Under the pieces are notes generated by a model that saw only the letters and a list, made by a program, of their open reading frames with translations, was not told the origin of the DNA and did no database searches. From Hymenobacter jeollabukensis (GTDB lineage: Bacteria; Bacteroidota; Bacteroidia; Cytophagales; Hymenobacteraceae), in assembly GCF_005771675.1 (NCBI RefSeq), contig NZ_VAJM01000002.1, forward strand, positions 186,001 to 250,000: a stretch of DNA of 64,000 nt. Reading direction: 5' to 3'. Below, piece by piece: positions 1-64,000 of the stretch. How positions within the stretch are numbered: position 1 is the stretch's first letter; each line of letters starts with the position of its first letter. A program made the translations under genes and the position numbers.

Positions 1-242
1 GGCTGCGGCAGGAGCTGACGAACTGGTTCGGGGCGGCCGCCAACGAGTGGCGGCGCCTCGGTACCTACCACATCGAGCACGCGCTGCCGGTGTACGAGGC
101 CGGGCCGGCACGCGAAGCGGCCCAGCCGCCGCGGCGGCTGGCCGAAGGCCTGTACCGCTGCGGCGACTGGGCCGCCTATCCGTCGCTGAACGCCGCCATG
201 GCCACGGGCCGGGAAGTGGCCGAAGCTATTCTGGGCGCCTAG
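1..242 (+). CDS. FAD-dependent amine oxidase-type oxidoreductase, C-terminal fragment
   Basis: The reading frame is open from base 3 to the TAG at 240-242 and gives the last 79 residues of a protein that starts before the window. The end carries YRCGDWAAYPSLNAAMATG followed by REVAEAIL. This is the usual FAD-binding C-terminus of flavin amine oxidases, protoporphyrinogen oxidases and phytoene desaturase-like enzymes: a CGD motif, then a helix placing the flavin ring. The substrate cannot be told from this tail. The next gene converges on it with a 6-base gap. Confidence 0.7.
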   Translation, partial: LRQELTNWFGAAANEWRRLGTYHIEHALPVYEAGPAREAAQPPRRLAEGLYRCGDWAAYPSLNAAMATGREVAEAILGA

Positions 243-248
243 CCGGGC

Positions 249-707
249 TTATTCGTCTTCGTCGGTGGCTTTTTGACTGGCCTTGCGGGCGGCAGCGGTG
301 TTAGGCACGTGCTGCTGCCCGGCGCGGGAGCCTGCTTGCTTCTTCTCGTTGGTAGCCTTACGCTGGTTGGGCGTCAGGTCGGTCCAGGCCTGCTTGGGCA
401 GGTAGCGGGTGGTGCCGCCCTCACGCTCGGCCGGGTGGCCGTCGGCGGTTTGCCAGTCCTGTTTGGTCCAGTCCTGCAGGTGCTGCTGGCCGGCGCTGCG
501 CTTAGCGAAGGTGTAGCCCCCGCCGGACTGCCGGTATTCGTGGGCCAGCAGCTGGGCTTTGCGGGCGCTCCACTGGCCGGGGGCGCCGCCCCGGTCACCG
601 GCCATGATTTCGTCTTTCAGTCGCTCGCGCAGCTCGGGCTGGGTGTAGATGCGGGCGGTCGGGTAGGCCTCGGCTTGGTGGGCGGAGGCGGAATGCTTCT
701 TATCCAT
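249..707 (-). CDS. DUF5872-like small basic protein
   Basis: A 152-residue soluble protein. Residues about 20-115 contain PELRERLKDEIMAGDRGG, GQWSARKAQLLAHEYRQSGG, a W-x-x-Q-DW segment and GGTTRYLPKQAWTDLTP. I recall this pattern as DUF5872, a family of unknown function found in bacteria, phages and large viruses. The last 35 residues are low-complexity, rich in K, A, Q and E, and probably disordered. It stands alone, convergent with the upstream oxidoreductase. Family assignment is from memory; function is unknown. Confidence 0.6.
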   Translation of the reverse strand: MDKKHSASAHQAEAYPTARIYTQPELRERLKDEIMAGDRGGAPGQWSARKAQLLAHEYRQSGGGYTFAKRSAGQQHLQDWTKQDWQTADGHPAEREGGTTRYLPKQAWTDLTPNQRKATNEKKQAGSRAGQQHVPNTAAARKASQKATDEDE

Positions 708-835
708 GCGGCTTGGCTGAAAATAGTGAGGGAGTAGTTAACGCATTGACGAATAATTGGTTGCTGCGAATAGCAAAGTTGACTTAGCCGGGTATAGCTT
801 AAGCTCGACCATTGCGGAGGCCGGTATTGCGCAGC

Positions 836-864
836 AAAAAGCCCGACCTGAGCCAGGCCGGGCT
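836..864 (-). terminator. Intrinsic terminator after the erythromycin-esterase family gene
   Basis: Inverted repeat AGCCCGACCTG / CAGGCCGGGCT with a 3-base loop and one mismatch. On the minus strand it is followed by five T residues, 24 bases beyond the stop at 888. Confidence 0.75.
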
Positions 865-887
865 GCGAATGGAATGGGTCTGCGAGC

Positions 888-2174
888 CTACACGCCCCAG
901 GGGTACAGGTCCGGCGGCACGTGCTCGTCGGCGGGGGTGGGCAGGGGGTGCAGGGCGCGGGTTTGGTCGAGGTAGAGGAAGGCGTCGTAGCGCTCGGGTA
1001 CCACGGTGGGCACGTAGTTGCCGTACTTCTCCCGCTCGGGCCGGTACACCACTCCGATGGCGCGGTGGTTCAGGTGGTCCTGCAGGGCGGGCAGCGGGCG
1101 CAGCTCCGAGGAAAGCAGCAGCGCGTCTTTGCCGATGTCGGTGTGCAGCAGGGCCTCCCAGGAATTGGGCCGGGCCTCGGGCACCGGCATACGCTCCAGC
1201 GGTGCGCCCCAGCTTTTGCCCGCAATGACCGAGCCCTGGTAGGAGCCGAAGCCCACGATGTACACATTGTGGCGCCCGAACTGCTGGCGGGCCAGCTGGC
1301 CCACGTTCACCATGCCGTCGGCCACCATGTCGGTGTAGCGCGCGTCGCCCACGTGGGTGTTGTGCTCCCACACGATGGCCTTGCTGTCGGGGCCGTGCAG
1401 CTCCAGCAGGCGGGTGAGGGTTTCCATCATGTGATGGTCGCGCACGTTCCACGACGAGCCGCCGCCGCGCAGCATGGCCTTGTAGTAGCGCTCGGCATTC
1501 ACGGCCACCAGCGCGTTCTGCTCGGCGGCGAAGTCAATTTCCACGGCCAGCCCGTCGGGGTTGACGGCGGGCGTGCGGCGCTGCAGGGTGCGGAGCATGG
1601 TCAGCACTTCGTCCTCGCAGTCCTTGCTCACGAAGGCCACGGCCTCGGCGTACTCCTGCGGGTCGGCGCTGTAGGGCTCGAAGCACTGGTAGGCCCGCTG
1701 CGCGGCCAGCGCGGCGGCTTCGCCCTTGCGCCCGGCGTACTGCATGATCTGCTCCAAGGATTCCCAGAGCGAGTACACGTCGAGGCCGTAGAAGCCGGCC
1801 TTCTGCTGGGGCGGCAGCGGGGAGTTGTGCCGCCAGAGCCAGTCGACCAGCGCGGCCGTTTCCCAGTTGCCCCACATCCAGGTGGGCCAGCGGTTGAAGG
1901 TCTGCAGCAGCTGCGCGGGCGCCTGGCCGTCGTGGGGCTGCTTGATGGCTACATTCACCTCGAAGCAGTCGGGCCAGTCGCCCTCCACGGCCACGAAGCT
2001 GAAGCCTTTCTCCTCGATCAGGCGCCGGGTAATGGCCGCGCGCCAGGTGTAGTACTCGTGGGTGCCGTGGGAGGCCTCGCCCAGCAACACCACGCGGGCG
2101 TCGCCGATTTGGGCCAGCAGCGGGTCAAGGTCGGCCGCGCTGTGCAAAGGGTGGTGTGGTAATGGGGTTGGCAT
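888..2174 (-). CDS. Erythromycin esterase family protein
   Basis: A 428-residue protein matching the erythromycin esterase family (PF05139) along its whole length. Near the N-terminus are VVLLGEASHGTHEYYTWR and FVAVEGDWPDC; around residue 265 is VWEHNTHVGDARYTDM. The conserved Glu and His residues of these stretches form the catalytic centre in EreA/EreB. Most chromosomal members in soil bacteria have not been shown to hydrolyse macrolides, so resistance should not be assumed. No signal peptide is visible. It is monocistronic with its own downstream terminator. Confidence 0.88.
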   Translation of the reverse strand: MPTPLPHHPLHSAADLDPLLAQIGDARVVLLGEASHGTHEYYTWRAAITRRLIEEKGFSFVAVEGDWPDCFEVNVAIKQPHDGQAPAQLLQTFNRWPTWMWGNWETAALVDWLWRHNSPLPPQQKAGFYGLDVYSLWESLEQIMQYAGRKGEAAALAAQRAYQCFEPYSADPQEYAEAVAFVSKDCEDEVLTMLRTLQRRTPAVNPDGLAVEIDFAAEQNALVAVNAERYYKAMLRGGGSSWNVRDHHMMETLTRLLELHGPDSKAIVWEHNTHVGDARYTDMVADGMVNVGQLARQQFGRHNVYIVGFGSYQGSVIAGKSWGAPLERMPVPEARPNSWEALLHTDIGKDALLLSSELRPLPALQDHLNHRAIGVVYRPEREKYGNYVPTVVPERYDAFLYLDQTRALHPLPTPADEHVPPDLYPWGV

Positions 2175-2298
2175 AACTTAGAAAGCAATAGGTGATGAAC
2201 GCGCAAGCCGCGCCGCCCACGGCGCCTTCCCTGGCGGGAAAGCGCATCCGGTGGCGGCGCGGCTAGGCTAAAAAGTGGGTCGGTGAGCGAGCGGGAGG

Positions 2299-2640
2299 CT
2301 ACTTGTGCGCCTTGTCGAGGTTCTTGCCCAGGTCCTCGACCCGGCGCAGAAACTCATCGGTATCGGCGTCGGCGTAGGTGCCGAAGCCGTTGGAAATGGT
2401 GCCGCGGGTGCCGTCGTGGGCCTCGATGGCGTAGAGAATGGACATATCGTCGGGGTCCGACTCGCCCTCGAAGCGGTAGAAGTCCACGATGGTCACTTCT
2501 TCGGCCGTGTAGGTCTTCTGGCTTTCGTCGTCGATGGTTTGCAGGCGCCCGTCGGTTACTTTAAAATCCTTGACGAAGCCGTCGTCGCACAGTTTTTTCT
2601 CGACGTTGACGAGCGACCGTTCTTGCTCTTTGTCTTGCAT
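2299..2640 (-). CDS. Hypothetical protein, 113 aa
   Basis: The start is placed at the ATG at 2640 (MQDKEQERSLVNVEKKLCDD) because the upstream frame is Pro/Arg-rich and does not look coding. The protein is acidic and soluble, with a compact alpha/beta-looking core (TIVDFYRFEGESDPDDMSIL, then YAIEAHDGTRGTISNGFGTY) and a charged C-terminal helix. The pattern resembles small phosphoribosylpyrophosphate synthetase-annotated or UPF-type orphan proteins of Bacteroidota, but I do not recognise a named family. Codon use matches the neighbours. Confidence 0.7.
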   Translation of the reverse strand: MQDKEQERSLVNVEKKLCDDGFVKDFKVTDGRLQTIDDESQKTYTAEEVTIVDFYRFEGESDPDDMSILYAIEAHDGTRGTISNGFGTYADADTDEFLRRVEDLGKNLDKAHK

Positions 2641-2780
2641 AACGTGGGGTGCTTTGGGGTAGGGAATTTGAGAGAAGGAAGCCGGGCGGGCCCGAAAACG
2701 CGCCGCCCCGCCCGGGCTATACGCAGCCACAGGCGGGGCGGGTTATATGGACGAATTAAAATGTTTAACCGGCCGTGGCG

Positions 2781-2969
2781 TTAAGCCTGATGCTGAGCTT
2801 TTTCGATGGTGCGCTGCAGAGCCTCCACGTCGATGGCGCTGCAGGCCCCGCCGCAGCCCTTGGGGCAGCCGCCTTCCGATTTGGCGAAGAAGCTCTGCCA
2901 CAGGCGCCGGCCCATGTAAAAAGCCGCGCCGAGGAAGAGCGCGAGGATGATGAGCTGTTGGACGAGCAT
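2781..2969 (-). CDS. FeoB-associated Cys-rich membrane protein family
   Basis: A 62-residue protein starting at the ATG at 2969. One hydrophobic helix (QQLIILALFLGAAFYMG) is followed by a short cytoplasmic tail with GCPKGCGGACSAID, the cysteine cluster that defines the FeoB-associated Cys-rich family (PF12669). In other bacteria such peptides follow feoAB and are thought to help ferrous iron uptake. No feoA or feoB lies nearby, so it is an orphan. A TAGTTTTG promoter element at 2978-2985 sits only 8 bases before the ATG, which argues for this start rather than the GTG at 2978 and suggests an almost leaderless transcript. Confidence 0.75.
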   Translation of the reverse strand: MLVQQLIILALFLGAAFYMGRRLWQSFFAKSEGGCPKGCGGACSAIDVEALQRTIEKAQHQA

Positions 2970-2977
2970 AACGAGCA

Positions 2978-2985
2978 CAAAACTA
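2978..2985 (-). promoter_or_regulatory. Bacteroidota -7 promoter element TAGTTTTG
   Basis: Exact match to TAnnTTTG on the minus strand, 8 bases upstream of the ATG of the Cys-rich peptide gene. The implied start site falls at or within a few bases of the start codon. No clear -33 TTG is seen. Confidence 0.55.
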
Positions 2986-3042
2986 GCCGGTAGCCGGAAA
3001 AGTTGCCGGATCAGGCCAGCGCGTTTATGAAAGGGCCCTTAC

Positions 3043-3753
3043 CTAATGATTGATCGGGGCCTCGATGATCAGGAACTGGCTTTCCTGGGTGCACTCGACG
3101 CGAAACTCGCTGGCGCCCCAGATGCCCAGCGCGTCGCGCCGGGGCACTACCTCGCCCTCGATGCGCACCTCGCCCTCCATCACGAACACGAACACGCACT
3201 TGTTGGTCGGGTTCAGGGCGTACGTCACCGAGTTGCCGGCCTCGAAGTAGCCGAGGCTGAGGCGGGCGTTCTGGTTGATCCAGCAGTGGGCTTGGCCTTC
3301 CTCGTTCGAGACGATGGTGGTGAGCTGGTTGTGGCGCTTCGCGCGCGGGAAGGCGCGGCGCTGGTAGCGCGGGTTGATGTTCTGCAGCTTGGGCTCAATC
3401 CAGATCTGCAGGAAGTTCACCTCGTCGTCGCCCACGTTGTGCTCCTCGTGGCGCAGGCCCGCGCCGGCACTCATGATCTGCACCCAGTCCTGCTCCACCA
3501 CTTCCTTGTAGCCCAGCGAGTCGATGTGATTCATCTTGCCCGCCAGCATCACCGAAATGATTTCCATGTTCTGGTGCGGGTGAATACCGAAGCCGTTGCC
3601 GGGCTGCACGTAGTCGTCGTTGAACACGCGCAGCAGCCCGAAGCCGGCGCGCACCGGGTTGGGGTAGGAGCTGAAGCTGAACGTGAAGTTGCTCTGCAGC
3701 CAGCCGATGTCTTTCAGGCCGCGCTCGGCCGCGGGGAAGCGTTGGGTGTGCAT
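3043..3753 (-). CDS. Pirin family protein
   Basis: A 236-residue bicupin. The ATG at 3753 (MHTQRFPAAERGLKDIGWLQ) is chosen because the longer frame runs back into a repeat element. The N-terminal cupin has the pirin metal motif HPHQNMEIISVMLAGKMNH and, further on, SAGAGLRHEEHN, which supply the His/His/His/Glu metal ligands. FLQIWIEP links to the second cupin (residues about 135-236). Bacterial pirins bind Fe(II) and some have quercetinase activity. The physiological role here is unknown. Confidence 0.9.
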   Translation of the reverse strand: MHTQRFPAAERGLKDIGWLQSNFTFSFSSYPNPVRAGFGLLRVFNDDYVQPGNGFGIHPHQNMEIISVMLAGKMNHIDSLGYKEVVEQDWVQIMSAGAGLRHEEHNVGDDEVNFLQIWIEPKLQNINPRYQRRAFPRAKRHNQLTTIVSNEEGQAHCWINQNARLSLGYFEAGNSVTYALNPTNKCVFVFVMEGEVRIEGEVVPRRDALGIWGASEFRVECTQESQFLIIEAPINH

Positions 3754-3785
3754 GGAAGTGAATGGTGTAGTTGGGCGAAAAAACT

Positions 3786-3998
3786 CCCCTCCTTGTTGAA
3801 GGAGGGGACGCCGCCGCTTTAGCGGTGGCTGGGGTGGTCTGGTCGTTGCTGACGTTGAACAAGGAGTCCGCACCGTTCGGGGGCTTGGAATCCGCTAGAA
3901 GTCGTTCGGGCGGCAGAAGTTACTACCTGGCATCAGCAACGGCGGAACCACCCCAGCCAAGCCTGCGGCTTGGCGTCCCCTCCTTCAACAAGGAGGGG
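3786..3998. repeat. MITE-like inverted-repeat element, copy 1
   Basis: A 213-bp intergenic element. Both ends carry the hairpin CCCCTCCTTGTTGAAGGAGG(GG), oriented as terminal inverted repeats. Going inward each arm has a second small hairpin, then TGGCTGGGGTGGT, then CGTTGCTGAC. The arms are about 75 bp with a non-palindromic centre of about 60 bp. A second copy lies at 53428-53656. The right end is 10 bases from the stop of the nitroreductase gene, and the left end sits before the pirin gene. No coding capacity. Confidence 0.85.
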
Positions 3999-4008
3999 TG
4001 CGTTGCGG

Positions 4009-4602
4009 CTACTCAGTCGGTAGCCCGTTCTCGAACACAAACTCGCTGAGCGGCTTGCGGGAGCGGGGCGCCAGCTCGCGCGAGCGGAACGGTTCTTCGA
4101 GCTGCTCGGCCTCGCCCACGTAGCCCAGGGCCAGGAAGGTGGCCGGCTCCAGGTCGGCGGGCAGGTGCAGGGCCTGCTGGGTCTTGGCCATGTCGAAGCC
4201 GCCCATCACGTGGCCGTGAATGCCCATGCTGGCGGCCTGCAGCAGCAGGTTGGCGGTGGCCAAGCCGGTATCGTGCAGGTAGTGACGGTTGGGGGCGTCG
4301 TTGGCGCCCATTGTCTTGCGGGCCAGCACCACCACCAGCACGGCGGCGTGCCGGGCCCAGGGCTGATTGCCGGGCAGCAGGCAGTTCCACAGCTTCTGGA
4401 AGGCCTCGGTTTGCTCGCGGTGGGCGTAAATGAAGCGCCAGGGCTGCTCGTTCATGGCGCTGGGCGCCCAGGCCGCGGCCTCGAACAGGGTGCGCAGGTC
4501 GTCGTCATTGAGGGGCTGCGAGGTGAAGGCCCGCGGGCTCCAGCGGTGCTTGATCAGGTCGACGACGGGGTAGTGAGTTTGGGCGTGCTTGTGAGCAGAC
4601 AT
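4009..4602 (-). CDS. Nitroreductase family protein
   Basis: A 197-residue FMN-dependent nitroreductase-fold protein. The N-terminal KHRWSPRAFTSQPLNDDDL and FEAAAWAPSAMNEQPWRFIY contain the Arg-Ser-x-Arg FMN phosphate contact and the SxxNxQPW loop typical of the family. GLATANLLLQAASMGIHGH and the C-terminal FLALGYVGE complete the fold. These enzymes act as NAD(P)H-dependent oxidoreductases, usually as dimers; the substrate cannot be read from sequence. It is transcribed alone. Confidence 0.9.
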   Translation of the reverse strand: MSAHKHAQTHYPVVDLIKHRWSPRAFTSQPLNDDDLRTLFEAAAWAPSAMNEQPWRFIYAHREQTEAFQKLWNCLLPGNQPWARHAAVLVVVLARKTMGANDAPNRHYLHDTGLATANLLLQAASMGIHGHVMGGFDMAKTQQALHLPADLEPATFLALGYVGEAEQLEEPFRSRELAPRSRKPLSEFVFENGLPTE

Positions 4603-4669
4603 GCAGGGAAGAAAAGGCGGCGGCAGCCAGAGCGGCCCGCCGGAAAGATTCAGAGAAAGAGTCGGCGGC

Positions 4670-5299
4670 TTACGCGAGCTGCCGGAGCAGGGCTACCAGC
4701 TCCTGCTGGGTGTGCAGGGTTTTGTCCTTGGCGTACCAGGTGTGCACCTGGGTTTTGATGTCCTCGTAGGCGGCCTGCTGGGCGCGCAGCCCCAAAAACA
4801 GCTCCTGGGCCGGGGCCGGACGCGGGCCCCATTGGGCCACCTCCGCCAGCGTGTCGGCGCGCAGCACCACGAGTTTGGGAATGGCGCGGCCGCCGTTGGT
4901 CAGGTAGCGGTCCATCAAATCCAGGTTTTCATCGCGCAGCAGGTAGCGGGTGCTCAGGTGGCCGCCGCTGGCCCGGGCAATGGCGTCGATGACGGGCACC
5001 AGCTGGGCCGCGTCGCCGCACCAGCCTTCGGTAATCACCAGCCACACGTACTGGCCCTGCAGGCGGGCCAGCTCGGCCGTCACCTCGGGCAGCAGCTGCA
5101 CCGTCTTGTCGAGGCGCGACATGCGCTGCTCGTTCAGCTTGGCGTAGTGTAGCAGCGCTTCCGACTGGTTGGGGCCGGTGGTCAGGCCCTGGGCCAGCAG
5201 CTCGTCGAGGAGCTGGCGGTAGGCGGCGTAGGAGTAGGCCGCGGCCAGGCGTTCGGGCGTGAGCACGGCGGTGGCGGCAGAAGCGGGCGTAGAGGACAT
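4670..5299 (-). CDS. Thioredoxin-like family protein
   Basis: A 209-residue protein. The ATG at 5299 is preferred over an in-frame TTG two codons upstream. After an 80-residue helical N-terminal part comes the thioredoxin-like stretch YVWLVITEGWCGDAAQLVPV, where the usual CxxC is replaced by a single cysteine (WCGDA). Later AIPKLVVLRADT holds the conserved cis-proline. This pattern matches the Thioredoxin_9 group (PF14595). With only one active-site Cys it may work by a monothiol mechanism or be non-redox. Confidence 0.8.
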   Translation of the reverse strand: MSSTPASAATAVLTPERLAAAYSYAAYRQLLDELLAQGLTTGPNQSEALLHYAKLNEQRMSRLDKTVQLLPEVTAELARLQGQYVWLVITEGWCGDAAQLVPVIDAIARASGGHLSTRYLLRDENLDLMDRYLTNGGRAIPKLVVLRADTLAEVAQWGPRPAPAQELFLGLRAQQAAYEDIKTQVHTWYAKDKTLHTQQELVALLRQLA

Positions 5300-5328
5300 A
5301 GGCAAAACGACGGGCCGGTGAAAGTCAG

Positions 5329-5359
5329 CAAAAAACCCTTCCGGGGGCGGAAGGGTTTT
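5329..5359 (-). terminator. Intrinsic terminator after the DinB gene
   Basis: AAAACCCTTCCG / CGGAAGGGTTTT with a short G-rich loop, flanked by A residues that become a T-tract on the minus strand. It lies 34 bases past the DinB-family stop codon. Confidence 0.75.
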
Positions 5360-5392
5360 CGGCGGGCGGTGAGCTGCAGGAAAGCGCGGCGC

Positions 5393-5872
5393 TCAGGCCT
5401 GCCCGGCCAGCTCGCGGCAATAGGTGATAAAGTCGGTGTTGATGGGCTCCAGGCCGCTTTCGCGCAGGGTGGTGGCCACTTGGGCGCGGTGGTAGTTGGC
5501 GTGCACGCACACGTGGGTCAGAATGTCCGACACCTGGCTGTCGTAGCTGTTGCCCTGCGAGTTGGCGTAGCTGATCATGCGCGTCATTTCCGCGTCGTCA
5601 GCGTCCTGCATGTACTGGTGCAGCGAGGGCGAGGTCTGCTGGTGCAGCTTGTGCAGGCCGGCCAGGTCGTGCTCCTGCCACACTTTCACCGGGCTCTGGG
5701 TGCCGGTGAGGCGGGCCAGCCAGATGGCCTGGGCGTTGAGCAGGTGCGAAAACAGGCGCAGCGCCCGGGCCGGCAGCTCGGCGCCGGTGGCCACAATGCC
5801 GTCGAGGTGGGTGAGCAGCTTGGCGTTGGCCCACACGTTGTAGGCACCGAGCTTTTCGATGGTGTTAATCAT
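5393..5872 (-). CDS. DinB family protein
   Basis: A 159-residue four-helix-bundle protein. The ATG at 5872 (MINTIEKLGAYNVWANAKLL) is the family-typical start; the longer frame upstream is inside a repeat. Three histidines of the expected metal site are seen: in LFSHLLNAQAIWLARL, and in DILTHVCVHANYHRAQV (HxxxHxxYHRxQ pattern). DinB/YfiT proteins bind a metal through these; some are thiol S-transferases acting on bacillithiol or mycothiol-type cofactors. Function here is unknown. Confidence 0.88.
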   Translation of the reverse strand: MINTIEKLGAYNVWANAKLLTHLDGIVATGAELPARALRLFSHLLNAQAIWLARLTGTQSPVKVWQEHDLAGLHKLHQQTSPSLHQYMQDADDAEMTRMISYANSQGNSYDSQVSDILTHVCVHANYHRAQVATTLRESGLEPINTDFITYCRELAGQA

Positions 5873-5991
5873 GAGATGGTGAAATAGTGAAGTGGTGAGC
5901 TGGTGAGTTTGATGTTCGAGAGGGCGCAGCTGCGCATTTCGCGCAATCAAAACGGCACTCGCTATTTCACCATCTCACCATTTCACCGTCA
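5873..5991. repeat. GGTGA-word inverted repeat, copy A
   Basis: Left arm about 5873-5912 and right arm about 5958-5991. The arms share GAGATGGTGAAATAG exactly and are made of short degenerate words (GGTGA, GTGAA). The left arm ends in the family core GAGTTTGATGTTC. The TGA stop of the lipoprotein gene lies inside the outer word of the right arm. Related copies are at 18909-18998 and 55535-55644. Confidence 0.75.
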
Positions 5992-6459
5992 GCGCGCGTC
6001 TTGCCAAACCAGTTGTTCGGCGGTTCGGTTTTTTTCGAAGTCGGGGCATTTACCGTCGCCGCGGCCGGTGATGCCGCCGTCGGGGGCGCAGAGCACGTTG
6101 CCCTTGGCGTCGTAGAGGGTGGTGAACTGGTCGCAGCAGGGCGAGGTTTCGTAGTACACCGTCTGGCCCTGGTACTGGTAGCTCAGGATGCGGATGCGCG
6201 GGTTTTCGGCCTTAGCGTTCATGTGCGCCTGAATCTTGTCGTCCAGCCACTTGGGTCGGTTGCGCTGGTCGAAGGGAATGTCCTTGACGTTGGTTTCGGG
6301 CACCGGCACGTTGGTGGGCGTGGTGGTGGGAGCGGGCGTCGAGGGGTTGGCCGTGGCCCGCGGCTCCGAGGTATCGGTGGGCGTGGTCAGGTCGACGTGG
6401 CGGGCGCAGGCACCGGTCCAGAGCAGGGCGGCACAGGCTAAAGCGGCAACGGAGCGCAT
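5989..6459 (-). CDS. Lipoprotein of unknown function (DUF6970-like)
   Basis: A 156-residue protein from the ATG at 6459. MRSVAALACAALLWTGACAR is a lipoprotein signal peptide with lipobox WTGAC. Then comes a Thr/Pro-rich linker and a small domain with YQYQGQTVYYETSPCCDQFT and NVLCAPDGGITGRGDGKCPD. Four cysteines in this domain (CC...C...C) may form disulfides. I associate this pattern with DUF6970 in Cytophagales, from memory. It is probably envelope-anchored and is divergent from kptA. Confidence 0.7.
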   Translation of the reverse strand: MRSVAALACAALLWTGACARHVDLTTPTDTSEPRATANPSTPAPTTTPTNVPVPETNVKDIPFDQRNRPKWLDDKIQAHMNAKAENPRIRILSYQYQGQTVYYETSPCCDQFTTLYDAKGNVLCAPDGGITGRGDGKCPDFEKNRTAEQLVWQDAR

Positions 6460-6561
6460 AGGCTTCAGGCGAGGAAAGGGCGGCAAATGTACAAGCGGCG
6501 GGTAGAAGAAATCGACCCGCGCTTACCTTACGGCAGTTTTGCCTACGTAATTCCGCCCCGC

Positions 6562-7116
6562 ATGGCTACTTCCGCCGCCCCCGATCCGCTGCGCCACCTC
6601 AGCAAGTTCCTCTCCCTGATTCTGCGCCACCAGCCCCAGCTCATCGGCCTTACCCTCGACGCGGCCGGCTGGGCCGACGTGGACGACCTGCTGCGGCGCC
6701 TCAGCCAGCACGGCTACCCCACCGACCGCGCCCAGCTCGAAGCCGTGGTAGCGCAGAGCGACAAGCAGCGCTTCGCCCTTAGCCCCGACGGCCAGCGCAT
6801 CCGCGCCAACCAGGGCCACTCGGTGCCGGTGGAACTGGGCTACACCCCCCAGACGCCGCCCGAGCTGCTCTACCACGGCACCGCCACCCGCCACCTGGAG
6901 GCCATCCGGGCCGAGGGCCTGCGCCGCGGCGAGCGGCACCACGTGCACCTCTCGCCCGACGCCGACACGGCCCGCCGGGTGGGACAGCGCCACGGCAGCC
7001 CGGTGGTCCTCACGGTGCGCGCCGGCGACCTGCACCGCCAGGGCCACCCGTTCTTCGTGTCCGATAATGGCGTGTGGCTCACCGAGAGCGTGCCGCCCGG
7101 GTTTCTGCAGGAGTAG
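6562..7116 (+). CDS. kptA: RNA 2'-phosphotransferase (Tpt1/KptA family)
   Basis: A 184-residue protein from the ATG at 6562. LSKFLSLILRHQP, RANQGHS, LYHGT and HHVHLSPD are the signature stretches of the Tpt1/KptA family, including the Arg-His and Arg residues that bind the RNA phosphate. KptA transfers an internal 2'-phosphate from RNA to NAD+, giving ADP-ribose 1'',2''-cyclic phosphate. In eukaryotes it finishes tRNA splicing; bacteria lack that pathway, so the natural substrate is uncertain. It stands alone, divergent from a lipoprotein gene. Confidence 0.9.
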   Translation: MATSAAPDPLRHLSKFLSLILRHQPQLIGLTLDAAGWADVDDLLRRLSQHGYPTDRAQLEAVVAQSDKQRFALSPDGQRIRANQGHSVPVELGYTPQTPPELLYHGTATRHLEAIRAEGLRRGERHHVHLSPDADTARRVGQRHGSPVVLTVRAGDLHRQGHPFFVSDNGVWLTESVPPGFLQE

Positions 7117-7118
7117 TT

Positions 7119-7308
7119 AGTATTGGCTGGCGCCGGTTTAGCGACGAAGGAGCGTAACCGGTGTCTAAGAATAAGGCAGGCTTTCAGCCTGCGCCCGATG
7201 CCCAGCCGCGCCTGCCCGACTAATAGAGCAATACGCAGGTTGGAAACCTGCTTGATGTCGGGCACCGGTTACGCAACTTCCAGTTGCTAAACCGGCGCCA
7301 GTCAGCCG
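7119..7308. repeat. Compound palindromic element between kptA and a microprotein gene
   Basis: Outer arms GGCGCCGGTTTAGC and GCTAAACCGGCGCC, then GCGTAACCGGTG paired with CACCGGTTACGC. Inside lie two smaller hairpins of related sequence, GCAGGCTTTCAGCCTGC and GCAGGTTGGAAACCTGC. The whole 190-bp stretch can fold end to end. It fills the gap between two convergent genes, starting 3 bases after the kptA stop and ending 3 bases before the stop of the minus-strand gene. Confidence 0.8.
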
Positions 7309-7310
7309 GC

Positions 7311-7424
7311 CTACCCGAAAAACACAAACATCAGCGCCAGGGCCACGATGAACACCAGGTACATCAGCCCGTCGGTGAGGATGTACTGCCGGTAGCGGCG
7401 GTAAAAGTCGCGGAGACGCTGCAT
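7311..7424 (-). CDS. 37-residue single-helix membrane microprotein
   Basis: From the ATG at 7424: MQRLRDFYRRYRQYILTDGL, then a hydrophobic helix (MYLVFIVALALMFVFFG) to the end. The Arg/Tyr-rich N-terminus predicts a cytoplasmic N-terminus with the helix in the inner membrane. A TACCTTTG promoter element at 7449-7456 supports expression. It is divergent from recJ. No family is recognised; it could be a small regulatory or structural membrane peptide. Confidence 0.6.
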   Translation of the reverse strand: MQRLRDFYRRYRQYILTDGLMYLVFIVALALMFVFFG

Positions 7425-7448
7425 GATAGGAGAGGGGCGGTGCGGCCC

Positions 7449-7456
7449 CAAAGGTA
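7449..7456 (-). promoter_or_regulatory. -7 promoter element TACCTTTG for the microprotein gene
   Basis: Exact TAnnTTTG match on the minus strand, 25 bases before the ATG at 7424. Confidence 0.55.
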
Positions 7457-7510
7457 CGCAGCCCGCCCCGCCAGCGGGCCCTGGACGGTGGAATCCCAAG
7501 GTTTTCTTCT

Positions 7511-7518
7511 TACTTTTG
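7511..7518 (+). promoter_or_regulatory. -7 promoter element TACTTTTG for recJ
   Basis: Exact TAnnTTTG match, 21 bases before the recJ ATG at 7540, in a pyrimidine-rich tract. Confidence 0.6.
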
Positions 7519-7539
7519 AAGATAACGCCGTCCCCACCC

Positions 7540-9282
7540 ATGCTGAAACGTTGGATTCGTAAGCCCGCGCCCGACCCGGAACAGGTCCGCCACCTTTCCG
7601 AGGCCCTGCGCGTCAACGAGTCCATTATCAGCCTGCTCTGCCAGCGCGGTATCGGCACCTACGACGAGGCCAAGTCCTACTTCCGCCCCGACCTGGCGGA
7701 GCTGCCCGACCCCATGCTCATGCGCGACATGGACCGGGCCGTGCAGCGCCTCACCGACGCGCTCTTCCACGAGGAAAAAGTGCTGGTGTACGGCGACTAC
7801 GACGTGGACGGCACCACCTCGGTGGCCCTGGTGTACTCCTACCTGCGCACCCTGTTCGGCCCCGCCCGCATCGATTACTACATCCCGGACCGCTACATCG
7901 AGGGCTACGGCATTTCGACCATCGGCATCGACTGGGCGGCCAAGAATGGCTACAAGCTCATCGTGGCCCTGGACTGCGGGGTGAAGTCGGTCGACAAAAT
8001 CAGCTACGCCCGCGAGTTGGGCGTGGACTTCATCGTGTGTGACCACCACCTGCCCGGCGACGAGCTGCCGCCCGCCGTGGCCGTGCTCGACCCCAAGCGC
8101 CCCGACTGCCCGTACCCCTACAAGGAGCTGTCGGGCTGCGGCGTGGGCTTCAAGCTGATGCAGGCCCTGTGCCAGAGCCAGGGCTTCGACGAGCAGCCGC
8201 TGCTGGAGCTGCTGGACCTGCTGGCCGTCAGCATCGCCGCCGACATCGTGCCCATCACCGGCGAAAACCGCCTGCTGATGTACCACGGGCTGAAACGACT
8301 CAACGACCCGGCCATCGAAACGCGGCCGGGGCTGTACGCGCTGCGGCAGCTGGCCGGCCTGCGCGAGGGGCCGCTGAACGTGAGCAGCCTGGTGTTCGGC
8401 TTCGCGCCCCGCATCAATGCCGCCGGCCGCCTCGGCGACGCCAAACGCTCGGTGGCCATGCTGCTGAGCGAAACCGCCGAGCAGGCCCTGGCCACTGCCT
8501 CGGTGGTCGACCAGACCAACACCGAGCGCCGCGGCTTCGACACGCGCATCACCGAGGAGGCCCTGCACATGATCGAGACGGACGAGCTGCTGCGCAACTC
8601 CCGCTCCACGGTGCTCTTCAAGCAGGACTGGCACAAGGGCGTCATCGGCATCGTGGCCTCGCGCTGCCTCGACAAGTACTACCGCCCCACCGTCATCCTC
8701 ACCGAATCCAACGGCAAGGCCACCGGCTCGGCCCGCTCGGTGGTGGGCTTCGACGTGCACCAGGCCATCGTGGAGTGCTCCGATTTGCTGGAGCAGTACG
8801 GCGGGCACATGTACGCGGCGGGCCTCACGCTGCCGCTGGAAAACGTGCCCGAGTTCCGCCGCCGCTTCGAGGCCGTGGTGTCGTCCCGCCTCACCGACGA
8901 GCAGATGATTCCGCCGGTCGACATCGACCTGCCGCTGCGCCTGCGCGACGTGACGTGGAGCTTCTACAACCTGCTGCACCAGATGGAGCCCTTCGGCCCC
9001 GGCAACAGCAGCCCGGTGTTCGTATCGGAGCAGGTGTACGCGGTGCCCGGTTCGGCCAAGGTCGTGGGCAACTCCCACCTGAAGCTGACCTTGATGCAGG
9101 AGGATTCCAGCCCCATCGAGGCCATCGGCTTCGGGCTGGCCGAGCATTTCGTGCGCATCAGCCAGGGCCAGCCGTTCAGCGTGTGCTACAACCTGGACGT
9201 GAACGAGTGGCGCGGGCAGAAGTCCCTGCAGCTGCGGCTGAAGGACATCGGCTGGGGCGACGTGGTTCCGTCCGCATCGTAG
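7540..9282 (+). CDS. recJ: Single-stranded-DNA-specific exonuclease RecJ
   Basis: A 580-residue 5'-3' ssDNA exonuclease used in recombination and mismatch/base-excision repair. The ATG at 7540 fits the promoter at 7511. DHH-family motifs are visible in order: VYGDYDVDGTTS (metal), DYYIPDRYIEGYG, ALDCG, VCDHHLPGDELP (DHH), and in DHHA1 APRINAAGRLGDAKRSV with GSARS and GGHMYAAG further on. The C-terminal OB-like part (PVFVSEQVYAVPG...LQLRLKDI) is present, so the protein is full length. The TAG stop lies in the arm of a palindrome shared with doxX. Confidence 0.95.
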   Translation: MLKRWIRKPAPDPEQVRHLSEALRVNESIISLLCQRGIGTYDEAKSYFRPDLAELPDPMLMRDMDRAVQRLTDALFHEEKVLVYGDYDVDGTTSVALVYSYLRTLFGPARIDYYIPDRYIEGYGISTIGIDWAAKNGYKLIVALDCGVKSVDKISYARELGVDFIVCDHHLPGDELPPAVAVLDPKRPDCPYPYKELSGCGVGFKLMQALCQSQGFDEQPLLELLDLLAVSIAADIVPITGENRLLMYHGLKRLNDPAIETRPGLYALRQLAGLREGPLNVSSLVFGFAPRINAAGRLGDAKRSVAMLLSETAEQALATASVVDQTNTERRGFDTRITEEALHMIETDELLRNSRSTVLFKQDWHKGVIGIVASRCLDKYYRPTVILTESNGKATGSARSVVGFDVHQAIVECSDLLEQYGGHMYAAGLTLPLENVPEFRRRFEAVVSSRLTDEQMIPPVDIDLPLRLRDVTWSFYNLLHQMEPFGPGNSSPVFVSEQVYAVPGSAKVVGNSHLKLTLMQEDSSPIEAIGFGLAEHFVRISQGQPFSVCYNLDVNEWRGQKSLQLRLKDIGWGDVVPSAS

Positions 9283-9379
9283 CGCGAACCGCAGGTCGAC
9301 ACAGTCGACTTTCAGTTCGCGTAGCCTGACGTGTGAGCGTGCGTCGTGTTGGAATACGCGAACTGAAAGTTCGCGCTAC
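9279..9379. repeat. GTAGCGCGAAC palindrome spanning the recJ and doxX stop codons
   Basis: The right arm is TACGCGAACTGAAAGTTCGC + GCTAC (9354-9378). The left arm is its reverse complement interrupted by about 19 bases that contain a small GTCGAC...GTCGAC repeat. The TAG of recJ (9280-9282) and the TAG of doxX (complement of 9376-9378) are the same bases of the two arms. Arms of about 25 bp flank a centre of about 35 bp. Confidence 0.85.
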
Positions 9380-9780
9380 ATCCGCCTGCGCAGCGCGTCC
9401 ACGCTCCACGGGCCGGCACCGGCGGCGCTGAGGTATAAGAAGATAAAGCAGAAGAGTACGGCCGACTCGCCGCCGTTCTGAATGGGTAGCGGCGCCTGCG
9501 GAAAGTGGGCTTTGAAATATGCCACGGCCATTTCACCGGCCAGCAGAAAGGCCACCGGCCGCGTGAGGAAGCCCAGCAGCAGAAGCAGCCCGCCGCCAAA
9601 CTCCAGGATGCCGGCCACGCCCATCAGCGACGCCAGCTCCACCGGGCCGTGCTCCCCGGCCGGCACGTTGAACAGTTTCTGCGCGCCGTGCAGCACAAAC
9701 AGGAAGGCGGCCACGATGCGCAGCACGCTGAGCAGGCGCGGGGCCCAGGTGGCGACGACGGAATCATTGAGGGTAGCCAT
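9376..9780 (-). CDS. DoxX family membrane protein
   Basis: A 134-residue four-helix inner-membrane protein. LLSVLRIVAAFLFVLHGAQK is the standard DoxX first helix, followed by LMGVAGILEFGGGLLLLLGF, TRPVAFLLAGEMAVAYFKAH with PQAPLPIQNGGESAVL, and a last helix LFCFIFLYLSAAG. DoxX proteins are linked to quinone metabolism and oxidative stress, but the role of this subgroup is not established. It is convergent with recJ. Confidence 0.9.
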   Translation of the reverse strand: MATLNDSVVATWAPRLLSVLRIVAAFLFVLHGAQKLFNVPAGEHGPVELASLMGVAGILEFGGGLLLLLGFLTRPVAFLLAGEMAVAYFKAHFPQAPLPIQNGGESAVLFCFIFLYLSAAGAGPWSVDALRRRM

Positions 9781-9900
9781 GAGCGGGGTTGGGCTTGGTT
9801 GCTACTGCCCTGCTACGGACTGGTAGTGGTGTGCGTTGGCGACGCGGCTTGGGCTGGCAGCCAGCATCCTCCTTCCATCCATGATATCCAGACGATGTTG

Positions 9901-9965
9901 CCGTGACATACTAATGTCACGCCGAGGACGATAGTATGTCACGGTCATGACATACTATCGTCCTC
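9901..9965. promoter_or_regulatory. Triple TGACATACTA repeat able to form alternative hairpins
   Basis: TGACATACTA occurs at 9904-9913, inverted at 9932-9941 and direct again at 9948-9957. The middle copy can pair with the left one (CCGTGACATACTA / TAGTATGTCACGG) or with the right one (GAGGACGATAGTATGTCA / TGACATACTATCGTCCTC), not both. It lies about 100 bases upstream of the M61 peptidase gene. It could be an operator array, a switchable leader structure or a repeat remnant. Confidence 0.5.
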
Positions 9966-10060
9966 TTTTCGGCCTGTGCGAAGCCACCGCAGCCCGTACC
10001 GGGTTTTCGCGTCAGTTGGCGGCTGGCCGCTACATTAGCCCGCGGCTTATGCTTCTGCCC

Positions 10061-11926
10061 ATGAAACTGTCCCTATTCGGCGCCGGCTTCGGCGCGCTCG
10101 TATCCCTGGCCGCGCAGGCTCAAACGGCCCCGGCCGGCACCTACCGCATCAGCGTCGACACCAAAGCGGTGGCCTCGTCCGATCAGCTGCGCATCGTCGT
10201 CAATACCCCGCCGGTGCAGCAGGACCAGGTGACCTACGTGATGCCCAGCGTCATTCCCGGCTCGTACTCGAAGAAGGACTACGGCCGCTTCGTGCAGAAC
10301 TTTACGGCCTACGACGACAAGGGCAAGAAGCTGAAATTCAAGCGTGAGGGTCAGAACCTGTTCGTCATCGACAAGGCCAAGAAGCTCACCCGCCTGGAAT
10401 ACACCGTCGACGACACCTGGGACGCCAAGCAGGATGAGGGCTACATCTTCCAGCCCGGCGGCACCAACTTCGACGCCTCGCCCCAGCACCCCAATTATGT
10501 GCTGAACCACTACGGCCTCTACGGCTACCTCGAAGGCTACAAGATGCTGCCCTACGAGGTGAAGGTGCAGCACGCACCCGAGCTGTACGCCGCCACCGGC
10601 CTGCCCGCCCGCCGCACCGGCACCGAGGACACTTTCACGGCCGATTCCTACGTGACCCTGGCCGACGGCCCCATCCTCTACAGCAAGCCCGATACCGTCA
10701 GCTTCGTGGCCGGTGGGGCGCGCATCGGGGTGGCGGTGGTGTCGGAAACGGGCAAGGTGCGGGCCCGGCAGGTGGCCGAAACCATGCGGCCCATGGCCGA
10801 GGCGCTGGGCCAGTTTTTCGGGCAGATGCCGGTGCCGCGCTACCAGTTTCTGATGTATTTCCCCGATTACCAGACGTCCACGGTGGTCAACCGCCAGACC
10901 GGCGGCTTCGGGGCCATGGAGCACTCTTACTCCTCGGTGTACTTCCTGCCCGAGCGCGACGACCAGCAGGCCATGAACGAGATGGTGCTGGAAGTGGCCT
11001 CGCACGAGTTTCTGCACATGCTGGCCCCGCTCAACATTCACTCCCGCGAAATCGGCGAGTTTGACTTCCGCGACCCGAAAATGTCGCAGCACCTGTGGCT
11101 GTACGAGGGCGTAACGGAGTATTTCGCCCACCTCGTGCAGGTGCAGGCCGGGCTGACTACGGAGGAGCAGTTCCGCAAGACCATGCGCGAAAAGGTGCAG
11201 GACGCCAGCAAGTACCCCACCGGCGTATCGTTCACCGAAATGAGCCGGCGCATCCTCGAAAAGCCCTACGACGCGATGTACGAGAACGTGTACAAGAAGG
11301 GCGCCCTCATCGGCCTGCTGCTCGATATCCGCATTCAGGAGCTGACCAAGGGCCAGAAGAGCCTGCGCGACGTGCTGCTGACGTTGCGCCAGAAGTACGG
11401 CCCCACCCGCTCCTTCGAGGACGCCCAGCTGATTCCGGAGGTCGTGGCCCTCACCCACCCGCAGGTGCAGGAGTTTTTCGACCGCTACGTCATCGGCACC
11501 GAGGCACTGCCCCTGCAGGAGTACTTGAGCAAAATCGGCTGGAACTACGCCGACCGCGCCCCGGCCAAGGTGAAGGCCTTCGGGCAGATCGGCTTCGCCT
11601 ACGACGAGAAAAAGCAGGAGTTCCGGGCCGTGAACGTGAAACCCCAGACCAACGCCTTCGGCCTGCAGCCCGGCGACGTCATTGTGGCCGTCGACGGGCG
11701 GCCCGTCACGATGCAGAACGCCGAGCAGCTGCTGCGCCCCCTGGTCGACGAGCCTGCCACCGACGCGGCTGTGCGCCTGACCGTGCGCCGCGGCACGGCC
11801 ACCACCGAAGCCCAGGGCCAGCCGCGCGAGTACGACGTGGAAATTCCGTTCTATCTGGCGCCCAGCGCCACGCCGACGCCTGAGCAGTTGGCCCTGCGCC
11901 AGGCGCTGCTGGGCAAGCGGGGGTAA
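10061..11926 (+). CDS. M61 family metallopeptidase with PDZ domain
   Basis: A 621-residue protein. The ATG at 10061 gives the signal peptide MKLSLFGAGFGALVSLAAQA; an ATG at 10049 is possible. An N-terminal beta domain (residues 25-200) is followed by GFGAMEHSYSSVYFLPE and the zinc motif SHEFLHMLAPLNIHSREIGE, with the third-ligand Glu in WLYEGVTEYFAHL. Near residue 515 a PDZ domain starts (GFAYDEKKQEFRAVNVKPQT, then GLQPGDVIVAVDGRPV). M61 enzymes are glycyl aminopeptidases; this one is probably periplasmic. Transcribed alone. Confidence 0.92.
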   Translation: MKLSLFGAGFGALVSLAAQAQTAPAGTYRISVDTKAVASSDQLRIVVNTPPVQQDQVTYVMPSVIPGSYSKKDYGRFVQNFTAYDDKGKKLKFKREGQNLFVIDKAKKLTRLEYTVDDTWDAKQDEGYIFQPGGTNFDASPQHPNYVLNHYGLYGYLEGYKMLPYEVKVQHAPELYAATGLPARRTGTEDTFTADSYVTLADGPILYSKPDTVSFVAGGARIGVAVVSETGKVRARQVAETMRPMAEALGQFFGQMPVPRYQFLMYFPDYQTSTVVNRQTGGFGAMEHSYSSVYFLPERDDQQAMNEMVLEVASHEFLHMLAPLNIHSREIGEFDFRDPKMSQHLWLYEGVTEYFAHLVQVQAGLTTEEQFRKTMREKVQDASKYPTGVSFTEMSRRILEKPYDAMYENVYKKGALIGLLLDIRIQELTKGQKSLRDVLLTLRQKYGPTRSFEDAQLIPEVVALTHPQVQEFFDRYVIGTEALPLQEYLSKIGWNYADRAPAKVKAFGQIGFAYDEKKQEFRAVNVKPQTNAFGLQPGDVIVAVDGRPVTMQNAEQLLRPLVDEPATDAAVRLTVRRGTATTEAQGQPREYDVEIPFYLAPSATPTPEQLALRQALLGKRG

Positions 11927-12168
11927 CGAAAGAGGCGGCCCTTTCCTCGAAAAGCCAAGCGAAACGCCTTCACGTCGAAGCCGGTGGCGCGCTGCTCGAT
12001 AAGCTGGCGGTACGGGTTGGCCTGCCGCAGCACCGAGTCGCGGACGGCGGTAGCCTGATTGATATCGGTAACGGCTTGGGCCTGAGCGAAACGCGGTGGC
12101 AAGCTCAGGGACGCCGCCGCAACGGCAACCAGGCAAACTCGGTGAAAGAGCATAAATGTGTTGGACAT
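11851..12168 (-). CDS. Possible small secreted protein, or remnant of a truncated gene
   Basis: From the ATG at 12168 (or 12153) the frame encodes a convincing signal peptide (LFHRVCLVAVAAASLSLPPR, then FAQAQA) followed by VTDINQATAVRDSVLRQANP and an Arg-rich stretch. The last 25 codons are antisense to the 3' end of the M61 gene and have an unnatural composition, so the original C-terminus may be lost. A near-promoter CATTTTTG lies about 15 bases before the ATG. No family is recognised. It is either a real ~105-residue protein or the 5' end of a decayed gene. Confidence 0.35.
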   Translation of the reverse strand: MSNTFMLFHRVCLVAVAAASLSLPPRFAQAQAVTDINQATAVRDSVLRQANPYRQLIEQRATGFDVKAFRLAFRGKGRLFRYPRLPSSAWRRANCSGVGVALGAR

Positions 12169-12252
12169 GCAGTGCAAAAATGGCGTTTGACGCCGTTACA
12201 GGGCTATTATTCGTGCCAACTCGACCGCATCAGCTGCCGCGGCCGAGAATGT

Positions 12253-12260
12253 TAACTTTG
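12253..12260 (+). promoter_or_regulatory. -7 promoter element TAACTTTG for lptB
   Basis: Exact TAnnTTTG match ending 7 bases before the lptB ATG at 12268. It implies a transcript with little or no 5' leader. Confidence 0.6.
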
Positions 12261-12267
12261 CCTGCAC

Positions 12268-12999
12268 ATGATCCTGCGCGCCGAACACCTCGTCAAGAAA
12301 TACAAGCAACGCACCGTCGTCAACGACATGAGCCTGCACGTGGAGCAGGGCGAAATCGTGGGCCTGCTCGGGCCCAACGGCGCGGGCAAAACCACCTCGT
12401 TCTACATGACGGTGGGCATGGTGAAGCCCAACGAGGGCCGCATTTTCCTGGACGACGAGGACATTACCTCCCTGCCCATCTACCAGCGCGCCCGCCGCGG
12501 CATCGGCTATCTGGCCCAGGAAGCCTCGGTGTTTCGCGACCTGACGGTGGAGGAAAACATCCTCTCGGTGCTGGAAATGACCAACCTGCCCAAGCAGGCC
12601 CAGCGCGACAAGGTGGAGGAGCTGCTCAATGAGTTTAGCCTCACCCACGTGCGCAAAAACCTCGGCCGCGTACTTTCGGGCGGGGAGCGGCGCCGCACCG
12701 AAATTGCCCGCGCCCTGGCCGTCGACCCCAAGTTCGTGCTCCTCGATGAGCCCTTCGCCGGCGTCGACCCCATTGCCGTGGAGGAAATCCAGGGCATCGT
12801 GGCCAAGCTCAAGCACAAGAACATCGGCATCCTCATCACCGACCACAACGTGAACGAGACGCTCAGCATCGTCGACCGCGCCTACCTGCTCTTCGAGGGC
12901 AAGCTGCTCAAGGCCGGCACCGCCGAGGAGCTGGCCGCCGACGAGATGGTGCGCCGCGTGTACCTGGGCAAGCACTTCGAGCTGAAGCGAAAGGTCTGA
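12268..12999 (+). CDS. lptB: LPS export ABC transporter ATP-binding protein LptB
   Basis: A 243-residue ATPase of the LptB2FG complex, which extracts lipopolysaccharide from the inner membrane for transport to the cell surface. Walker A is [13 protein letters not shown], the Q-loop follows in [19 protein letters not shown], the signature is [15 protein letters not shown], Walker B is [20 protein letters not shown] and the switch His is in TDHNV. The [18 protein letters not shown] combination is diagnostic of LptB. lptF, lptG, lptA and lptC are not nearby. The stop is directly followed by a CACGGATT repeat. Confidence 0.95.
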
Positions 13000-13243
13000 C
13001 CACGGATTCAGGCGGATTTTTCGGATGTCACGGATTTCGTGGACGATTAATCCGGGGCCAGTGGCTTCGCCTTTTCCAGCCCAAATGCCAGCCCGAAGTC
13101 ACGGCGTAGGAAAGTGGTAATTTGCCCCAAGAGGCCATACAGCAGCCGGTAGCTGCTCAGCTCCGTATGGATGCTGCTGCCTTAGCTGACGGGAACCGTC
13201 CCCAAAATCCGTCTAATCCGAAAAATCCGTCGAATCCGTGGTC
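13000..13243. repeat. CACGGATT-word inverted repeat
   Basis: The left arm (13000-13048) is built of CACGGATTC, GGCGGATTTTTCGG and CACGGATTTCGTGGACGA. The right arm (13204-13243) is the inverse, AAATCCGTC, AATCCGAAAAATCCGTC, GAATCCGTGGTC. The 155-bp centre is single copy. The left arm starts directly after the lptB stop; the right arm contains the GTG proposed as start of the GH3 gene. A single-arm copy of the same unit is at 30757-30805. Confidence 0.8.
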
Positions 13244-14764
13244 ATTGATACCCTGCTCACCTGGATGGTCAAGCCCCGCCTCGCCCGGCTGGAGCGCATC
13301 CGTACGGAGCCCCACGCCGTGCAGGCCGAGCTGCTGCAGGAGCTGCTGCGCACCGCCCGCCACACCGACTGGGGCCGGCTCTACGGCTACGCCGACGGCC
13401 TCTCGGCGCGGGAGCTGGCCCAGCGCGTGCCCGTGAGCAGCTACGAGCAGCTCTACCCATGGATTGAGCGCACCCTGCGCGGGGAGGACGACGTGCTCTG
13501 GCCCGGCCGCGTGCAGTGGTTTGCCAAGAGCAGCGGCACCACCAACGCCCGCAGCAAGTACATTCCCGTCACGGCCGCTTCGCTGGAAGACTGCCATTAC
13601 CGCGCCGGCCGCGACATGGTGGCCGTGGCCCAGACGCTCTACCCCGAAGCCGGCGTGCTGCGCGGCAAGACGCTGGCCCTCGGCGGCTCGCTCAGCCCCA
13701 ACACCTTCCGCCCCGACGACCCCGCCTCCCACATCGGCGACGTGTCGGCCATCATCATGCACAACCTGCCGGTGTGGGCCGAGTCGCGGCGCACGCCGCC
13801 GCTGGAGCTGGCCCTGCTGGGCGAGTGGGAAGAAAAGCTGGAGCGCATGGCCCGGCACGTGCTCACCGAAAACGTGGCCTGCCTGGCCGGCGTGCCCACC
13901 TGGATGATCGTGCTGCTGCGGCGCGTGTCGGAGCTGGCGGGCGGGGCGCCCGTCACGGAGGTGTGGCCCAACCTGCGCCTGTTTATGCACGGCGCGGTGG
14001 CTTTTGGGCCCTACCGCGAGCTGTTTCGCCAGCTCATCCCCGACGAGCGGATGCGCTACCTGGAAATCTACAACGCTTCCGAGGGCTACCTCGCCTTTCA
14101 GGACCAGCCCGACTCCCAGGACCTGCTGCTGCTCCTCGACCACGGCGTGTACTACGAATTCATACCGGTCGAGGAAATCGGGCGGGAGCACCCGCGCACG
14201 CTCACCCTGGAAGAAGTGGAAATTGGGCCCATCTACGCCCTGGTCATCAGCACCAACGCCGGCCTCTGGCGCTACCAGATCGGTGACACGGTGCGCTTCA
14301 CTTCGCTGGCGCCCTACCGCATCCGCATTGCGGGCCGCACCAAGCACTTTCTGAATGCCTTCGGCGAGGAAGTGGTGGTCGAAAACGCCGAAGCCGCCGT
14401 GGCCGCCGCCTGCGCCGCCACCGGCGCTCAGGTGCGCGACTATACCGCCGCCCCGGTGTACTTCGGCACCGGTGCCCATTCGCGCGGCGGCCACCAGTGG
14501 CTGATCGAATTTGCCCAGCCGCCCCGCGACGAAGCCCAGTTCGTGCAGGTGCTCGACGCAACGCTGCGCCAGCTCAACTCCGACTACGACGCCAAGCGCT
14601 ACCGCGACCTGGCCCTGCAGCCGCCGGTACTGACGGTGGCGCCGGCGGGCACCTTCGAGCACTGGCTGGCCCGGCGCGGCAAGCTGGGCGGGCAGCACAA
14701 GGTGCCGCGCCTGAGTAATTCCCGCGAGCTGCTGGACGAGCTGCTGCGCGAAGCGGCGGAATAA
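13238..14764 (+). CDS. GH3 auxin-responsive promoter family protein
   Basis: A 508-residue acyl-adenylate/thioester-forming protein of the GH3 family (PF03321). It begins VIDTLLTWMVKPRLARLERI, the family-typical start, so the GTG at 13238 inside a repeat arm is the best start; the first ATG at 13265 would cut the N-terminal helix. FAKSSGTTNARSKYIPVT is the P-loop-like ATP site, LEIYNASEGYLAFQD the second motif, and YRIRIAGRTKHFLNAFGEEV the hinge region. Plant GH3 enzymes join amino acids to jasmonate or auxin. The bacterial substrate is unknown. Confidence 0.88.
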   Translation: MVIDTLLTWMVKPRLARLERIRTEPHAVQAELLQELLRTARHTDWGRLYGYADGLSARELAQRVPVSSYEQLYPWIERTLRGEDDVLWPGRVQWFAKSSGTTNARSKYIPVTAASLEDCHYRAGRDMVAVAQTLYPEAGVLRGKTLALGGSLSPNTFRPDDPASHIGDVSAIIMHNLPVWAESRRTPPLELALLGEWEEKLERMARHVLTENVACLAGVPTWMIVLLRRVSELAGGAPVTEVWPNLRLFMHGAVAFGPYRELFRQLIPDERMRYLEIYNASEGYLAFQDQPDSQDLLLLLDHGVYYEFIPVEEIGREHPRTLTLEEVEIGPIYALVISTNAGLWRYQIGDTVRFTSLAPYRIRIAGRTKHFLNAFGEEVVVENAEAAVAAACAATGAQVRDYTAAPVYFGTGAHSRGGHQWLIEFAQPPRDEAQFVQVLDATLRQLNSDYDAKRYRDLALQPPVLTVAPAGTFEHWLARRGKLGGQHKVPRLSNSRELLDELLREAAE

Positions 14765-14766
14765 TC

Positions 14767-14782
14767 AACTAAATATTTAGTT
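14767..14782. promoter_or_regulatory. Perfect 16-bp AT-rich palindrome, possible operator
   Basis: AACTAAATATTTAGTT is a perfect palindrome just after the GH3 stop and 31 bases before the MORN lipoprotein ATG, striking in DNA of this GC content. It could bind a dimeric regulator or be part of the downstream promoter. No partner is known. Confidence 0.35.
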
Positions 14783-14812
14783 TAAGGGCCGAAACGTTAA
14801 TTTCTGCCCTTT

Positions 14813-15265
14813 ATGCGCCCGCCACTCCCGGTCCTGAGCCTGCTGTTGCTGACCACGGCCTGCACCGCCGTACACCTGCCCGTGGGGTTCTGGTCGCGCA
14901 ACCAGGCCCGGGCCGACGGCTCCCGCCAGGGCCCCTGGCGCACCTACTACGACGATGCCGATACGCGCCTGGCCACCCGCGGCCACTACCGCCGCGACAA
15001 GCCCCGCGGCCACTGGCAGTACTACCGCCCCGACGGCACCCTCGAACACGCCGAGCAGTACCGCCGCCGCCGCATCGACATTCGCTACTACCACCCGAAC
15101 GGGCAGCTCAGCCGCCGTGGCCAAGCGCGGGTAGTGGTCGAGCCCGACACGGTGCGCTTCTATTGGTATGGCATCTGGCAGCTCTACGACAGCACCGGGC
15201 ACGAAAGCGGCTGGGAGCTGTATGACAAAGGCTGGCGCGCCGCCCGTGGCACGAAAGGCAGTTGA
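14813..15265 (+). CDS. MORN-repeat lipoprotein (YwqK-type)
   Basis: A 150-residue protein. MRPPLPVLSLLLLTTACTAV is a lipoprotein signal peptide with lipobox LTTAC. The mature part consists of short repeats of the antitoxin-YwqK/MORN_2 type: GPWRTYYDDADTRLATRGHY, GHWQYYRPDGTLEHAEQY, RYYHPNGQLSRRGQ and GIWQLYDSTGHESG. Such repeats form an extended beta-hairpin surface. The function of the lipoprotein forms in Bacteroidota is unknown. Confidence 0.8.
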   Translation: MRPPLPVLSLLLLTTACTAVHLPVGFWSRNQARADGSRQGPWRTYYDDADTRLATRGHYRRDKPRGHWQYYRPDGTLEHAEQYRRRRIDIRYYHPNGQLSRRGQARVVVEPDTVRFYWYGIWQLYDSTGHESGWELYDKGWRAARGTKGS

Positions 15266-15346
15266 GCCGGCTTACCGAACGGGAATAACAACCAAAATCA
15301 GGGGCGCAGGAAACGCTGATTAGATTAGGAAGATTTAATGCATAAT

Positions 15347-15370
15347 TGTATTTATCTGATGATAAATACA
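15347..15370. promoter_or_regulatory. AT-rich inverted repeat TGTATTTATC-TGAT-GATAAATACA
   Basis: A perfect 10-bp inverted repeat with a 4-base spacer in the AT-rich gap 15266-15493. It lacks a T-tract, so an operator is at least as likely as a hairpin. Confidence 0.4.
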
Positions 15371-15430
15371 TATTAAACTAATTTTGTAGTCAAAAAATCC
15401 ACGGCGGCGAGTAAAAATTGTTACACGCCA

Positions 15431-15462
15431 TTGGATAAATCATGGTAAAATTTATATATTAG
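15431..15462 (+). promoter_or_regulatory. Candidate promoter TTG-N21-TATATTAG
   Basis: TTG at 15431-15433 and TATATTAG at 15455-15462 (TAnnTTTG with two differences), 31 bases before the TTG start of the small basic membrane protein. Confidence 0.4.
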
Positions 15463-15493
15463 TGCATCCCATCATTCAACCCGCCCGCTCGCT

Positions 15494-15718
15494 TTGCCTA
15501 CTCTTACTGTCTCTGAAGCTGCTTCCAAGCCGTACGTTTCGCGTCGGAAGCGGCACCGCCGTCGTCAGGGCGTTAAAGATTTGCTCAGCACTCGTTCGGT
15601 ACTAGGCCTGCTTGGGCTCTTGGTGCTGGCGCTGCTGATCAGTCTTGGCATCATCGCCACGCAGATTGATTCCTCCCAGCCCGAGGAGGGAGCCGCTATA
15701 GCGGCCGACGCGCTGTAA
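15494..15718 (+). CDS. Small basic single-helix membrane protein, 74 aa
   Basis: An open frame with a TTG start at 15494 (no ATG is available). The N-terminal half is strongly basic (SRRKRHRRRQ), followed by one transmembrane helix (LGLLGLLVLALLISLGIIAT) and a short acidic tail. It is preceded by a promoter-like AT-rich region and followed by an intrinsic terminator, which supports a real transcript. No family recognised. Confidence 0.5.
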   Translation: MPTLTVSEAASKPYVSRRKRHRRRQGVKDLLSTRSVLGLLGLLVLALLISLGIIATQIDSSQPEEGAAIAADAL

Positions 15719-15741
15719 GTCCCAGGTTCCACCCCGCGTAT

Positions 15742-15776
15742 CGGCGGCTCCCTGACCGGAGCCGCCGTCGCTTTTT
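15742..15776 (+). terminator. Intrinsic terminator after the small membrane protein
   Basis: CGGCGGCTCC / GGAGCCGCCG stem with a 6-base loop and a downstream TTTTT. Confidence 0.8.
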
Positions 15777-15782
15777 AGCGGC

Positions 15783-16562
15783 TTACTCGTCGAAGATGCG
15801 GCCAAGGCCACCCAGCACGGTGCCGCTTTCCTTCTGGGCATTAGCCCCATTGGGCATCAGCGCCTGAATCAGCTTCTTCACCGGCATGGACTGCAGCCAC
15901 ACGCGGCCGGTGCCGCGCAGGGTGGCCAGCATCAGCCCCTCGCCGCCGAAAATCATCGACTTGAGGTTGCCGGCGCGGGCAATGCTGAAGTCGATGCCGG
16001 GCTCGAAGGCCACCACGCAGCCCGTGTCCACGCGCAGCACCTCGTTGTTGAGGCGCTTCTCGATGACGGTGCCGCCGGCGTGGATAAACGCCTTCCCGTC
16101 GCCGGTGAGCTTCTGCAGGATGAACCCTTCGCCCCCGAAGAAGCCCGAGCCGATGCGCTGGTTGAAGTGAATGGAGAGCTTGGTGCCGCGCGCGGCGGCC
16201 AGAAAACCGTCCTTCTGCACGATTACGCCCTGGGGCAGGGTGCGCAGGTCCAGCGGCATGATGGTGCCGGGATAGGGCGCCGAGAAGCCTACGTGGGCCT
16301 TGCCGTAGCTGCCGGCGTGGCTGAAGTGCGTCATGAACAGCGACTCGCCGGTAATCAGGCGGGTGCCGGCCTGCATCAGCTTGCCGAAAAACCCCTGGTC
16401 GGGCTCCGAACCGTCGCCCATGCGGGTGTCCCAGGCAATGGCCTCTTCCATGTAGACCATGGTGCCGGCCTCGGCAATAACGGATTCGCCGGGGTCCAGC
16501 TCAATTTCCAGGACCTGGATATCGTGGCCTAAAATGCGGTAGTCGACGTCGTGGGAGTTCAT
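15783..16562 (-). CDS. TIGR00266/AIM24 family protein
   Basis: A 259-residue beta-rich protein of the AIM24 family. Repeated glycine-containing strands are seen: [75 protein letters not shown], then [20 protein letters not shown]. The family forms a double-stranded beta-helix barrel related to tryptophan RNA-binding attenuator-like folds, without a settled function in bacteria. It is a single gene; a near-match promoter (TATACTTG, complement of 16589-16596) lies upstream. Confidence 0.88.
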
Positions 16563-16610
16563 GCGAAGTGGGAGATGAATGACGGCGGCAAGTATAGCGA
16601 AGTCGGCAGG

Positions 16611-16660
16611 AAAAACGCCGCCGGCCGGGCTTTCCGCAGTGGAAAACCCGGCCGGCGGCG
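16611..16660 (-). terminator. Long GC-rich intrinsic terminator
   Basis: A 20-bp arm CGCCGCCGGCCGGGCTTTCC pairs with GGAAAACCCGGCCGGCGGCG around a 5-base loop, followed by five T residues on the minus strand. It ends the transcript of the 16681-17052 gene. Confidence 0.85.
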
Positions 16661-16680
16661 CTCAGCTGGCAGCCGGTGCC

Positions 16681-17052
16681 TTATTCGTCGGTGTCGGGGG
16701 CCAGTGGCTCCTCGTCGGCTTTCTTGGGCTTCTTGGCCTCGCGGGAGCTGCGCCGCATGAAGTCCTCGTCGGACTCCTCGGGCTCCTCGGCGCGGCCGTC
16801 TTCCACCGGGAAGTCTTCGTCATCTTCGACGGGAACTTCTTCCTCGGTTTTCTCGCCGAACTGCCCGTCGCGGTTCACCAGCTTCTTGTCGCGCACGTGG
16901 CGGTTCAAGAACTCGTTGATCTGCTCGATGCTGTAGGTAGAGGTGATTTCGCCCAGCGGATTCACCTTGATTTCAAAGCCTTCCAGCTCTTTGTGAACCC
17001 GGGGCTTTTTCTCGGGGTCCTGCTGCTTCTTCTTGACGGGTTTCTTGGCCAT
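16681..17052 (-). CDS. Conserved small acidic protein, 123 aa
   Basis: Begins MAKKPVKKKQQDPEKKPRVH, a basic tail, then a folded-looking segment ELEGFEIKVNPLGEITSTYS followed by IEQINEFLNRHVRDKKL, and ends in about 55 residues dominated by Glu and Asp. The central motif recurs in uncharacterised Bacteroidota proteins of this size. The charge split (basic N-terminus, acidic C-terminus) suggests interaction with nucleic acid or a basic partner, but no function is known. Confidence 0.75.
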   Translation of the reverse strand: MAKKPVKKKQQDPEKKPRVHKELEGFEIKVNPLGEITSTYSIEQINEFLNRHVRDKKLVNRDGQFGEKTEEEVPVEDDEDFPVEDGRAEEPEESDEDFMRRSSREAKKPKKADEEPLAPDTDE

Positions 17053-17228
17053 GATGCGTCCGTGGCTAAAGGGTGGGGCCGGGAGCGGGCCCGCCGGGCC
17101 CGAAAAGCCCGCTGACGCGCCGCACAGCTACCCAACTACGCACGTACTCGGGCTACGGATGCACCGGGTTGCCCAAACGTTTTGGGCGGTGCCGCTCAGG
17201 TCCAGTCGCTCATCGGTTTGGACTCAAA

Positions 17229-17261
17229 CAAAACCGCCCGACAGAGAACTGCCGGGCGGTT
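17229..17261 (-). terminator. Intrinsic terminator after gltX
   Basis: AACCGCCCG / CGGGCGGTT stem, with a run of T residues on the minus strand, 27 bases past the gltX stop. Confidence 0.8.
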
Positions 17262-17287
17262 GGAATCAGAAGCGTAGCCAGCATGCT

Positions 17288-18844
17288 TTAGCCGGCGTGG
17301 GCCGCCAGCGCGGCCACGGCCGCCTGCAGCCGCTCGGCCGTTTCCTGCGGGCCCAGGATGCTCATGATATGCATCAGGTCGGGGCCGGCGCCGGAGCCGG
17401 TGACGGCCATGCGCAGCACCTGCAGCACCTGCCCGAGCTTCATGCCCTGGCCTTCGACTACTTGGGTGAGCAGGGCTTTGATGCCGTCGGGAGTGGCGTC
17501 GGTGGCCGTGGGCAGCACCGCGGCGAAGGCCGTGAGGGCGGCAGCTACCTGAGCGTTCCACTTCTTGCTCACGATCTGCTCGTCGTAGCTGATGGGGCGG
17601 TGGAAGAACAGCCGGGCTTCGCGGGCCAGATCGGCCGGGAAAGTGGCGCGCTCCTTCACCAGGCCGGCAATCTGCTCCAGCCGCTCAGTGGGCATATCCA
17701 CACCAATGCCCTGCTCGTTCAGCTCCGTCAGCAGGTACTGGGCCAGCTCGGCGTCGGGCTTGGCGCGCAGGTACTGCTCGTTGTACCAGCGCACCTTGTT
17801 CTGGTCGAAGCGGGCCGGCGACTTGCTCACGCGCTCAATCGAGAAGGCCTCAATCAGCTCCGGCATCGAGAAGATTTCCTGCGTGGTGCCGGGGTTCCAG
17901 CCCAGGAAGGCGAGGAAGTTGATGAAGGCCTCGGGCAGGTAGCCCGACTCGCGGTAGCCGCTGCTCACGGTCGGCTCGCCGGTTTCGGCGTCCTTGCCGT
18001 GAAATTCCAGCGGGAATACCGGGAAGCCCAGCTTGTCCCCGTCGCGCTTCGAGAGCTTGCCGGTGCCGTCGGGCTTCAGGAGCAGGGGCAGGTGGGCAAA
18101 CTGCGGCATGGTATCTTCCCAGCCCAGGTAGCGGTACAGCAGCACGTGCAGCGGGGCCGAGGGCAGCCACTCCTCGCCGCGAATCACGTGGGTAATTTCC
18201 ATCAGGTGGTCGTCCACGATGTTGGCCAGGTGATAGGTCGGCATACCGTCCGACTTCATCAGCACCTTGTCGTCGATGCTGGACGAATGCACCACCACCC
18301 AGCCGCGGATCAGGTCGTTGAAGCGCACTTCTTCCTTGCGCGGCACCTTCAGGCGGATGACGTAGGGCGCGCCGGCGTCGAGCAGCTGCTTTACTTCTTC
18401 CTCAGGCAGCGTCAGCGAGTTGCGCATCTGGGCGCGGGTGATGCTGTTGTACTGCGGGTTGGGGACCTTGGCGGCCGTCAGGCGGGCGCGCATGGCGTCC
18501 AGCTCCTCGGGCGTATCGAAGGCGTAGTAGGCGTAGCCGTCCCGGATGAGCTGGTCGGCGTACTGGCGGTACATGGGCTTCCGCTCACTCTGGCGGTAGG
18601 GCGCGTGCGGGCCGCCCTGCTCGATGCCCTCGTCAATCTCGATGCCGCACCAGCGCAACGAGTCCATGATGTACTGCTCGGCGCCGGGCACGAAGCGGTT
18701 CTGGTCGGTGTCTTCGATGCGCAGCAGCATCTTGCCGCCCAGCTTGCGGGCCAGCAGGTAGTTGTAGAGCGCAGTGCGCACGCCGCCGATGTGCAGCGGC
18801 CCGGTCGGACTGGGCGCAAAACGCACCCGAACTTCTCTTTCCAT
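17288..18844 (-). CDS. gltX: Glutamate--tRNA ligase
   Basis: A 518-residue class I aminoacyl-tRNA synthetase. The ATG at 18844 (MEREVRVRFAPSPTG) is used. The HIGH-type motif is PLHIGG, the KMSKS-type motif KLSKRDGDK; both are intact. TDQNRF and YRQSERKPMYRQYA lie in the catalytic domain, and the C-terminal helical anticodon-binding domain runs from about residue 320. One gene for charging tRNA-Glu; whether it also mischarges tRNA-Gln depends on the presence of glnS or gatCAB elsewhere. A TACCTTTG promoter element lies 52 bases upstream. Confidence 0.96.
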   Translation of the reverse strand: MEREVRVRFAPSPTGPLHIGGVRTALYNYLLARKLGGKMLLRIEDTDQNRFVPGAEQYIMDSLRWCGIEIDEGIEQGGPHAPYRQSERKPMYRQYADQLIRDGYAYYAFDTPEELDAMRARLTAAKVPNPQYNSITRAQMRNSLTLPEEEVKQLLDAGAPYVIRLKVPRKEEVRFNDLIRGWVVVHSSSIDDKVLMKSDGMPTYHLANIVDDHLMEITHVIRGEEWLPSAPLHVLLYRYLGWEDTMPQFAHLPLLLKPDGTGKLSKRDGDKLGFPVFPLEFHGKDAETGEPTVSSGYRESGYLPEAFINFLAFLGWNPGTTQEIFSMPELIEAFSIERVSKSPARFDQNKVRWYNEQYLRAKPDAELAQYLLTELNEQGIGVDMPTERLEQIAGLVKERATFPADLAREARLFFHRPISYDEQIVSKKWNAQVAAALTAFAAVLPTATDATPDGIKALLTQVVEGQGMKLGQVLQVLRMAVTGSGAGPDLMHIMSILGPQETAERLQAAVAALAAHAG

Positions 18845-18895
18845 ACGAAACGACAATTTCGGACCCCGGCTAACTGCCCGGGCCCAAACGCGGCG

Positions 18896-18903
18896 CAAAG
18901 GTA
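18896..18903 (-). promoter_or_regulatory. -7 promoter element TACCTTTG for gltX
   Basis: Exact TAnnTTTG match on the minus strand, giving a leader of about 45 bases before the gltX ATG. Confidence 0.6.
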
Positions 18904-18908
18904 CGGAA

Positions 18909-18998
18909 AGGTGAGTAGGCGAGGTGGTGAAATGGTGAGTTTTGATATTCCAGCCTGCAGAACATCACTCACCATTTCACCACCTCACCTACTTCACC
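18909..18998. repeat. GGTGA-word inverted repeat, copy B
   Basis: Left arm 18909-18950 and right arm 18965-18998 agree at about 30 of 33 positions, including GAGGTGGTGAAATGGTGAGT. The core GAGTTTTGATATTC resembles the cores of copies A and C. The last codons and TAG stop of ridA (complement of 18989-18991) are part of the right arm. Confidence 0.8.
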
Positions 18999-19375
18999 GC
19001 AATGCACGAAATTTCCACCAGCACGTCCTTGGGCAGGCGGCTGACTTCCACCGTTTCGCGGGCGGGGTAAGGGCCCTGGCCGAAGTAGGAGCCGTAGATT
19101 TCGTTGATGGTGCCGAAGTGCCCGAGGTCTTTCACGAAGATGCTGCACTTCACCACGTCTGGCAGCGCGTAGCCGCCCGCGGCCAGCACGGCCTGCACGT
19201 TGCGCATCACCTGATGCGTCTGGGCCTGCACGTCGCCCTCGCCGATGAGCTGCCCGCCCGAGGCGTCCAGCGCAATCTGGCCCGAGACGTAGATGGTGTT
19301 GCCGGCCTGCACGGCCTGGCTGTAGGGCCCGATGGGCGCGGGGGCCTCGGGCGAGTTGATGATGACGTTTGCCAT
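18989..19375 (-). CDS. ridA: RidA family enamine/imine deaminase
   Basis: A 128-residue RidA (YjgF/YER057c/UK114) protein. APIGPYSQAVQAGNTIYVSG is the N-terminal signature; VKCSIFVKDLGHFGTINEIY and GPYPARETVEVSRLPKDVLV supply the conserved Arg and Glu of the trimer-interface active site. RidA hydrolyses reactive 2-aminoacrylate from serine/threonine dehydratases and protects PLP enzymes. The length is typical. The stop codon is inside a repeat arm. Confidence 0.93.
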   Translation of the reverse strand: MANVIINSPEAPAPIGPYSQAVQAGNTIYVSGQIALDASGGQLIGEGDVQAQTHQVMRNVQAVLAAGGYALPDVVKCSIFVKDLGHFGTINEIYGSYFGQGPYPARETVEVSRLPKDVLVEISCIAVK

Positions 19376-19434
19376 GGGGAAAAAGGGGAGCGGGCCGCGA
19401 AGCCCTAATTTGCGGGCCGAACTTAGCCAAAACC

Positions 19435-20121
19435 ATGCACCTGCTCATCCTCGACGGCGCCCACCTCGAAGCCGAATTCCGCTGGAAGTTCGGTTCCGCG
19501 CACCAGTATTCCTTCGTGCCTGCTACCGCCGGCCGCCTCGTCGACGAAATCGAGGAGGCCATGCCCCTGCTCGACGACGCGCTGCCCACCGCCGACGTGG
19601 TCTTCGATTTCGGCAACTACGGCCCGCTTTACGAGGAGAAGGAGGGCATCGTAGTCTTCCTGGAAGCCGCCACCGAGTCGCTGGCCGGCCGCTTCGGCAG
19701 CGCCGCCCCCGCTTACCCTGTGTTCGGTTTCTGCGGCCTGCCCACGCTGCTCAACCACCCCCTGCTTGAAGTCAGCCTCTACCACGACGCCGACGCCGAC
19801 CAGCTGACCGATATATGCGCCCGCCTCGACACGGCCCACTGCCTGGTAGCCGACCGCGTAGGCCTGTTTACACCGCGCCTGCTGGCCCTGAGCGTCAACG
19901 AGGTCTGCTTTGCCCTGCAGGAAGGATTAGTCGGCTCCTCGGTCGCCGGGATGGCGCTGGAGTCCGTCTTCGGCAACCTGCTGGCCCAGGCCAACGCCGT
20001 CGGCGTCGGCCGCATTCACGAGGTGCTCAGCGCGCTCTGGGACGACACCCACGACCCGCGCTACCAAGTGTGCCCGCTGCTCAAGCGCATGGCCCTGCGC
20101 GGCGAATCGTTCGACGTGTAG
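19435..20121 (+). CDS. 3-hydroxyacyl-CoA dehydrogenase-like protein lacking the NAD motif
   Basis: A 228-residue protein from the ATG at 19435. The C-terminal half resembles the helical C-terminal domain of 3-hydroxyacyl-CoA dehydrogenase: VADRVGLFTPRLLALSVNEV, FALQEG, and DPRYQVCPLLKRMALRG. The N-terminal half (MHLLILDGAHLEAEFRWKFG...) sits where the Rossmann domain would be but has no GxGxxG, and the catalytic His/Glu pair is not evident. It is probably a non-dehydrogenase relative. Its function is unknown. It converges on glmS and shares a bidirectional terminator with it. Confidence 0.65.
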   Translation: MHLLILDGAHLEAEFRWKFGSAHQYSFVPATAGRLVDEIEEAMPLLDDALPTADVVFDFGNYGPLYEEKEGIVVFLEAATESLAGRFGSAAPAYPVFGFCGLPTLLNHPLLEVSLYHDADADQLTDICARLDTAHCLVADRVGLFTPRLLALSVNEVCFALQEGLVGSSVAGMALESVFGNLLAQANAVGVGRIHEVLSALWDDTHDPRYQVCPLLKRMALRGESFDV

Positions 20122-20148
20122 CGCCGCGGTTCCAACCGTAGCAAGCAC

Positions 20149-20184
20149 AAAAAAGCCGCTTCGGGTTACCGAAGCGGCTTTTTC
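20149..20184. terminator. Bidirectional intrinsic terminator
   Basis: AAAGCCGCTTCGG / CCGAAGCGGCTTT with a GTTA loop and A/T tracts on both sides, between a plus-strand gene and glmS on the minus strand. Confidence 0.85.
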
Positions 20185-20207
20185 TATGTTCAGTGGCCAG
20201 CCGAAGC

Positions 20208-22043
20208 TTATTCCACCGTTACCGATTTGGCCAGGTTGCGGGGCTGGTCCACGTTGCAGCCGCGCAGCACCGCAATGTGGTACGAGAGCAGCTGCAGCGG
20301 AATCACCGACACCAGCGGCGTCAGCGCCTCCGAGGTGTAGGGCACTTCCACCACGAACTCGGCCATCGACGGGATGGTCGTGTCGCCTTCGCTCACCACG
20401 GCGATGATGCGGCCTTTGCGGGCCTTCACTTCCTGGATGTTCGACACGATTTTCTCGTACGAGCTGTCGCGCGTGGCAATGACCACCACTGGCATGTTCT
20501 CGTCGATCAGGGCGATGGGGCCGTGCTTCATTTCGGCCGCAGGGTAACCCTCGGCATGGATGTAGCTGATTTCCTTGAGCTTCAGCGCGCCTTCCAAGGC
20601 CACCGGGAAGTTGTAGCCGCGACCCAGGTACAGGAAGTTGGTGGCGTCCTTGAAGATTTCGGCAATCTGCTTAATCTCGGTGTCCAGCTCCAGCGCCTTT
20701 TCCACTTTCTGCGGAATGGTATGCAGCTCCATCATCAGCTCGCGCAGCTTCTGGTCGGACAGCGTGCCGCGGCGGTGGCCCACAATCATGGCCAGCAGCG
20801 TCAGCACCGTCACCTGGGCCGTGAAGGCCTTGGTCGAGGCCACCCCGATTTCCGGGCCGGCGTGGGTGTATGCACCAGCGTCGGTAGCGCGGGCAATGCT
20901 CGAGCCCACCACGTTGCAGATGCCGAAGATGGTAGCGCCCTTGCTCTTGGCCAGCTCAATGGCGGCCAGGGTGTCGGCCGTTTCCCCCGACTGCGAAATA
21001 GCAATAACGATGTCGCGCTCCGACAGCACTGGGTTGCGGTAGCGGAACTCCGAGGCGTACTCCACTTCCACCGGGATGCGCGCCAGGTCTTCCAGCAGGT
21101 ACTCGGCCACCAGGCCGGCGTGCCAGCTCGTGCCGCAGGCCACGATGATGATGCGCTGCGCGTTCAGGAACTTCTGCTCGAAGGCCCGTACGCCGCCCAT
21201 GTTCAGGTGCGAAGCTTCCAGCTCCAAGCGGCCGCGCATCGAATCCAGAATCGACTTCGGCTGCTCGAAGATTTCCTTCAGCATGAAGTGCTCATAGCCG
21301 CCCTTCTCGATGCTGTCGAGCTCCAGCTCCAGCTTCTGAATGTAGGGCGTCTGCTGCACGTCTTCCTTGCTGCGCAGCTCGAGCTTCCCGTCGCGGATGA
21401 CGGCAATTTCGTAGTCATTCACGTACACCACTTCGTTGGTGTACTCGATGATGGGCGTCGCGTCGGAAGCCAGGAAAAACTCGTCCTGCCCCACGCCGAT
21501 AACCAGGGGCGAGCCTTTGCGGGCCGCAATCAGCTGGTTCGGCGAGTCTTTGCTGATAACCACGATGGCGTAGGCGCCCACTACTTCGTGCAGAGCCAGG
21601 CGCACGGCTTCTTCCAGCGAGCAGGCGTTCTGCTTCTGGATTTCCTCGATCAGGTTGACGAATACCTCCGTGTCGGTGTCGGAATGAAACTCGTGGCCCT
21701 GCAGCTGCAGGTGCTTTTTCAGCGCCGCGTAGTTTTCGATGATGCCGTTGTGAATGATGGCAATGCGCTCCGACGTGGAGTAGTGCGGGTGAGCGTTGAC
21801 GTCGTTCGGCTCGCCGTGGGTGGCCCAGCGGGTGTGGCCCATGCCCACGTGCGCGTGCACGTTTTTGTCGGCAATAAACGCTTCCAGCTCGGCCACTTTG
21901 CCTTTCTTTTTGAAAACGTTCAGCTCACCGTTGAGCAGGGCAATGCCCGCCGAATCGTACCCGCGGTACTCCAAACGGTGCAGGCCTTTCAGAATGATGG
22001 GACAGGCCTCACGGTGTCCGATGTAAGCTACTATTCCGCACAT
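20208..22043 (-). CDS. glmS: Glutamine--fructose-6-phosphate aminotransferase (isomerizing)
   Basis: A 611-residue enzyme making glucosamine-6-phosphate, the first step toward UDP-GlcNAc for peptidoglycan and LPS. MCGIVAYIGHREACPIILKG contains the N-terminal nucleophile Cys; HRLEYRGYDSAG and GHTRWATHG follow in the glutaminase domain. Two SIS domains follow (ISQSGETADTLAAIELAKSK; then YAIVVISKDS-type glutaminase strands precede them), and the C-terminus ends NLAKSVTVE as in other GlmS. A promoter element is just upstream. No glmS ribozyme is seen in the 80-base leader. Confidence 0.96.
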   Translation of the reverse strand: MCGIVAYIGHREACPIILKGLHRLEYRGYDSAGIALLNGELNVFKKKGKVAELEAFIADKNVHAHVGMGHTRWATHGEPNDVNAHPHYSTSERIAIIHNGIIENYAALKKHLQLQGHEFHSDTDTEVFVNLIEEIQKQNACSLEEAVRLALHEVVGAYAIVVISKDSPNQLIAARKGSPLVIGVGQDEFFLASDATPIIEYTNEVVYVNDYEIAVIRDGKLELRSKEDVQQTPYIQKLELELDSIEKGGYEHFMLKEIFEQPKSILDSMRGRLELEASHLNMGGVRAFEQKFLNAQRIIIVACGTSWHAGLVAEYLLEDLARIPVEVEYASEFRYRNPVLSERDIVIAISQSGETADTLAAIELAKSKGATIFGICNVVGSSIARATDAGAYTHAGPEIGVASTKAFTAQVTVLTLLAMIVGHRRGTLSDQKLRELMMELHTIPQKVEKALELDTEIKQIAEIFKDATNFLYLGRGYNFPVALEGALKLKEISYIHAEGYPAAEMKHGPIALIDENMPVVVIATRDSSYEKIVSNIQEVKARKGRIIAVVSEGDTTIPSMAEFVVEVPYTSEALTPLVSVIPLQLLSYHIAVLRGCNVDQPRNLAKSVTVE

Positions 22044-22113
22044 ACGGGGTCAGGGAAAGTAAAAAGTCTGGGAAATGGAAAGGCCGGCCCGGGGCAAAAC
22101 CCGGGCCAGACTG

Positions 22114-22121
22114 CAAAAGTA
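22114..22121 (-). promoter_or_regulatory. -7 promoter element TACTTTTG for glmS
   Basis: Exact TAnnTTTG match on the minus strand in the gap between the DUF4270 gene and glmS, so glmS can be transcribed separately from the upstream pair. A G/C palindrome (GGCCCGGG / CCCGGGCC, 22086-22109) follows it. Confidence 0.6.
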
Positions 22122-22124
22122 AGA

Positions 22125-23603
22125 CTAGCGCGCCGTTGTCTTGGAGTAGTATACGCGCAGCTTAATATTCGACGCGTCAAGGGCGGCCCGATCCAGCGAC
22201 AACTCGCCACCAGTGCGCCGCCGCGTAGGCGAGAGCAACAACGCTGAGGGCAACGGTTCAGGCAGCTGATTCTTGGCGTAGGCCTGTACGTAGCTCGTCA
22301 GCAACGCGCTGTAATACTGGGTGGTCGCGTTGGCTTCGGTGATGGGTATAGCCAACGGCCGGCCAGCCGTGGGCGCCAGAAAACCTTCTTGCTGCACCAA
22401 GCGCTCCAGTGGGTTTACCCCGTTCTGGAAGATCAGTACGCGGTTGTTGGCGTTGTTGGCCTCGAACAGAAACAGCTGCGCAGGAGCCACAAACTGCGCC
22501 GTGCTATATGGCTTCACCGGAATAATCAGCTCCGCCCGGTTGATAATCAGGTTGCTCTGCGCCTGCCGCTGCCGCAGCACGTCCAAGCCCGGAATGACGA
22601 GCTTGGTAGTCAGGCCGGTGCCGTCCTGGGTATAAACAGTCTGGTCGGACGCCGCCGCCGGAACCGAGGCCAAGCCGTTGCTCTGCAGTACATTGAAGGG
22701 CGAGCCGGGCGTGTTCAGCGTATACCGGATGTTGGTGAAGTAGCGCGGCGACGAGGCCACCTGGTTCGGGTCACCATACAGGATGCGGTACACCTTGCGC
22801 TTGCGGTTGCGCACGCTCTGATTGGTGCCGTAAGGCAAGTGGTAGTACACGTACACTGCCGATGCCTGCGAGCGGTTGAAGCCCAGGGCAGTGCCTTGCG
22901 TGGTGGCCGAAATGGCCATGCCATTCCATACCGTGTGCAAATCCGCGTCCGAAAGCCGCACCGTGGTGGTGGTGAGCATTTTAGCGAACAGCTGCCGCGC
23001 AAACACCGTCTGGTTCAGCGTGTCGGTCGACAGCGGAATCCGCAGTGGGCGCAGCGTCACGCTATCCAGCGTACCGGCTTGATTCCGGATCGTGCTGTTC
23101 AGCTTCACCGCCTTATCGGTGATAATCGGCGCGCCCAGTGGCACCTCGCTGGTGGAATTGTAGGTCGTGAAGTCGTCCAGCGGCCGTTGCAGGTCGTGCA
23201 CGCTCAGGCGCAGCGGCGCGGTGGCGCTGCCGTACACGCGGTCGAAGCTGGCCAGTACGACCACCGAATCCAGCTTGGGATTCTGCGAAGCATACTGCGA
23301 GGGCAGCGAGTCGGCAGACGCCGCTACTTCCAGGAAAGCCCGGGCCTGCAGCAGTGCGCCGGTGTTGCCATCGGGCAGCTGGCCCACCAGGAAGTGGTCC
23401 TTCTGCGTGGAGGACAGCGAATCCTGCCGGATGGTCGAGGCCGTCACCGGAAATTCCTCGAACGCGGTTTCGATGGGCGTGGTGCCCGGCAGGTCGACGC
23501 CCAGCTCGTTGGTATCCTCGCACGAAGCGAGCGAAAACAATGCGGACGTCAACAGCAGGGCCATTGACGTCCGGACGGAAAACAGCCTAGTTGGCCAATT
23601 CAT
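22125..23603 (-). CDS. DUF4270 domain-containing lipoprotein
   Basis: A 492-residue protein. The signal peptide ends in FSLASCEDTNELGVDL, giving a lipidated cysteine followed by the DUF4270 start. The rest is beta-rich with repeated short strands (LDSVVVLASFDRVYGSATAP, LRLSVHDLQ, IINRAELIIPVKPY). DUF4270 proteins are outer-envelope proteins of Bacteroidota of unknown role. The start overlaps the end of the glycogen-synthase gene by 17 bases, so the two are co-translated in one operon, as in many relatives. Confidence 0.88.
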   Translation of the reverse strand: MNWPTRLFSVRTSMALLLTSALFSLASCEDTNELGVDLPGTTPIETAFEEFPVTASTIRQDSLSSTQKDHFLVGQLPDGNTGALLQARAFLEVAASADSLPSQYASQNPKLDSVVVLASFDRVYGSATAPLRLSVHDLQRPLDDFTTYNSTSEVPLGAPIITDKAVKLNSTIRNQAGTLDSVTLRPLRIPLSTDTLNQTVFARQLFAKMLTTTTVRLSDADLHTVWNGMAISATTQGTALGFNRSQASAVYVYYHLPYGTNQSVRNRKRKVYRILYGDPNQVASSPRYFTNIRYTLNTPGSPFNVLQSNGLASVPAAASDQTVYTQDGTGLTTKLVIPGLDVLRQRQAQSNLIINRAELIIPVKPYSTAQFVAPAQLFLFEANNANNRVLIFQNGVNPLERLVQQEGFLAPTAGRPLAIPITEANATTQYYSALLTSYVQAYAKNQLPEPLPSALLLSPTRRRTGGELSLDRAALDASNIKLRVYYSKTTAR

Positions 23604-24399
23604 TATACAGCGCGTAGTAAGAGCTCAGCAGGTTCTCATCATCAGCCACTTGGCCGAGATTGTGGCGGGTGGCGTACTCCTGAAACAGGGCATTCAGGTT
23701 GTCGCTGAAGTCCTCGTCGGAACGCACCACGGCATCGGCGTACTCCATGCCGATTTTCACGAAGCCGGCGAAGTCGGCCGATTCCAGGGCGGCCAGCATC
23801 GAGTCGTCGATGTCGAGCATCTTCGCCTTTTCGATGATGTTGCCCTCGAATTTGTGGTCGAACTCGTTGTTGTAGACCGTGAAAATCGACTTGGCGTCCT
23901 TGAAAATCGGGTCCTTCTTGTAGGTCGTTTTCAGGTACAGGGGCATCAGGCCCGTCATCCAGTCATTGCAGTGCACGATATCCGGCGACCAGCCGAGCTT
24001 CTTCACCGTTTCGAGCACGCCCTTGCAGAAGAAGATGGCCCGCTCGTCGTTGTCGGCGTGGAACTGGTCGTTTTTGTCGCGCAGCACCGATTTGCGGTGG
24101 AAGTAGTCCTCGTTGTCGATGAAGTACACCTGCAGCTTGGCGTTCGGAATCGAAGCGACCTTGATAATCAGCGGCTTCTCGTCTTCACCCACGGCGATGT
24201 TGATGCCGGAGAGACGCACGACTTCGTGCAGGCGGTTCTTCCGTTCGTTGATGATGCCGAAGCGGGGCACGAAAATGCGGATTTCCATCCCCATTTCCTG
24301 CATACCTTGGGGCAGGCGCCGCAGGAACTCCGCTACCCGGGTCGTTTGCAGAAACGGGTTGATTTCCGTGGCAGCGTAGAGGATTCTCAGCTTCGACAT
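23587..24399 (-). CDS. Glycogen/starch synthase, catalytic N-domain only
   Basis: A 270-residue protein matching the GT5 N-terminal domain: LRILYAATEINPFLQTTRVA, then PDIVHCNDWMTGLMPLYLKT and KSIFTVYNNEFDHKFEGN. Classical glycogen synthases are about 480 residues with a second Rossmann domain carrying the ADP-glucose site; here that half is missing. The substrate-lysine motif KTGGL is replaced by QTTRV. Such short forms are common in Bacteroidota next to panC and DUF4270. Whether they have synthase activity is unclear. Confidence 0.82.
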   Translation of the reverse strand: MSKLRILYAATEINPFLQTTRVAEFLRRLPQGMQEMGMEIRIFVPRFGIINERKNRLHEVVRLSGINIAVGEDEKPLIIKVASIPNAKLQVYFIDNEDYFHRKSVLRDKNDQFHADNDERAIFFCKGVLETVKKLGWSPDIVHCNDWMTGLMPLYLKTTYKKDPIFKDAKSIFTVYNNEFDHKFEGNIIEKAKMLDIDDSMLAALESADFAGFVKIGMEYADAVVRSDEDFSDNLNALFQEYATRHNLGQVADDENLLSSYYALYNELAN

Positions 24400-24445
24400 A
24401 CGGGGGGAATCGAGAGGTTAAAAGAGGGGTACACCATTGGCTGCA

Positions 24446-24453
24446 CAAAATTA
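24446..24453 (-). promoter_or_regulatory. -7 promoter element TAATTTTG for the glycogen synthase-DUF4270 operon
   Basis: Exact TAnnTTTG match on the minus strand in the AT-rich divergent gap with panC, about 47 bases before the ATG. Confidence 0.6.
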
Positions 24454-24515
24454 AACAATTTTGCCCGATAAATCCATTATACTCCCCCCGGAACTTCCGG
24501 GGGCGTCTCGCTGAC

Positions 24516-25370
24516 ATGGAGATACTTGAAACCGCCGCCGCGTTGCAAACCCTCACCGAAACCTGGCGCCGGGAGGGCCGCCGCATCGGCTTTGTGCCCA
24601 CCATGGGCGCCCTGCACGAGGGGCATTTACAGCTCGTGCGCACCGCCGCGGCCGAAAACGACGTAGTCGTGGTCAGCATCTTCGTCAACCCGACGCAGTT
24701 CAACAACGCGGACGACTTTAAATTCTATCCCCGTACCCTCGAATCGGACGCGGCGTTGCTGCAGGGCACCGGCGCCACGGTGATTTTTGCGCCCTCGGTG
24801 GAGCAGATGTACCCCCGGACCAGCGTGGTGCGCTTCGATTTCGGGCCGCTGGAGCGGGTGATGGAAGGCGCCAAGCGCCCCGGGCACTTCAACGGGGTGG
24901 CCACGGTGGTGAGCAAGCTGTTTCACCTCAGCCGCCCGCACCAGGCCTACTTCGGGCAGAAGGACTGGCAGCAGGTGGCCGTGGTGCAGCAGCTGCTGGC
25001 CGATTTGAGCTTCGATCTGAAGCTCGTCAGCTGCCCCACGATTCGGGAGGAGGACGGGCTGGCTATGTCGTCGCGCAACCGGCGCCTGCGCCCGGAAGCC
25101 CGCGCCGTGGCCCCGCGCCTGTACGAGGCCCTACAGCTGACGGCCGCGGCCCTGCGCGAAGGTCTCTCGCCGGGCGAGGCCCAGCAGAAGGGCGCCGAAT
25201 GGCTGCAGCAGTTTCCCGACATCGAGCTGGAGTATCTGGAAGTAGCCGATGCGCAAACCCTGCAGCCGGCCTGGGCGGGCCCCTCGGCCGAGCAGCCGCT
25301 GGTTATCTGCCTGGCCGCGTGGCTGGGCGGGGTACGCCTCATCGACAACGTGCTGGTCGACGGTGAATGA
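24516..25370 (+). CDS. panC: Pantoate--beta-alanine ligase
   Basis: A 284-residue enzyme joining pantoate and beta-alanine with ATP to give pantothenate. FVPTMGALHEGHLQLVRTA carries the HxGH-type ATP motif; VVVSIFVNPTQFNNADDFKF, FNGVATVVSKLFHLSRPHQA, YFGQKDWQQVAVV and IREEDGLAMSSRNRRL (KMSKS-equivalent) follow. The length is normal. It is followed by panD after a 177-base gap that holds an inverted repeat and a separate panD promoter. The stop codon is inside the repeat. Confidence 0.95.
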   Translation: MEILETAAALQTLTETWRREGRRIGFVPTMGALHEGHLQLVRTAAAENDVVVVSIFVNPTQFNNADDFKFYPRTLESDAALLQGTGATVIFAPSVEQMYPRTSVVRFDFGPLERVMEGAKRPGHFNGVATVVSKLFHLSRPHQAYFGQKDWQQVAVVQQLLADLSFDLKLVSCPTIREEDGLAMSSRNRRLRPEARAVAPRLYEALQLTAAALREGLSPGEAQQKGAEWLQQFPDIELEYLEVADAQTLQPAWAGPSAEQPLVICLAAWLGGVRLIDNVLVDGE

Positions 25371-25505
25371 GCAACGTGGTGAATGAGTGAGTTGCGCGTA
25401 GAAAGGCTTATTGGCAAGAAAGCAGTCGGCAGAAAATCAGACATTTGATTTGCTGTTGTCCATTCGCCGATCCACTTCATTCAGTCACTCAATCACTCAT
25501 TCACC
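25363..25505. repeat. GTGAATGAGTGA-word inverted repeat between panC and panD
   Basis: The left arm (25363-25400) is GGTGAATGAGCAACGTGGTG followed by AATGAGTGAGTT; the right arm (25472-25505) is made of TTCATTCAGTCACTC and AATCACTCATTCACC. The arms are degenerate inverted copies of GTGAATGAGTGA words. The panC stop TGA lies in the first word. The centre is about 70 bases. Confidence 0.7.
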
Positions 25506-25510
25506 GTTCG

Positions 25511-25518
25511 TATCTTTG
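25511..25518 (+). promoter_or_regulatory. -7 promoter element TATCTTTG for panD
   Basis: Exact TAnnTTTG match directly after the inverted repeat and 29 bases before the panD ATG. Confidence 0.65.
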
Positions 25519-25547
25519 CGGCCCAAAATCACCCGCCCGCTTTTGCC

Positions 25548-25895
25548 ATGCACATCGAGGTCCTCAAATCGAAAATTCACCGCGTCAAAGTCACGCAGGC
25601 GGAGCTGCACTACGTGGGCAGCATCACCATCGACGAGGACCTGCTCGACGCGGCCAACATGGTGGAAAACGAGAAGGTGACGGTGGTGAACGTGAACAAC
25701 GGCGAGCGGCTCGAAACCTACACCATCAAGGGCGAGCGGGGTACCGGCATGATCTGCCTGAATGGACCGGCCGCCCGGCGCGCCGCCGTTGGCGACATCA
25801 TCATCATCATTTCCTACGGCTTCGTCGACTTCGCCGAGGCCCGGGCGCACCAGCCCACCGTGATATTTCCTGACCAGCACAACCGGCTGGTTTAA
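25548..25895 (+). CDS. panD: Aspartate 1-decarboxylase
   Basis: A 115-residue pyruvoyl enzyme making beta-alanine, the partner substrate of PanC. The proenzyme self-cleaves between Gly24 and Ser25 (HYVGSITID), creating the pyruvoyl group from Ser25. Lys9, Tyr22 and Arg residues of the active site ([17 protein letters not shown]) and [20 protein letters not shown] are present. The length is typical and it should be functional. Confidence 0.96.
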
Positions 25896-25913
25896 CGCGT
25901 AGATTTCCCAACA

Positions 25914-25942
25914 AGCCAACGACCCGAGTCGTTGGCTTTCTT
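25914..25942 (+). terminator. Intrinsic terminator after panD
   Basis: AGCCAACGAC / GTCGTTGGCT stem with a CCGA loop, followed by TTCTT. Confidence 0.75.
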
Positions 25943-25970
25943 ATGCAACATCGATAGCCGCGCCGTGCTC

Positions 25971-27038
25971 ATGGGTAAGAAAATACTGAATATCCTCAAA
26001 TACGCCCTGTTGCTGGCCTTTTCGGGTGCGCTGATGGTGTATGCCGTGCGCGGGCAAGACCTGAGCCGCATCGGGCAATACATGCGCGAGGCCAACTACT
26101 TCTGGATGGGCCTGACCATGATTCTGTCGGCGCTGGGCTACTTCAGCCGGGGCTACCGCTGGAAGATGCAGCTCGACGCGGCGGGTCAGAAGGCGGGGTT
26201 CTGGGACGTGTACCACGCCATGATGGTGGGCTACCTGGCCAACCTGGTGCTGCCGCGCATGGGCGAGGTCATCCGCTGCTCGGTGCTGCGGCGCAACGGC
26301 GGCGTGCCGGTGCAGGTGGCGCTGGGCTCGGTCATCACCGAACGTGTCATCGACGTGCTGATCTTGTTCAGCCTGCTGGGCGCTACGCTGATGCTGGACT
26401 TCAACAAGTTCTGGGCTTTCACCGTCGACAAAATCCTGGGCGGCGGGGCGGCCGTCGATGCCATGGCCCGCAACCGCACGCCGCTGCTCATTGCGGCCGG
26501 CATTGCGGTATTGCTGGGCCTGAGCGTGCTGTGGGCACTGGTGCGCAACCTGGAGCGCCTGCGGCAGAACGCGCTGTTCAACAAGCTGTTCAACTTCCTG
26601 AGCGGGCTGCTGGCCGGCGTGTTCAGCATCCGCCGCATCGAGCACAAGTGGCTGTTCCTGTTCCACACGTTCTTCACCTGGCTGGTGTACTTCCTGATGG
26701 ATTACCTGGCCTTCTTCGCCTTTCCCGAAACCTACAACCTGGGCTGGCGCGCGGGCCTCGCGGCCCTCACGTTTGGGGCCGTGGGCATGGCCGCGCCGGT
26801 ATCGGGCGGCATCGGCACCTTCCACCTGCTGGTGCAGAGCATCCTGCTGGCCTTTGGCATTTCGCCCGAAGCCGGCATTGCCTACGCCCTGGTGGTGCAC
26901 GGCGCCCAGACGCTGCTGGTGGTGCTCATGGGCGGCATCAGCTTCGCCATCAGCATGCTGAAGACCGGCAAGGGCCTGCGTGGCCTCACCGACGAGCCCA
27001 TTCTCGACGAAACCACCGTGGCCGCCAATGTGGAGTAA
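25971..27038 (+). CDS. Lysylphosphatidylglycerol synthase-type/flippase-like membrane protein
   Basis: A 355-residue polytopic membrane protein of the UPF0104/LPG_synthase_TM family (PF03706), with about eight helices. Family landmarks are YFSRGYRWKMQLDAAG, VGYLANLVLPRMGEVIRCSV with an Arg/Glu-rich loop, ITERVIDVLILFSLLGATL and GMAAPVSGGIGTFHLLVQSI. The soluble MprF-type domain is absent. Relatives act as lipid flippases or glycolipid transport factors. It overlaps rfaE2 by 11 bases, linking it to envelope polysaccharide synthesis. Confidence 0.88.
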   Translation: MGKKILNILKYALLLAFSGALMVYAVRGQDLSRIGQYMREANYFWMGLTMILSALGYFSRGYRWKMQLDAAGQKAGFWDVYHAMMVGYLANLVLPRMGEVIRCSVLRRNGGVPVQVALGSVITERVIDVLILFSLLGATLMLDFNKFWAFTVDKILGGGAAVDAMARNRTPLLIAAGIAVLLGLSVLWALVRNLERLRQNALFNKLFNFLSGLLAGVFSIRRIEHKWLFLFHTFFTWLVYFLMDYLAFFAFPETYNLGWRAGLAALTFGAVGMAAPVSGGIGTFHLLVQSILLAFGISPEAGIAYALVVHGAQTLLVVLMGGISFAISMLKTGKGLRGLTDEPILDETTVAANVE

Positions 27039-27525
27039 AGACAAAATCCTGACCCGCGAGCAGCTGCCCGCCGTGCTCGACGTCTGGCGGGAGCACGGCC
27101 GCCGCATCGTCTTCACCAACGGCTGCTTCGACCTGCTGCACCTGGGCCACGTCGACTACCTCGAAAAGGCTCGCGCCCTGGGCGACGCCCTCGTGGTGGG
27201 CCTGAATACCGACCAATCTGTCAGTCGCTTGAAGCCCGGCCGGCCGCTTCAGGACGAAGTGTCACGCGCCCGGGTGCTGGCCTCGCTTTTGTTCGTGGAT
27301 GCGGTAGTGCTGTTCGACGAGCCGACCCCGCTGGAACTCATTGAGCTGGTGCGGCCCGAAGTGCTGGTGAAGGGCGACGATTACGCCATCAGCGGAATCG
27401 TGGGCCACGAACTGGTGTTAGCCAACGGGGGGCAGGTGCTCACCGTACCCCTGGTGACTGGCTACAGCACCACGCGCATCGTGGAGCGCGTGCGCCAGAC
27501 GCTCGGCGACTCGTCGGGCGGGTAA
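27028..27525 (+). CDS. rfaE2: D-glycero-beta-D-manno-heptose 1-phosphate adenylyltransferase
   Basis: A 165-residue nucleotidyltransferase equal to the C-terminal (HldE-C/RfaE2) domain. FTNGCFDLLHLGHVDYLEKA holds the HxGH ATP motif, DQSVSRLKPGRPLQDEVSRA the heptose-specific stretch, and GYSTTRIVERVRQ the ISTT-type motif. It makes ADP-heptose for the LPS inner core. The kinase half (RfaE1) is not adjacent, as usual in Bacteroidota. The ATG at 27028 overlaps the preceding gene, indicating translational coupling. Confidence 0.92.
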   Translation: MWSKDKILTREQLPAVLDVWREHGRRIVFTNGCFDLLHLGHVDYLEKARALGDALVVGLNTDQSVSRLKPGRPLQDEVSRARVLASLLFVDAVVLFDEPTPLELIELVRPEVLVKGDDYAISGIVGHELVLANGGQVLTVPLVTGYSTTRIVERVRQTLGDSSGG

Positions 27526-27606
27526 GAGGAGGAGAGAGGAACGACCGGTTTCTTAGCTCCCCGCTCGGGCGCGAAGACTCCACTGGTTTTTCAATCTCTC
27601 AACCTC

Positions 27607-28299
27607 ATGGTAATCAATCCCATCTACGGACTGCTGATCGGACTGACGCTGGTCAGCTGGCTGATTCAGTGGCGCTTGCGCAGCAAGTTTTCCCAGTACT
27701 CGCACATTGCCCTGCACTCGGGCCTCTCGGGCAAGCAAGTGGCCGAAATGATGCTGGCCGACAACCGCATCTACGACGTGAAAATCATTTCCACCGAAGG
27801 CCAGCTCTCCGACCACTACAACCCGGCCGATAAGACCGTCAACCTTAGCGAGGAGGTCTACCACGGCCGCTCGGCCATGTCGGCAGCGGTGGCGGCCCAT
27901 GAAGTGGGCCACGCCGTGCAGCACGCCACGGCCTACAGCATGCTGCAGTTTCGCTCGGCCATGGTGCCGGCCCTGAGCGCGGTGTCGCGCTTCATGCCGC
28001 TGCTACTGCTGGCCGGCGTATTTCTGCTGCGCTACTCCATTCTGCCGCTGGGCCTGGGCGTGGCGCTGTTTGCCTTTGCCACATTGTTCAGCTTCGTGAC
28101 GCTGCCGGTGGAATTCGACGCCTCCAAGCGGGCCCTGGCCTGGATGGAGCGCCGCGGCATCGTCTCGTCGCAGGAGCACGCCATTGCCAAGGACGGGCTG
28201 CGCTGGGCCGCGCTGACCTACGTGGTGGCCGCCATCAGCTCCCTGGCCACGCTGCTGCACTACGCCAGCATCCTGTTCGGCGGGCGGCGCAGCAGCTAA
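27607..28299 (+). CDS. Neutral zinc metallopeptidase (YugP family)
   Basis: A 230-residue membrane protein of family PF04298. An N-terminal helix (YGLLIGLTLVSWLIQWRLRS) precedes SDHYNPADKTVNLSEEVYHG and the zinc motif AAHEVGHAVQHATAY; then come two or three helices and FDASKRALAWMERRGIVS with the third-ligand region. The fold is M48-like with the active site on the membrane. Substrates are unknown. It follows rfaE2 in the same direction. Confidence 0.9.
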   Translation: MVINPIYGLLIGLTLVSWLIQWRLRSKFSQYSHIALHSGLSGKQVAEMMLADNRIYDVKIISTEGQLSDHYNPADKTVNLSEEVYHGRSAMSAAVAAHEVGHAVQHATAYSMLQFRSAMVPALSAVSRFMPLLLLAGVFLLRYSILPLGLGVALFAFATLFSFVTLPVEFDASKRALAWMERRGIVSSQEHAIAKDGLRWAALTYVVAAISSLATLLHYASILFGGRRSS

Positions 28300-28309
28300 G
28301 GCACTACCC

Positions 28310-28343
28310 AGAACGCCCGGTGTAGCCGGGCGTTCTGCTTTTC
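28310..28343 (+). terminator. Intrinsic terminator after the zinc peptidase
   Basis: GAACGCCCGG / CCGGGCGTTC stem with a TGTAG loop, followed by TGCTTTT. Confidence 0.75.
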
Positions 28344-28447
28344 GTCGCGGGGCACCAACGAGTCAGCCATAACTGAGAAACGGCCGCCTGTTCGGCATGT
28401 CCCGTAACGGTCGGCGGCTGTTGCGAGGCATTAATCGGCGCGGCCGG

Positions 28448-28478
28448 TTGATAACCAGCCGGCAACTAATTAATTTCG
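28448..28478 (+). promoter_or_regulatory. Candidate promoter TTG-N20-TAATTTCG for acyl-CoA dehydrogenase
   Basis: TTG at 28448-28450 and TAATTTCG at 28471-28478 (one difference from TAnnTTTG) with a 20-base spacer; 57 bases to the ATG. Confidence 0.5.
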
Positions 28479-28535
28479 CGACACGTTTGCCCGGCTAACG
28501 ACTGTTAGCTACCTCCCAATCCCCCCCATTCCCGC

Positions 28536-29675
28536 ATGAACTTTCAGCTCACCGAAGAACAACTCGCCGTGCAAGCCGCGGCCCGCGATTTTGCCCAGTC
28601 CGAACTGTGGGCCGGCGTCATCGAGCGCGACGAGCACCAGAAATTCCCCGCCGAGCAGGTGAAGAAAATGGGCGAACTGGGCTTCCTGGGTATGATGGTG
28701 AGCCCCGAGTACGGCGGCGGCGGCATGGACACCGTGTCGTACGTGCTGGCCATGGAGGAAATCAGCAAGGTGGATGCCTCCTGCTCGGTTATCATGTCGG
28801 TGAATAACTCGCTGGTGTGCTGGGGCCTGGAGAAGTACGGCACCGAGGAGCAGAAGCAGAAGTACCTGACCAAGCTGACCACCGGCGAAATGATCGGCGC
28901 CTTCGCCCTGTCGGAGCCCGAAGCCGGCTCGGATGCCACCTCGCAGAGCACCACCGCCGAAGACATGGGCGACTATTACCTGCTCAACGGCACCAAAAAC
29001 TGGATTACCAACGGCTCGACGGCTTCGGTGTACCTGGTTATTGCCCAGACGGACCCCGGCAAAAAGCACCGCGGCATCAACGCCCTCATCGTGGAGCGCG
29101 ACTCGCCCGGCTTCGTGGTCGGTCCGAAGGAAAACAAGCTCGGCATCCGCGGCTCCGACACGCACTCGCTGATGTTCACCGACGTGAAGGTGCCCAAGGA
29201 AAACCGCATCGGCGAGGACGGCTTCGGCTTCAAGTTCGCCATGCAGGTGCTGGCCGGTGGCCGCATCGGTATTGCCGCGCAGGCCCTGGGCATTGCCTCG
29301 GGCGCCTACGAGCTGTCGGTGAAGTATTCCAAGGAGCGCAAGGCCTTCGGCGTGCCGATTTCGCAGCACCAGGCCATTCAGTTCAAGCTGGCTGACATGG
29401 CCACCAACATTGACGCGGCCCGTCTGCTCTGCCTGCAGGCCGCCCACGACAAGGACGCGGGCCTGGATTACGCCAAATCGGGGGCCATGGCCAAGCTCTT
29501 CGCCTCGAAGACGGCCATGGACACGGCAGTCGAAGCGGTGCAGGTGCACGGGGGCTACGGCTTCGTGAAAGAGTTCCACGTCGAGCGCATGATGCGGGAC
29601 GCCAAAATCACCCAGATTTACGAGGGAACCTCTGAGATTCAGAAAATTGTAATCTCGCGGGAAATCCTGAAGTAA
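28536..29675 (+). CDS. Acyl-CoA dehydrogenase (short-chain/butyryl type)
   Basis: A 379-residue flavoprotein that oxidises acyl-CoA to enoyl-CoA in beta-oxidation. FALSEPEAGSD and NGTKNWITNG are the FAD/acyl signature, RKAFGVPISQHQAIQFKLAD lies in the C-terminal bundle, and QIYEGTSEIQK carries the catalytic Glu (in the short-chain position) with the C-terminal FAD contacts. The sequence is closest in feel to butyryl-CoA or short/branched-chain dehydrogenases. It is flanked by terminators, so it is monocistronic. Confidence 0.92.
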   Translation: MNFQLTEEQLAVQAAARDFAQSELWAGVIERDEHQKFPAEQVKKMGELGFLGMMVSPEYGGGGMDTVSYVLAMEEISKVDASCSVIMSVNNSLVCWGLEKYGTEEQKQKYLTKLTTGEMIGAFALSEPEAGSDATSQSTTAEDMGDYYLLNGTKNWITNGSTASVYLVIAQTDPGKKHRGINALIVERDSPGFVVGPKENKLGIRGSDTHSLMFTDVKVPKENRIGEDGFGFKFAMQVLAGGRIGIAAQALGIASGAYELSVKYSKERKAFGVPISQHQAIQFKLADMATNIDAARLLCLQAAHDKDAGLDYAKSGAMAKLFASKTAMDTAVEAVQVHGGYGFVKEFHVERMMRDAKITQIYEGTSEIQKIVISREILK

Positions 29676-29708
29676 AACGGAATTGCCTTAAAGTCAGAAA
29701 GCTTGCAC

Positions 29709-29746
29709 AAAACCCAGCCAAAAAAATGGCTGGGTTTTCGTTTTTG
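29709..29746 (+). terminator. Intrinsic terminator after acyl-CoA dehydrogenase
   Basis: AAAACCCAGCCA / TGGCTGGGTTTT stem, with TTTTT after a CG step. Confidence 0.85.
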
Positions 29747-29768
29747 TGAATTTTTATATCTTAATTTG
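29741..29768 (+). promoter_or_regulatory. Candidate promoter for the AraC-family gene
   Basis: TTTTTG (29741-29746) and TAATTTG (29762-29768) in an AT-rich stretch overlapping the preceding terminator; about 65 bases to the ATG. The spacer (15) is short and the -7 element lacks one T. Confidence 0.35.
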
Positions 29769-29833
29769 CATTGTCTAGACGGCGGATGTGGGATAGTCCG
29801 CTGATAGTCAGCCACCCAACACAGTACCGGAAT

Positions 29834-30757
29834 ATGGAGGATTACAATAAAGTGATAGAATCCCTTGGGGTTCGTTACATCAAGGCCAAAAATCTGGTGT
29901 TGCAACAGCCGTTTACGGTGCGCAACTACTATGACGTTGGTAATAACCTGATTCTGCTGCACAAGGGCCGTGTTTCCTTCGGCGAAGAGGATCTGGTGAT
30001 TGAGGAAGGGGACATGCTGTTCATCCCGGGCGGCCGCGCTACCCGCGTGAGCTACGGCGAGACGGGCGGCAAGACCATTACCAACGACGACCTGATCAGC
30101 AATAAGGACAAGTTCTTCCACTCCAACGCCGACCTCGACCTGATTTCGGACGCCGACGAGAGCCACTCGTTCGTGTCCTTCGAAGCCAAGGTGTTCGACT
30201 CGGTGAACTTCTTCGCCTCGCTGGACGTGCCCGCTTTCATGATCAGCGGCAACTCCAAGCTGGCCAACCTGGTCATCAAGGTAGTGGAAGAGAGCCTGCA
30301 GGACCTGCCGGGCCGGGAGCGTCTGATTTCGATTTACACGGAAAATATAGTCGTGGAAATCATTCGCTACATTCTGAAGAACAAGATGTTCGTGGAGCAA
30401 CTGGCCACGAACAGCACCTACTTCAAGGATCCGCGCCTCATCGACCTGTTCAACTACATCAAGGAGAACCTGGGCGGCGACCTGTCGAACAAGGTGCTGT
30501 CGGGCGTGGCCAACGTGTCGGAGGACTACGTGGGCCAGTACTTCAAGATGCTAACAGGCATCAACCCGCAGGACTACATCGAGTACCAGCGCATGGAACG
30601 CGCCGTGTTCCTGCTGCGCACCACCAAGAAGAGCATCCGCGACATCGGCAAAGAGGTGGGCTACAAGGACACGGCTTATTTCTGCCGCCGCTTCAAGATG
30701 ATGTTCGGCATTCCGGCTGGTAAGATGCGCCGCCGCGAATCGGCCATGAACATCTAA
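29834..30757 (+). CDS. AraC family transcriptional regulator
   Basis: A 307-residue protein from the ATG at 29834 (MEDYNKVIESLGVRYIKAKN). An N-terminal cupin-like sensor (LILLHKGRVSFGEEDLVIEE, GDMLFIPGGRAT) is followed by a helical linker and, from about residue 210, the double HTH (LSNKVLSGVANVSEDYVGQY, FKMLTGINPQDYIEYQRM, then KSIRDIGKEVGYKDTAYFCR, RFKMMFGIPAGKMR). The first 40 codons have lower GC than the surroundings, as seen in strongly conserved genes. Its targets are unknown. The stop is directly followed by a CACGGATT repeat. Confidence 0.9.
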   Translation: MEDYNKVIESLGVRYIKAKNLVLQQPFTVRNYYDVGNNLILLHKGRVSFGEEDLVIEEGDMLFIPGGRATRVSYGETGGKTITNDDLISNKDKFFHSNADLDLISDADESHSFVSFEAKVFDSVNFFASLDVPAFMISGNSKLANLVIKVVEESLQDLPGRERLISIYTENIVVEIIRYILKNKMFVEQLATNSTYFKDPRLIDLFNYIKENLGGDLSNKVLSGVANVSEDYVGQYFKMLTGINPQDYIEYQRMERAVFLLRTTKKSIRDIGKEVGYKDTAYFCRRFKMMFGIPAGKMRRRESAMNI

Positions 30758-30805
30758 TCACGGATTCGACGGATTTTTCGGATTCCACGGATTTCGTGGA
30801 CGATT
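30757..30805. repeat. CACGGATT-word repeat, single arm
   Basis: AATCACGGATTCGACGGATT, TTTCGGATTC and CACGGATTTCGTGGACGATT closely match the left arm of the element at 13000. It begins at the stop codon of the AraC gene. The opposite arm is absent; TCCACGGATTTCGTGGA is itself nearly palindromic. Confidence 0.75.
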
Positions 30806-30813
30806 CGAAAATG

Positions 30814-30844
30814 AAGAGCCCCGGCCTTGCGGCTGGGGCTCTTT
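30814..30844 (+). terminator. Intrinsic terminator after the AraC gene
   Basis: AGAGCCCCGGCC / GGCTGGGGCTCT stem followed by TTTGCGTTTG, beyond the repeat unit. Confidence 0.7.
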
Positions 30845-30930
30845 GCGTTTGCAAGCGGCTCTGAGCTGGCTACGGCACAGAGTTAGTCTCTGGGTGGTCA
30901 TGAAGGCGCCATACGGCGCGGCGGCAGCCT

Positions 30931-31707
30931 TTAGTTCAGAGCGGCGGCGCTGCGCATGGCGTTGAAGCTGCGCACCACGCGCGACACTTCCGGGAGGAAT
31001 TCCGGGTCCTTCTCAATCTGGTTGCCAACCACGATGACGTCGGCGCCGGCGGTGAGGGCTGCCTGGGCTTTTTCGGCGGTATTCAGGCCGCCCCCGACGA
31101 TGATGGGGGCTTCGACGGCCTGACGCACGGCCTGGATCATCGGGGCCGATACGGGGTGCTGGGCACCGCTGCCGCCGTCGAGGTAGATCAGGCGCAGGCC
31201 GAGCTGCTCGCCGGCCAGGGCGGTGCAGGCCGCAATGGTGGGCTTGTCGTGGGGCAGGGGCGTGGTGCCGCTCATGTAGCTGGCGGTGGTCTGCCGGCCC
31301 GAGTCGACGAGCATGTAGCCGGTGGGCAGGACTTCGAGCTGGCTGGCGCGCAGCAGCGGGGCCGCCACCACGTGCTGGCCGATCAGGAAATCAGGATTAC
31401 GGCCCGAAATCAAACTCAGCAGCAGAATGGCATCGGCCTGCGCGTCGATGTGCAGGCTGTTGCTGGGGAAGAGCACCACCGGCACCTCGGAGTGCGCCTT
31501 GAGCAAACGCAGCAGGGCAGCCTGGTGCTGTGACGTCACCAGGCTGCCCCCTACGAAAAAGTAATCAACGGAATGCGCTTCGCTCAGCGCCAGGATGCGC
31601 CGCGTACCGGCCTCGTCGAGGTCGTCGGGGTCGAGCAGCACGGCCAGAGACTTCTGGCCCTGATGGCGGCGGTGGCACAGGTCATCGAGCAGGGGCGTCG
31701 GGCGCAT
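30931..31707 (-). CDS. Geranylgeranylglyceryl phosphate synthase family (GGGPS/PcrB)
   Basis: A 258-residue TIM-barrel prenyltransferase from the ATG at 31707. SLAVLLDPDDLDE, VDYFFVGGSLVTSQHQ, VVLFPSNSLHIDAQADAILL, LLSLISGRNPDFLIGQHV, YLDGGSGAQHPVS and PIIVGGGLNTAEKAQAALTA are the family blocks, including the glycerol-1-phosphate-binding end. Archaeal members make the first ether bond of archaeal lipids; Bacillus PcrB uses heptaprenyl diphosphate. The bacterial lipid made here is unknown. Its start overlaps the upstream gene by 26 bases. Confidence 0.9.
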   Translation of the reverse strand: MRPTPLLDDLCHRRHQGQKSLAVLLDPDDLDEAGTRRILALSEAHSVDYFFVGGSLVTSQHQAALLRLLKAHSEVPVVLFPSNSLHIDAQADAILLLSLISGRNPDFLIGQHVVAAPLLRASQLEVLPTGYMLVDSGRQTTASYMSGTTPLPHDKPTIAACTALAGEQLGLRLIYLDGGSGAQHPVSAPMIQAVRQAVEAPIIVGGGLNTAEKAQAALTAGADVIVVGNQIEKDPEFLPEVSRVVRSFNAMRSAAALN

Positions 31708-32410
31708 GCGCGTCGTCGTGGTGGATGACAAAGTCGATATCCTTGGTTTCCGGCTCGGTGGCCGAAGCTGCAAGGTCCGAATTTTTGCTTACATCCATCA
31801 CTTCGTTGAGCTTGCGCGTGATAAGCGCAATCAGTACGCCCGAAACCTGCCCGATAAGCATCTTGCCGGTATCGGAAGACGCGAACAGCTGCACGGCTTC
31901 CCAAACCACCGAGCTACGCGGCTCGACCTCCGGCTCCGGAGCGTGGTACGACGCGCGGCGGCCGGCGGCCGGCACCTGCGCTAGGCTCTGCGAAGTCGCG
32001 GCGGGCTGGGCCGAGGCGTCGAAGGCCGGAAACGGGTCCGAATCAGCGGCCGGGGCGGTGGCGTGGTAGACGGGCGGCGCGAGGTGGGCGCGCGGGTGCG
32101 CGTCGGTGCGGCCCGAGCCGAATTCGTAGTCCTCAGACTGCGCTACCAGCTGCGGGCGGCGCTTGCCTTTTTTCACCTTGCGGCGCGGGCGGTAGTCATC
32201 GTCCTCGTCTTCGTCGCCGCGGCCGATGACCTTGCTGACGAGCCAGAAGCCGCCCAGCAGGGCCGCGCCAATGGCCACGTACTTGCCGATGCGAGCCGTC
32301 TGATCTTTGATTTGGTCCACGTCGCCCAGCAGGGCGCGCTCGTATTCCAGCTTCTGGCGCTCCAGAAACTCCCGTTCGTCGTCGAACAGCGGGTTGTGTA
32401 ATTCGCTCAT
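31682..32410 (-). CDS. Hypothetical membrane protein, 242 aa
   Basis: Residues 1-40 are a charged helix (DDEREFLERQKLEYERALLG), followed by a transmembrane helix (IGKYVAIGAALLGGFWLVSK), a DEDEDDD acidic patch, a basic stretch (RPRRKVKKGKRRPQ), a long Ala/Pro-rich linker and a second hydrophobic segment near residue 195 (GKMLIGQVSGVLIALITRKL). It sits between the holin-family gene and the GGGPS gene in one operon. It resembles YtxH-type envelope-stress proteins only in layout; no family is assigned. Confidence 0.75.
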   Translation of the reverse strand: MSELHNPLFDDEREFLERQKLEYERALLGDVDQIKDQTARIGKYVAIGAALLGGFWLVSKVIGRGDEDEDDDYRPRRKVKKGKRRPQLVAQSEDYEFGSGRTDAHPRAHLAPPVYHATAPAADSDPFPAFDASAQPAATSQSLAQVPAAGRRASYHAPEPEVEPRSSVVWEAVQLFASSDTGKMLIGQVSGVLIALITRKLNEVMDVSKNSDLAASATEPETKDIDFVIHHDDAHAPDAPAR

Positions 32411-32430
32411 CGCGCTAAAAGGTGTGGGGA

Positions 32431-32796
32431 CTATTGGCGCTTGTCCGATTTGTAGATGGTGTCGGTCAGGACTTTATCGGCCAAACCTTGGTAGAGCTTC
32501 TTGCCGACGCCCACCACAAAGATGATAAGCAATAGCAAATAGAAGCCGGCCACGATGCCAAAGCCCCAATACGGGCTGTCGAGGGCCGCATTGAGGGCCA
32601 GACCGGCGAAGATGCTCAGGAAAACCACGAACAGCAGGCCCAGGATGGCCAGGGTGGCGCCCTGGGCCACGTCGACGAAGATGGACTTGACTTTTTGCTG
32701 CACTTCCAGGCGCACCAGGTCGATGCGCGTGTCGATGTAGCCCATCAGGTTCTTCATCAACGAGTCGTTGCGGGGCGTAGGATCTTCAGTAGCCAT
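32431..32796 (-). CDS. Phage holin family (PF07332-like) membrane protein
   Basis: A 121-residue protein with an amphipathic N-terminal helix (IDTRIDLVRLEVQQKVKSIF) and two transmembrane helices (ATLAILGLLFVVFLSIFAGL; YWGFGIVAGFYLLLLIIFVV) ending in a basic tail. This is the DUF1469/YqjE-type "phage holin superfamily 3_6" pattern, common as a chromosomal membrane protein with no link to lysis. It is first in the three-gene minus-strand operon. Confidence 0.82.
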   Translation of the reverse strand: MATEDPTPRNDSLMKNLMGYIDTRIDLVRLEVQQKVKSIFVDVAQGATLAILGLLFVVFLSIFAGLALNAALDSPYWGFGIVAGFYLLLLIIFVVGVGKKLYQGLADKVLTDTIYKSDKRQ

Positions 32797-32961
32797 GCAG
32801 CGGCGAAAAAAGGAGTTGGAACAAGGAGTAAGGCGGGAGCGGGGCGGCCGGCCGAACCCCGCCGATGGGAGCGGTGTTTGGCAGGACGAGGGTTTCTACG
32901 GAAAAGCCCCGCCCACGTCTGAACTTCGCCGTACTTTTACCATCACCCCGTCGTTGCCAAC

Positions 32962-34104
32962 GTGAGCCAAACTCTTTACCAGGTGCTGGGCGTCGAGCCT
33001 ACGGCCCCGCTGGCCGACATCAAGCAGGCCTACAAACAGCTGGCCCTGCGCTACCATCCCGACCGCCACGGCGGCAGCCGCCTCTACGAAGACCAGTTCA
33101 AGGCCGTGGCCGCCGCCTACCAGGTGCTGTCGGATGCCGGGCGCCGGGCCCACTACGACCACCAGCTGCGCCAGGCCCGGCTGCGGGCCGAGGAAGCCCG
33201 CCGGGCCCAGCAGTACCGCCCGCAGAGCCAGCACGTGTACGGCGTGCCCATGCCCCCGGCCGAGCCCCTGCGCACCCGCCGGCCGGCCTCCTCGGCCGAG
33301 CGGCACTACGTGCGTCACCCGAAGCAGGCACGCTTCACCCGCCGCGACTGGCTGCTGGTCATCGGGGTGTTGGTGGGGCTGCTGCTGTTTGGGCTGAGCA
33401 CCAAGTGGGTGATGGACCGCGTGGCCGCCCGCAGCAACTACCAGGACGGCCTGCGCGCCTACACCCAGCACCATTGGGGCGCGGCCCACAGCTACTTCAG
33501 CGAGACGCTGGCCTTCAAGCCCGGGCACGTGGGGGCCCTGCGCCGCCGCGCCGAAATCGAGCAGCTGGTGTACCGCAACTACCCTGAAGCCAGCGCCGAT
33601 TACACGTCGGCGCTGCAGCACACGCGCAACCACCGCGCCGCCGCCCAGCTGTACTACCGCCTCGGGCAGTGCGCGGCCGGGCAGAAGCGCACGCGCCTCG
33701 CCCTCGACCAGTTCTCCCGCGCCGTGGTGCTCGATTCGTCGCTGAGCGCGGCGTGGCTGGCCCGCGGCGAGCTGCGCCTATTCGAGCAGCGGCTGTTCGT
33801 GTCGGCGGCCAGCGACCTGAGCGTGGGCCTGCGCCTGCAGGCGGGCAAGCAGGCGCCCTCGGCCAAGTGGCTGACCTACCGCGGGCTGGCTTACTTCAAA
33901 GCCGGCGACTACCCCTCGGCGCTGGCCGACTACCAGCAGGTGCTGCTGCTGCGCCCCCGCAGCGGGCAGATTTACTTCCTGCTGGGCCGCGTGGCGCAGA
34001 AGCAGGGCCGGCGCGGCGCGGCGTGCGAGCTGTTTCGGCGCGGTTCGCAGCTGGGCTATTTCCCGGCTACCGATGCCCAGCGGCGCGGCCCCTGCGGCCG
34101 GTAG
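32962..34104 (+). CDS. Membrane-anchored J-domain protein with TPR repeats
   Basis: A 380-residue protein with a GTG start at 32962. The J domain (residues 1-70) has TLYQVLGVEPTAPLADIKQA and YHPDRHGG, so the HPD tripeptide that stimulates DnaK is intact. A linker rich in Arg and Pro follows, then one transmembrane helix near residue 130 (WLLVIGVLVGLLLFGLSTKW), and a C-terminal region of about six TPR-like repeats (SALQHTRNHRAAAQLYYRLG; GLAYFKAGDYPSALADYQQV). It probably recruits DnaK to the membrane, with TPRs across it or folded back. The client is unknown. Confidence 0.85.
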   Translation: MSQTLYQVLGVEPTAPLADIKQAYKQLALRYHPDRHGGSRLYEDQFKAVAAAYQVLSDAGRRAHYDHQLRQARLRAEEARRAQQYRPQSQHVYGVPMPPAEPLRTRRPASSAERHYVRHPKQARFTRRDWLLVIGVLVGLLLFGLSTKWVMDRVAARSNYQDGLRAYTQHHWGAAHSYFSETLAFKPGHVGALRRRAEIEQLVYRNYPEASADYTSALQHTRNHRAAAQLYYRLGQCAAGQKRTRLALDQFSRAVVLDSSLSAAWLARGELRLFEQRLFVSAASDLSVGLRLQAGKQAPSAKWLTYRGLAYFKAGDYPSALADYQQVLLLRPRSGQIYFLLGRVAQKQGRRGAACELFRRGSQLGYFPATDAQRRGPCGR

Positions 34105-34181
34105 CGGCCCGGTTTCCGCCAGGTTAGTCCGCTGACCAGGCGGGGCACAAACAAAAGCCGGGCGTCGCGGATTGCAGGACT

Positions 34182-35213
34182 ATGCAAATCGGAATCGACA
34201 GCTTCGCCGCGACAAGCGTGGTAGACAACGGCGTGGGCACCCTGCTGAACGGGGCCGACGCCATTCAGCAGCTGCTGGAGCGCATCGAGTACGCCGACCA
34301 GGTCGGGCTCGACGTGTTCGGCATTGGGGAGCATCACCGCCGCGAGTACCTCGACTCGGCCACGGCCGTCATCCTGGCCGCCGCGGCCGCCCGCACCCAG
34401 CGCATCCGCCTCACCAGCGCCGTGACGGTGCTCAGCGCCGCCGACCCGGTGCGGGTGTTCCAGCAGTTTGCCACTCTCGACCTGATTTCCCGAGGCCGGG
34501 CCGAGCTGGTGGTGGGCCGCGCCTCGTCGGTGGAGGCCTTCCCGCTGTTCGGCTACGACCTCGACGACTACGACGCGCTCTTCGCCGAGAAGCTGGAGCT
34601 GCTGCTGAACGTGCGCGACAACGAGCACGTGCGCTGGAGCGGCAAGTTCCGCCCGGCGCTGACGGGGCAGGGCGTGTACCCGCGGCCCCTGCAGCAGCCC
34701 CTGCCCATCTGGATCGGGGTGGGGGGCACGCCGCAGTCGTTTGCCCGGGCCGGCACGCTCGGCCTGCCGCTGATGGTGGCCATCATCGGCGGCGAGACGC
34801 ACCGCTTCCGCCCCCTCGTCGACCTGTACCGCGAAGCCGGCCGCCGCGCCGGGCACGCGCCTGAGCAGCTGCAGGTGGGGCTGCACTCCCTGGGCTACGT
34901 GGCCGAAACCACCGAGCAGGCCCACGAGGAGTTCTTTCCCGGCTACGCCCGCACGTTTTCGGCCCGGGCCCGGGAGCGGGGCGGCGCGCCCATTACCCGG
35001 CCGCAGTTTGATGCGCAGGCCGGGCCGTTGGGCGCCTTGCTGGTGGGCAGCCCCGAGGATGTAGCCGCCAAGATTCAGCGGCACGGCGAGGCGCTGGGCG
35101 GCATCTCGCGGGTGACGTTTCAGCAGGACGTGGCGGCACTGTCGCACGAGCGGATCATGCACTCCATCGGGCTGATCGGTACGCGGGTGGCGCCTATTCT
35201 GCGCGGCGCCTGA
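34182..35213 (+). CDS. LLM class flavin-dependent oxidoreductase
   Basis: A 343-residue bacterial luciferase-like monooxygenase. MQIGIDSFAATSVV is the first barrel strand; GLDVFGIGEHHRREYLDSAT carries the conserved EHH; AVTVLSAADPVRVFQQFATL, DLISRGRAELVVGR and PLPIWIGVGGTPQSFARAGT are family blocks. Uses FMNH2 or F420-type cofactors depending on subgroup; the substrate is unknown. It is convergent with the response regulator gene, 15 bases apart. Confidence 0.9.
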   Translation: MQIGIDSFAATSVVDNGVGTLLNGADAIQQLLERIEYADQVGLDVFGIGEHHRREYLDSATAVILAAAAARTQRIRLTSAVTVLSAADPVRVFQQFATLDLISRGRAELVVGRASSVEAFPLFGYDLDDYDALFAEKLELLLNVRDNEHVRWSGKFRPALTGQGVYPRPLQQPLPIWIGVGGTPQSFARAGTLGLPLMVAIIGGETHRFRPLVDLYREAGRRAGHAPEQLQVGLHSLGYVAETTEQAHEEFFPGYARTFSARARERGGAPITRPQFDAQAGPLGALLVGSPEDVAAKIQRHGEALGGISRVTFQQDVAALSHERIMHSIGLIGTRVAPILRGA

Positions 35214-35228
35214 CGGGCAGCGGCCAGC

Positions 35229-36243
<1,015 letters not shown>

Positions 36244-36266
<23 letters not shown>

Positions 36267-37476
36267 GGCTGGGGGGCGGCTGCACGGGCAGCCGTACAGT
36301 GAAAGTGGAGCCCACGCCCGGCTCGCTCAGGAAACTGATGCGGCCGCCGAGGCGCTCCACGTAGCGCTTGACGAGGTAAAGTCCCAGGCCCGTGCCCTGG
36401 ATGTGCTCGGCGTTGCGGGCCCGAAAAAAATCGGTGAACAGCCGCGGCTGCTCGTCGTGCGGAATGCCCATGCCCTCGTCCTGCACAATCAGCACCAGTT
36501 CGGTGGGGGTGACTTCCGAGGTCAGGCGGATTTCCTGGCCCTGGTCCGAGTACTTGCTGGCGTTGCTGAGCAGGTTGAGCAGGATGTTCTTGAGGATCTG
36601 CGCGTCGGTGACTACCGTGCCGGCCGCGCCCACGTGGGCATAGCGCACGTGCTGGCCCAGGCGGGCGCCCTGCTGGGCTTCCTCGGCCACGTCGGCCACG
36701 AAGGCGGGCAGCGGCACGGCTTCCGGGTGGTAGGGCATCTTGGCCTGGTTCAGCCCGTCGAGCACCAGGAAGTCGCGCAGAATGCCGTCGAGGTTGGCCA
36801 CGGCCGACTTGATGCGCAGCACGTGCTTGCGGCGCTTGGGCTCGTCTTCGCCGTTGTGGTAACGCTCGATGAGGGCGGCGGAGGAGAGAATCGTGCTCAT
36901 GGGCGTGCGAAACTCGTGCGAGGCCATGGTCAGAAAGCGCGACTTCAGTTCGTTCAGCTCCCGCTCGCGCACCAGGGTTTGCTGGGCCTGGGCGGCCTGC
37001 GCCTGGCCGCGAAGGGCGCTTTGCTCCAGCTCATGGGCCTGGTGCTGCACCCGGCGAATCAGGGCGGCACTGAGCTGGCGCAGCCGCAGCAGCTCGCGCG
37101 TCAGCAGCACCCCGCAGTGCAGCTGCTGCACCAGCTGGTCCAGGGTCAGCTGCCGGGTGGGTAGGCAGTAGGCCATGCCAGCCGGGTGGCCCAGCGGCTC
37201 CAGGGCATAGCCGGGCTGGTCAGTCAGCAGAAAAAACGGGCCGCAGCTGCCCTGCCGCAGGGCTTCGCCCACAAAGGCCAGCCCGCCCCGCGGCCCCCAG
37301 CGCTGGTCGATGAGGTACACGTCGTGGGCGGCGTAGCGGATGGCGTGCTGAGCGGCCGCGGGCGTGCTGGGGCAGTCCAGCGAAAACGGCGGGTGCGCGC
37401 CCTGCAGCAGAGGGCGCAGCCGCTCGTGGAACGCGGAGCCGGCATCGGCCAGCAAAATGCGGGTGGGGGTGCTCAT
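36244..37476 (-). CDS. Histidine kinase with N-terminal receiver-like domain
   Basis: A 410-residue soluble kinase from the ATG at 37476. Residues 1-110 look like a receiver domain with Asp57 (VYLIDQRWG) in the acceptor place, but the acidic pair is weak (LLADAG). A coiled coil (residues 125-180) leads to HisKA with His187 (MASHEFRTPMSTI) and an HATPase domain (NILLNLLSNASKYS; DEGMGIP; GTGLGLYLVKRY). There is no transmembrane segment, so input is cytoplasmic. It is co-translated with the REC-cNMP-Crp regulator downstream, its likely partner. Confidence 0.9.
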
Positions 37477-37813
37477 GGCGCGGTGCGGTACCGTCTGAGC
37501 CCGGCGGTTGGGAAAAGGCGAAACGTGCGTCGGCCGGCGGGCGGGCGGCGGGCGGGGCCGCACCCCGGCGTCTCATCTGCTGATGACTTGCACAGCAAGA
37601 TACTGTATCTCAACGGCTATACGTAATAATAGCCGCTCAAGGAGAAGCAGACCGTTGTCATGCAAAAGCCTGCCCGGCGTCATGGCGCGCCGGGCCCGGA
37701 TCAACTAGCTTGGGTGGAGCGGCTAACTCTGCCTGTCGTAGCTCCCAAAGGCTGGGAGTTGCCGGCGCCGTTTCGCCGCCTTGATTCAGGCATACCCTCT
37801 TTTCTTATTGATT
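37477..37813. other. Intergenic region upstream of the two-component genes
   Basis: 337 bases with no convincing gene. It holds a hairpin GCCCGGCG / CGCGCCGGGC (37669-37695), a small AATAGCCG/CGGCTAT inverted repeat around 37611-37634, and presumably divergent promoters for the kinase (minus) and the 69-residue protein (plus). No TAnnTTTG element is seen. Confidence 0.5.
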
Positions 37814-38023
37814 ATGAACAACCTGTATTCCGCCTCCGCAATGCTTACGGTGGGCAGCCTGGTCTTCGACCGCTCCCACCTCTGTGCCCCCAGCTCGGTG
37901 CTGACGCTGACGCCCAACAGCGTGGAGCTGCGCCTGCACCGGCACTACCCCGAGGACGATGCCACCCGCCGCTGGTTTACGCGCGCGGCTTTCGACGCCC
38001 GGTTCTCGCTGCTGCCCGCGTAG
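37814..38023 (+). CDS. Hypothetical protein, 69 aa
   Basis: From the ATG at 37814: MNNLYSASAMLTVGSLVFDR, then SVLTLTPNSVELRLHRHYPE and RRWFTRAAFDARFSLLPA. It reads like a small beta-rich soluble domain (alternating hydrophobic strands, then a helix). No family recognised. It is the first member of the islet of small genes. Confidence 0.5.
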   Translation: MNNLYSASAMLTVGSLVFDRSHLCAPSSVLTLTPNSVELRLHRHYPEDDATRRWFTRAAFDARFSLLPA

Positions 38024-38212
38024 CCGCGCCGCGTAGGGGATGACCACCGTCATCGGTCGTGGTGACGAGGGTCGTGGCGTTGCGGGGGGCAATGCCCGAT
38101 CTTACCTGCAACCCTTGTTCCGGCCTGGCTGCACTGGCCAGCACCGGCGCGCCGATCAGCTGCTTGGCTGCGCGGCGTGCCGATCGGAACGTCCCTTTTC
38201 CACGACTATCCC

Positions 38213-38590
38213 ATGAGTACCGATGCCCCACTGCCCACCCTGCGCACCGAAGCCGACGTGCTGACCTGGGTGCAGGCCTTCTACCACCGCATCCGCCACG
38301 ACCCGGTGCTCCAACGCGTATTTCTGCCCACGGCGCCCGCCCGACCCCAGTGGTGGCGCAGCACCGTGGCGTTCTGGCACACCGTGCTGCTGCTGCCGCA
38401 CTACGAAGGCCGGGCGTTTCCGCGGCGGCCGCCGCTGCCGCAGCAGGGCGAGCTGTTTGCTCACTGGCGCCAGGCGTTCCTGACGGCCATGAACGAGCAT
38501 TTCGGTGGCCTCGATACCGCCGAAATCAAAGCCCGGGTGCTCAATCTGGCCACCATGCTGCAGCACCAGGCCCTGGCGCTGCAGCATTAG
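38213..38590 (+). CDS. Group III truncated hemoglobin-like protein without the usual proximal His
   Basis: A 125-residue protein from the ATG at 38213. VLTWVQAFYHRIRHDPVLQR and WWRSTVAFWHTVLLLPHYEG match helices A/B and E of group III truncated hemoglobins, and LFAHWRQAFLTAMNEHFGGL matches helices G-H (W85 aligns with the conserved Trp). In the F region the family has His 14 residues before that Trp; here it is Arg71 (FPRRPPLP). If the alignment holds, heme binding would be lost or changed. Family call firm, heme status uncertain. Confidence 0.75.
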   Translation: MSTDAPLPTLRTEADVLTWVQAFYHRIRHDPVLQRVFLPTAPARPQWWRSTVAFWHTVLLLPHYEGRAFPRRPPLPQQGELFAHWRQAFLTAMNEHFGGLDTAEIKARVLNLATMLQHQALALQH

Positions 38591-38608
38591 CGGCCGGGGA
38601 AGGCGGCT

Positions 38609-38926
38609 CTAATCAGGGTTGATAGCTTCAGCTGCCAGATACTGGTCGCAGCAGCTCAGAAACTCGGCCGTGGTCAGCTCCAGGCCGCCTTCCGGGCGCC
38701 CCATCTGGGCGTGCAGCGACATATCCCGGGCGTAGCGCCCCACGGGGTAGTCGTCGTGCTCCCAGATCAGCATGGTCGCCGTCACCGGCTCCGTCCGCTC
38801 CAGGGTTTCTTCGGTGGCAATGGCCACGGGCACGCCCTTGGCGTGGGCATAGGCCAGCAAGGCCCGCAAATCGGCGTCGGATTCGCAGCGGATACCCTGC
38901 TTGGTTTCGAAAGTCCTGGCTTTCAT
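38609..38926 (-). CDS. Hypothetical protein, 105 aa
   Basis: MKARTFETKQGIRCESDADL and RALLAYAHAKGVPVAIATEE suggest an alpha/beta fold; a second half runs MLIWEHDDYPVGRYARDMSL and ends EFLSCCDQYLAAEAINPD. Soluble, acidic, no signal peptide. No family recognised. It is convergent with the hemoglobin-like gene, 18 bases apart. Confidence 0.6.
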   Translation of the reverse strand: MKARTFETKQGIRCESDADLRALLAYAHAKGVPVAIATEETLERTEPVTATMLIWEHDDYPVGRYARDMSLHAQMGRPEGGLELTTAEFLSCCDQYLAAEAINPD

Positions 38927-39088
38927 AGTGGTGGGTGGGTAGGAGGAATGATGTTGCGGGTACGTGAGGCCGCGGCCGGCTGTCGGCCGGTAGCCCCAGT
39001 AATATAGTCATCGGCAGCAGGATTCTGCGCGCCCATCATCCGCCGCCGTCCGACCTGAGGCCGGACCCCGGCCAATTCCTTTCTCGCC

Positions 39089-39421
39089 ATGCAAACCGTC
39101 CCCGCCGTCGGCTCCCCGGAGCAAATGCTCGTCACCTTTCAGCAGCCGCTGCGCTTTATCGTGCAGGACAAAAGCCTGGATTGGAAAATATATCAGTTCG
39201 ATGAGGCCCTCGCGCCGTATCTAACCGATGGGTACCGGATTGCGCACGTGCAATACCACATCGGGGAAGGCATTCACTTTCAGGATTCCGACAACCGCAG
39301 CGAGTCACGCGGCATGCATCTGTTTGCCTGCGTGCTGTTTGAGCGCCATTCCGGCTACCCCGGCGCCTCGTCCGGCGACGGTGCCCGACCCCGCCTGGGC
39401 CGCCACGGTACCGATCAGTAA
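39089..39421 (+). CDS. Hypothetical protein, 110 aa
   Basis: MQTVPAVGSPEQMLVTFQQP, then LRFIVQDKSLDWKIYQFDEA and YRIAHVQYHIGEGIHFQDSD. The first 85 residues look structured; the last 25 are Gly/Arg-rich. No family recognised. It is 162 bases from the divergent 105-residue gene. Confidence 0.55.
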   Translation: MQTVPAVGSPEQMLVTFQQPLRFIVQDKSLDWKIYQFDEALAPYLTDGYRIAHVQYHIGEGIHFQDSDNRSESRGMHLFACVLFERHSGYPGASSGDGARPRLGRHGTDQ

Positions 39422-39488
39422 GCGCCGCGCGTACGGGCTGCCCGACGGCCGCTCTTTCCATTTTCTCCCCTTCCTTATCTGCTTTTCT

Positions 39489-39863
39489 ATGAAAGTCTTC
39501 CTGTCCGTAGTGCTGTTGGGTTTGTGCGCTGGCTGGGCCCGGCCCGCTCAGGCGCAAACGCCCGTTGATTCTGCCCAGATACGCCTGCAGAACCAAAAAG
39601 AACGCACCCGGGCGGCCGAGCAGGTGCTGGCAGACCAGCGCCGCCAAACGGCCACCAGCCGCGCCACCGCCGCCGAAACAGAGTCGGCCCTGAAACAGCA
39701 GCGCCGCGACCTGCAGGCGCAGAAGCGGCAGCTCAAGGACCAGCAGATGGCCGCCCACGACGACAACGCCCGCGAGAAGCTGGCCCGCGACCAGGTGCGT
39801 ACCGAAAAGGCCCGCACCCGCGACCAGAAAAAGCAGCTGCGCACCGGTGCCCCCACGCCTTAA
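39489..39863 (+). CDS. Secreted coiled-coil protein, 124 aa
   Basis: From the ATG at 39489 a signal peptide (FLSVVLLGLCAGWARPAQAQ) precedes a highly charged helical region rich in Q, R, K, A and E (QIRLQNQKERTRAAEQVLAD; QRRDLQAQKRQLKDQQ), likely one long coiled coil in the periplasm. Similar small Arg/Gln-rich periplasmic proteins are common in Hymenobacteraceae. Function unknown. Confidence 0.65.
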   Translation: MKVFLSVVLLGLCAGWARPAQAQTPVDSAQIRLQNQKERTRAAEQVLADQRRQTATSRATAAETESALKQQRRDLQAQKRQLKDQQMAAHDDNAREKLARDQVRTEKARTRDQKKQLRTGAPTP

Positions 39864-39929
39864 GCCGCCGCGGCCCCACGCTCCCTACTCGTCTTGATTC
39901 AGCCTTTCAGCCCAAGCTCTCCGCTGCTT

Positions 39930-40208
39930 ATGCCCGTTCCTTATCAACCCAATGCGGCGCTGCTGCTGGCCCTGGGCTTCGAACCGTACCGCTCGCCGGC
40001 CGGCCAAACCCGCCACAGCCGCCCCAGCGCCTGCGGGCAGGAAACGATGGTGCTCTACGACGACGGCGAGCTGGCGCTGCTGGAAGCCGTCAACGGCCAG
40101 CTGCTCTACAGTTTTCAGGGGCGCATAGCCTCCGAAGCCGAGCTGCGGGTGCTGCTGCGCCAGGTCAATTGGGCCACCGAACCCCTCGCTTACTCCCTCA
40201 CCGAATAA
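39930..40208 (+). CDS. Hypothetical protein, 92 aa
   Basis: From the ATG at 39930: MPVPYQPNAALLLALGFEPY, then MVLYDDGELALLEAVNGQLL and a C-terminal helix (ASEAELRVLLRQVNW). The opening LLALGFEPY parallels LRSLGFSPL in the next gene, 8 bases downstream, so the two may be distant paralogues in one operon. No family recognised. Confidence 0.6.
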   Translation: MPVPYQPNAALLLALGFEPYRSPAGQTRHSRPSACGQETMVLYDDGELALLEAVNGQLLYSFQGRIASEAELRVLLRQVNWATEPLAYSLTE

Positions 40209-40216
40209 CCTTCCCC

Positions 40217-40558
40217 ATGACCGATCAGTACCTGCGAAGCCTCGGCTTTTCGCCCCTGTCCGAAGATGCCCGCACCGGCCGGCCGGCCTTTGCCCGCGCC
40301 TGGCGCTACCAGCACGACCTCCAGGCCCAGGATGGAACGAGCGTGTTTCTCGAGCATCCCCTGGGCATCGACCGGTGCCGGCTGAGCGCCACCCTGGCGC
40401 CCCTGCGCGGCGAAGAAGTGTTTGCCGATATGTCCCTGCAGGATGGACCCGCGCTGGAAGCGGCGCTGGCGGCCTTTTACCAGGCGCACGGCGGGGTAGG
40501 TACTACCCGGCCCAGCGTGGTGAAAGATGATTTTCGGCCCTACTTCCGGCCGCACTAA
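40217..40558 (+). CDS. Hypothetical protein, 113 aa
   Basis: From the ATG at 40217: MTDQYLRSLGFSPLSEDART, RAWRYQHDLQAQDGTSVFLE, then GIDRCRLSATLAPLRGEEVF and a C-terminal helix (LEAALAAFYQAHGGVG). Two beta-strand pairs plus a helix are likely. Probably co-transcribed with the 92-residue gene; a terminator follows at 40639. Confidence 0.6.
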   Translation: MTDQYLRSLGFSPLSEDARTGRPAFARAWRYQHDLQAQDGTSVFLEHPLGIDRCRLSATLAPLRGEEVFADMSLQDGPALEAALAAFYQAHGGVGTTRPSVVKDDFRPYFRPH

Positions 40559-40638
40559 CGCGGTCGGCTGCCCGGTCCGGTTCCGCGCGGGCTGGTGCAG
40601 TAAGCCGCTTCACCCGGGGCCAAGCAGCCTGGCAATGA

Positions 40639-40671
40639 AAAGGCCTCCGAGCAATCGGAGGCCTTTTTTGG
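40639..40671. terminator. Intrinsic terminator downstream of the small-gene islet
   Basis: AAGGCCTCCGA / TCGGAGGCCTT stem with a GCAA loop and TTTTT after it, between the 113-residue gene and the convergent AraC gene. Confidence 0.85.
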
Positions 40672-40736
40672 TGGTGATAAAAGGGTTAGCAGCATTACTG
40701 GAAACCCTTACCGATTCATTGAATAGGCCGCGGGCC

Positions 40737-41663
40737 TCAGCTGGCTTCCGCCACCCGGCCCGCGTCACGCCGGAATGCCAGCGGCGTGGTGGCGGTGTGC
40801 TTGCGGAAAAAGTTGCTGAAGTACGTGGGGTACTCGAAGCCCAAGCTATAGGCAATTTCGGCCGTGCTCCAGGCGGTGTGGTGCAGCAGGGCCTTGGCTT
40901 CGCCGATAATCCGCTCGGCAATGTGGGCGGTGGTCGGCTTGCCGGTTACTTCCTTCACCGCCCGGTTCAGGTGGTTGACGTGTACCCCCAGCTGCTGGGC
41001 AAAGTCCTGCGCCGTTTTCAGCGGCATGGTCTGGTTGGGGCTTTCCACCGGAAACAGCCGCTCCAGCAGCTCCAGAAACAGGGAGGTAATCCGGGACGAG
41101 GCGTTCTTGTGCTGCACAAAGCTCTCGGAGGGCTGCATGCGCAGGGCTTCGTGGATGAGCAGCTGCAGGTAGGTGCGAATCAAGTCGCCCTTGTACAGGT
41201 AGTCAGATGCCTGCTCGGCCAGAATCTTCTGAAAAATGCCCTGAACATAGACTATTTGCTCGGGGCTGAGGTGGAAGACGGGCGTGCCGCCCACCTTGAA
41301 CAGCGGCGACTGTTGCAGGCTTTCCGAACGGTCGTTTTCCTTCATAAAGGCCTCGGTGAACAGGCAGGAGTAACCCGTCAGCCGCGGGTCGTGCAGCTCA
41401 ATGGAATACGGAATGTGCGGGTTGGCAAACATCAGGCTGGGCGTGCTGATATCGATGCTACGGTCGGCGTAATGCACCGTGCAGGGACTGGTCACCAAGG
41501 CCACTTTGTAGAAGTCGCGGCGGCGGTAGTCGTGGCTCGGCCCGGCCGACGTGTCGACCGCGTAAGCCTTGAAGCCGCGTAGCTTCAGCTCCTGGGGGTT
41601 CAGGTCCTGGTGGCTGCTGATGGGGCCGGCTGGAGGAGCAGTTTCGTGGGTCATGACGTTCAT
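40737..41663 (-). CDS. AraC family transcriptional regulator
   Basis: A 308-residue protein from the ATG at 41663 (a second ATG at 41654 is possible). The N-terminal AraC-binding cupin has FYKVALVTSPCTVHYADRSI and LMFANPHIPYSIELHDPRLT. The C-terminal double HTH contains DFAQQLGVHVNHLNRAVKEV and WSTAEIAYSLGFEYPTYFSN, FFRKHTATTPLAFRR. Located directly downstream of the aldo/keto reductase gene on the same strand, which it may control. Confidence 0.9.
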   Translation of the reverse strand: MNVMTHETAPPAGPISSHQDLNPQELKLRGFKAYAVDTSAGPSHDYRRRDFYKVALVTSPCTVHYADRSIDISTPSLMFANPHIPYSIELHDPRLTGYSCLFTEAFMKENDRSESLQQSPLFKVGGTPVFHLSPEQIVYVQGIFQKILAEQASDYLYKGDLIRTYLQLLIHEALRMQPSESFVQHKNASSRITSLFLELLERLFPVESPNQTMPLKTAQDFAQQLGVHVNHLNRAVKEVTGKPTTAHIAERIIGEAKALLHHTAWSTAEIAYSLGFEYPTYFSNFFRKHTATTPLAFRRDAGRVAEAS

Positions 41664-41811
41664 ACGCAAGCGCCGGTAGCATGCCGGGGAAACGCTGCCG
41701 GGGTGAAAAGAGAAAGCGCCTGAGACAGTGGTAATAGGCCTGCCGAAAACGGCCAGGGCAGCCCCCGCACGCACGGGAAGGGCATGCCCTGGCCGTTTCC
41801 AACCGAGGAGG

Positions 41812-43390
<1,579 letters not shown>

Positions 43391-43432
43391 AAAAATAAAA
43401 AACCCTCTCTGCGCAATGCAAAGAGGGTTTTT
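43391..43432 (-). terminator. Intrinsic terminator after tRNA-Phe
   Basis: On the minus strand AAAACCCTCTTT pairs with AGAGAGGGTTTT and is followed by TTATTTTT, directly after the tRNA 3' end. Confidence 0.8.
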
Positions 43433-43433
43433 G

Positions 43434-43506
43434 TGGTGATGGACGGAATCGAACCGCCGACACAAGGATTTTCAGTCCTTTGCTCTACCAGCTGAGCTAC
43501 ATCACC
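43434..43506 (-). tRNA. tRNA-Phe (GAA)
   Basis: A 73-base minus-strand cloverleaf: acceptor GGTGATG / CATCACC with discriminator A, D-arm GCTCAGCTGGTAGAGC, anticodon stem AAGGA / TCCTT with loop CTGAAAA (anticodon GAA), T-arm with GGTTCGATTCC. CCA is not encoded (CAA follows), so it is added after transcription. It has its own promoter and terminator. Confidence 0.97.
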
Positions 43507-43533
43507 AGGTTGCCGTGGTGGCTGAATGGAGCG

Positions 43534-43563
43534 CAAAACTACAAACGCAGATTCACAATGCAA
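43534..43563 (-). promoter_or_regulatory. Promoter of tRNA-Phe: TTG-N19-TAGTTTTG
   Basis: Complement of 43561-43563 (TTG) and of 43534-43541 (TAGTTTTG) with a 19-base spacer, a full match to the Bacteroidota housekeeping promoter, 28 bases before the tRNA 5' end. Confidence 0.8.
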
Positions 43564-43600
43564 GTTTTCCAACAAAAAAAATCTTGCGGCAAAAACCGGA

Positions 43601-43608
43601 TACTTTTG
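43601..43608 (+). promoter_or_regulatory. -7 promoter element TACTTTTG for the Fe-S oxidoreductase operon
   Basis: Exact TAnnTTTG match, 63 bases before the GTG start at 43672; divergent from the tRNA promoter. Confidence 0.6.
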
Positions 43609-43671
43609 TAGGCGTAGCAAAAGTATTCGGCATGCCTACTATCTTGCCGGCCCACCATTCCCCCCCGTTCC

Positions 43672-45042
43672 GTGGTACAAGTGCTTCAACAAATTCTCTT
43701 TCTGCTCGTCGCAGCCCTGAGCATCGGGCTGTTCGCCTGGCAGGTGCGAAAGATTCGCGCCAACATCCTGCAGGGCAAGGACCGCGCAATGGGCGGCTCC
43801 GTGTCCGAGCGCATCAACAAAACCCTGCTCGTCGCCTTCGGCCAGCAGAAAATGTTCAAGCGCCTCACGCCCGCTTTGCTGCACCTGGTGGTGTACGTGG
43901 GCTTCTTGGTCATCAACATCGAGGTCATCGAAATCATGATTGACGGCCTGGCCGGCTCACACCGCATCCTGCGGGTGCTCGGCCCGGGCTACGACGCGCT
44001 GATGGCCACCAACGAGGTGCTCGGCGCGCTGGTTATCGTGGCCGTGGCCGCCTTCTGGTGGCGCCGCAACCGGCAGCAGCCCGTGCGCCGCCTCACCGGC
44101 GTGGAGCTGCGCGCCTGGCCCAAAATGGACGCCAACATCATCCTCTACGTGGAAGTGGCGCTGATGCTGGCCCTGTTCACCATGAACTCGGCCGACCTGA
44201 AGCTGCACCAGCTGCGCGGCGAGGAAATGCCCGGCACCTTCCCCGTCAGCGCCCTGCTGGTGGGGCTGATGCCCGACAGCGTGACGGCCCTGCACGTGCT
44301 GGAGCGCGTGGGCTGGTGGATTCACATCGTGGGCATCCTGGCCTTCCTGAACTACCTGCCTTCGTCGAAGCACTTCCACATCATCATGGCCTTCCCGAAC
44401 GTGTACTACTCGCGCTTGGTGCCGCAGGGCCAGTTTTCGAACGTGGACAGCATCACCCACGAGGTGAAGTCGATGATGGACCCGAGCTACCAGGTGCCCG
44501 CCCCGCCCGTCGACGCCGAGGGCAACCCGGTTATCGAGCGGTTTGGGGCCAAGGACGTGGAAGACCTGGCCTGGACCAACCTGCTCAACGCCTACTCCTG
44601 CACCGAGTGCGGCCGCTGCACCTCGGTGTGCCCGGCCAACATCACCGGCAAGCTCCTCTCGCCGCGCAAAATCATCATGGACACGCGCGACCGAATGGAG
44701 GAGAAATTCAACTCCCCGCTGATTTTCAAGCCCAACAACTATAAGGGCGAGGACCGCATGCAGGTGAGCGAGGAAGGCACGCTGGTGCACGGCAAGGTGA
44801 CGGCCGAGGAGCTGTGGGCCTGCACCACCTGCAACGCCTGCGTGGAAGCCTGCCCGGTCAACATCAACCCGCTGGACAGCATCATCGAGATGCGCCGCTA
44901 CCTGGTGCTGGAAGAAACGGCCGCGCCCAACTCGCTGAACGTGATGTTCTCGAACATCGAAAACAACGGCGCGCCCTGGGCCTTCTCGCCCTCCGACCGC
45001 TTCAACTGGGCCGACGATTTGTTCGTGGCGGAAAAAGCCTAA
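43672..45042 (+). CDS. Membrane (Fe-S)-binding protein, heterodisulfide-reductase-like
   Basis: A 456-residue protein with a GTG start. The N-terminal half has about five transmembrane helices of the NarI/DsrM type (QILFLLVAALSIGLFAWQV; ALLHLVVYVGFLVINIEVIE; WWIHIVGILAFLNYLPSSKH) with His residues suited to heme b. Two [4Fe-4S] motifs follow: CTECGRCTSVCP and CTTCNACVEACP. It likely passes electrons between the membrane quinone pool and the soluble partner encoded next. The redox partner and substrate are unknown. Confidence 0.9.
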   Translation: MVQVLQQILFLLVAALSIGLFAWQVRKIRANILQGKDRAMGGSVSERINKTLLVAFGQQKMFKRLTPALLHLVVYVGFLVINIEVIEIMIDGLAGSHRILRVLGPGYDALMATNEVLGALVIVAVAAFWWRRNRQQPVRRLTGVELRAWPKMDANIILYVEVALMLALFTMNSADLKLHQLRGEEMPGTFPVSALLVGLMPDSVTALHVLERVGWWIHIVGILAFLNYLPSSKHFHIIMAFPNVYYSRLVPQGQFSNVDSITHEVKSMMDPSYQVPAPPVDAEGNPVIERFGAKDVEDLAWTNLLNAYSCTECGRCTSVCPANITGKLLSPRKIIMDTRDRMEEKFNSPLIFKPNNYKGEDRMQVSEEGTLVHGKVTAEELWACTTCNACVEACPVNINPLDSIIEMRRYLVLEETAAPNSLNVMFSNIENNGAPWAFSPSDRFNWADDLFVAEKA

Positions 45043-45142
45043 ATGAGTTGTCAGTTGTGGGTTGTTAGTTGTCAGTAAACAGGCAACAGCAACCGGCACT
45101 GACGACCCTACTGACAACTAATAACTGACAACTGTCAACTCG
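45043..45142. repeat. GTTGTCAGT-word inverted repeat between the Fe-S genes
   Basis: The left arm ATGAGTTGTCAGTTGTGGGT plus TGTTAGTTGTCAGT pairs with the right arm ACTGACAACTAATAACTGAC plus AACTGTCAACTCG. It starts directly after the TAA of the first Fe-S gene and ends 5 bases before the ATG of the second, filling the whole 105-base gap inside an apparent operon. Confidence 0.8.
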
Positions 45143-45147
45143 ATACA

Positions 45148-46047
45148 ATGGCTGAGCAAGTAGCCAAACGACAAGTTTCCGTGCCGCTGATGGCCGACCT
45201 GGCCGCCCGCGGCGAATCGCCCGAGGTGCTGTTCTGGGTGGGCTGCGCCGGCGCCTTCGACGACCGGTACAAGCGCGTGACCCGCGCCTTTGTGCGCATT
45301 CTGGAGCACGTGGGCGTGAAGTACGCCGTGCTGGGCATGGAAGAATCCTGCACCGGCGACCCGGCCAAGCGTGCCGGCAACGAGTTCCTGTTTCAGATGC
45401 AGGCGGCCACCAACATTGCTACGCTGGACGGCTACGGCATCAAGACCATCGTGACGGCCTGCCCGCACTGCTTCAACACCATTAAGAACGAGTACCCAGC
45501 GCTGGGCGGCAACTACGAGGTGATTCACCACAGCACCTTCCTGCAGCAGCTCATCAACGACGGGCGGGTGAAGGTACAGGGCGGCGAGTCGTACAAAGGC
45601 CGCCGCATCACCTTCCACGACAGCTGCTACCTGGGCCGGGCCAACGACATCTACGAAGCCCCCCGCGAAGTACTGGCCGCCCTCGACGCTGACTTGGTGG
45701 AAATGAAGCGCAGCAAAGCCAACGGCCTGTGCTGCGGCGCTGGCGGCGCGCAGATGTTCAAGGAGCCCGAGCGCGGCAAGAAGGACATCAACGTGGAGCG
45801 CACCGAGGAAGCCCTGGCCACCCTCGACGGCGACGCGGCCGCCCTGGAAGCCCTGCTGGGCGTGGAAGGCGGCAACGCCGGCGCCACGCCTTCGCCCAAG
45901 AAGGCCGACAACGGCATCATTGCCGTGGGCTGCCCCTTCTGCATGACCATGATGAGCGACGGGGTGAAAAACAAGGAGCGGGAAAGCTCGGTGCAGGTGT
46001 TCGACCTGGCCGAGCTGATTGCCTCCGCCGAGGGCCTCAACGCCTAA
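45148..46047 (+). CDS. CCG-domain (Fe-S) oxidoreductase, HdrB/GlpC-like
   Basis: A 299-residue soluble protein with two cysteine-rich CCG-type domains. The first has FWVGCAG and CPHCFNT, the second HDSCYLGR, GLCCGAGGAQMF and VGCPFCMTMM. In HdrB such domains hold a non-cubane [4Fe-4S] cluster. An Ala/Gly-rich insert lies between the CCG motif and the last Cys pair. It is the soluble partner of the upstream membrane Fe-S protein; the pair is widespread in Bacteroidota. Confidence 0.9.
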   Translation: MAEQVAKRQVSVPLMADLAARGESPEVLFWVGCAGAFDDRYKRVTRAFVRILEHVGVKYAVLGMEESCTGDPAKRAGNEFLFQMQAATNIATLDGYGIKTIVTACPHCFNTIKNEYPALGGNYEVIHHSTFLQQLINDGRVKVQGGESYKGRRITFHDSCYLGRANDIYEAPREVLAALDADLVEMKRSKANGLCCGAGGAQMFKEPERGKKDINVERTEEALATLDGDAAALEALLGVEGGNAGATPSPKKADNGIIAVGCPFCMTMMSDGVKNKERESSVQVFDLAELIASAEGLNA

Positions 46048-46079
46048 GCCCGGCCGTTACGCCAAACGTGAGTACTTTC

Positions 46080-46122
46080 AGGCCCGCGCCACCGGAACTT
46101 TGGTCCGGGGCGCGGGCCTTCT
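46080..46122 (+). terminator. Intrinsic terminator after the Fe-S operon
   Basis: GGCCCGCGCC / GGCGCGGGCC outer stem with an inner CCGG pair, followed by TTCTC; 33 bases past the stop. Confidence 0.65.
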
Positions 46123-46179
46123 CATGTTGAGACGGAGCCGGGCCAGGTCGGCGCGGCCACTCCCGCATACCCCTCTTAT

Positions 46180-46674
46180 ATGTTCGTCGCTTTTCACGAA
46201 CTCCCCGCCACGGCCCGCGTCTGGATCTACCAGGCCAGCCGCCCCCTCACCGACGCCGAGCTGACCGCCCTGCAGCCCGCCCTGCAGCAGTTCAGCGAAG
46301 CCTGGACCAGCCACGGCCGTACCCTGCGCGCCTCGGCCGAGTTTCGGCACCGGCAATTTCTCATTCTGGGCCTCGATGAAGCCGTGGCCGACGCCAGCGG
46401 CTGCTCCATCGATGCCTCCGTGCGCTTCGTGCGCGAGTTGGAAGCGGCCCTGGGCCTGACGCTGCTGGCCAAGGAAGAATTGGCGTTTCTGACGCCCGAA
46501 GGGCAGGTACAGCTCGTGCCGCGCCGCGAGCTGAAGCAGGCCGTGCAGGCCGGTGTATTGCGCCCCGATTCGCCGTATTTCGACAATACCATTGCCCAGC
46601 GCGGGGCGCTGGAAACGGCCTGGCCAGCCCCGGCCGCAACGACTTGGCTGGCCCGTTATTTTGCTGGCAACTAG
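46180..46674 (+). CDS. Conserved Bacteroidota protein, 164 aa (often called 'ABC transporter ATPase')
   Basis: Contains RVWIYQASRPLTDAELTALQ, AWTSHGRTLRASAEFRHRQF, LDEAVADASGCSIDASVRFV and LEAALGLTLLAKEELAFL. These blocks recur in roughly 160-residue Bacteroidota proteins that databases often label ABC transporter ATPase. There is no Walker A, signature or Walker B motif here, so that name is wrong. The ASGCSIDAS segment with its Cys is the most conserved part. Function unknown. Confidence 0.75.
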   Translation: MFVAFHELPATARVWIYQASRPLTDAELTALQPALQQFSEAWTSHGRTLRASAEFRHRQFLILGLDEAVADASGCSIDASVRFVRELEAALGLTLLAKEELAFLTPEGQVQLVPRRELKQAVQAGVLRPDSPYFDNTIAQRGALETAWPAPAATTWLARYFAGN

Positions 46675-46799
46675 GAAAAAATCTGGAGCAGCGGCGGAAT
46701 GCTATGTAAACTTAGTATTATTGCTAGCCCCAATTTGGGCAGGTTCCACCCGGACCACCTCCACCTCCACCACCCCACCTTCTCTCTTTCTACCACCTT

Positions 46800-48842
46800 A
46801 TGAAGAACCTCATCGTTGCTTGCGCAGCGGCTGGCTCGGTAGCCGTTCTGGGCGGTTGCGCCGCGTCGGGCGGGCTGAGCAAAGCCGATAAGCGCTTTGC
46901 CCGTGGCGAGTATGAAACCGCCATTGAACTCTACAAGGCCGATGTGGCCAAAGGCAAGGATATTGCCACGGCCAACTTCAAGATTGCCGAGGCGTACCGC
47001 ATGTCGAACCGCATCGAGCAGGCCGAGCAGTACTACAAGGCTGCGCTGGACGGTGGGGTGAAAAACGCTGATGCGCCTTTCTACTACGGCCTGGCCCTGA
47101 AAGCCAACGGCAAGTACGAAGAAGCCGCCACGCAGCTGGAGCAGTACGCCACCAGCGGCACCAACCGCACGCTGGTAGCCCGCGCCGAGCGCGAAGCGCA
47201 GAACGCCAAGGCCGTACCCGGCCTGGTAGCCATGCGCAACAACAACGAAGTAACCCCGCTTGACCAGATCAACACGGCCTCGTCGGACTTCAGCGCCACC
47301 ATTAAGCCTGATACCAAGGAGTTGGTATTCGCCTCGGGCCGCGACGGGAAGAAGTATCCCGGCAACGGTGAAGGCTTCAACCACCTCTACGCCATCAAGT
47401 TCGATGACGCGGAGAAGATGACGGGTGGTACGGTGATGCCGTACGAATCGGTGGCCATGGGTGGTGGTGCCGCTGCGCCGGCTCCGGCCGCTACCGGCAC
47501 CACGCCGGCCCCGGCCGCGCCGGCCAAGAACGATAAGGACGCCGGCAAACCGGTGTTCAACAAGCCGAACATGCACCAAGCATCGGCCACGTTCTCGCCC
47601 GACGGCAAAATGATGATTTTCGCCCGCTCGAACGACGGCTCGAAGAAAGGCCTGCTGAGCGTGGACCTGTACGCCTCGTACTTCCGCGGCGGCACCTGGA
47701 CCGAGCCCGAGCTGGTGCGCGGCGTGAACAACAGCAAGGCCGACGACTTCTCGCCGGTTCTCTCGCCCGACGGGCAGACGCTGTACTTCGCCTCGTCGCG
47801 CCCCGGCGGTCAGGGTGGCAACGACCTCTACAAATCGACGCTGGGCGCCAACAACCGCTTCTCGGCCCCCGAGAACCTGGGCGACCAGATCAACACCCCC
47901 GGCAACGAAAACTTCCCGGCCGTGGGCCCGGACGGCACCCTGTACTTCTCGTCGGACGGACACCCGGGCTTCGGTAAGCTCGATTTGTTCCGCGTGGAGA
48001 AGACCGGCAAGGTGGCCAACCTGGGCGCCCCGATCAACAGCACCGGCGACGACTTCGCGCCGTACCTGACGGGCAAGGACATGGGCGTCTTCTCATCGAA
48101 CCGCGCCGGTGGCAAGGGTTCGGACGACCTGTACATGTTCCGCAAGAAGCCGTTCAAGCTCGTGACCTTCTACGCCGAAGGCAAGGTGCTGGGCAAGGAT
48201 GCCAAGACTGGTGCCACTGAACCGCTGGCCAACGAAACGGTAACCATCACCAACACCAACGGCCAGAAGCAGGACGTAATGACCGGCGCCGATGGCTCGT
48301 TCAAGGCCAAGCTGGACACCTCGGCTACTTACTCCTTCGTGGCTGACCGCGGCGGCTACTTCACGGCCCGCCAGAACGTGAGCACCGTGGGCAAGACCCC
48401 GACCCAGGATCAGTTGCCCAACGAGCAGAACGACATCACCATCCCGGTGACGCTGACCCTCGACAAAATCGCTCTGAACAAGGCCATCGTAGTGGAGAAC
48501 ATCTTCTACGACTACAACAAGTGGGACATCCGCCCGGATGCCGCCACGGAGCTGGACAAGCTGGTGCAGACGCTGGTGGACAACCCGGACATCAACATCG
48601 AGCTTAGCTCGCACACCGACTCGCGCGGTAAGGATGCCTTCAACCAGACCCTGTCGCAGAAACGTGCGCAGTCGGCCGTGGATTACATCATTTCGAAAGG
48701 CATCCCCGCTGCTCGCATCACGGCTAAAGGCTACGGCGAAATGAAGCCGGTGATTAAGAACGCGAAGACCGAGGAAGAGCACCAGAAGAACCGTCGCACG
48801 GAGTTCAAGGTGACCAAAATCAACGCTTCGTCGACCAACTAA
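46800..48842 (+). CDS. OmpA family lipoprotein, PorE-like (TPR + beta-propeller + CRD + OmpA)
   Basis: A 680-residue lipoprotein (lipobox VLGGCAAS). Residues 25-130 are TPRs (FARGEYETAIELYKADVAKG); 160-430 a WD40/PD40 propeller (FSPDGKMMIFARSNDGSKKG; LSPDGQTLYFASSRPGGQGG); 440-540 a carboxypeptidase-regulatory-like domain (NETVTITNTNGQKQDVMTGA); 560-680 OmpA-like peptidoglycan binding (NIELSSHTDSRGKDAFNQTL). An Ala/Pro-rich loop is inserted near residue 225. The order matches PorE of the type IX secretion system, which ties it to peptidoglycan. Role as true PorE is inferred. Confidence 0.85.
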   Translation: MKNLIVACAAAGSVAVLGGCAASGGLSKADKRFARGEYETAIELYKADVAKGKDIATANFKIAEAYRMSNRIEQAEQYYKAALDGGVKNADAPFYYGLALKANGKYEEAATQLEQYATSGTNRTLVARAEREAQNAKAVPGLVAMRNNNEVTPLDQINTASSDFSATIKPDTKELVFASGRDGKKYPGNGEGFNHLYAIKFDDAEKMTGGTVMPYESVAMGGGAAAPAPAATGTTPAPAAPAKNDKDAGKPVFNKPNMHQASATFSPDGKMMIFARSNDGSKKGLLSVDLYASYFRGGTWTEPELVRGVNNSKADDFSPVLSPDGQTLYFASSRPGGQGGNDLYKSTLGANNRFSAPENLGDQINTPGNENFPAVGPDGTLYFSSDGHPGFGKLDLFRVEKTGKVANLGAPINSTGDDFAPYLTGKDMGVFSSNRAGGKGSDDLYMFRKKPFKLVTFYAEGKVLGKDAKTGATEPLANETVTITNTNGQKQDVMTGADGSFKAKLDTSATYSFVADRGGYFTARQNVSTVGKTPTQDQLPNEQNDITIPVTLTLDKIALNKAIVVENIFYDYNKWDIRPDAATELDKLVQTLVDNPDINIELSSHTDSRGKDAFNQTLSQKRAQSAVDYIISKGIPAARITAKGYGEMKPVIKNAKTEEEHQKNRRTEFKVTKINASSTN

Positions 48843-48868
48843 GCCGCGGCTACGGCCGAAGCTTATCG

Positions 48869-48902
48869 GAGCCCCCGCACCACCCGGTGCGGGGGCTTTC
48901 TT
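48869..48902 (+). terminator. Intrinsic terminator after the OmpA/PorE-like gene
   Basis: AGCCCCCGCACC / GGTGCGGGGGCT stem followed by TTCTTG. Confidence 0.85.
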
Positions 48903-49118
48903 GTAGCCAAAACGTAAGCCACGGCGGACTTTTGTTTGGTTCGAGTCTGCCAGCACGCTGAACTACCGGTGTTGCGGTGGTTCGGCGCTACGCTTACGGG
49001 GCATTGACGGTATCAACTACGGCGCAGTGTGGTTGCGCCGCAGGCTTTGGCACAGATGTTGGCTTTGGGCCTTATAGCCGCTACAACCCTGGCAGCGGTG
49101 CTTCGCCCTCTTACAGCT

Positions 49119-50102
49119 ATGAAAAACATCTTACTACTGGGCCTGAGCCTGCTGCTGACGGCGCAGGTGGCCCTGGCCATTCCGGCGGGCATGGCCGTGC
49201 GCTCCGAGCGCGGCCTGCCCTTCCGCCTCCGCCTCGACGGATACCGCATCGGCGGGCGCGCGGGCCTGACGGACGTGCGCTTCGAGCGCCTGGCACCGGG
49301 GCAGCACTGGGCCGAGTTTCAGCTGCCTGCCAACGGCGGCGTGCTTAGCTTCCGCACCCGCGTCGACCTCGTGCCGGGCCGTGAAACGCGCTTCGTGCTG
49401 GTGACGCGCCGGGGCTATCCGCCCGTGCTGCAGCGCGTGAGCGAGGCACCGCTGCCCGGCTGGGCCGGAGGCCGCGGCCCCGGCCGCCCCGACGACTACG
49501 GCTACCAGTGCCAGCCCACGCCCTTCGGCGGCCCCAGCAGCTGGCCGGCTCCCGGCACCCGCGACGATTGGTACGGCCGTGGCGACGAGGGCAATTATGG
49601 CAACGGCAGCTACGGCGGCAACGCGCCCGGCCAGTACAATCAGCCGCCCCAGGCGCACGGGGACAATTACCCGCAGCCGGGCAACAGCGGTGGCTACGGC
49701 AATGGCGCCAATGGCAATGGCGGTTACCCTCAGCCGGGCAATAACGGCGGTAGCTATGGTAACGGAGGCTATGGCAACGGCGGCGGCTACCCCGCCAACC
49801 AGCGCCATCTGTTGACCGCGCAGGAAACCGAGCAGCTGGTGCAGGCCGTGCGGGCCCGCTCCTTCGAGGATCAGAAAGTGCTGCTGGCCCGGCAAGCCCT
49901 GGCCGACAGCGACATCCGCAGCGAAGACCTGCGCCGCCTGCTGCAGGGCTTCGATTTCGACAAGGGCAAGCTGGAGCTGGCCAAGTTTGCCTACGCCCGG
50001 GTGGCCGACCGGCAGAACTTCTACCGCATCTACGACACGTTCACCTTCGACGCCAGCGTGCGGGAAATGCAGCAGTTCATCGAGCAGAACCGCGGAGCCT
50101 AA
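49119..50102 (+). CDS. DUF4476 domain-containing secreted protein with Gly/Asn-rich linker
   Basis: A 327-residue protein from the ATG at 49119 with signal peptide (LLLGLSLLLTAQVALAIPAG). Residues 30-120 form a beta-rich domain (RLRLDGYRIGGRAGLTDVRF); 150-230 is low-complexity Gly/Asn/Tyr/Pro (NYGNGSYGGN; GGYPQPGNNGG), encoded by imperfect tandem repeats; 235-327 is DUF4476 (LLTAQETEQLVQAVRARSFE; LQGFDFDKGKLELAKFAYAR). Likely exported and surface or periplasmic. Function unknown. Confidence 0.88.
   Translation: MKNILLLGLSLLLTAQVALAIPAGMAVRSERGLPFRLRLDGYRIGGRAGLTDVRFERLAPGQHWAEFQLPANGGVLSFRTRVDLVPGRETRFVLVTRRGYPPVLQRVSEAPLPGWAGGRGPGRPDDYGYQCQPTPFGGPSSWPAPGTRDDWYGRGDEGNYGNGSYGGNAPGQYNQPPQAHGDNYPQPGNSGGYGNGANGNGGYPQPGNNGGSYGNGGYGNGGGYPANQRHLLTAQETEQLVQAVRARSFEDQKVLLARQALADSDIRSEDLRRLLQGFDFDKGKLELAKFAYARVADRQNFYRIYDTFTFDASVREMQQFIEQNRGA
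49576..49795 (+). repeat. Imperfect tandem codon repeats encoding the Gly/Asn linker
   Basis: GGCAACGG/GGCTACGG-type units repeat through the middle of the DUF4476 gene (for example CAGCCGGGCAACAGCGGTGG and CAGCCGGGCAATAACGGCGG). Such arrays are prone to length change. Confidence 0.6.
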
Positions 50103-50118
50103 TCCCAGCCACATCAAT

Positions 50119-50159
50119 GCAAAACGCCCCGACGCAGCTTGCGTCGGGGCGTTTTGCAT
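50119..50159. terminator. Bidirectional intrinsic terminator
   Basis: AAAACGCCCCGACGC / GCGTCGGGGCGTTTT with an AGCTT loop, between the convergent DUF4476 and DUF4293 genes. Confidence 0.9.
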
Positions 50160-50203
50160 TGGTTACCTGCTGAAGGCGTCAGCGTAACGCGGGTTGATAT
50201 CAG

Positions 50204-50671
50204 CTAGCGCAGGCGGTCCATGGAGCGCACCAGCTTCTCGTCGCGGCGGATGAAGCGGTTGGCCAGCAGGTTGAGCAGCAGCGCCAGCGTGGGCAGGTAG
50301 AAGCCGGCCTCGAAGGTGCCGGGCATTTTCACATTGACCATCTGCTCGCCCTGCGAGGAGTAGTAGAAGGCGGCGCCGATGGTGGCCGAAATGAGCAGCA
50401 GGTTCAAGGAGCCGAGCATGAGCTGGGTCATGCGCTTCTGGTACTGGAAGATTTCGGCCAGGGCTACGATGGCCGAAATGGCGGCCAGGGCGGCAATGGC
50501 GTAGGTGGCAATGGGCGCCTGGGCGGGGTTGGAGGACGTCAGGTGCGTGGCCGTGAGCGTAATGGTCTGATTGGTTTGCGGATCGGTTTTGGCCCAGATC
50601 GGCAGAAACAGGACGCAGACCATGCAGATGGCGAGCAGCAGCAGAAAAACGCTTTGGATTCTTTGTATCAT
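50204..50671 (-). CDS. DUF4293 membrane protein
   Basis: A 155-residue protein from the ATG at 50671 (MIQRIQSVFLLLLAICMVCV). Four transmembrane helices follow the family pattern, with a periplasmic loop after helix 1 and IFQYQKRMTQLMLGSLNLLL in the middle; it ends in a basic tail (NRFIRRDEKLVRSMDRLR). MIQRIQS is the hallmark start of DUF4293. Function unknown. A TACTTTTG promoter element is 41 bases upstream. Confidence 0.88.
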   Translation of the reverse strand: MIQRIQSVFLLLLAICMVCVLFLPIWAKTDPQTNQTITLTATHLTSSNPAQAPIATYAIAALAAISAIVALAEIFQYQKRMTQLMLGSLNLLLISATIGAAFYYSSQGEQMVNVKMPGTFEAGFYLPTLALLLNLLANRFIRRDEKLVRSMDRLR

Positions 50672-50711
50672 CTTTGTTGTTATGAGCGAATGGCTGGCCG
50701 AAGACGGCCGG

Positions 50712-50719
50712 CAAAAGTA
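50712..50719 (-). promoter_or_regulatory. -7 promoter element TACTTTTG for the DUF4293 gene
   Basis: Exact TAnnTTTG match on the minus strand in the 80-base divergent gap with the thiolase gene. Confidence 0.6.
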
Positions 50720-50751
50720 GCCAAAAGACTCCGCTAACCCGCATTCTTCCA

Positions 50752-51951
50752 ATGCCTGAAGCCTATATCGTCGACGCGGTGCGTACACCCGTCGGCAAGT
50801 TTGGCGGCGCCCTCAGCGCCGTGCGCCCCGACGACCTGACCGCCGTAGTGCTGCGCGAACTGCTGCGCCGCAACCCCACCATCGACCCCCAAACCATCGA
50901 AGACGTCATCATCGGCGCGGCCAACCAGGCCGGGGAGGACAACCGCAACGTGGCCCGCATGGCCGCCTTGCTGGCCGGCCTGCCGCTGTCGGTGGCCGGC
51001 GTGACGGTGAACCGCCTCTGCGCCTCCGGCCTGCAAAGCATCATCGACGCCACCCGCGCCGTGCGCGCCGGCGACGGCGACGTGTACCTGGCCGGCGGGG
51101 CCGAAAGCATGACCCGCGCCCCGTTCGTCATGGCCAAGTCGGAAACCGCTTTCGGGCGCGACTTCACGGCCCACGACACCACGCTGGGCTGGCGCTTCGT
51201 CAACCCCAAGCTGGCCAAGCTGCACCACCCGTACTCCATGGGCGAAACCGCCGAGAACGTGGCCAAGCAGTACGGCATCACGCGCGAGGAGCAGGACCAG
51301 TGGGCCTTCGACTCGCAGCGCAAGTACCAGCGCGCCTTTGAAAAGGGCCGCTTCCGCCGCGAAATCGTGCCGGTGTTCGTAGCCCAGCCCAAGACCGAGG
51401 CCGTGATGTTCGACACCGACGAGCACCCCCGCGCCACGGCCCTGGAAAAGCTGGCGACGCTGAAGCCGGCTTTCATCCCGAACGGCTCGGTGACGGCAGG
51501 CAACTCGGCGGGCATCAACGACGGCGCGGCGGCCACGCTCATCGTGAGCGAGGAAACGGTGAAGCGCCTGAACCTGAAGCCGCTGGCCCGCGTGGTGTCC
51601 TCAGCCGTGGCGGGCGTCGACCCGGCCATCATGGGCGTGGGGCCGATTCCGGCGACGCAGAAAGCCTTGCAGCGCGCCGGGCTGAGTATCAACGATATCG
51701 ACCTGATTGAGTTGAACGAAGCTTTTGCAGCCCAGGTCATTGCCGTCATGCGCGAGCTGAACATGGACCCGGCCAAAATCAACGTCAATGGCGGCTCCAT
51801 TGCCATCGGGCACCCGCTGGGCGCCTCGGGGGCGCGCATCACGGCCACGCTGCTGCACGAGATGCAGCGCCGCGACGACGTGCGCTACGGCCTGGCCACG
51901 ATGTGCGTCGGGGTGGGGCAGGGGGCCGCGGTCATCTACGAGAAGCTGTAA
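50752..51951 (+). CDS. Acetyl-CoA C-acyltransferase (thiolase)
   Basis: A 399-residue thiolase. NRLCASGLQSIIDATRAVRA carries the nucleophilic Cys near residue 90; LIELNEAFAAQVIAVMRELN, NVNGGSIAIGHPLGASGARI (His) and the C-terminal YGLATMCVGVGQGAAVIYEK (second Cys) complete the site. The RTPVGKFGGALSAVRPDDL start and general pattern are like 3-oxoadipyl-CoA thiolases (PcaF/PaaJ), but beta-ketothiolase in fatty-acid oxidation is equally possible. Its stop overlaps the start of the GNAT gene by one base. Confidence 0.92.
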   Translation: MPEAYIVDAVRTPVGKFGGALSAVRPDDLTAVVLRELLRRNPTIDPQTIEDVIIGAANQAGEDNRNVARMAALLAGLPLSVAGVTVNRLCASGLQSIIDATRAVRAGDGDVYLAGGAESMTRAPFVMAKSETAFGRDFTAHDTTLGWRFVNPKLAKLHHPYSMGETAENVAKQYGITREEQDQWAFDSQRKYQRAFEKGRFRREIVPVFVAQPKTEAVMFDTDEHPRATALEKLATLKPAFIPNGSVTAGNSAGINDGAAATLIVSEETVKRLNLKPLARVVSSAVAGVDPAIMGVGPIPATQKALQRAGLSINDIDLIELNEAFAAQVIAVMRELNMDPAKINVNGGSIAIGHPLGASGARITATLLHEMQRRDDVRYGLATMCVGVGQGAAVIYEKL

Positions 51952-52514
51952 TGGCCGCCGCCCCGGCTCCCGACCTGCTGCGGCCCGCGCTGCCGCTGAC
52001 GGTGGCCGGGGCGCGCCTGCGGCCGTTCGAAGCCGATGATGCGCCCGCGTTGGCCCGCCACGCCAACGACCGGGACATCTGGCGGAACCTGCGCGACCGG
52101 TTTCCGCATCCCTACACCCTGGCCGACGCCGAGTGGTACGTGCAGTTCGTCAATGCCGACGGCAGCCGCGACCTGCACCTCTGCCTCGAAGTCGACGGTG
52201 AGGCGGCCGGCAGCATCAGCGTGCTGTTTCAGGACGACATCAGCCGCCGCTCGGCCGAAATCGGCTACTGGCTTGGCCGCGCCTACTGGGGCCGCGGCAT
52301 CGTGACGGCGGCAACCCGGGCCCTGGCCGACTACGCGCTGGCGCATTTCGACCTGTGCCGACTCTACGCCACTGTTTTCGAATACAACCCGGCTTCGGCG
52401 CGGGTGCTGGAAAAGGCCGGCTTCGCGTTTGAAGCCCGTCTGCGGCGCAGCATCACCAAGGACGGCCAAACCGTCGACGGCCTGCTTTACGCGTTGCTTA
52501 ATTCTGAATGCTGA
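51951..52514 (+). CDS. GNAT family N-acetyltransferase (RimJ/RimL type)
   Basis: A 187-residue protein whose ATG overlaps the thiolase stop (TAATG). VAGARLRPFEADDAPALARH starts the fold; IGYWLGRAYWGRGIVTAATR is the acetyl-CoA-binding motif A, followed by FDLCRLYATVFEYNPASARV and LEKAGFAFEARLRRSITKDG. Similar proteins acetylate ribosomal proteins, tRNA-linked or small-molecule amines. The substrate is unknown. The stop codon lies in an inverted repeat. Confidence 0.9.
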   Translation: MAAAPAPDLLRPALPLTVAGARLRPFEADDAPALARHANDRDIWRNLRDRFPHPYTLADAEWYVQFVNADGSRDLHLCLEVDGEAAGSISVLFQDDISRRSAEIGYWLGRAYWGRGIVTAATRALADYALAHFDLCRLYATVFEYNPASARVLEKAGFAFEARLRRSITKDGQTVDGLLYALLNSEC

Positions 52515-52591
52515 ATTAGGAATTCTGAATTGACAGGTGTTCAGTCGTCTGAAAATCAATTCATAATTCAGCATTCATAATTCAGAATTCT
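52499..52591. repeat. AATTCTGA-word inverted repeat between GNAT and truA
   Basis: The left arm TTCTGAATGCTGAATTAGGA + ATTCTGAATTGA and the right arm TCAATTCATAATTCAGCATT + CATAATTCAGAATTCT are inverted copies of ATTCTGAA/ATTCATAA words. The GNAT stop (TGA, 52512-52514) is within the left arm; the TTG start of truA follows the right arm by 3 bases. Confidence 0.8.
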
Positions 52592-52593
52592 CC

Positions 52594-53418
52594 TTGCGCT
52601 ATTTCCTCGAACTCGCCTACGACGGCACGGCCTACTGCGGCTGGCAGATGCAGCCCTCGGCCCCGAGCGTGCAGCAGGAGCTGGACCGCCGCCTCACGCA
52701 GATTCTGCGGCAGCCGGTGTACTCGCTCGGCAGTGGCCGGACGGACTCGGGGGTGCACGCCAGTCACCAGGTAGCGCACTTCGACGCGGAGCTGCCGGCC
52801 GGATTGAGTCTGGAGCAGTTGCTCTACCGCCTCAACCGCGCCCTGCCCTCGGATATCGGCGCTTACGCCCTCACGCCGGTGCAGCCCGACGCGCACGCCC
52901 GCTTTTCGGCCGTGGCGCGCTCCTACGAGTACCACGTGGCCCTGCGCCGGGACCCGTTTCGGCGCGACCAGGCCCTGTGGCTCGACAAGGCGCCCGACGT
53001 GGCGGCCATGAACGAGGCGGCCCAGGCCCTCGTCGGCCAGCGCGACTTCACGGCGTTTTCCAAGGTGAAGGGCGCCGAGACGCACTACGTCTGCTGGGTG
53101 CACGAGGCTGGCTGGCACCCCACGCCGCATGGGCTGATGTTCCGCATCCGGGCCAACCGCTTCGTGCGCGGCATGGTGCGGCTGGTGGTGGGCACTCTGC
53201 TGGACGTGGGCCGCGGCAAGCTCACGCCCGCGCAGTTTGCCGAGGTGCTGCACCGGCAGCAGCGCATTGCGGCCAGCGGAGCGGCGGCGGCGCACGGGCT
53301 GTTTCTGAGCCGGGTGGAGTATCCGCCGGAGGTGCTGCTGCCGGGCCAGGAGCCGGCCGAGAAGCCGTTTTTCGTAACGGACGCGGAGCTGCAGCCGTTT
53401 TACTGGCAGCAGAAGTAG
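52594..53418 (+). CDS. truA: tRNA pseudouridine(38-40) synthase TruA
   Basis: A 274-residue enzyme making pseudouridine at positions 38-40 of the tRNA anticodon arm. The start is TTG at 52594 (LRYFLELAYDGTAYCGWQMQ matches the family N-terminus and no ATG is available). The catalytic Asp is in GSGRTDSGVHASHQVAHFD; SYEYHV, DFTAFSKVKG and FRIRANRFVRGMVRLVVGTL follow. It is separated from upstream genes by an inverted repeat. A MITE-like element starts 9 bases after its stop. Confidence 0.94.
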   Translation: MRYFLELAYDGTAYCGWQMQPSAPSVQQELDRRLTQILRQPVYSLGSGRTDSGVHASHQVAHFDAELPAGLSLEQLLYRLNRALPSDIGAYALTPVQPDAHARFSAVARSYEYHVALRRDPFRRDQALWLDKAPDVAAMNEAAQALVGQRDFTAFSKVKGAETHYVCWVHEAGWHPTPHGLMFRIRANRFVRGMVRLVVGTLLDVGRGKLTPAQFAEVLHRQQRIAASGAAAAHGLFLSRVEYPPEVLLPGQEPAEKPFFVTDAELQPFYWQQK

Positions 53419-53427
53419 CACGAAATT

Positions 53428-53656
53428 CCCCTCCTTTTTGAAGGAGGGGACGCGGCGAGTTTACTCGCCGCTGGGGTGGTTGCGTCGTTGCTGACATTGA
53501 ACGGCGGCCCCAGAACAACTCTGCGCCAACTTCTGCGTCCTCTGCGGGCTAACCAACGTCAGCAACAGTTGGGCTTTGCGGATAACAACGTCAGCAACGG
53601 CGCAACCACCCCAGCCAAGCCTGCGGCTTGACATCCCCTCCTTCAAAAAGGAGGGG
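53428..53656. repeat. MITE-like inverted-repeat element, copy 2
   Basis: A 229-bp element with CCCCTCCTTTTTGAAGGAGG(GG) hairpins at both ends, then CTGGGGTGGTTGCGTCGTTG in the left arm and its inverse in the right. The small hairpin in the left arm differs from copy 1 (GGCGAGTTTACTCGCC against CCGCTTTAGCGG) but keeps pairing. The centre is unrelated to copy 1. It lies between truA and the ABC exporter. Confidence 0.85.
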
Positions 53657-53755
53657 AGCATGGCCTTCGGCCCGGTGCCCGCCGTAACTTGCGCCCCCGT
53701 TGGGCGGTTTACTGCCGTACCCAATTCCCGCCCACCTAATCCCCACCCGCTGCCC

Positions 53756-55534
53756 GTGGAATCTGCTGCGCCCGCCGCTACCTCCGCCAAAGCCGGCAAT
53801 ATCTTCGACTGGCAGGTGCTGCGGCGCCTGATGGTCTATATCCGGCCTTACCGCGGCGTGTTTGCGCTGCTCATCGTCCTCACCATTGCCACCGCCGCGC
53901 TGGGCACGGTGCGCCCCTTCCTGATTCAGCAGATGGTGGACGTGCAGATCAGCAACGGCGACTGGCCGGGGCTGAACCGCATGTTCGCCCTGCTGCTGGG
54001 CTTGCTGGTGCTGCACACCGGCGTGAGCTACCTGCAGACCTACTACGGCGGCTGGTTGGGCCAGTACATCGTGCGCGACATTCGCGTGGACCTCTACCGC
54101 CACATCCTGAACCTGCGCCTGCAGTTCTTCGACCGCACGCCCATCGGGGTGCTGGTCACGCGCAACATCTCCGACGTGGAAACGCTGTCGGACGTGTTCA
54201 GCGAAGGGCTGGCGGCCATGATTGGCGACATTCTGCAGCTGGTGTTCATCATGGCCTTCATGTTTTACATCGACTGGCGGCTGACGCTGGTGAGCCTCTC
54301 GGTGATTCCGCCGCTGCTCTTCAGCACCTACGTGTTCAAGGAGAAGGTCAAGAAGTCGTTTCAGGAGGTGCGCACGGCCGTGGCCAGTCTCAACGCCTTC
54401 GTGCAGGAGCACCTGACGGGCATGAACATCGTGCAGATTTTCAACAACGAGCAGCGCGAGTTCCGCAAGTTTGAGGCGCTGAACAAGGAGCACACGGCGG
54501 CCAACATCCGCTCGGTGCTCTACTATTCGATTTACTTCCCGGTGGCGGAGGTGCTGGGCGCGGTGGGGGTGGGTCTGCTGGTGTGGTACGCCTCGCACGG
54601 CCAAATCGAGGGCACGATATCGAAGGGCGCGCTGATTGCCTTCATTATGTACAACGCGCTGTTCTTCCGGCCCATCCGCCAGATTGCCGACCGGTTCAAC
54701 ACCCTACAGCTGGGCCTGGTGAGTACCGAGCGCCTGCTGAAGCTGCTCGACAGCCAGGAGTTCATCCCCGACGAAGGCACCCGCCAGCCGACAACCTTGA
54801 AGGGCGCGGTGGACTTCCGTCACGTCTGGTTTGCTTACAACGAGCCGGAGTGGGTGCTCAAGGACATTAACTTCGAGGTGAAGCCGGGCCAGACGGTGGC
54901 CTTCGTGGGTGCTACCGGCGCGGGCAAAACCAGCATCATCAACCTGCTCAGTCGCTTCTACGACATTCAGCAGGGCGAAATATGCGTCGACGGGCACGAT
55001 TTGCGCGAGTACGACCTGAAGGCCCTGCGCAAGCACATCGGGGTGGTGCTGCAGGACGTGTTCCTCTTCAACGGCACGATTCAGGACAACATCACCCTCG
55101 GCAACGACGACATCACCGAAGCCCAGATCTGGCACGCGGCCCGGCTGGTCGGGGCCGATAAGTTTATCGAGCGGCTGCCCGGCGGCTTGCAGTACAAGGT
55201 GATGGAGCGCGGCTCGACGCTGTCGGTGGGGCAGCGCCAGCTCATCAGCTTCGTGCGCGCCCTGGTCTACGACCCGCGTATCATCATCCTCGACGAAGCC
55301 ACCTCCTCGGTCGACTCCGAGACGGAGGAAATGATTCAGGAGGCCATCGAGAAGCTGATGCAGGGCCGCACTTCGCTCGTCATTGCCCACCGCCTGAGCA
55401 CCATTCAGAAAGCCGACCGCATCATCGTGCTCGACCGGGGCGAAATCAAGGAAAGCGGGCAACACGAGGAGCTGCTGCGCCTGCCTGGCGGCTACTACGC
55501 CCAGCTCTACCAGATGCAGTATGTAACCGAATAG
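53756..55534 (+). CDS. ABC transporter, fused permease and ATPase (exporter type)
   Basis: A 592-residue half-transporter. The GTG at 53756 (VESAAPAATSAKAGNIFDWQ) is preferred; an ATG at 53660 would add a Pro-rich tail running from the repeat. Six transmembrane helices (residues 30-320) with RVDLYRHILNLRLQFFDRTP and the DVETLSDVFSEGLAAM coupling region; the ATPase has Walker A GATGAGKTS, Q-loop VVLQDVFLFNGTI, signature TLSVGQRQLISFVRALVYD, Walker B IIILDEATSSVD and H-loop VIAHRLSTI. It is an MsbA/multidrug-type homodimer; the cargo is unknown. Confidence 0.93.
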   Translation: MESAAPAATSAKAGNIFDWQVLRRLMVYIRPYRGVFALLIVLTIATAALGTVRPFLIQQMVDVQISNGDWPGLNRMFALLLGLLVLHTGVSYLQTYYGGWLGQYIVRDIRVDLYRHILNLRLQFFDRTPIGVLVTRNISDVETLSDVFSEGLAAMIGDILQLVFIMAFMFYIDWRLTLVSLSVIPPLLFSTYVFKEKVKKSFQEVRTAVASLNAFVQEHLTGMNIVQIFNNEQREFRKFEALNKEHTAANIRSVLYYSIYFPVAEVLGAVGVGLLVWYASHGQIEGTISKGALIAFIMYNALFFRPIRQIADRFNTLQLGLVSTERLLKLLDSQEFIPDEGTRQPTTLKGAVDFRHVWFAYNEPEWVLKDINFEVKPGQTVAFVGATGAGKTSIINLLSRFYDIQQGEICVDGHDLREYDLKALRKHIGVVLQDVFLFNGTIQDNITLGNDDITEAQIWHAARLVGADKFIERLPGGLQYKVMERGSTLSVGQRQLISFVRALVYDPRIIILDEATSSVDSETEEMIQEAIEKLMQGRTSLVIAHRLSTIQKADRIIVLDRGEIKESGQHEELLRLPGGYYAQLYQMQYVTE

Positions 55535-55644
55535 CTGAGTTGGTGAGGTGGTGAACTGGTGAGCTGACGTTCCGTTTGCGCAGGATGCGCGGTTCGCCCC
55601 ACCAGAACATCAAACTCACCAGTTCACCACCTCACCATTTCACC
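55535..55644. repeat. GGTGA-word inverted repeat, copy C
   Basis: The left arm 55535-55575 and right arm 55607-55644 share TGGTGAGGTGGTGAACTGGT exactly. The right arm, read inverted, ends in GAGTTTGATGTTC, the same core as copies A and B. It begins directly after the TAG of the ABC exporter and ends 5 bases before the next ATG. Confidence 0.8.
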
Positions 55645-55648
55645 ATTC

Positions 55649-56179
55649 ATGTCCCGTTGGTTTTTCATTGTTGGCGGCGTGCTGCTGCTGGGTTTTGCCG
55701 GCGTCTACGCCTGGCTGGGCGGCTTCAGCACCCCGCAGATTGACCTGGTTACCACCACGCAGCCCGTATTCGTGGCCGGCAAGGCCTACAAGGGCCTGCC
55801 CGACAAGCAGTTCGGCAAGCTATTCGCCGAGGCCAACGCACTGTACCGCAAAGGCACGCTGAAGGGCACGCTTGGCAACATCTACTACAACGACGCCGTG
55901 GCCGAGGGTGAGGAAATCGATGCCTTCGTGGGCGTGGTGGTGCCCGATACCACCAGCCAGGCCCTGCCGCTGGGCTACCGCTACCGCACCTTCGCGGCGG
56001 GGCAGCGGGTGCTGCGTGCCCGGGTGCGGGCCAACTTCATGCTGGCGCCGGGCCGGCTGTACCCCGCCCTGCAGGAAGCCGTGAAAGCGCGCAAGCTGAC
56101 CTCGCGCAACGTCTTCCTGGAGCAGTTTCCGGAGGACGGCCCCGCCGAAATGCTGCTGGTAGTGGCCGGGCCGCAGTAG
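55649..56179 (+). CDS. Membrane-anchored GyrI-like domain protein
   Basis: A 176-residue protein with an N-terminal membrane anchor or signal peptide (WFFIVGGVLLLGFAGVYAWL). The rest (PVFVAGKAYKGLPDKQFGKL; LGNIYYNDAVAEGEEIDAFV; GYRYRTFAAGQRVLRARVRA) resembles the GyrI/AraC-effector-binding fold, which binds small lipophilic ligands. The assignment rests on pattern, not on a diagnostic motif. It may be co-transcribed with the ABC exporter across the repeat. Confidence 0.55.
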   Translation: MSRWFFIVGGVLLLGFAGVYAWLGGFSTPQIDLVTTTQPVFVAGKAYKGLPDKQFGKLFAEANALYRKGTLKGTLGNIYYNDAVAEGEEIDAFVGVVVPDTTSQALPLGYRYRTFAAGQRVLRARVRANFMLAPGRLYPALQEAVKARKLTSRNVFLEQFPEDGPAEMLLVVAGPQ

Positions 56180-56188
56180 CCCAAAACG

Positions 56189-56224
56189 AAGAGCCCCCGT
56201 CCGCGCAGCAGACGAGGGCCCCGG
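56189..56224. terminator. Intrinsic terminator between convergent genes
   Basis: GAGCCCCCGTC and GACGAGGGCCC form an imperfect stem between the GyrI-like gene (plus) and the beta-barrel gene (minus); the minus strand has TCGTTTTGGG after it. Confidence 0.5.
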
Positions 56225-56243
56225 GCCAGACGGGCGGCAGCGC

Positions 56244-56954
56244 TTAGTTGCTGCCCTTGCCGCCGAGGTAGAACGAAGCGCCCAGCGTGAGCTGCGTGAG
56301 GCCGAAGCGGGCCTCGAACGACGTGGTCTTGGACAGCAGCTGGTTGCCGGCGGGCTGGGTGTCCTGCTTCTGGTCTTTCAGGGTGAAGTAGCGCAGGCTG
56401 CCCAATGCCAACTCCAGGCCGAGCTTGTCGGAGGGGAAGAACACGAAGCCGGGCTGCAAATCGGCAAAGCCCCCGCGGGATTTGATGGCGAGTTTAGAGG
56501 CGCTGACGTCGTCCAGGGTCGACTCGGCTTTGCTGCTGGCGAAGCCCCCCGAAAGCTGGCCGTAGAAGCCGGCCTTGTCGCCCACCATCTGATAATAGCG
56601 CGCAAACGGGCCTACCAGCAGCAACTTCTCCCGCGTGGTGCGCGTGGTGGTGCGCTGCCCGCCCGGCCCGTAGTAATAATCGGGCTGGGTGGCTTTGGTC
56701 TGGTCCAGCGAGGCCAGCACGCCCACGGCCAGGCGGTCGGCCAGGAACACGCCCGCCTGCGGCGCGAAGTGGAACTGCTGCGAGGTGGACGTGGAATTCG
56801 GTACCGTGGCGGGCGTGCCGGTAGACGTGACTTCGGATTTGGAGCTGGCGTAGCCCACGTTGCCACTGAGCAGGATGGTGCCCGGTGCGGTTTGGGCCTG
56901 GCTGCTGAGGATGGCGGCGCCGAACAGAGTGACGGCCAACAGGAAACGTTTCAT
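56244..56954 (-). CDS. Outer-membrane beta-barrel protein
   Basis: A 236-residue protein with signal peptide (FLLAVTLFGAAILSSQAQT). The mature part alternates in 10-12-residue strands (ILLSGNVGYASSKSEV; FAPQAGVFLADRLAVGVLAS; LLLVGPFARYYQMVGDKAGF; LTLGASFYLGGK), as expected for an eight-stranded barrel. It shares layout and the KAGFYGQL / QLALYGQL strand with the next gene, so they are likely paralogues. Function unknown. Confidence 0.8.
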   Translation of the reverse strand: MKRFLLAVTLFGAAILSSQAQTAPGTILLSGNVGYASSKSEVTSTGTPATVPNSTSTSQQFHFAPQAGVFLADRLAVGVLASLDQTKATQPDYYYGPGGQRTTTRTTREKLLLVGPFARYYQMVGDKAGFYGQLSGGFASSKAESTLDDVSASKLAIKSRGGFADLQPGFVFFPSDKLGLELALGSLRYFTLKDQKQDTQPAGNQLLSKTTSFEARFGLTQLTLGASFYLGGKGSN

Positions 56955-57005
56955 AAATACGGGTCGGGATGAGCTGCTAAGCAGGAATTGACGAAAAAAT
57001 GGGCG

Positions 57006-57698
57006 CTACTGCCGCCCCAGGTACAGGGACAACCCCACGCGCAGGTCGCGCAGGCGCAGGCCCGCATCGAAGTTGCGGTAGGTGGTTTTGCTGCGCGTGT
57101 CCTTGGATTCCAACTCGAGGCGGGAATAGCTCAGGCCGCGCAGGTTCAGCTCCAGCGCCAGCCGCGGAATGGGGAAATACGCCAGGCCCGGTGCCAGGCC
57201 CGCGTAATAGCCGCTGCCTTCGGCCTTCTGCACCGGCGGCTGATACGAGTTGTTGCTCTCCAGCCGCTCGGCGTGCTGGCGCTGGTAGCCGGCACCCAGC
57301 TGGCCATACAGCGCCAGCTGCGGCCCGAAGAACCGGTAGTACCGCGCCGCCGGGCCCACCGAGAAGGTGTGCGACGTGGTTTCGTTGTCGTGCAGCTTGC
57401 TGACAGTGTTGCCGGTAAACGACGTGGCGTAAGTGGGCGCCTTTTCCCACCTCTGGGTGTAGCCGGCCTGCAGGCCCACCATTAGGTTTTCGGCCACGAA
57501 GTAGCCGCCAGTGAGCTGCAGCGGCACCTCGGTGCTTTGCCCAACGAGGTACTTGGTGTTGTTGTCGGGCAGCAGCTGCTGCCGCCGCGAGGTTTGGCTG
57601 TAGCCCGCATCGGCGCTGAGCAGGCGGGTGTCGGCGCTGATCTGCGCCTGGGCCGCGGCCGCACTCAGCAGCAGGCCTCCCAGAAAAAGATATTTCAT
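57006..57698 (-). CDS. Outer-membrane beta-barrel protein (paralogue of its neighbour)
   Basis: A 230-residue protein with signal peptide (YLFLGGLLLSAAAAQAQISA). Strand-like segments include VPLQLTGGYFVAENLMVGLQ, FSVGPAARYYRFFGPQLALY, GQLGAGYQRQ, LAPGLAYFPIPRLALELNLR and the terminal LRVGLSLYLGRQ, a beta-signal-like end. It is upstream of the 56244-56954 gene on the same strand, 51 bases apart. A TAAGTTTG promoter element lies upstream. Confidence 0.8.
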   Translation of the reverse strand: MKYLFLGGLLLSAAAAQAQISADTRLLSADAGYSQTSRRQQLLPDNNTKYLVGQSTEVPLQLTGGYFVAENLMVGLQAGYTQRWEKAPTYATSFTGNTVSKLHDNETTSHTFSVGPAARYYRFFGPQLALYGQLGAGYQRQHAERLESNNSYQPPVQKAEGSGYYAGLAPGLAYFPIPRLALELNLRGLSYSRLELESKDTRSKTTYRNFDAGLRLRDLRVGLSLYLGRQ

Positions 57699-57735
57699 GA
57701 CTAGCTCAGAGGAGCACGGTTGATAAAAACTGCGG

Positions 57736-57743
57736 CAAACTTA
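57736..57743 (-). promoter_or_regulatory. -7 promoter element TAAGTTTG for the beta-barrel pair
   Basis: Exact TAnnTTTG match on the minus strand, 37 bases before the ATG at 57698. Confidence 0.6.
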
Positions 57744-57800
57744 GCGAAAAGCGGCGCTGTGCTAAGCCCGTCCGGGTTCCGGAACGGCGGATTCCGACAT

Positions 57801-57837
57801 AAAATTGCCCGCGGCCGAACAGCGGGCCGCGGGCAAA
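57801..57837 (-). terminator. Intrinsic terminator after the 242-residue protein gene
   Basis: TTGCCCGCGGCCG / CGGGCCGCGGGCAA stem with an AT-rich tract on the minus strand, 31 bases past the stop at 57869. Confidence 0.7.
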
Positions 57838-57868
57838 TGATCAATCATCAGGTGAGTGGGGTGCGGAC

Positions 57869-58597
57869 TTACCGGGCCGCCCGCCACGCGTCGGGCATGG
57901 TGAGGCCCACGCTCAGCACCCAGGGCGAGAGGTCGGCCTGCCGGCCGAAGCGCGTGGCGCCGGCCCACTGCTGGTAGTAGGCGTGGGCCGTCAGCCAGAG
58001 GTCGGGGCGTAGCTTGTAGGTGGCCGCGGCCCCGGCCAGGCCCACCAGTCCCACCGAGGTAGCCACGGTTTTGGCGTGGGTTTCCGGCTCGCAGCCGCAG
58101 CTTTGCTGGCCCCGCTCGGTTACCTGCTGGCTGCGGTCGGCCAGGGTGGCTACGCCCGCGCCGAGGCCGCCGAGCAGGCCGGCGCGGAAGCGGGCGTTGT
58201 CGACCAGAAACGCGTTGGCCCGGGCGCTGAGGCTGTAGAGCCCGAGCATGGGCTTGCGCACGTCCGCCACGCCCAGGCTGGAGCCGATGCGCATCGGAAT
58301 GGCTACGGTGCCGGCCAGGCTGGCCTGCAGGCGCGGCCCTACGCGGTAGCTACCGGCCACCTCGGCCCCGCCGAAGCCGGTGCGCGGGCTGCTCAGGGCC
58401 GACAGGCCGAAGAACAGGCCCCAGCGGCTGGGCACGAAGGGCCGGTCCACGGTGTCGGGGCAGGCGTGGTGGCTGCCGGCCACGTACACCCACGGATAAA
58501 CGGCCGCGTAGGGTACGCAACGGGCACCGCGCTGGGCGGCAGCGGGCTGGCTCCAGGCCAGGGCGGCCAGTAGCAGCGCGAGTAGGGTTGTTTTCAT
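57869..58597 (-). CDS. Secreted, probably outer-membrane protein of unknown function, 242 aa
   Basis: From the ATG at 58597 with signal peptide (LLALLLAALAWSQPAAAQRG). Mature part begins ARCVPYAAVYPWVYVAGSHH and contains GLFFGLSALSSPRTGFGGAE, GSYRVGPRLQASLAGTVAIP and a C-terminal LSPWVLSVGLTMP. Alternating aromatic and glycine strands suggest a beta-barrel. A CGCEPETHAK loop and C near the N-terminus could form a disulfide. No family recognised. Confidence 0.65.
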   Translation of the reverse strand: MKTTLLALLLAALAWSQPAAAQRGARCVPYAAVYPWVYVAGSHHACPDTVDRPFVPSRWGLFFGLSALSSPRTGFGGAEVAGSYRVGPRLQASLAGTVAIPMRIGSSLGVADVRKPMLGLYSLSARANAFLVDNARFRAGLLGGLGAGVATLADRSQQVTERGQQSCGCEPETHAKTVATSVGLVGLAGAAATYKLRPDLWLTAHAYYQQWAGATRFGRQADLSPWVLSVGLTMPDAWRAAR

Positions 58598-58784
58598 GGA
58601 GCTGATGATAAGAGTGGGGAGAAGATAAAAAATAGACCGCAGCCCGCGCAAACCGCGCTGACCGGGGCCGTGCAGTAGCATCAAATAGTGTTCCGCTGTT
58701 ATTTATTCGTTGCCCCGGGCCGCAAAAAATTTGCGTATCCACCAGCGGCTGCCTTTCTTTAGCCCAACGCCCTCACTCTCAGCC

Positions 58785-58868
58785 ATGCGCTTCGGCCTGA
58801 CCACAACCGCCACGACGACTACAACCGCCCGCCACGGGTGGGTCGGCGGCGCGCGCACGAGGGGCTAA
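58785..58868 (+). CDS. Threonine-rich leader peptide of thrA (attenuator)
   Basis: A 27-codon open frame with ATG at 58785 and TAA at 58866. It reads MRFGL, then TTTATTTTTA, then RHGWVGGARTRG: eight Thr codons in a row of nine, using ACC, ACA, ACG and ACT. It ends 26 bases before the intrinsic terminator at 58895 that precedes thrA. This is the layout of thrL in enteric bacteria: ribosome stalling at Thr codons when charged tRNA-Thr is scarce would prevent terminator formation. Upstream CGGCGG (within 58834-58850) could pair with CCGCCG of the terminator as antiterminator. Confidence 0.8.
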   Translation: MRFGLTTTATTTTTARHGWVGGARTRG

Positions 58869-58894
58869 TCAACCCGGTTTCGCATCATTCAGCC

Positions 58895-58927
58895 AACGCC
58901 TTCCCGCCGCTCGGGAAGGCGTTTTTT
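58895..58927 (+). terminator. thrA attenuator terminator
   Basis: AACGCCTTCCCG pairs with CGGGAAGGCGTT (12 bp, 5-base loop) and is followed by TTTTTT; the thrA ATG at 58928 comes directly after the T-tract. A strong terminator in front of a gene is expected only if it is conditional. Confidence 0.85.
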
Positions 58928-61393
58928 ATGCCCGCACCCATGAACATTCTCAAATTCGGCGGCACGTCCGTCGGCTCCGTGGCCAGCATCAGCACCCTGC
59001 TCGAGGTGGTAGCCCGGGAAGTAGCCCGCGGCGAGCGGCCCGTCGTCGTCCTCTCGGCCATGAGCGGGGTGACCAACCTGCTGCTGGCCGCCGCCGAGGA
59101 AGCCGCCGCCGGCCGGCCCGTCACCACCTTCCTGATGGAGCTGGAAAACCGCCACTTCGGGGTGGTGAAGTCCCTGCTCGACGCGGCCCGCCAAAACCCG
59201 GTGCTCACGCGCCTGAAGCTGCTCTTCAACGAGTTGGAGGACCTGCTGCACGGCATCAGCAGCCTGCGCGAGCTGACGCCGCAGACCCTGGACCGGGTGC
59301 TGAGCTACGGCGAGCGGTGCGCTACCTTCCTGGTCAGCGCCTTGGCCGCGGGGCGCTTCCCCGAGGCGCTGTGCGTGGAGGCCACCGAGCTGATCCGCAC
59401 CGACGCGCACTACGGGCAGGCGCGGGTGGATACCGAGCTGACCGAGCAGCTCATCAGGGGCTTCGTGGGGGAGCACCCGGGCCGGCTGCTGTTCGTCACC
59501 GGCTTCATTGCCCGCAATGCCCAGGGCCGCGTCACCACCCTGGGCCGCGGCGGCTCCGACTATACTGCCGCCATCCTCGGGGCGGCGCTGGGGGCGCGGG
59601 AAATCCAGATCTGGACCGACGTGAACGGCATGATGACGGCCGATCCGCGCATGGTGAAAAAGGCGTTTTCGCTGCCCGAGCTGAGCTACACCGAGGCCAT
59701 GGAGCTGTCGTACTTCGGGGCCAAGGTCATCTACCCGCCCACGATGATTCCGGCCTTCATGCGCCGCATTCCCATCGTCATCCGGAACACCTTCGACCTG
59801 GAATTTGCCGGTACCACCATTCGCCACGACTGCCAGCCCTCGGCGCTGCCCATCAAAGGCATATCGAGCATCAACGACATCAGCGTCATCAACGTGGAGG
59901 GCTCGGGCATGGTGGGCAAGGCGGGCTTCAGCGGGCGGCTGTTTTCGCTGCTGGCCCGGGAGCAGATCAACGTCATCCTCATCACCCAGGCCTCGTCGGA
60001 GCACAGCATCACCTTCGCGGTGGCGCCCCACGACGCGGTGCGGGCCCGGGAGCTGATCGGGCAGGAGTTTGAGCTGGAGCTGCAGGCCCGCAAGCTGGAG
60101 CTGCCCGGCATCGAGCAGGATCTGGCGGTGCTGGCCATCGTGGGCGAAAACATGAAGCAGACGCCGGGCATTGCCGGCAAGCTGTTTCAGGCCCTGGGCC
60201 GCAACGGCGTCAACGTGCGGGCCATTGCCCAGGGCTCGTCGGAGTACAACATTTCGGTCATCATCGGGCGGGCCGACCTGGCCAAGGCCCTGAACGCGGT
60301 GCACGATGCCTTCTTCGTGGAGCTGACCAAGACCCTGCACGTCTTCGCGCTGGGCACCGGCAACATCGGCCGCACCCTGCTCGGGCAACTGCACGCCCAC
60401 CAGGACTTCCTGCGCGAGCAAAACGGCGTGCAGGTGCGCGTAGTGGGCCTGAGCAACTCGCGCCGCATGGTCATCGACCCGGGCGGCCTGCCCCTCGACG
60501 GCTGGGAGGCGGCCCTCGATAACGGCCACTCCGAGCCCGCCGACCTCGCCCGCTTCGTGGCCCGCATGAAGCAGCTGAACCTGCCCAACTGCGTGCTCAT
60601 CGACAACACCGCCGCCCCCGAGCCGGCCGCGCACTACGCCGACGCGCTGCGCCACAGCATCTCGGTGGTGACGTGCAACAAAATAGCCAACTCCGGCCCC
60701 TACCAGCAGTACCGCGAGCTGCGCGACGCCGCCCGCCAGCACGGCGCCGACTTCTACTACGAAACCAACGTGGGCGCGGGCCTGCCCATCATCCGCACCC
60801 TGCGCGACCTGCGCACCTCCGGCGACCGGGTGGAGCGCATCGAGGCCATTCTGTCGGGTACCATTTCGTTTATCTTCAACAACTTCCGCGGCGCGGCCTC
60901 CTTCCACGACATCGTGCGCGAGGCCCAGCAGCGCGGCTACACCGAGCCCGACCCGCGCGACGACCTCAACGGCCGCGACTTCATGCGCAAGATGCTCATC
61001 CTGGCCCGCGACGCCGGCCACCCGCTGGAGCCCGATGACGTCGTCATCGAGCCCATGCTGCCCGCCGCCTGCCTGCAGGCGCCCACGGTGGCGGCGTTCT
61101 ACGAGCAGCTGCGGGCCCACGAAGCCTATTTCGCGGAGCTGAAAGACCGCGCCGCCGCCGCCGGCCAGGTGCTGCGCTACATCGGCCAGCTCGAAGACGG
61201 CCGGGCCCGCATCAGCCTGCAGATGGTCGACGAGCAGCACCCCTTCTACCAGCTCTCCGGCGCCGACAACGTCATTTCCTTCACCACCGGGCGCTACAAG
61301 GAGCGGCCCCTGGTGGTGAAAGGCCCCGGGGCCGGCGCCGAAGTCACCGCCGCCGGCGTCTTTGCCGACCTAGTGAACGTGGGCACGCGGTAA
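58928..61393 (+). CDS. thrA: Bifunctional aspartokinase I/homoserine dehydrogenase I
   Basis: An 821-residue enzyme carrying the first and third steps from aspartate to threonine. ATG 58928 or 58940 may be used (MNILKFGGTSVGSVASISTL). The kinase domain has KFGGTSVGS, TLGRGGSDYTAAILGAALGA and WTDVNGMMTADPRMV; two ACT domains (residues 310-465) follow with VNVRAIAQGSSEYNISVIIG, the usual site of threonine feedback. The dehydrogenase starts near residue 470 (FALGTGNIGRTLLGQLH) and has NVGAGLPIIRTLRDL and LSGTISFIFN. thrB and thrC are not adjacent in the window. Confidence 0.95.
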   Translation: MPAPMNILKFGGTSVGSVASISTLLEVVAREVARGERPVVVLSAMSGVTNLLLAAAEEAAAGRPVTTFLMELENRHFGVVKSLLDAARQNPVLTRLKLLFNELEDLLHGISSLRELTPQTLDRVLSYGERCATFLVSALAAGRFPEALCVEATELIRTDAHYGQARVDTELTEQLIRGFVGEHPGRLLFVTGFIARNAQGRVTTLGRGGSDYTAAILGAALGAREIQIWTDVNGMMTADPRMVKKAFSLPELSYTEAMELSYFGAKVIYPPTMIPAFMRRIPIVIRNTFDLEFAGTTIRHDCQPSALPIKGISSINDISVINVEGSGMVGKAGFSGRLFSLLAREQINVILITQASSEHSITFAVAPHDAVRARELIGQEFELELQARKLELPGIEQDLAVLAIVGENMKQTPGIAGKLFQALGRNGVNVRAIAQGSSEYNISVIIGRADLAKALNAVHDAFFVELTKTLHVFALGTGNIGRTLLGQLHAHQDFLREQNGVQVRVVGLSNSRRMVIDPGGLPLDGWEAALDNGHSEPADLARFVARMKQLNLPNCVLIDNTAAPEPAAHYADALRHSISVVTCNKIANSGPYQQYRELRDAARQHGADFYYETNVGAGLPIIRTLRDLRTSGDRVERIEAILSGTISFIFNNFRGAASFHDIVREAQQRGYTEPDPRDDLNGRDFMRKMLILARDAGHPLEPDDVVIEPMLPAACLQAPTVAAFYEQLRAHEAYFAELKDRAAAAGQVLRYIGQLEDGRARISLQMVDEQHPFYQLSGADNVISFTTGRYKERPLVVKGPGAGAEVTAAGVFADLVNVGTR

Positions 61394-61463
61394 ACTCATC
61401 TGGTTCCGAACTGGCGCATCTGTGGCTTCGGGCTAGGTCGGTATTTAGGTTCGACCTATAACA

Positions 61464-61499
61464 GAAAAGGCCAGCGTCAGACGACGCTGGCCTTTTCGG
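61464..61499. terminator. Bidirectional intrinsic terminator
   Basis: AAAAGGCCAGCGTC / GACGCTGGCCTTTT with an AGAC loop, between thrA and the convergent protease gene. Confidence 0.9.
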
Positions 61500-61514
61500 C
61501 AGCTTGGCTTAGGC

Positions 61515-64000
61515 TTATTCTACCACCACGCGGCGCACGGCCGGGGCCTGGCCGGCCACCTGCACCGTGAGCAGGTAGGTGCCCGGGGCCAACCCGGCGG
61601 TGCTCACCTCCGCCGCCGTGCCGCTGAAGCGGCGCTCGGCCACCTGCTGACCCAGCACGTTGCGCAGGGTGGCAGTGGCGGCCGGCGCGGGGGCGGGCAG
61701 CGTGACGTGGAAGGCGGCCTGGGCGCCGGCCGGGTTGGGCCACACCTGGAAGGCGGTGGCGGCGGCTTCGCGGGCAGCCACCGGGCCGCAGGTGTAGCTC
61801 AGCGCGAAGTTGCCCACTTCATCATCCCAGCCCGATACCATCACCAGGTAGGAAGTGCCGGCAGTGGAGGTGAAGCTCACCCGCGAAGCCACGCTGTTGG
61901 CGCTGCAGGAGGGGCCGCTGGCGTCGTCGTTGCCGGTCACGCAGGTGTAGTTGCCGCAGGTGCCCGTAAAGACGAACAGCTTGGTGTCGAAGTTGGTCGT
62001 GGCGCTGCAGGTGGTCAGCGTAATCAGGCCGCCGGTGCCCACGATGCGGTAGAACACCCCGCCCTGGTCCACCGTCTCCACGCAGGTGGCGGTGGGGTCG
62101 CCGGTGATGGTGGCGCCCTCGGTGGTGCCCGTCACGGCGCTGCCGCCGCAGGTCAGGGTCACGGCGTTGGCGCAGAGGTCATTGGCCGGGGGCGGCGAGA
62201 GGGTGCGGAAGTTCACCACCGTGGTCGGGAAGGTGCTGCCGGCGGTGCAGGTGCCCGTCACGCGCACCACGTAGTTGGTGGCCGCCGTGAGGCCGGTCAG
62301 CGTCACCGGGCCAGCCGTTACCGTCTGAGTAGTAGTAGCCGGCACCGTGCTGATGGTGTAGCTGCCGCCGCCGGGCGTGCCCAGGAAGTTCAGCGTGGCC
62401 GAGGTCAGCGTGATGTTGCTCACGGCCAGCTCTGAGGGCGCCAGGCAGGGCGCGGGCGCGGTGGTGGTGAAGCTCACCGTGGCCGCCGCCGAGCTGCTGC
62501 CCGCGCCGCAGCTGCTCACCACCTGCACCGTGTAGGTGGTGCCGGGTGTCAGGGCGCTGAAGGTCACCGGGCCGGCCGTCACCGTCTGGGTGGTGGTGGC
62601 GGGCGAGGTCGTCACCACGTACTGGGTGGCGCCGCTGACGGTGGTGAAGCTGAGCGTGGCGCCCGTGTTGCTGATGCCGCTGACAGTCAGAGCCGTGGCC
62701 GGGGCGCAGGGGCTGGCCGTGCTGATGGCGAAGTCGGCGTTGGAAATGTCGAAGAAGTAGTTGTCGGCCGCTTCCACCATGAGGCGGGCGGTGGTGGTGG
62801 CCACGTTCGGGGCCGTCACGGTGGCCGTGCCGTTGTTGGCCACGCCGCGGGCCAGGAAGGTGGGGTAGGTCAGGCCGCCGTCGGTGCTCAGGCGGATGTT
62901 GACGGTAGCGCAGCTCACCGGCGCGGCCGTGGTGTTGGCCACGTCCCAGGTCACGGTTTGGGTCGTGCCACCGGCCCAGGTCAGGCCGGCCGCGGTGGGC
63001 GCCGTCACCACGAAGGGGCCGGCCGTGCTCGTTACGCTGAGCTTCAGCGAGTCGCTGCTGCCCACGCCGCCGATAACGCCCAGCGGGCCGCTGTGCTGGT
63101 CGCGGGCGGTGCATTTAAACACCAGCCGCCGCGTGACGGTGGGCAGCCGCTCGCCGACAACGACGGTGTTGTTCACCAGGTTGGAGAGGCGCGGGAAGTA
63201 GCGCGTGGGCGAAGTCGTGGGCACCCAGGAGCGAAACAGCGGCACGTTGTTGTTGGCCGTTTGCGCCGCCGTGGGCGAGCCGGCCGAGCCCCGGTCGATT
63301 TCCTCCCAGCTGTAGGTCAAGGCGTCGCCGTCGATGTCCTGAGCACTGGCCGTCAGCTTGAAGGGCGTGCTGATGGGCAGCGTCTTGGCGGCCGGAATGC
63401 TCACCACGGGGGCCGCGTTGTTGGAGGCCGATACCACCGCGCAGGGCGTGGTCACGATAAAGGCGCGCATCTCCTCGAAGCTACCCACGTGGAAGTAGGG
63501 GTCGGAGTTGGGCTGCAGGTTCTGGGCCGTGCCGCAGATGCCCGCGTAGGCCATGATGGAGCTGCCCGAGCCCGGCTCCCAGGCCGTGGAGGCGCTGCGG
63601 TTGCCGCCGCCGCAGCTGCCGGCGTTGCCGTTGAAGGGGTGCGAGCCGCTGAACTGGTGCCCCATCTCGTGGGCCACGTAGTCGATGTCGAAGGCGTCGG
63701 CCACCGGCGAGGTGCTGCCGGTCACGCCGCGGGCCTTGTTGCCGTTTTTGCACACCACCGCGTAGCCGGCCACGCCGCCGCCGCCGGTGCTGAACACGTG
63801 CCCGATGTCGTAGTTGGCCGAGCCGATCAGGTTGTCCACCGTGGTCTGGTTCTGCCCCAGCATGGCCGAGCCGTCGTTGTTGGTGTACGGGTCGGTCGTG
63901 GCGTTGAGGTAAATCAGCTGGTCGGTGTTGCTGACCAGCACCAGCCGCACGGCCAGTTCCTTCTCGTACACGCCCACCACGCGGTTGATGCTCGTCACGA
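61515..64000 (-). CDS. Secreted reprolysin-type metalloprotease with Fn3 domains and T9SS sorting domain (5' end missing)
   Basis: The frame stays open to the window edge; about 828 residues of the C-terminal part are present. The catalytic domain has VDNLIGSANYDIGHVFSTGG, the metzincin zinc motif HEMGHQFSGSHPF and a Met-turn in SSIMAYAGICG. Two fibronectin type III-like repeats follow (ATALTVSGISNTGATLSFTT; PSELAVSNITLTSATLNFLG, each with GPVTFSAL/GPVTLTGL), then a pre-peptidase-type domain, and a type A sorting domain (FQVWPNPAGAQAAFHVTL; GLAPGTYLLTVQ). It is therefore exported by the type IX system and probably digests external protein. Confidence 0.93.
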   Translation of the reverse strand, partial: VTSINRVVGVYEKELAVRLVLVSNTDQLIYLNATTDPYTNNDGSAMLGQNQTTVDNLIGSANYDIGHVFSTGGGGVAGYAVVCKNGNKARGVTGSTSPVADAFDIDYVAHEMGHQFSGSHPFNGNAGSCGGGNRSASTAWEPGSGSSIMAYAGICGTAQNLQPNSDPYFHVGSFEEMRAFIVTTPCAVVSASNNAAPVVSIPAAKTLPISTPFKLTASAQDIDGDALTYSWEEIDRGSAGSPTAAQTANNNVPLFRSWVPTTSPTRYFPRLSNLVNNTVVVGERLPTVTRRLVFKCTARDQHSGPLGVIGGVGSSDSLKLSVTSTAGPFVVTAPTAAGLTWAGGTTQTVTWDVANTTAAPVSCATVNIRLSTDGGLTYPTFLARGVANNGTATVTAPNVATTTARLMVEAADNYFFDISNADFAISTASPCAPATALTVSGISNTGATLSFTTVSGATQYVVTTSPATTTQTVTAGPVTFSALTPGTTYTVQVVSSCGAGSSSAAATVSFTTTAPAPCLAPSELAVSNITLTSATLNFLGTPGGGSYTISTVPATTTQTVTAGPVTLTGLTAATNYVVRVTGTCTAGSTFPTTVVNFRTLSPPPANDLCANAVTLTCGGSAVTGTTEGATITGDPTATCVETVDQGGVFYRIVGTGGLITLTTCSATTNFDTKLFVFTGTCGNYTCVTGNDDASGPSCSANSVASRVSFTSTAGTSYLVMVSGWDDEVGNFALSYTCGPVAAREAAATAFQVWPNPAGAQAAFHVTLPAPAPAATATLRNVLGQQVAERRFSGTAAEVSTAGLAPGTYLLTVQVAGQAPAVRRVVVE

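Follow-up and report, generated by a model that had tools for sequence, protein, structure and literature searches.

What are the inverted repeats that lie between genes throughout the 64-kb stretch of Hymenobacter jeollabukensis DNA analysed here (the window), and why should sequences so unlike each other so often begin on or beside a stop codon? A preliminary description listed twelve of them as several families with one architecture and proposed either a shared insertion mechanism at gene ends or a process building inverted word arrays there, perhaps to end or stabilise transcripts. The first statement is right as a description, yet it mixes two kinds of element. Our analysis indicates that the listed sequences are probably two kinds of small mobile-type element, and that the second kind probably consists of gene-free relatives of elements carrying an IVP (PF05635) or GxxExxY (PF13366) gene and seated at stop codons.

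The intergenic inverted elements are real. In an 864-kb sample of the 6.18-Mb genome (the window plus 40 stretches of 20 kb), an inverted-repeat score of at least 32 was reached in 144 of the 650 gaps scanned and in none of their 650 dinucleotide-shuffled counterparts, one for each gap. A repeat search of the window recovered ten of the twelve elements among 25 listed of 70 inverted pairs (at 3786, 5867, 7124, 13013, 18914, 25360, 45045, 52497/52500, 53427 and 55536); the element at 9279 is weaker (arms of 16 nt, score 32), and only a single arm exists at 30757. That they start at or contain stop codons was also borne out. Among 56 long-loop repeats with a score of at least 36 in tandem gaps, 32 lay within 10 nt of the stop or overlapped it, against 19.0 under random placement, and the stop was closer than the start for 42; 15 lay within 10 nt of the start, and stops were overlapped by 11 repeats, starts by two. 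Gene calls place the stops of ridA (18989), recJ (9282), doxX (9376), panC (25370) and the GNAT gene (52514) inside arms or tags, as had been described, and Pfam confirms the RecJ, DoxX, PanC, GNAT, RidA-type (Ribonuc_L-PSP), AraC-type, iron-sulphur and ABC genes. Two gene names call for comment: Pfam assigns the supposed lptB (12268-12999) to the ABC ATPases, and the supposed lipoprotein is probably the gene ending at 5989, which matches only DUF6970.

Table 1. Inverted elements of the window, with their settings and the corresponding gaps in relatives (position in the preliminary description in brackets where different)
Position	Strand	Kind	Arms	Setting	Relatives
3786..3998		1	family A, layered palindrome CCCCTCCTT..AAGGAGGGG / GGGGTGGT / CGTTGCTGACGTTGAAC, centre 80 nt	nitroreductase-family stop (4009); Pirin gene start (3753)	empty (44-49 nt) in three; different palindrome in G009
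5867..5987 (5873)		2	GGTGANNT, period 8, mirrored	left edge overlaps DinB-type start codon; right edge 1 nt before stop of 5989-6459	G010: IVP gene between GTAGTACT-type words
7124..7304 (7119)		1	palindrome CTGGCGCCGGTTTAGCG..	convergent gap, KptA-type gene / small gene	absent from G009; another palindrome in H. edaphi
9279..9379		1	GTAG-tagged palindrome pair (GTAG 9279-9282, CTAC 9376-9379)	between recJ and doxX	
12997..13244 (13000)		2	CACGGATTN, period 9, mirrored, centre 145 nt	starts on ABC ATPase stop (12999)	H. gummosus (L021): mirrored, words partly different
18910..18998 (18909)		2	GGTGANNT, period 8	holds RidA-type stop (18989)	G009: mirrored, other words
25360..25507 (25363)		2	GTGAATGAG, period 8	junction of panC and panD (aspartate decarboxylase; both by Pfam), holds panC stop (25368-25370)	H. 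edaphi: GGGTAAG-type words
30758..30805 (30757)	+	2	single CACGGATTN arm, period 9	directly 3' of AraC-type stop (30757)	
45045..45141 (45043)		2	GTTGTCA, period 7	between co-directional iron-sulphur / CCG domain genes; stop 45042	H. edaphi: TAGGAGC-type words; G009: CGTC-type palindrome and remnant right arm
52497..52590 (52499)		2	AATTCTGA, period 7	holds GNAT stop (52512-52514)	
53427..53657 (53428)		1	family A palindrome	begins 9 nt past tRNA pseudouridine synthase stop end (53418)	H. edaphi: unrelated CCCCCTCTCC palindrome
55529..55648 (55535)		2	GGTGANNT, period 8	overlaps ABC exporter stop (55534), ends at next start (55649)	retained in H. edaphi

The four elements of kind 1 (3786, 7119, 9279 and 53427) read as palindromic repeats of the REP or terminal-inverted-repeat type. 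The inner end of family A matches the terminal repeat that borders a Y1 transposase gene in this genome (locus L241), with all 17 nt identical at 3844 and 16 of the 17 at 53486; this inner end alone is common to them, the outer parts being different, and family A seems to be a non-autonomous relative of that Y1 (IS200-type) element. The palindrome at 7124 has family members at C1 154981, 211351 and 294035. The element at 9279 has the form of a GTAG-tagged REP pair, the TAG stops of both recJ and doxX being supplied by its tags. All this resembles what is described in a published account of GTAG- and CGTC-tagged REPs and RAYT/TIRYT (PMC3733652): palindromes adjoin gene 3' ends and hug stops, a GTAG tag can provide a TAG stop, and terminal repeats of Y1 transposases become repeat families. 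Kind 2 differs from the REPs of that account in having no fixed sequence, in preferring tandem junctions to convergent gaps and in its association with IVP and GxxExxY genes.

Kind 2 elements are mirrored word arrays, with two arms of a few degenerate units each, built on one word common to both, around a centre. The period is 7-8 in the arrays at 5873, 18909, 25360, 45043, 52499 and 55535, and 9 at 13000 and in the half-element at 30757. Those at 18910, 45045, 52497 and 55529 were classed by rule; those at 5867, 13000 and 25360 were assigned by inspection, the last with a score of 27, under the cut-off of the rule. Read from the outside in, G exceeds C on both arms in 72 of 73 word arrays. 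Of 62 arms from the window's own genome, 28 have stops in all three frames within their first 30 nt when read outside-in; the figure for shuffles is 0.11, and inside-out reading gives 2 of 62. The words GTTGTCA, TTTTTCG and CACGGATT hold few or no outside-in stops. Outside the genus gene-free arrays are scarce, 1.45 Mb of sequence from 80 loci yielding seven matches, of which the near relatives L021 and L045 account for three.

The genes for S23/IVP four-helix-bundle proteins are known mainly from rRNA intervening sequences. The genus holds 23 IVP matches, and of 14 loci fetched 13 have mirrored arms (score of at least 28), a score reached by 2 of 104 control small genes, of which the one with periodic arms is greA, lying between two separate GGTGA elements. 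The association extends across phyla: 16 plasmid IVP loci from seven phyla, picked from 54 match rows for taxonomic spread, are all mirrored, scoring 32-66 against 20-29 for the best of 20 shuffles, and carry many different words. Arms match their own partners (29 of 30 pairs reach 28) and seldom those of another locus (30 of 422 left-by-right pairings). Where arms are long enough for the period to be read it is 7 in 25 of 28 loci and 8 in three. The 14 genus elements measure 426-525 nt, with arms of 19-54 nt. Three IVP genes, one with an internal stop, lie in the genome of the window itself. Among the 14 genus loci there is an IVP-bearing counterpart for 6 of 11 named word families and 20 of 57 non-redundant elements (GTTGTCA arms, as at 45045, flank the IVP genes L253, L254 and L258), and none for GGTGANNT (17 of the 57), GAATGAG or AATTCTGA, GGTGACA having its only counterpart in an Anabaena plasmid. 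The pairs L254/L258 and L272/L274 each look like a single shared insertion.

For GxxExxY genes, mirrored arms were found at all seven genus loci examined (scores 30-89, read without shuffles); in a narrower frame with five shuffles, five of six reach 28. Outside the genus four of eight loci reach that score. These arms mostly have a period of 9-10. The words of the element at 13000 also flank the GxxExxY genes L242-L244, and both 12997-13244 and 30758-30805 carry the period-9 CACGGATT arm of those loci, other genus loci having other words. No PF13366 match was found in the window's own genome, nor a GxxExxY gene in the 145-nt centre at 13000, and no centre in the window is known to hold an IVP gene or a remnant of one. 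The centres of the period 7-8 arrays, of about 22-95 nt, are too short for such a gene, and these arrays are therefore called non-autonomous relatives and not IVP elements.

The gene-bearing elements are seated as the gene-free ones are. At all 20 genus IVP or GxxExxY loci the element has an edge on the stop side, within 16 nt of the stop at 19 and overlapping it by 43 nt at one, and no divergent placement occurs among them. On plasmids, 13 IVP loci have a stop side; at eight the element overlaps the stop or comes to within 10 nt of it, and at the other five it is 49-375 nt away. A further plasmid locus (L273) sits in a divergent gap.

Corresponding gaps in relatives were expected, if the arms were ordinary conserved sequence, all to hold the same arms. 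They do not: orthologous gaps are often empty or occupied by another element (Table 1), which leaves the insertion idea standing. In Calothrix brevissima an IVP element separates an integrase gene from the gene that follows it, at an operon junction that in three relatives is a gap of 3 nt; the pair L269/L293 gave a 132-nt gap lacking the element, with no clean junction. No target-site duplication was seen in such occupied and empty pairs, in which relatives are at most 90-92% alike and boundaries were read by eye. The suggestion of shared insertion at gene ends is thus supported for the word arrays, given that they flank IVP and GxxExxY genes, sit on stop codons in the genus and have occupied and empty junctions, but it does not extend to 3786, 7119, 9279 and 53427, palindromic repeats of other kinds.

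Could the arms instead form hairpins that terminate or shield transcripts, and be maintained for that role? Six window elements are predicted to fold strongly as RNA (z of -4.0 to -12.1, among them -6.9 at 5867, -12.1 at 18910, -4.8 at 52497 and -9.3 at 55529), and paired changes on both sides of the stem outnumber those expected, by 8 to 2.1 with H. edaphi and by 15 to 4.8 with G009. Such changes can, however, be mimicked by shifts of a repeat unit, and with H. edaphi pairing is broken in 88 + 15 columns for the 8 compensated. In 14 of 21 word-array comparisons with H. edaphi the arms have also diverged more than the remainder of the gap (less in six), three arrays flank a separate, ordinary-looking terminator, and the same gap is often empty in relatives. 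A scan that detected loops of 3-8 nt, so that it does not judge whole elements, and that left 25360 and 30757 outside gave terminator-like matches inside the kind 1 elements 3786 (a small hairpin, 3808-3785) and 7119, a single weak one at the margin of 13000 and none inside 45045, 52497, 53427 or 55529. Match counts were near those of shuffles (10 against 10.2; 17 against 12.7). Kind 2 arrays do not fit the pattern of an intrinsic terminator, a short-loop GC-rich stem with a T run after it, their loops being at least 22 nt long. A maintained transcript-end role seems quite unlikely for the elements as a whole. Nor do we favour slippage and template switching that would build mirrored arrays in place, with IVP and GxxExxY genes as passengers. 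It is true that relatives carry different words at one junction with the arms still matching: identity within the element exceeds that between orthologous arms in 16 of 18 cases against G009, in 5 of 5 in the Solirubrum group and in only 6 of 19 against H. edaphi, a comparison that itself favours this reading because arms were chosen by their mutual match. One arm may also be a perfect tandem repeat beside a degenerate partner. Against this, word families recur at unrelated sites with details in common (GTTGTCAGTTGCGAGTTGTCAG), copies of the GGTGA family have an inner GTTCTG motif in common, GGTGACA appears in the Anabaena plasmid too, and a link to two specific protein families would not be expected, which makes construction in place improbable.

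A stronger contender, though one we still hold to be less than an even bet, is that elements insert anywhere without targeting and selection retains the copies at gene ends. Kind 1 fits it well, leaving a median residual gap of 129 nt against 130 nt in 392 element-free tandem gaps of the same genome, and REPs have been described close to gene ends (PMC3733652). Stops in the arms would make insertion at the last codon tolerable, and an element that deleted its surroundings would also give short residual gaps. Gene-free kind 2 arrays in tandem gaps, in contrast, leave a median of 18 nt, and 15 of 26 lie in gaps of at most 30 nt, against the 1% expected from insertion in proportion to gap length. 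The kinds also differ in their use of convergent gaps, which are the most permissive: kind 2 is under-represented there and kind 1 over-represented. Tandem to convergent numbers are 55:6 against 77:33 (Fisher P 0.0023) in three pooled genomes that are related and not independent, and P is 0.051 in the own genome alone.

The best reading is that the kind 2 copies of the window are non-autonomous relatives of a broad class of mobile element seated at stop codons. Full-length members would hold in their centre an IVP gene (with arms of period 7-8) or a GxxExxY gene (mostly 9-10), which the window copies would have lost or never possessed. The elements would move with the participation of the IVP or GxxExxY product, supplied in trans for gene-free copies, and would insert on or directly beside the stop codon where two co-directional genes meet; there, outside-in words with stops would terminate the upstream protein almost unchanged. 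The transcript would then carry the predicted long stem, possibly cut by RNase III by analogy to rRNA intervening sequences, for which such cutting is published.

Several known systems are comparable. MITEs are short, gene-free and dispersed, have inverted ends and are present or absent between relatives, as are the elements here, which differ in their lack of visible target-site duplication (in diverged pairs), in ends without fixed sequence and in apparent parents that carry IVP or GxxExxY genes. STRR repeats are grouped with intergenic heptamer repeats as comparable. As in the genus IVP elements, the intervening sequence of Coxiella burnetii 23S rRNA has an S23/IVP frame between complementary stem-forming ends (PMC4990558), with a 28-bp stem and a total of 428 nt; its origin is debated, a mobile element being among the proposals. 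Our elements differ from it in lying at stop codons between protein genes, outside any rRNA helix, a position that excludes their being 23S intervening sequences; moreover their arms are arrays of degenerate 7-8-base words, and most sample copies are gene-free. The heptamer repeats of Beggiatoaceae, cyanobacteria and Bacteroidetes (e.g. TAACTGA) have, like kind 2, a period of 7, mixed words, an intergenic location and a patchy spread over overlapping phyla, but are described as direct repeats (one indirect set), found in the main genome for the most part immediately upstream of start codons; the available portion of that account makes no mention of mirrored arms or of an IVP gene (PMC4679880).

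A bolder extension, which we offer tentatively and think rather doubtful, is that IVP word-array elements form a phylum-spanning mobile class that actively chooses stop codons, in which an Avd-like four-helix-bundle protein would do the work of the usual transposase, perhaps by way of an RNA intermediate step. Their ends would then pass on a rule and not a sequence (a mirrored 7- or 8-base word, G-rich and often stop-rich outside-in), the words being rewritten during spread, and the heptamer repeats of cyanobacteria and other bacteria would be the ends and remains of such elements. No report linking mirrored word arrays to IVP genes was found in a literature search of titles and abstract openings that covered few subscription journals.

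The link joins two loose ends, the S23/IVP genes and the intergenic heptamer word repeats of cyanobacteria and others. If mirrored arrays are indeed the ends of IVP elements, both would be parts of one mobile-element class, which any genome survey could test, and their seating at stop codons would be a sharp, assayable prediction of where new copies should land.

The inverted elements listed for the window in the preliminary description are present at their places, 10 of the 12 being found among 25 printed inverted pairs (of 70); the element at 9279 has short arms and that at 30757 one arm only. In an 864-kb sample of the H. jeollabukensis genome (the window and 40 stretches of 20 kb, with genes called by our own codon-usage script, not a standard caller), inverted repeats scoring at least 32 occur in 144 of the 650 gaps scanned (720 in all) and in none of 650 shuffles. 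Their suspected preference for stop codons holds: 42 of 56 long-loop repeats in tandem gaps are closer to the stop. Of the 56, 32 overlap the stop or are no more than 10 nt from it (19.0 under random placement), and 15 are at most 10 nt from the start; the stop is overlapped by 11 and the start by 2.

The strong repeats divide into fixed-sequence palindromes and mirrored word arrays. As arm composition, polarity, gap preference and partner genes separate these two kinds, the idea of one mobile family covering every element is rejected, and the shared insertion mechanism first suggested for the whole list has to be narrowed, the arrays being separate from the palindromes. In this genome one gene alone matches the Y1 transposase family (PF01797). 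It lies between 50-nt inverted repeats, and the last 17 bases of these repeats, CGTTGCTGACGTTGAAC, equal the inner end of the family A palindromes (no mismatch at 3844, one at 53486). The GTAG tags of the 9279 pair provide recJ and doxX with their TAG stops, and repeats of the CGTCATGTCGAGC.. type elsewhere in the genome start with CGTC. PMC3733652 describes GTAG REPs whose tags supply TAG stops, reports REPs near 3' ends and places a CGTC super-family in Bacteroidetes too, which the CGTCATGTCGAGC.. repeats fit; the stop-adjacent pattern of the palindromes is therefore already known. The palindromes of this genome lack such G/C polarity as the arrays show (49 of 114 arms have G>C, 57 C>G). A perfect 18-nt hairpin (GAGGACGATAGTATGTCA) lies at window 9924-9965, with no comparable repeat in the H. 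edaphi or G009 gap.

Positions of palindromes, word arrays and associated features in the window and in Hymenobacter genomes (C, contigs of the H. jeollabukensis genome; L, fetched locus; G009, a related genome)
Feature	Source	Position
Palindrome, family A	Window	3786
Palindrome, family A	Window	53427
Palindrome	Window	7119
Palindrome	Window	9279
Word array, periodicity rule	Window	18910
Word array, periodicity rule	Window	45045
Word array, periodicity rule	Window	52497
Word array, periodicity rule	Window	55529
Word array by words, outside rule	Window	5867
Word array by words, outside rule	Window	25360
Word array by words, outside rule	Window	12997
Word array by words, outside rule	Window	30758
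Y1 transposase gene	C3, near 154920	L241 1337-2095
Nested-looking palindrome	H. edaphi	ortholog of C21 60748
Nested-looking palindrome	G009	ortholog of C21 60748
Nested-looking palindrome	G009	ortholog of C21 269630
Nested-looking palindrome	G009	ortholog of window gap 45043

A rule based on arm periodicity called 76 word arrays in stretches of six genomes, of which 73 were kept after removal of three period-10 palindromes (31 from H. jeollabukensis, 24 from H. edaphi, 8, 6 and 3 from the related genomes G009, G010 and G006, and 1 from Solirubrum). These contain orthologous copies; the 57 left once matching ones are removed comprise 11 named word families and 4 others. The best period is 8 in 39 of the 73 and 7 in 34. 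Read outside-in, from the element edge to its centre, both arms have G>C in 72 of 73. The H. jeollabukensis arms hold 179 stop triplets outside-in (137, sd 6, in dinucleotide shuffles; 69 on the opposite strand), a real excess, and all three frames are closed within 30 nt in 28 of 62 arms outside-in vs 2 of 62 inside-out and 0.11 in shuffles. Stop codons as the whole cause of word choice are ruled out by the GTTGTCA, TTTTTCG and CACGGATT words, which have few or no outside-in stops; G-over-C polarity is the more general property. An inner motif common to all families is likewise ruled out, GTTCTG being mostly a trait of the GGTGA family (4 outside-in and 2 opposite occurrences in 80 non-GGTGA flanks). 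Just inside GGTGA-family arms, a GTTCTG-like motif occurs in 10 of 17 non-redundant elements, for example around window 55569. Of 26 arrays in tandem gaps, 22 overlap the stop or are no more than 10 nt from it (14.6 under random placement), and 15 are at most 10 nt from the start; 10 overlap the stop and 1 the start. TGA is not evidently enriched among the stops beside arrays (8/32 vs 145/725).

A clue to what these arrays are comes from small genes found between them. One gap in the Solirubrum group has a small gene between mirrored arrays, which a Pfam run on locus L242 assigned to the GxxExxY family (PF13366). Of 8 genomes of the genus, 4 contain matches to GxxExxY, 8 in total. Two of these matches are pieces of one split gene represented by a single examined locus (L248), and all 7 loci examined have mirrored arms, scoring 30-89; loci L242-L244 bear the CACGGATT-type words of window 13000 and 30757. 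Across the taxonomic family, PF13366 is present in 69 of 120 genomes. The four-helix-bundle 23S rRNA intervening-sequence protein (IVP, PF05635) has 23 matches in 7 of the 8 genomes, and 13 of 14 fetched loci have mirrored arms scoring at least 28, although these are not fully independent, L254 and L258 looking like a shared insertion. Among 104 control small genes 2 reach that score, the one with periodic arms being greA, between two separate GGTGA elements. The IVP arms are built of GTTGTCA, TTTTTCG, TTAATAA, CAATGAG, TAGGAGC, TTGTGAA and other words, so that 6 of the 11 named gene-free families (20 of 57 elements) have IVP-bearing counterparts in the genus. The commonest family, GGTGANNT, has none among the 14 fetched loci, and GGTGACA words have one, in an Anabaena plasmid. 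At the 5873 junction G010 has an IVP gene between GTAGTACT-type words, with arms scoring only 18.

The link of IVP genes to mirrored arrays holds far outside the genus. Sixteen plasmid loci, hand-picked for taxonomic spread from 54 match rows (ten from cyanobacteria and others from Gemmatirosa, Azospirillum, Bernardetia, Chlorohelix, Monoglobus and Treponema saccharophilum), all have mirrored arrays, scoring 32-66 vs maxima of 20-29 in 20 shuffles each, with G>C in both arms at 14. Their words are diverse, some recurring (in L266 and L269, and in L272 and L274, the last two resembling a single shared insertion), and left and right arms from different IVP loci score at least 28 in 30 of 422 pairs. 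The GxxExxY case outside the genus is weaker than the IVP case, with 4 of 8 loci scoring at least 28 (cross pairs 2/56). Several plasmid IVP genes (L264-L279) lie between co-functional genes: ribonucleotide reductase beta/alpha, cas6/cas4 (twice), cas2/cas1 (twice) and hsdS/hsdR.

Each of the 20 IVP and GxxExxY elements of the genus borders a gene on its stop side, at a distance of up to 16 nt in 19 cases and with an overlap of 43 in the other. Divergent gaps contain none of the 20. Of the 13 plasmid loci with a stop side, 8 are within 10 nt of it or overlap it, the rest being 49-375 nt away; L273 is divergent. In Calothrix brevissima an IVP element occupies an operon junction that is a 3-nt gap in three relatives (90-92% alike); relative to the nearest of these, the element replaces 12 bases, among them the native stop, and its edge carries a new one, boundaries being read by eye as automatic alignment misplaced them. 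In Nostoc edaphicum the element directly adjoins the reductase alpha stop, at a junction that measures 40 nt in a Calothrix relative, and a relative that lacks the cas2/cas1 element has 2 nt between those genes; the L269/L293 pair yielded no clean junction. At about 1430-1446 of L260 (from C5 of H. jeollabukensis) the protein before the IVP element, presumably HlyD-like, terminates as INN-stop within the word array ATTAATAATTAA, so that the element itself supplies the stop.

Orthologous gaps of the window were compared in H. edaphi (54 gaps, 94.5% mean protein identity) and G009 (51, 90.7%). They do not all contain the same arms, as ordinary conserved sequence would; another element often stands at the same junction, and the picture is one of turnover more than conservation. 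The 45043 junction has GTTGTCA words in H. jeollabukensis, TAGGAGC-type words in H. edaphi and a CGTC-type palindrome with a leftover right arm in G009; the 53419 junction has family A and, in H. edaphi, an unrelated palindrome; the 3754 junction is empty in three relatives. Where the H. jeollabukensis element is not conserved, a different long inverted repeat is found in 10/28 gaps of H. edaphi and 10/39 of G009, vs 13/266 and 8/240 control gaps of at least 60 nt without an element (Fisher 6e-6 and 2e-5), though by eye three or four of each ten resemble diverged copies of one family. Palindromes of GTCATCCTGAGC or GTCATGTCGAGC type lie in or beside array remains, as if nested. Around recJ relatives, 80 named loci (1.45 Mb) hold 7 mirrored arrays, against none in shuffles, and L021 and L045, both near relatives, account for 3 of the 7; gene-free arrays are thus dense in Hymenobacter and scarce elsewhere in this set. 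A DNA search across phyla with the window GTTGTCA element gave one Hymenobacter plasmid and two short matches.

Other origins have to be weighed against these data. A local process could build mirrored arrays in place; arms match better within an element than between orthologs in 16/18 cases in G009, 5/5 in the Solirubrum group but only 6/19 in H. edaphi, a comparison biased toward within-element likeness as arms were selected by mutual match, and given the IVP and GxxExxY genes found between arrays we regard such a process as distinctly improbable. That the arms are functional 3' ends of transcripts seems very improbable, if slightly less so than we had thought, because the terminator scan is blind to long loops. 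Compensated stem changes exceed expectation (8 vs 2.1; 15 vs 4.8), yet the majority of changes disrupt the pairing, and for 14 of the 21 gaps compared with H. edaphi the arms are less similar than the sequence around them, so strong purifying selection on stems is unsupported. Mirrored arms flank an ordinary-looking terminator kept in a relative without (intact) arms at C1 55728-55916 and 95561-95723, and at gap 28072 of the Solirubrum stretch (G006 and G010). Arms added around an ancestral terminator are suggested by these cases (C1 55728, C1 95561, gap 28072), which loss in the relative explains equally. Random insertion filtered by selection is argued against by the short sequence left outside gene-free arrays in tandem gaps (median 18 nt, vs 130 in element-free gaps and 129 around palindromes in H. 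jeollabukensis; 17, 128 and 88 in H. edaphi), although deletion of the surroundings by the element would give an identical picture.

It seems probable that the window arrays are non-autonomous relatives of mobile elements seated at stop codons, a reading we hold a little less firmly than before because fewer word families have an IVP counterpart than first counted. The heptamer repeats published for Beggiatoaceae, cyanobacteria and Bacteroidetes are described as direct repeats without an evident means of transfer (PMC4679880); among titles and abstract openings we found no report linking such words to IVP or GxxExxY genes. The boldest reading, that IVP elements choose stop codons through an Avd-like protein, possibly with an RNA step, was proposed because Avd-type models also gave matches, below their cut-offs, to one of the two IVPs tested, and is doubtful. 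Six window elements have RNA folding z of -4.0 to -12.1. The element RNA would fold into a long stem, which may be cut by analogy with rRNA intervening sequences, for which PMC4990558 gives a 428-nt element with an S23 frame and a 28-bp terminal stem cut by RNase III in vitro. We infer that the elements move and that the IVP or GxxExxY protein has a role in this: in the likeliest course, an element bounded on both sides by mirrored arrays would enter a co-directional junction at the stop codon. Array words holding stops would then end the upstream protein at once, so that both neighbours may survive.
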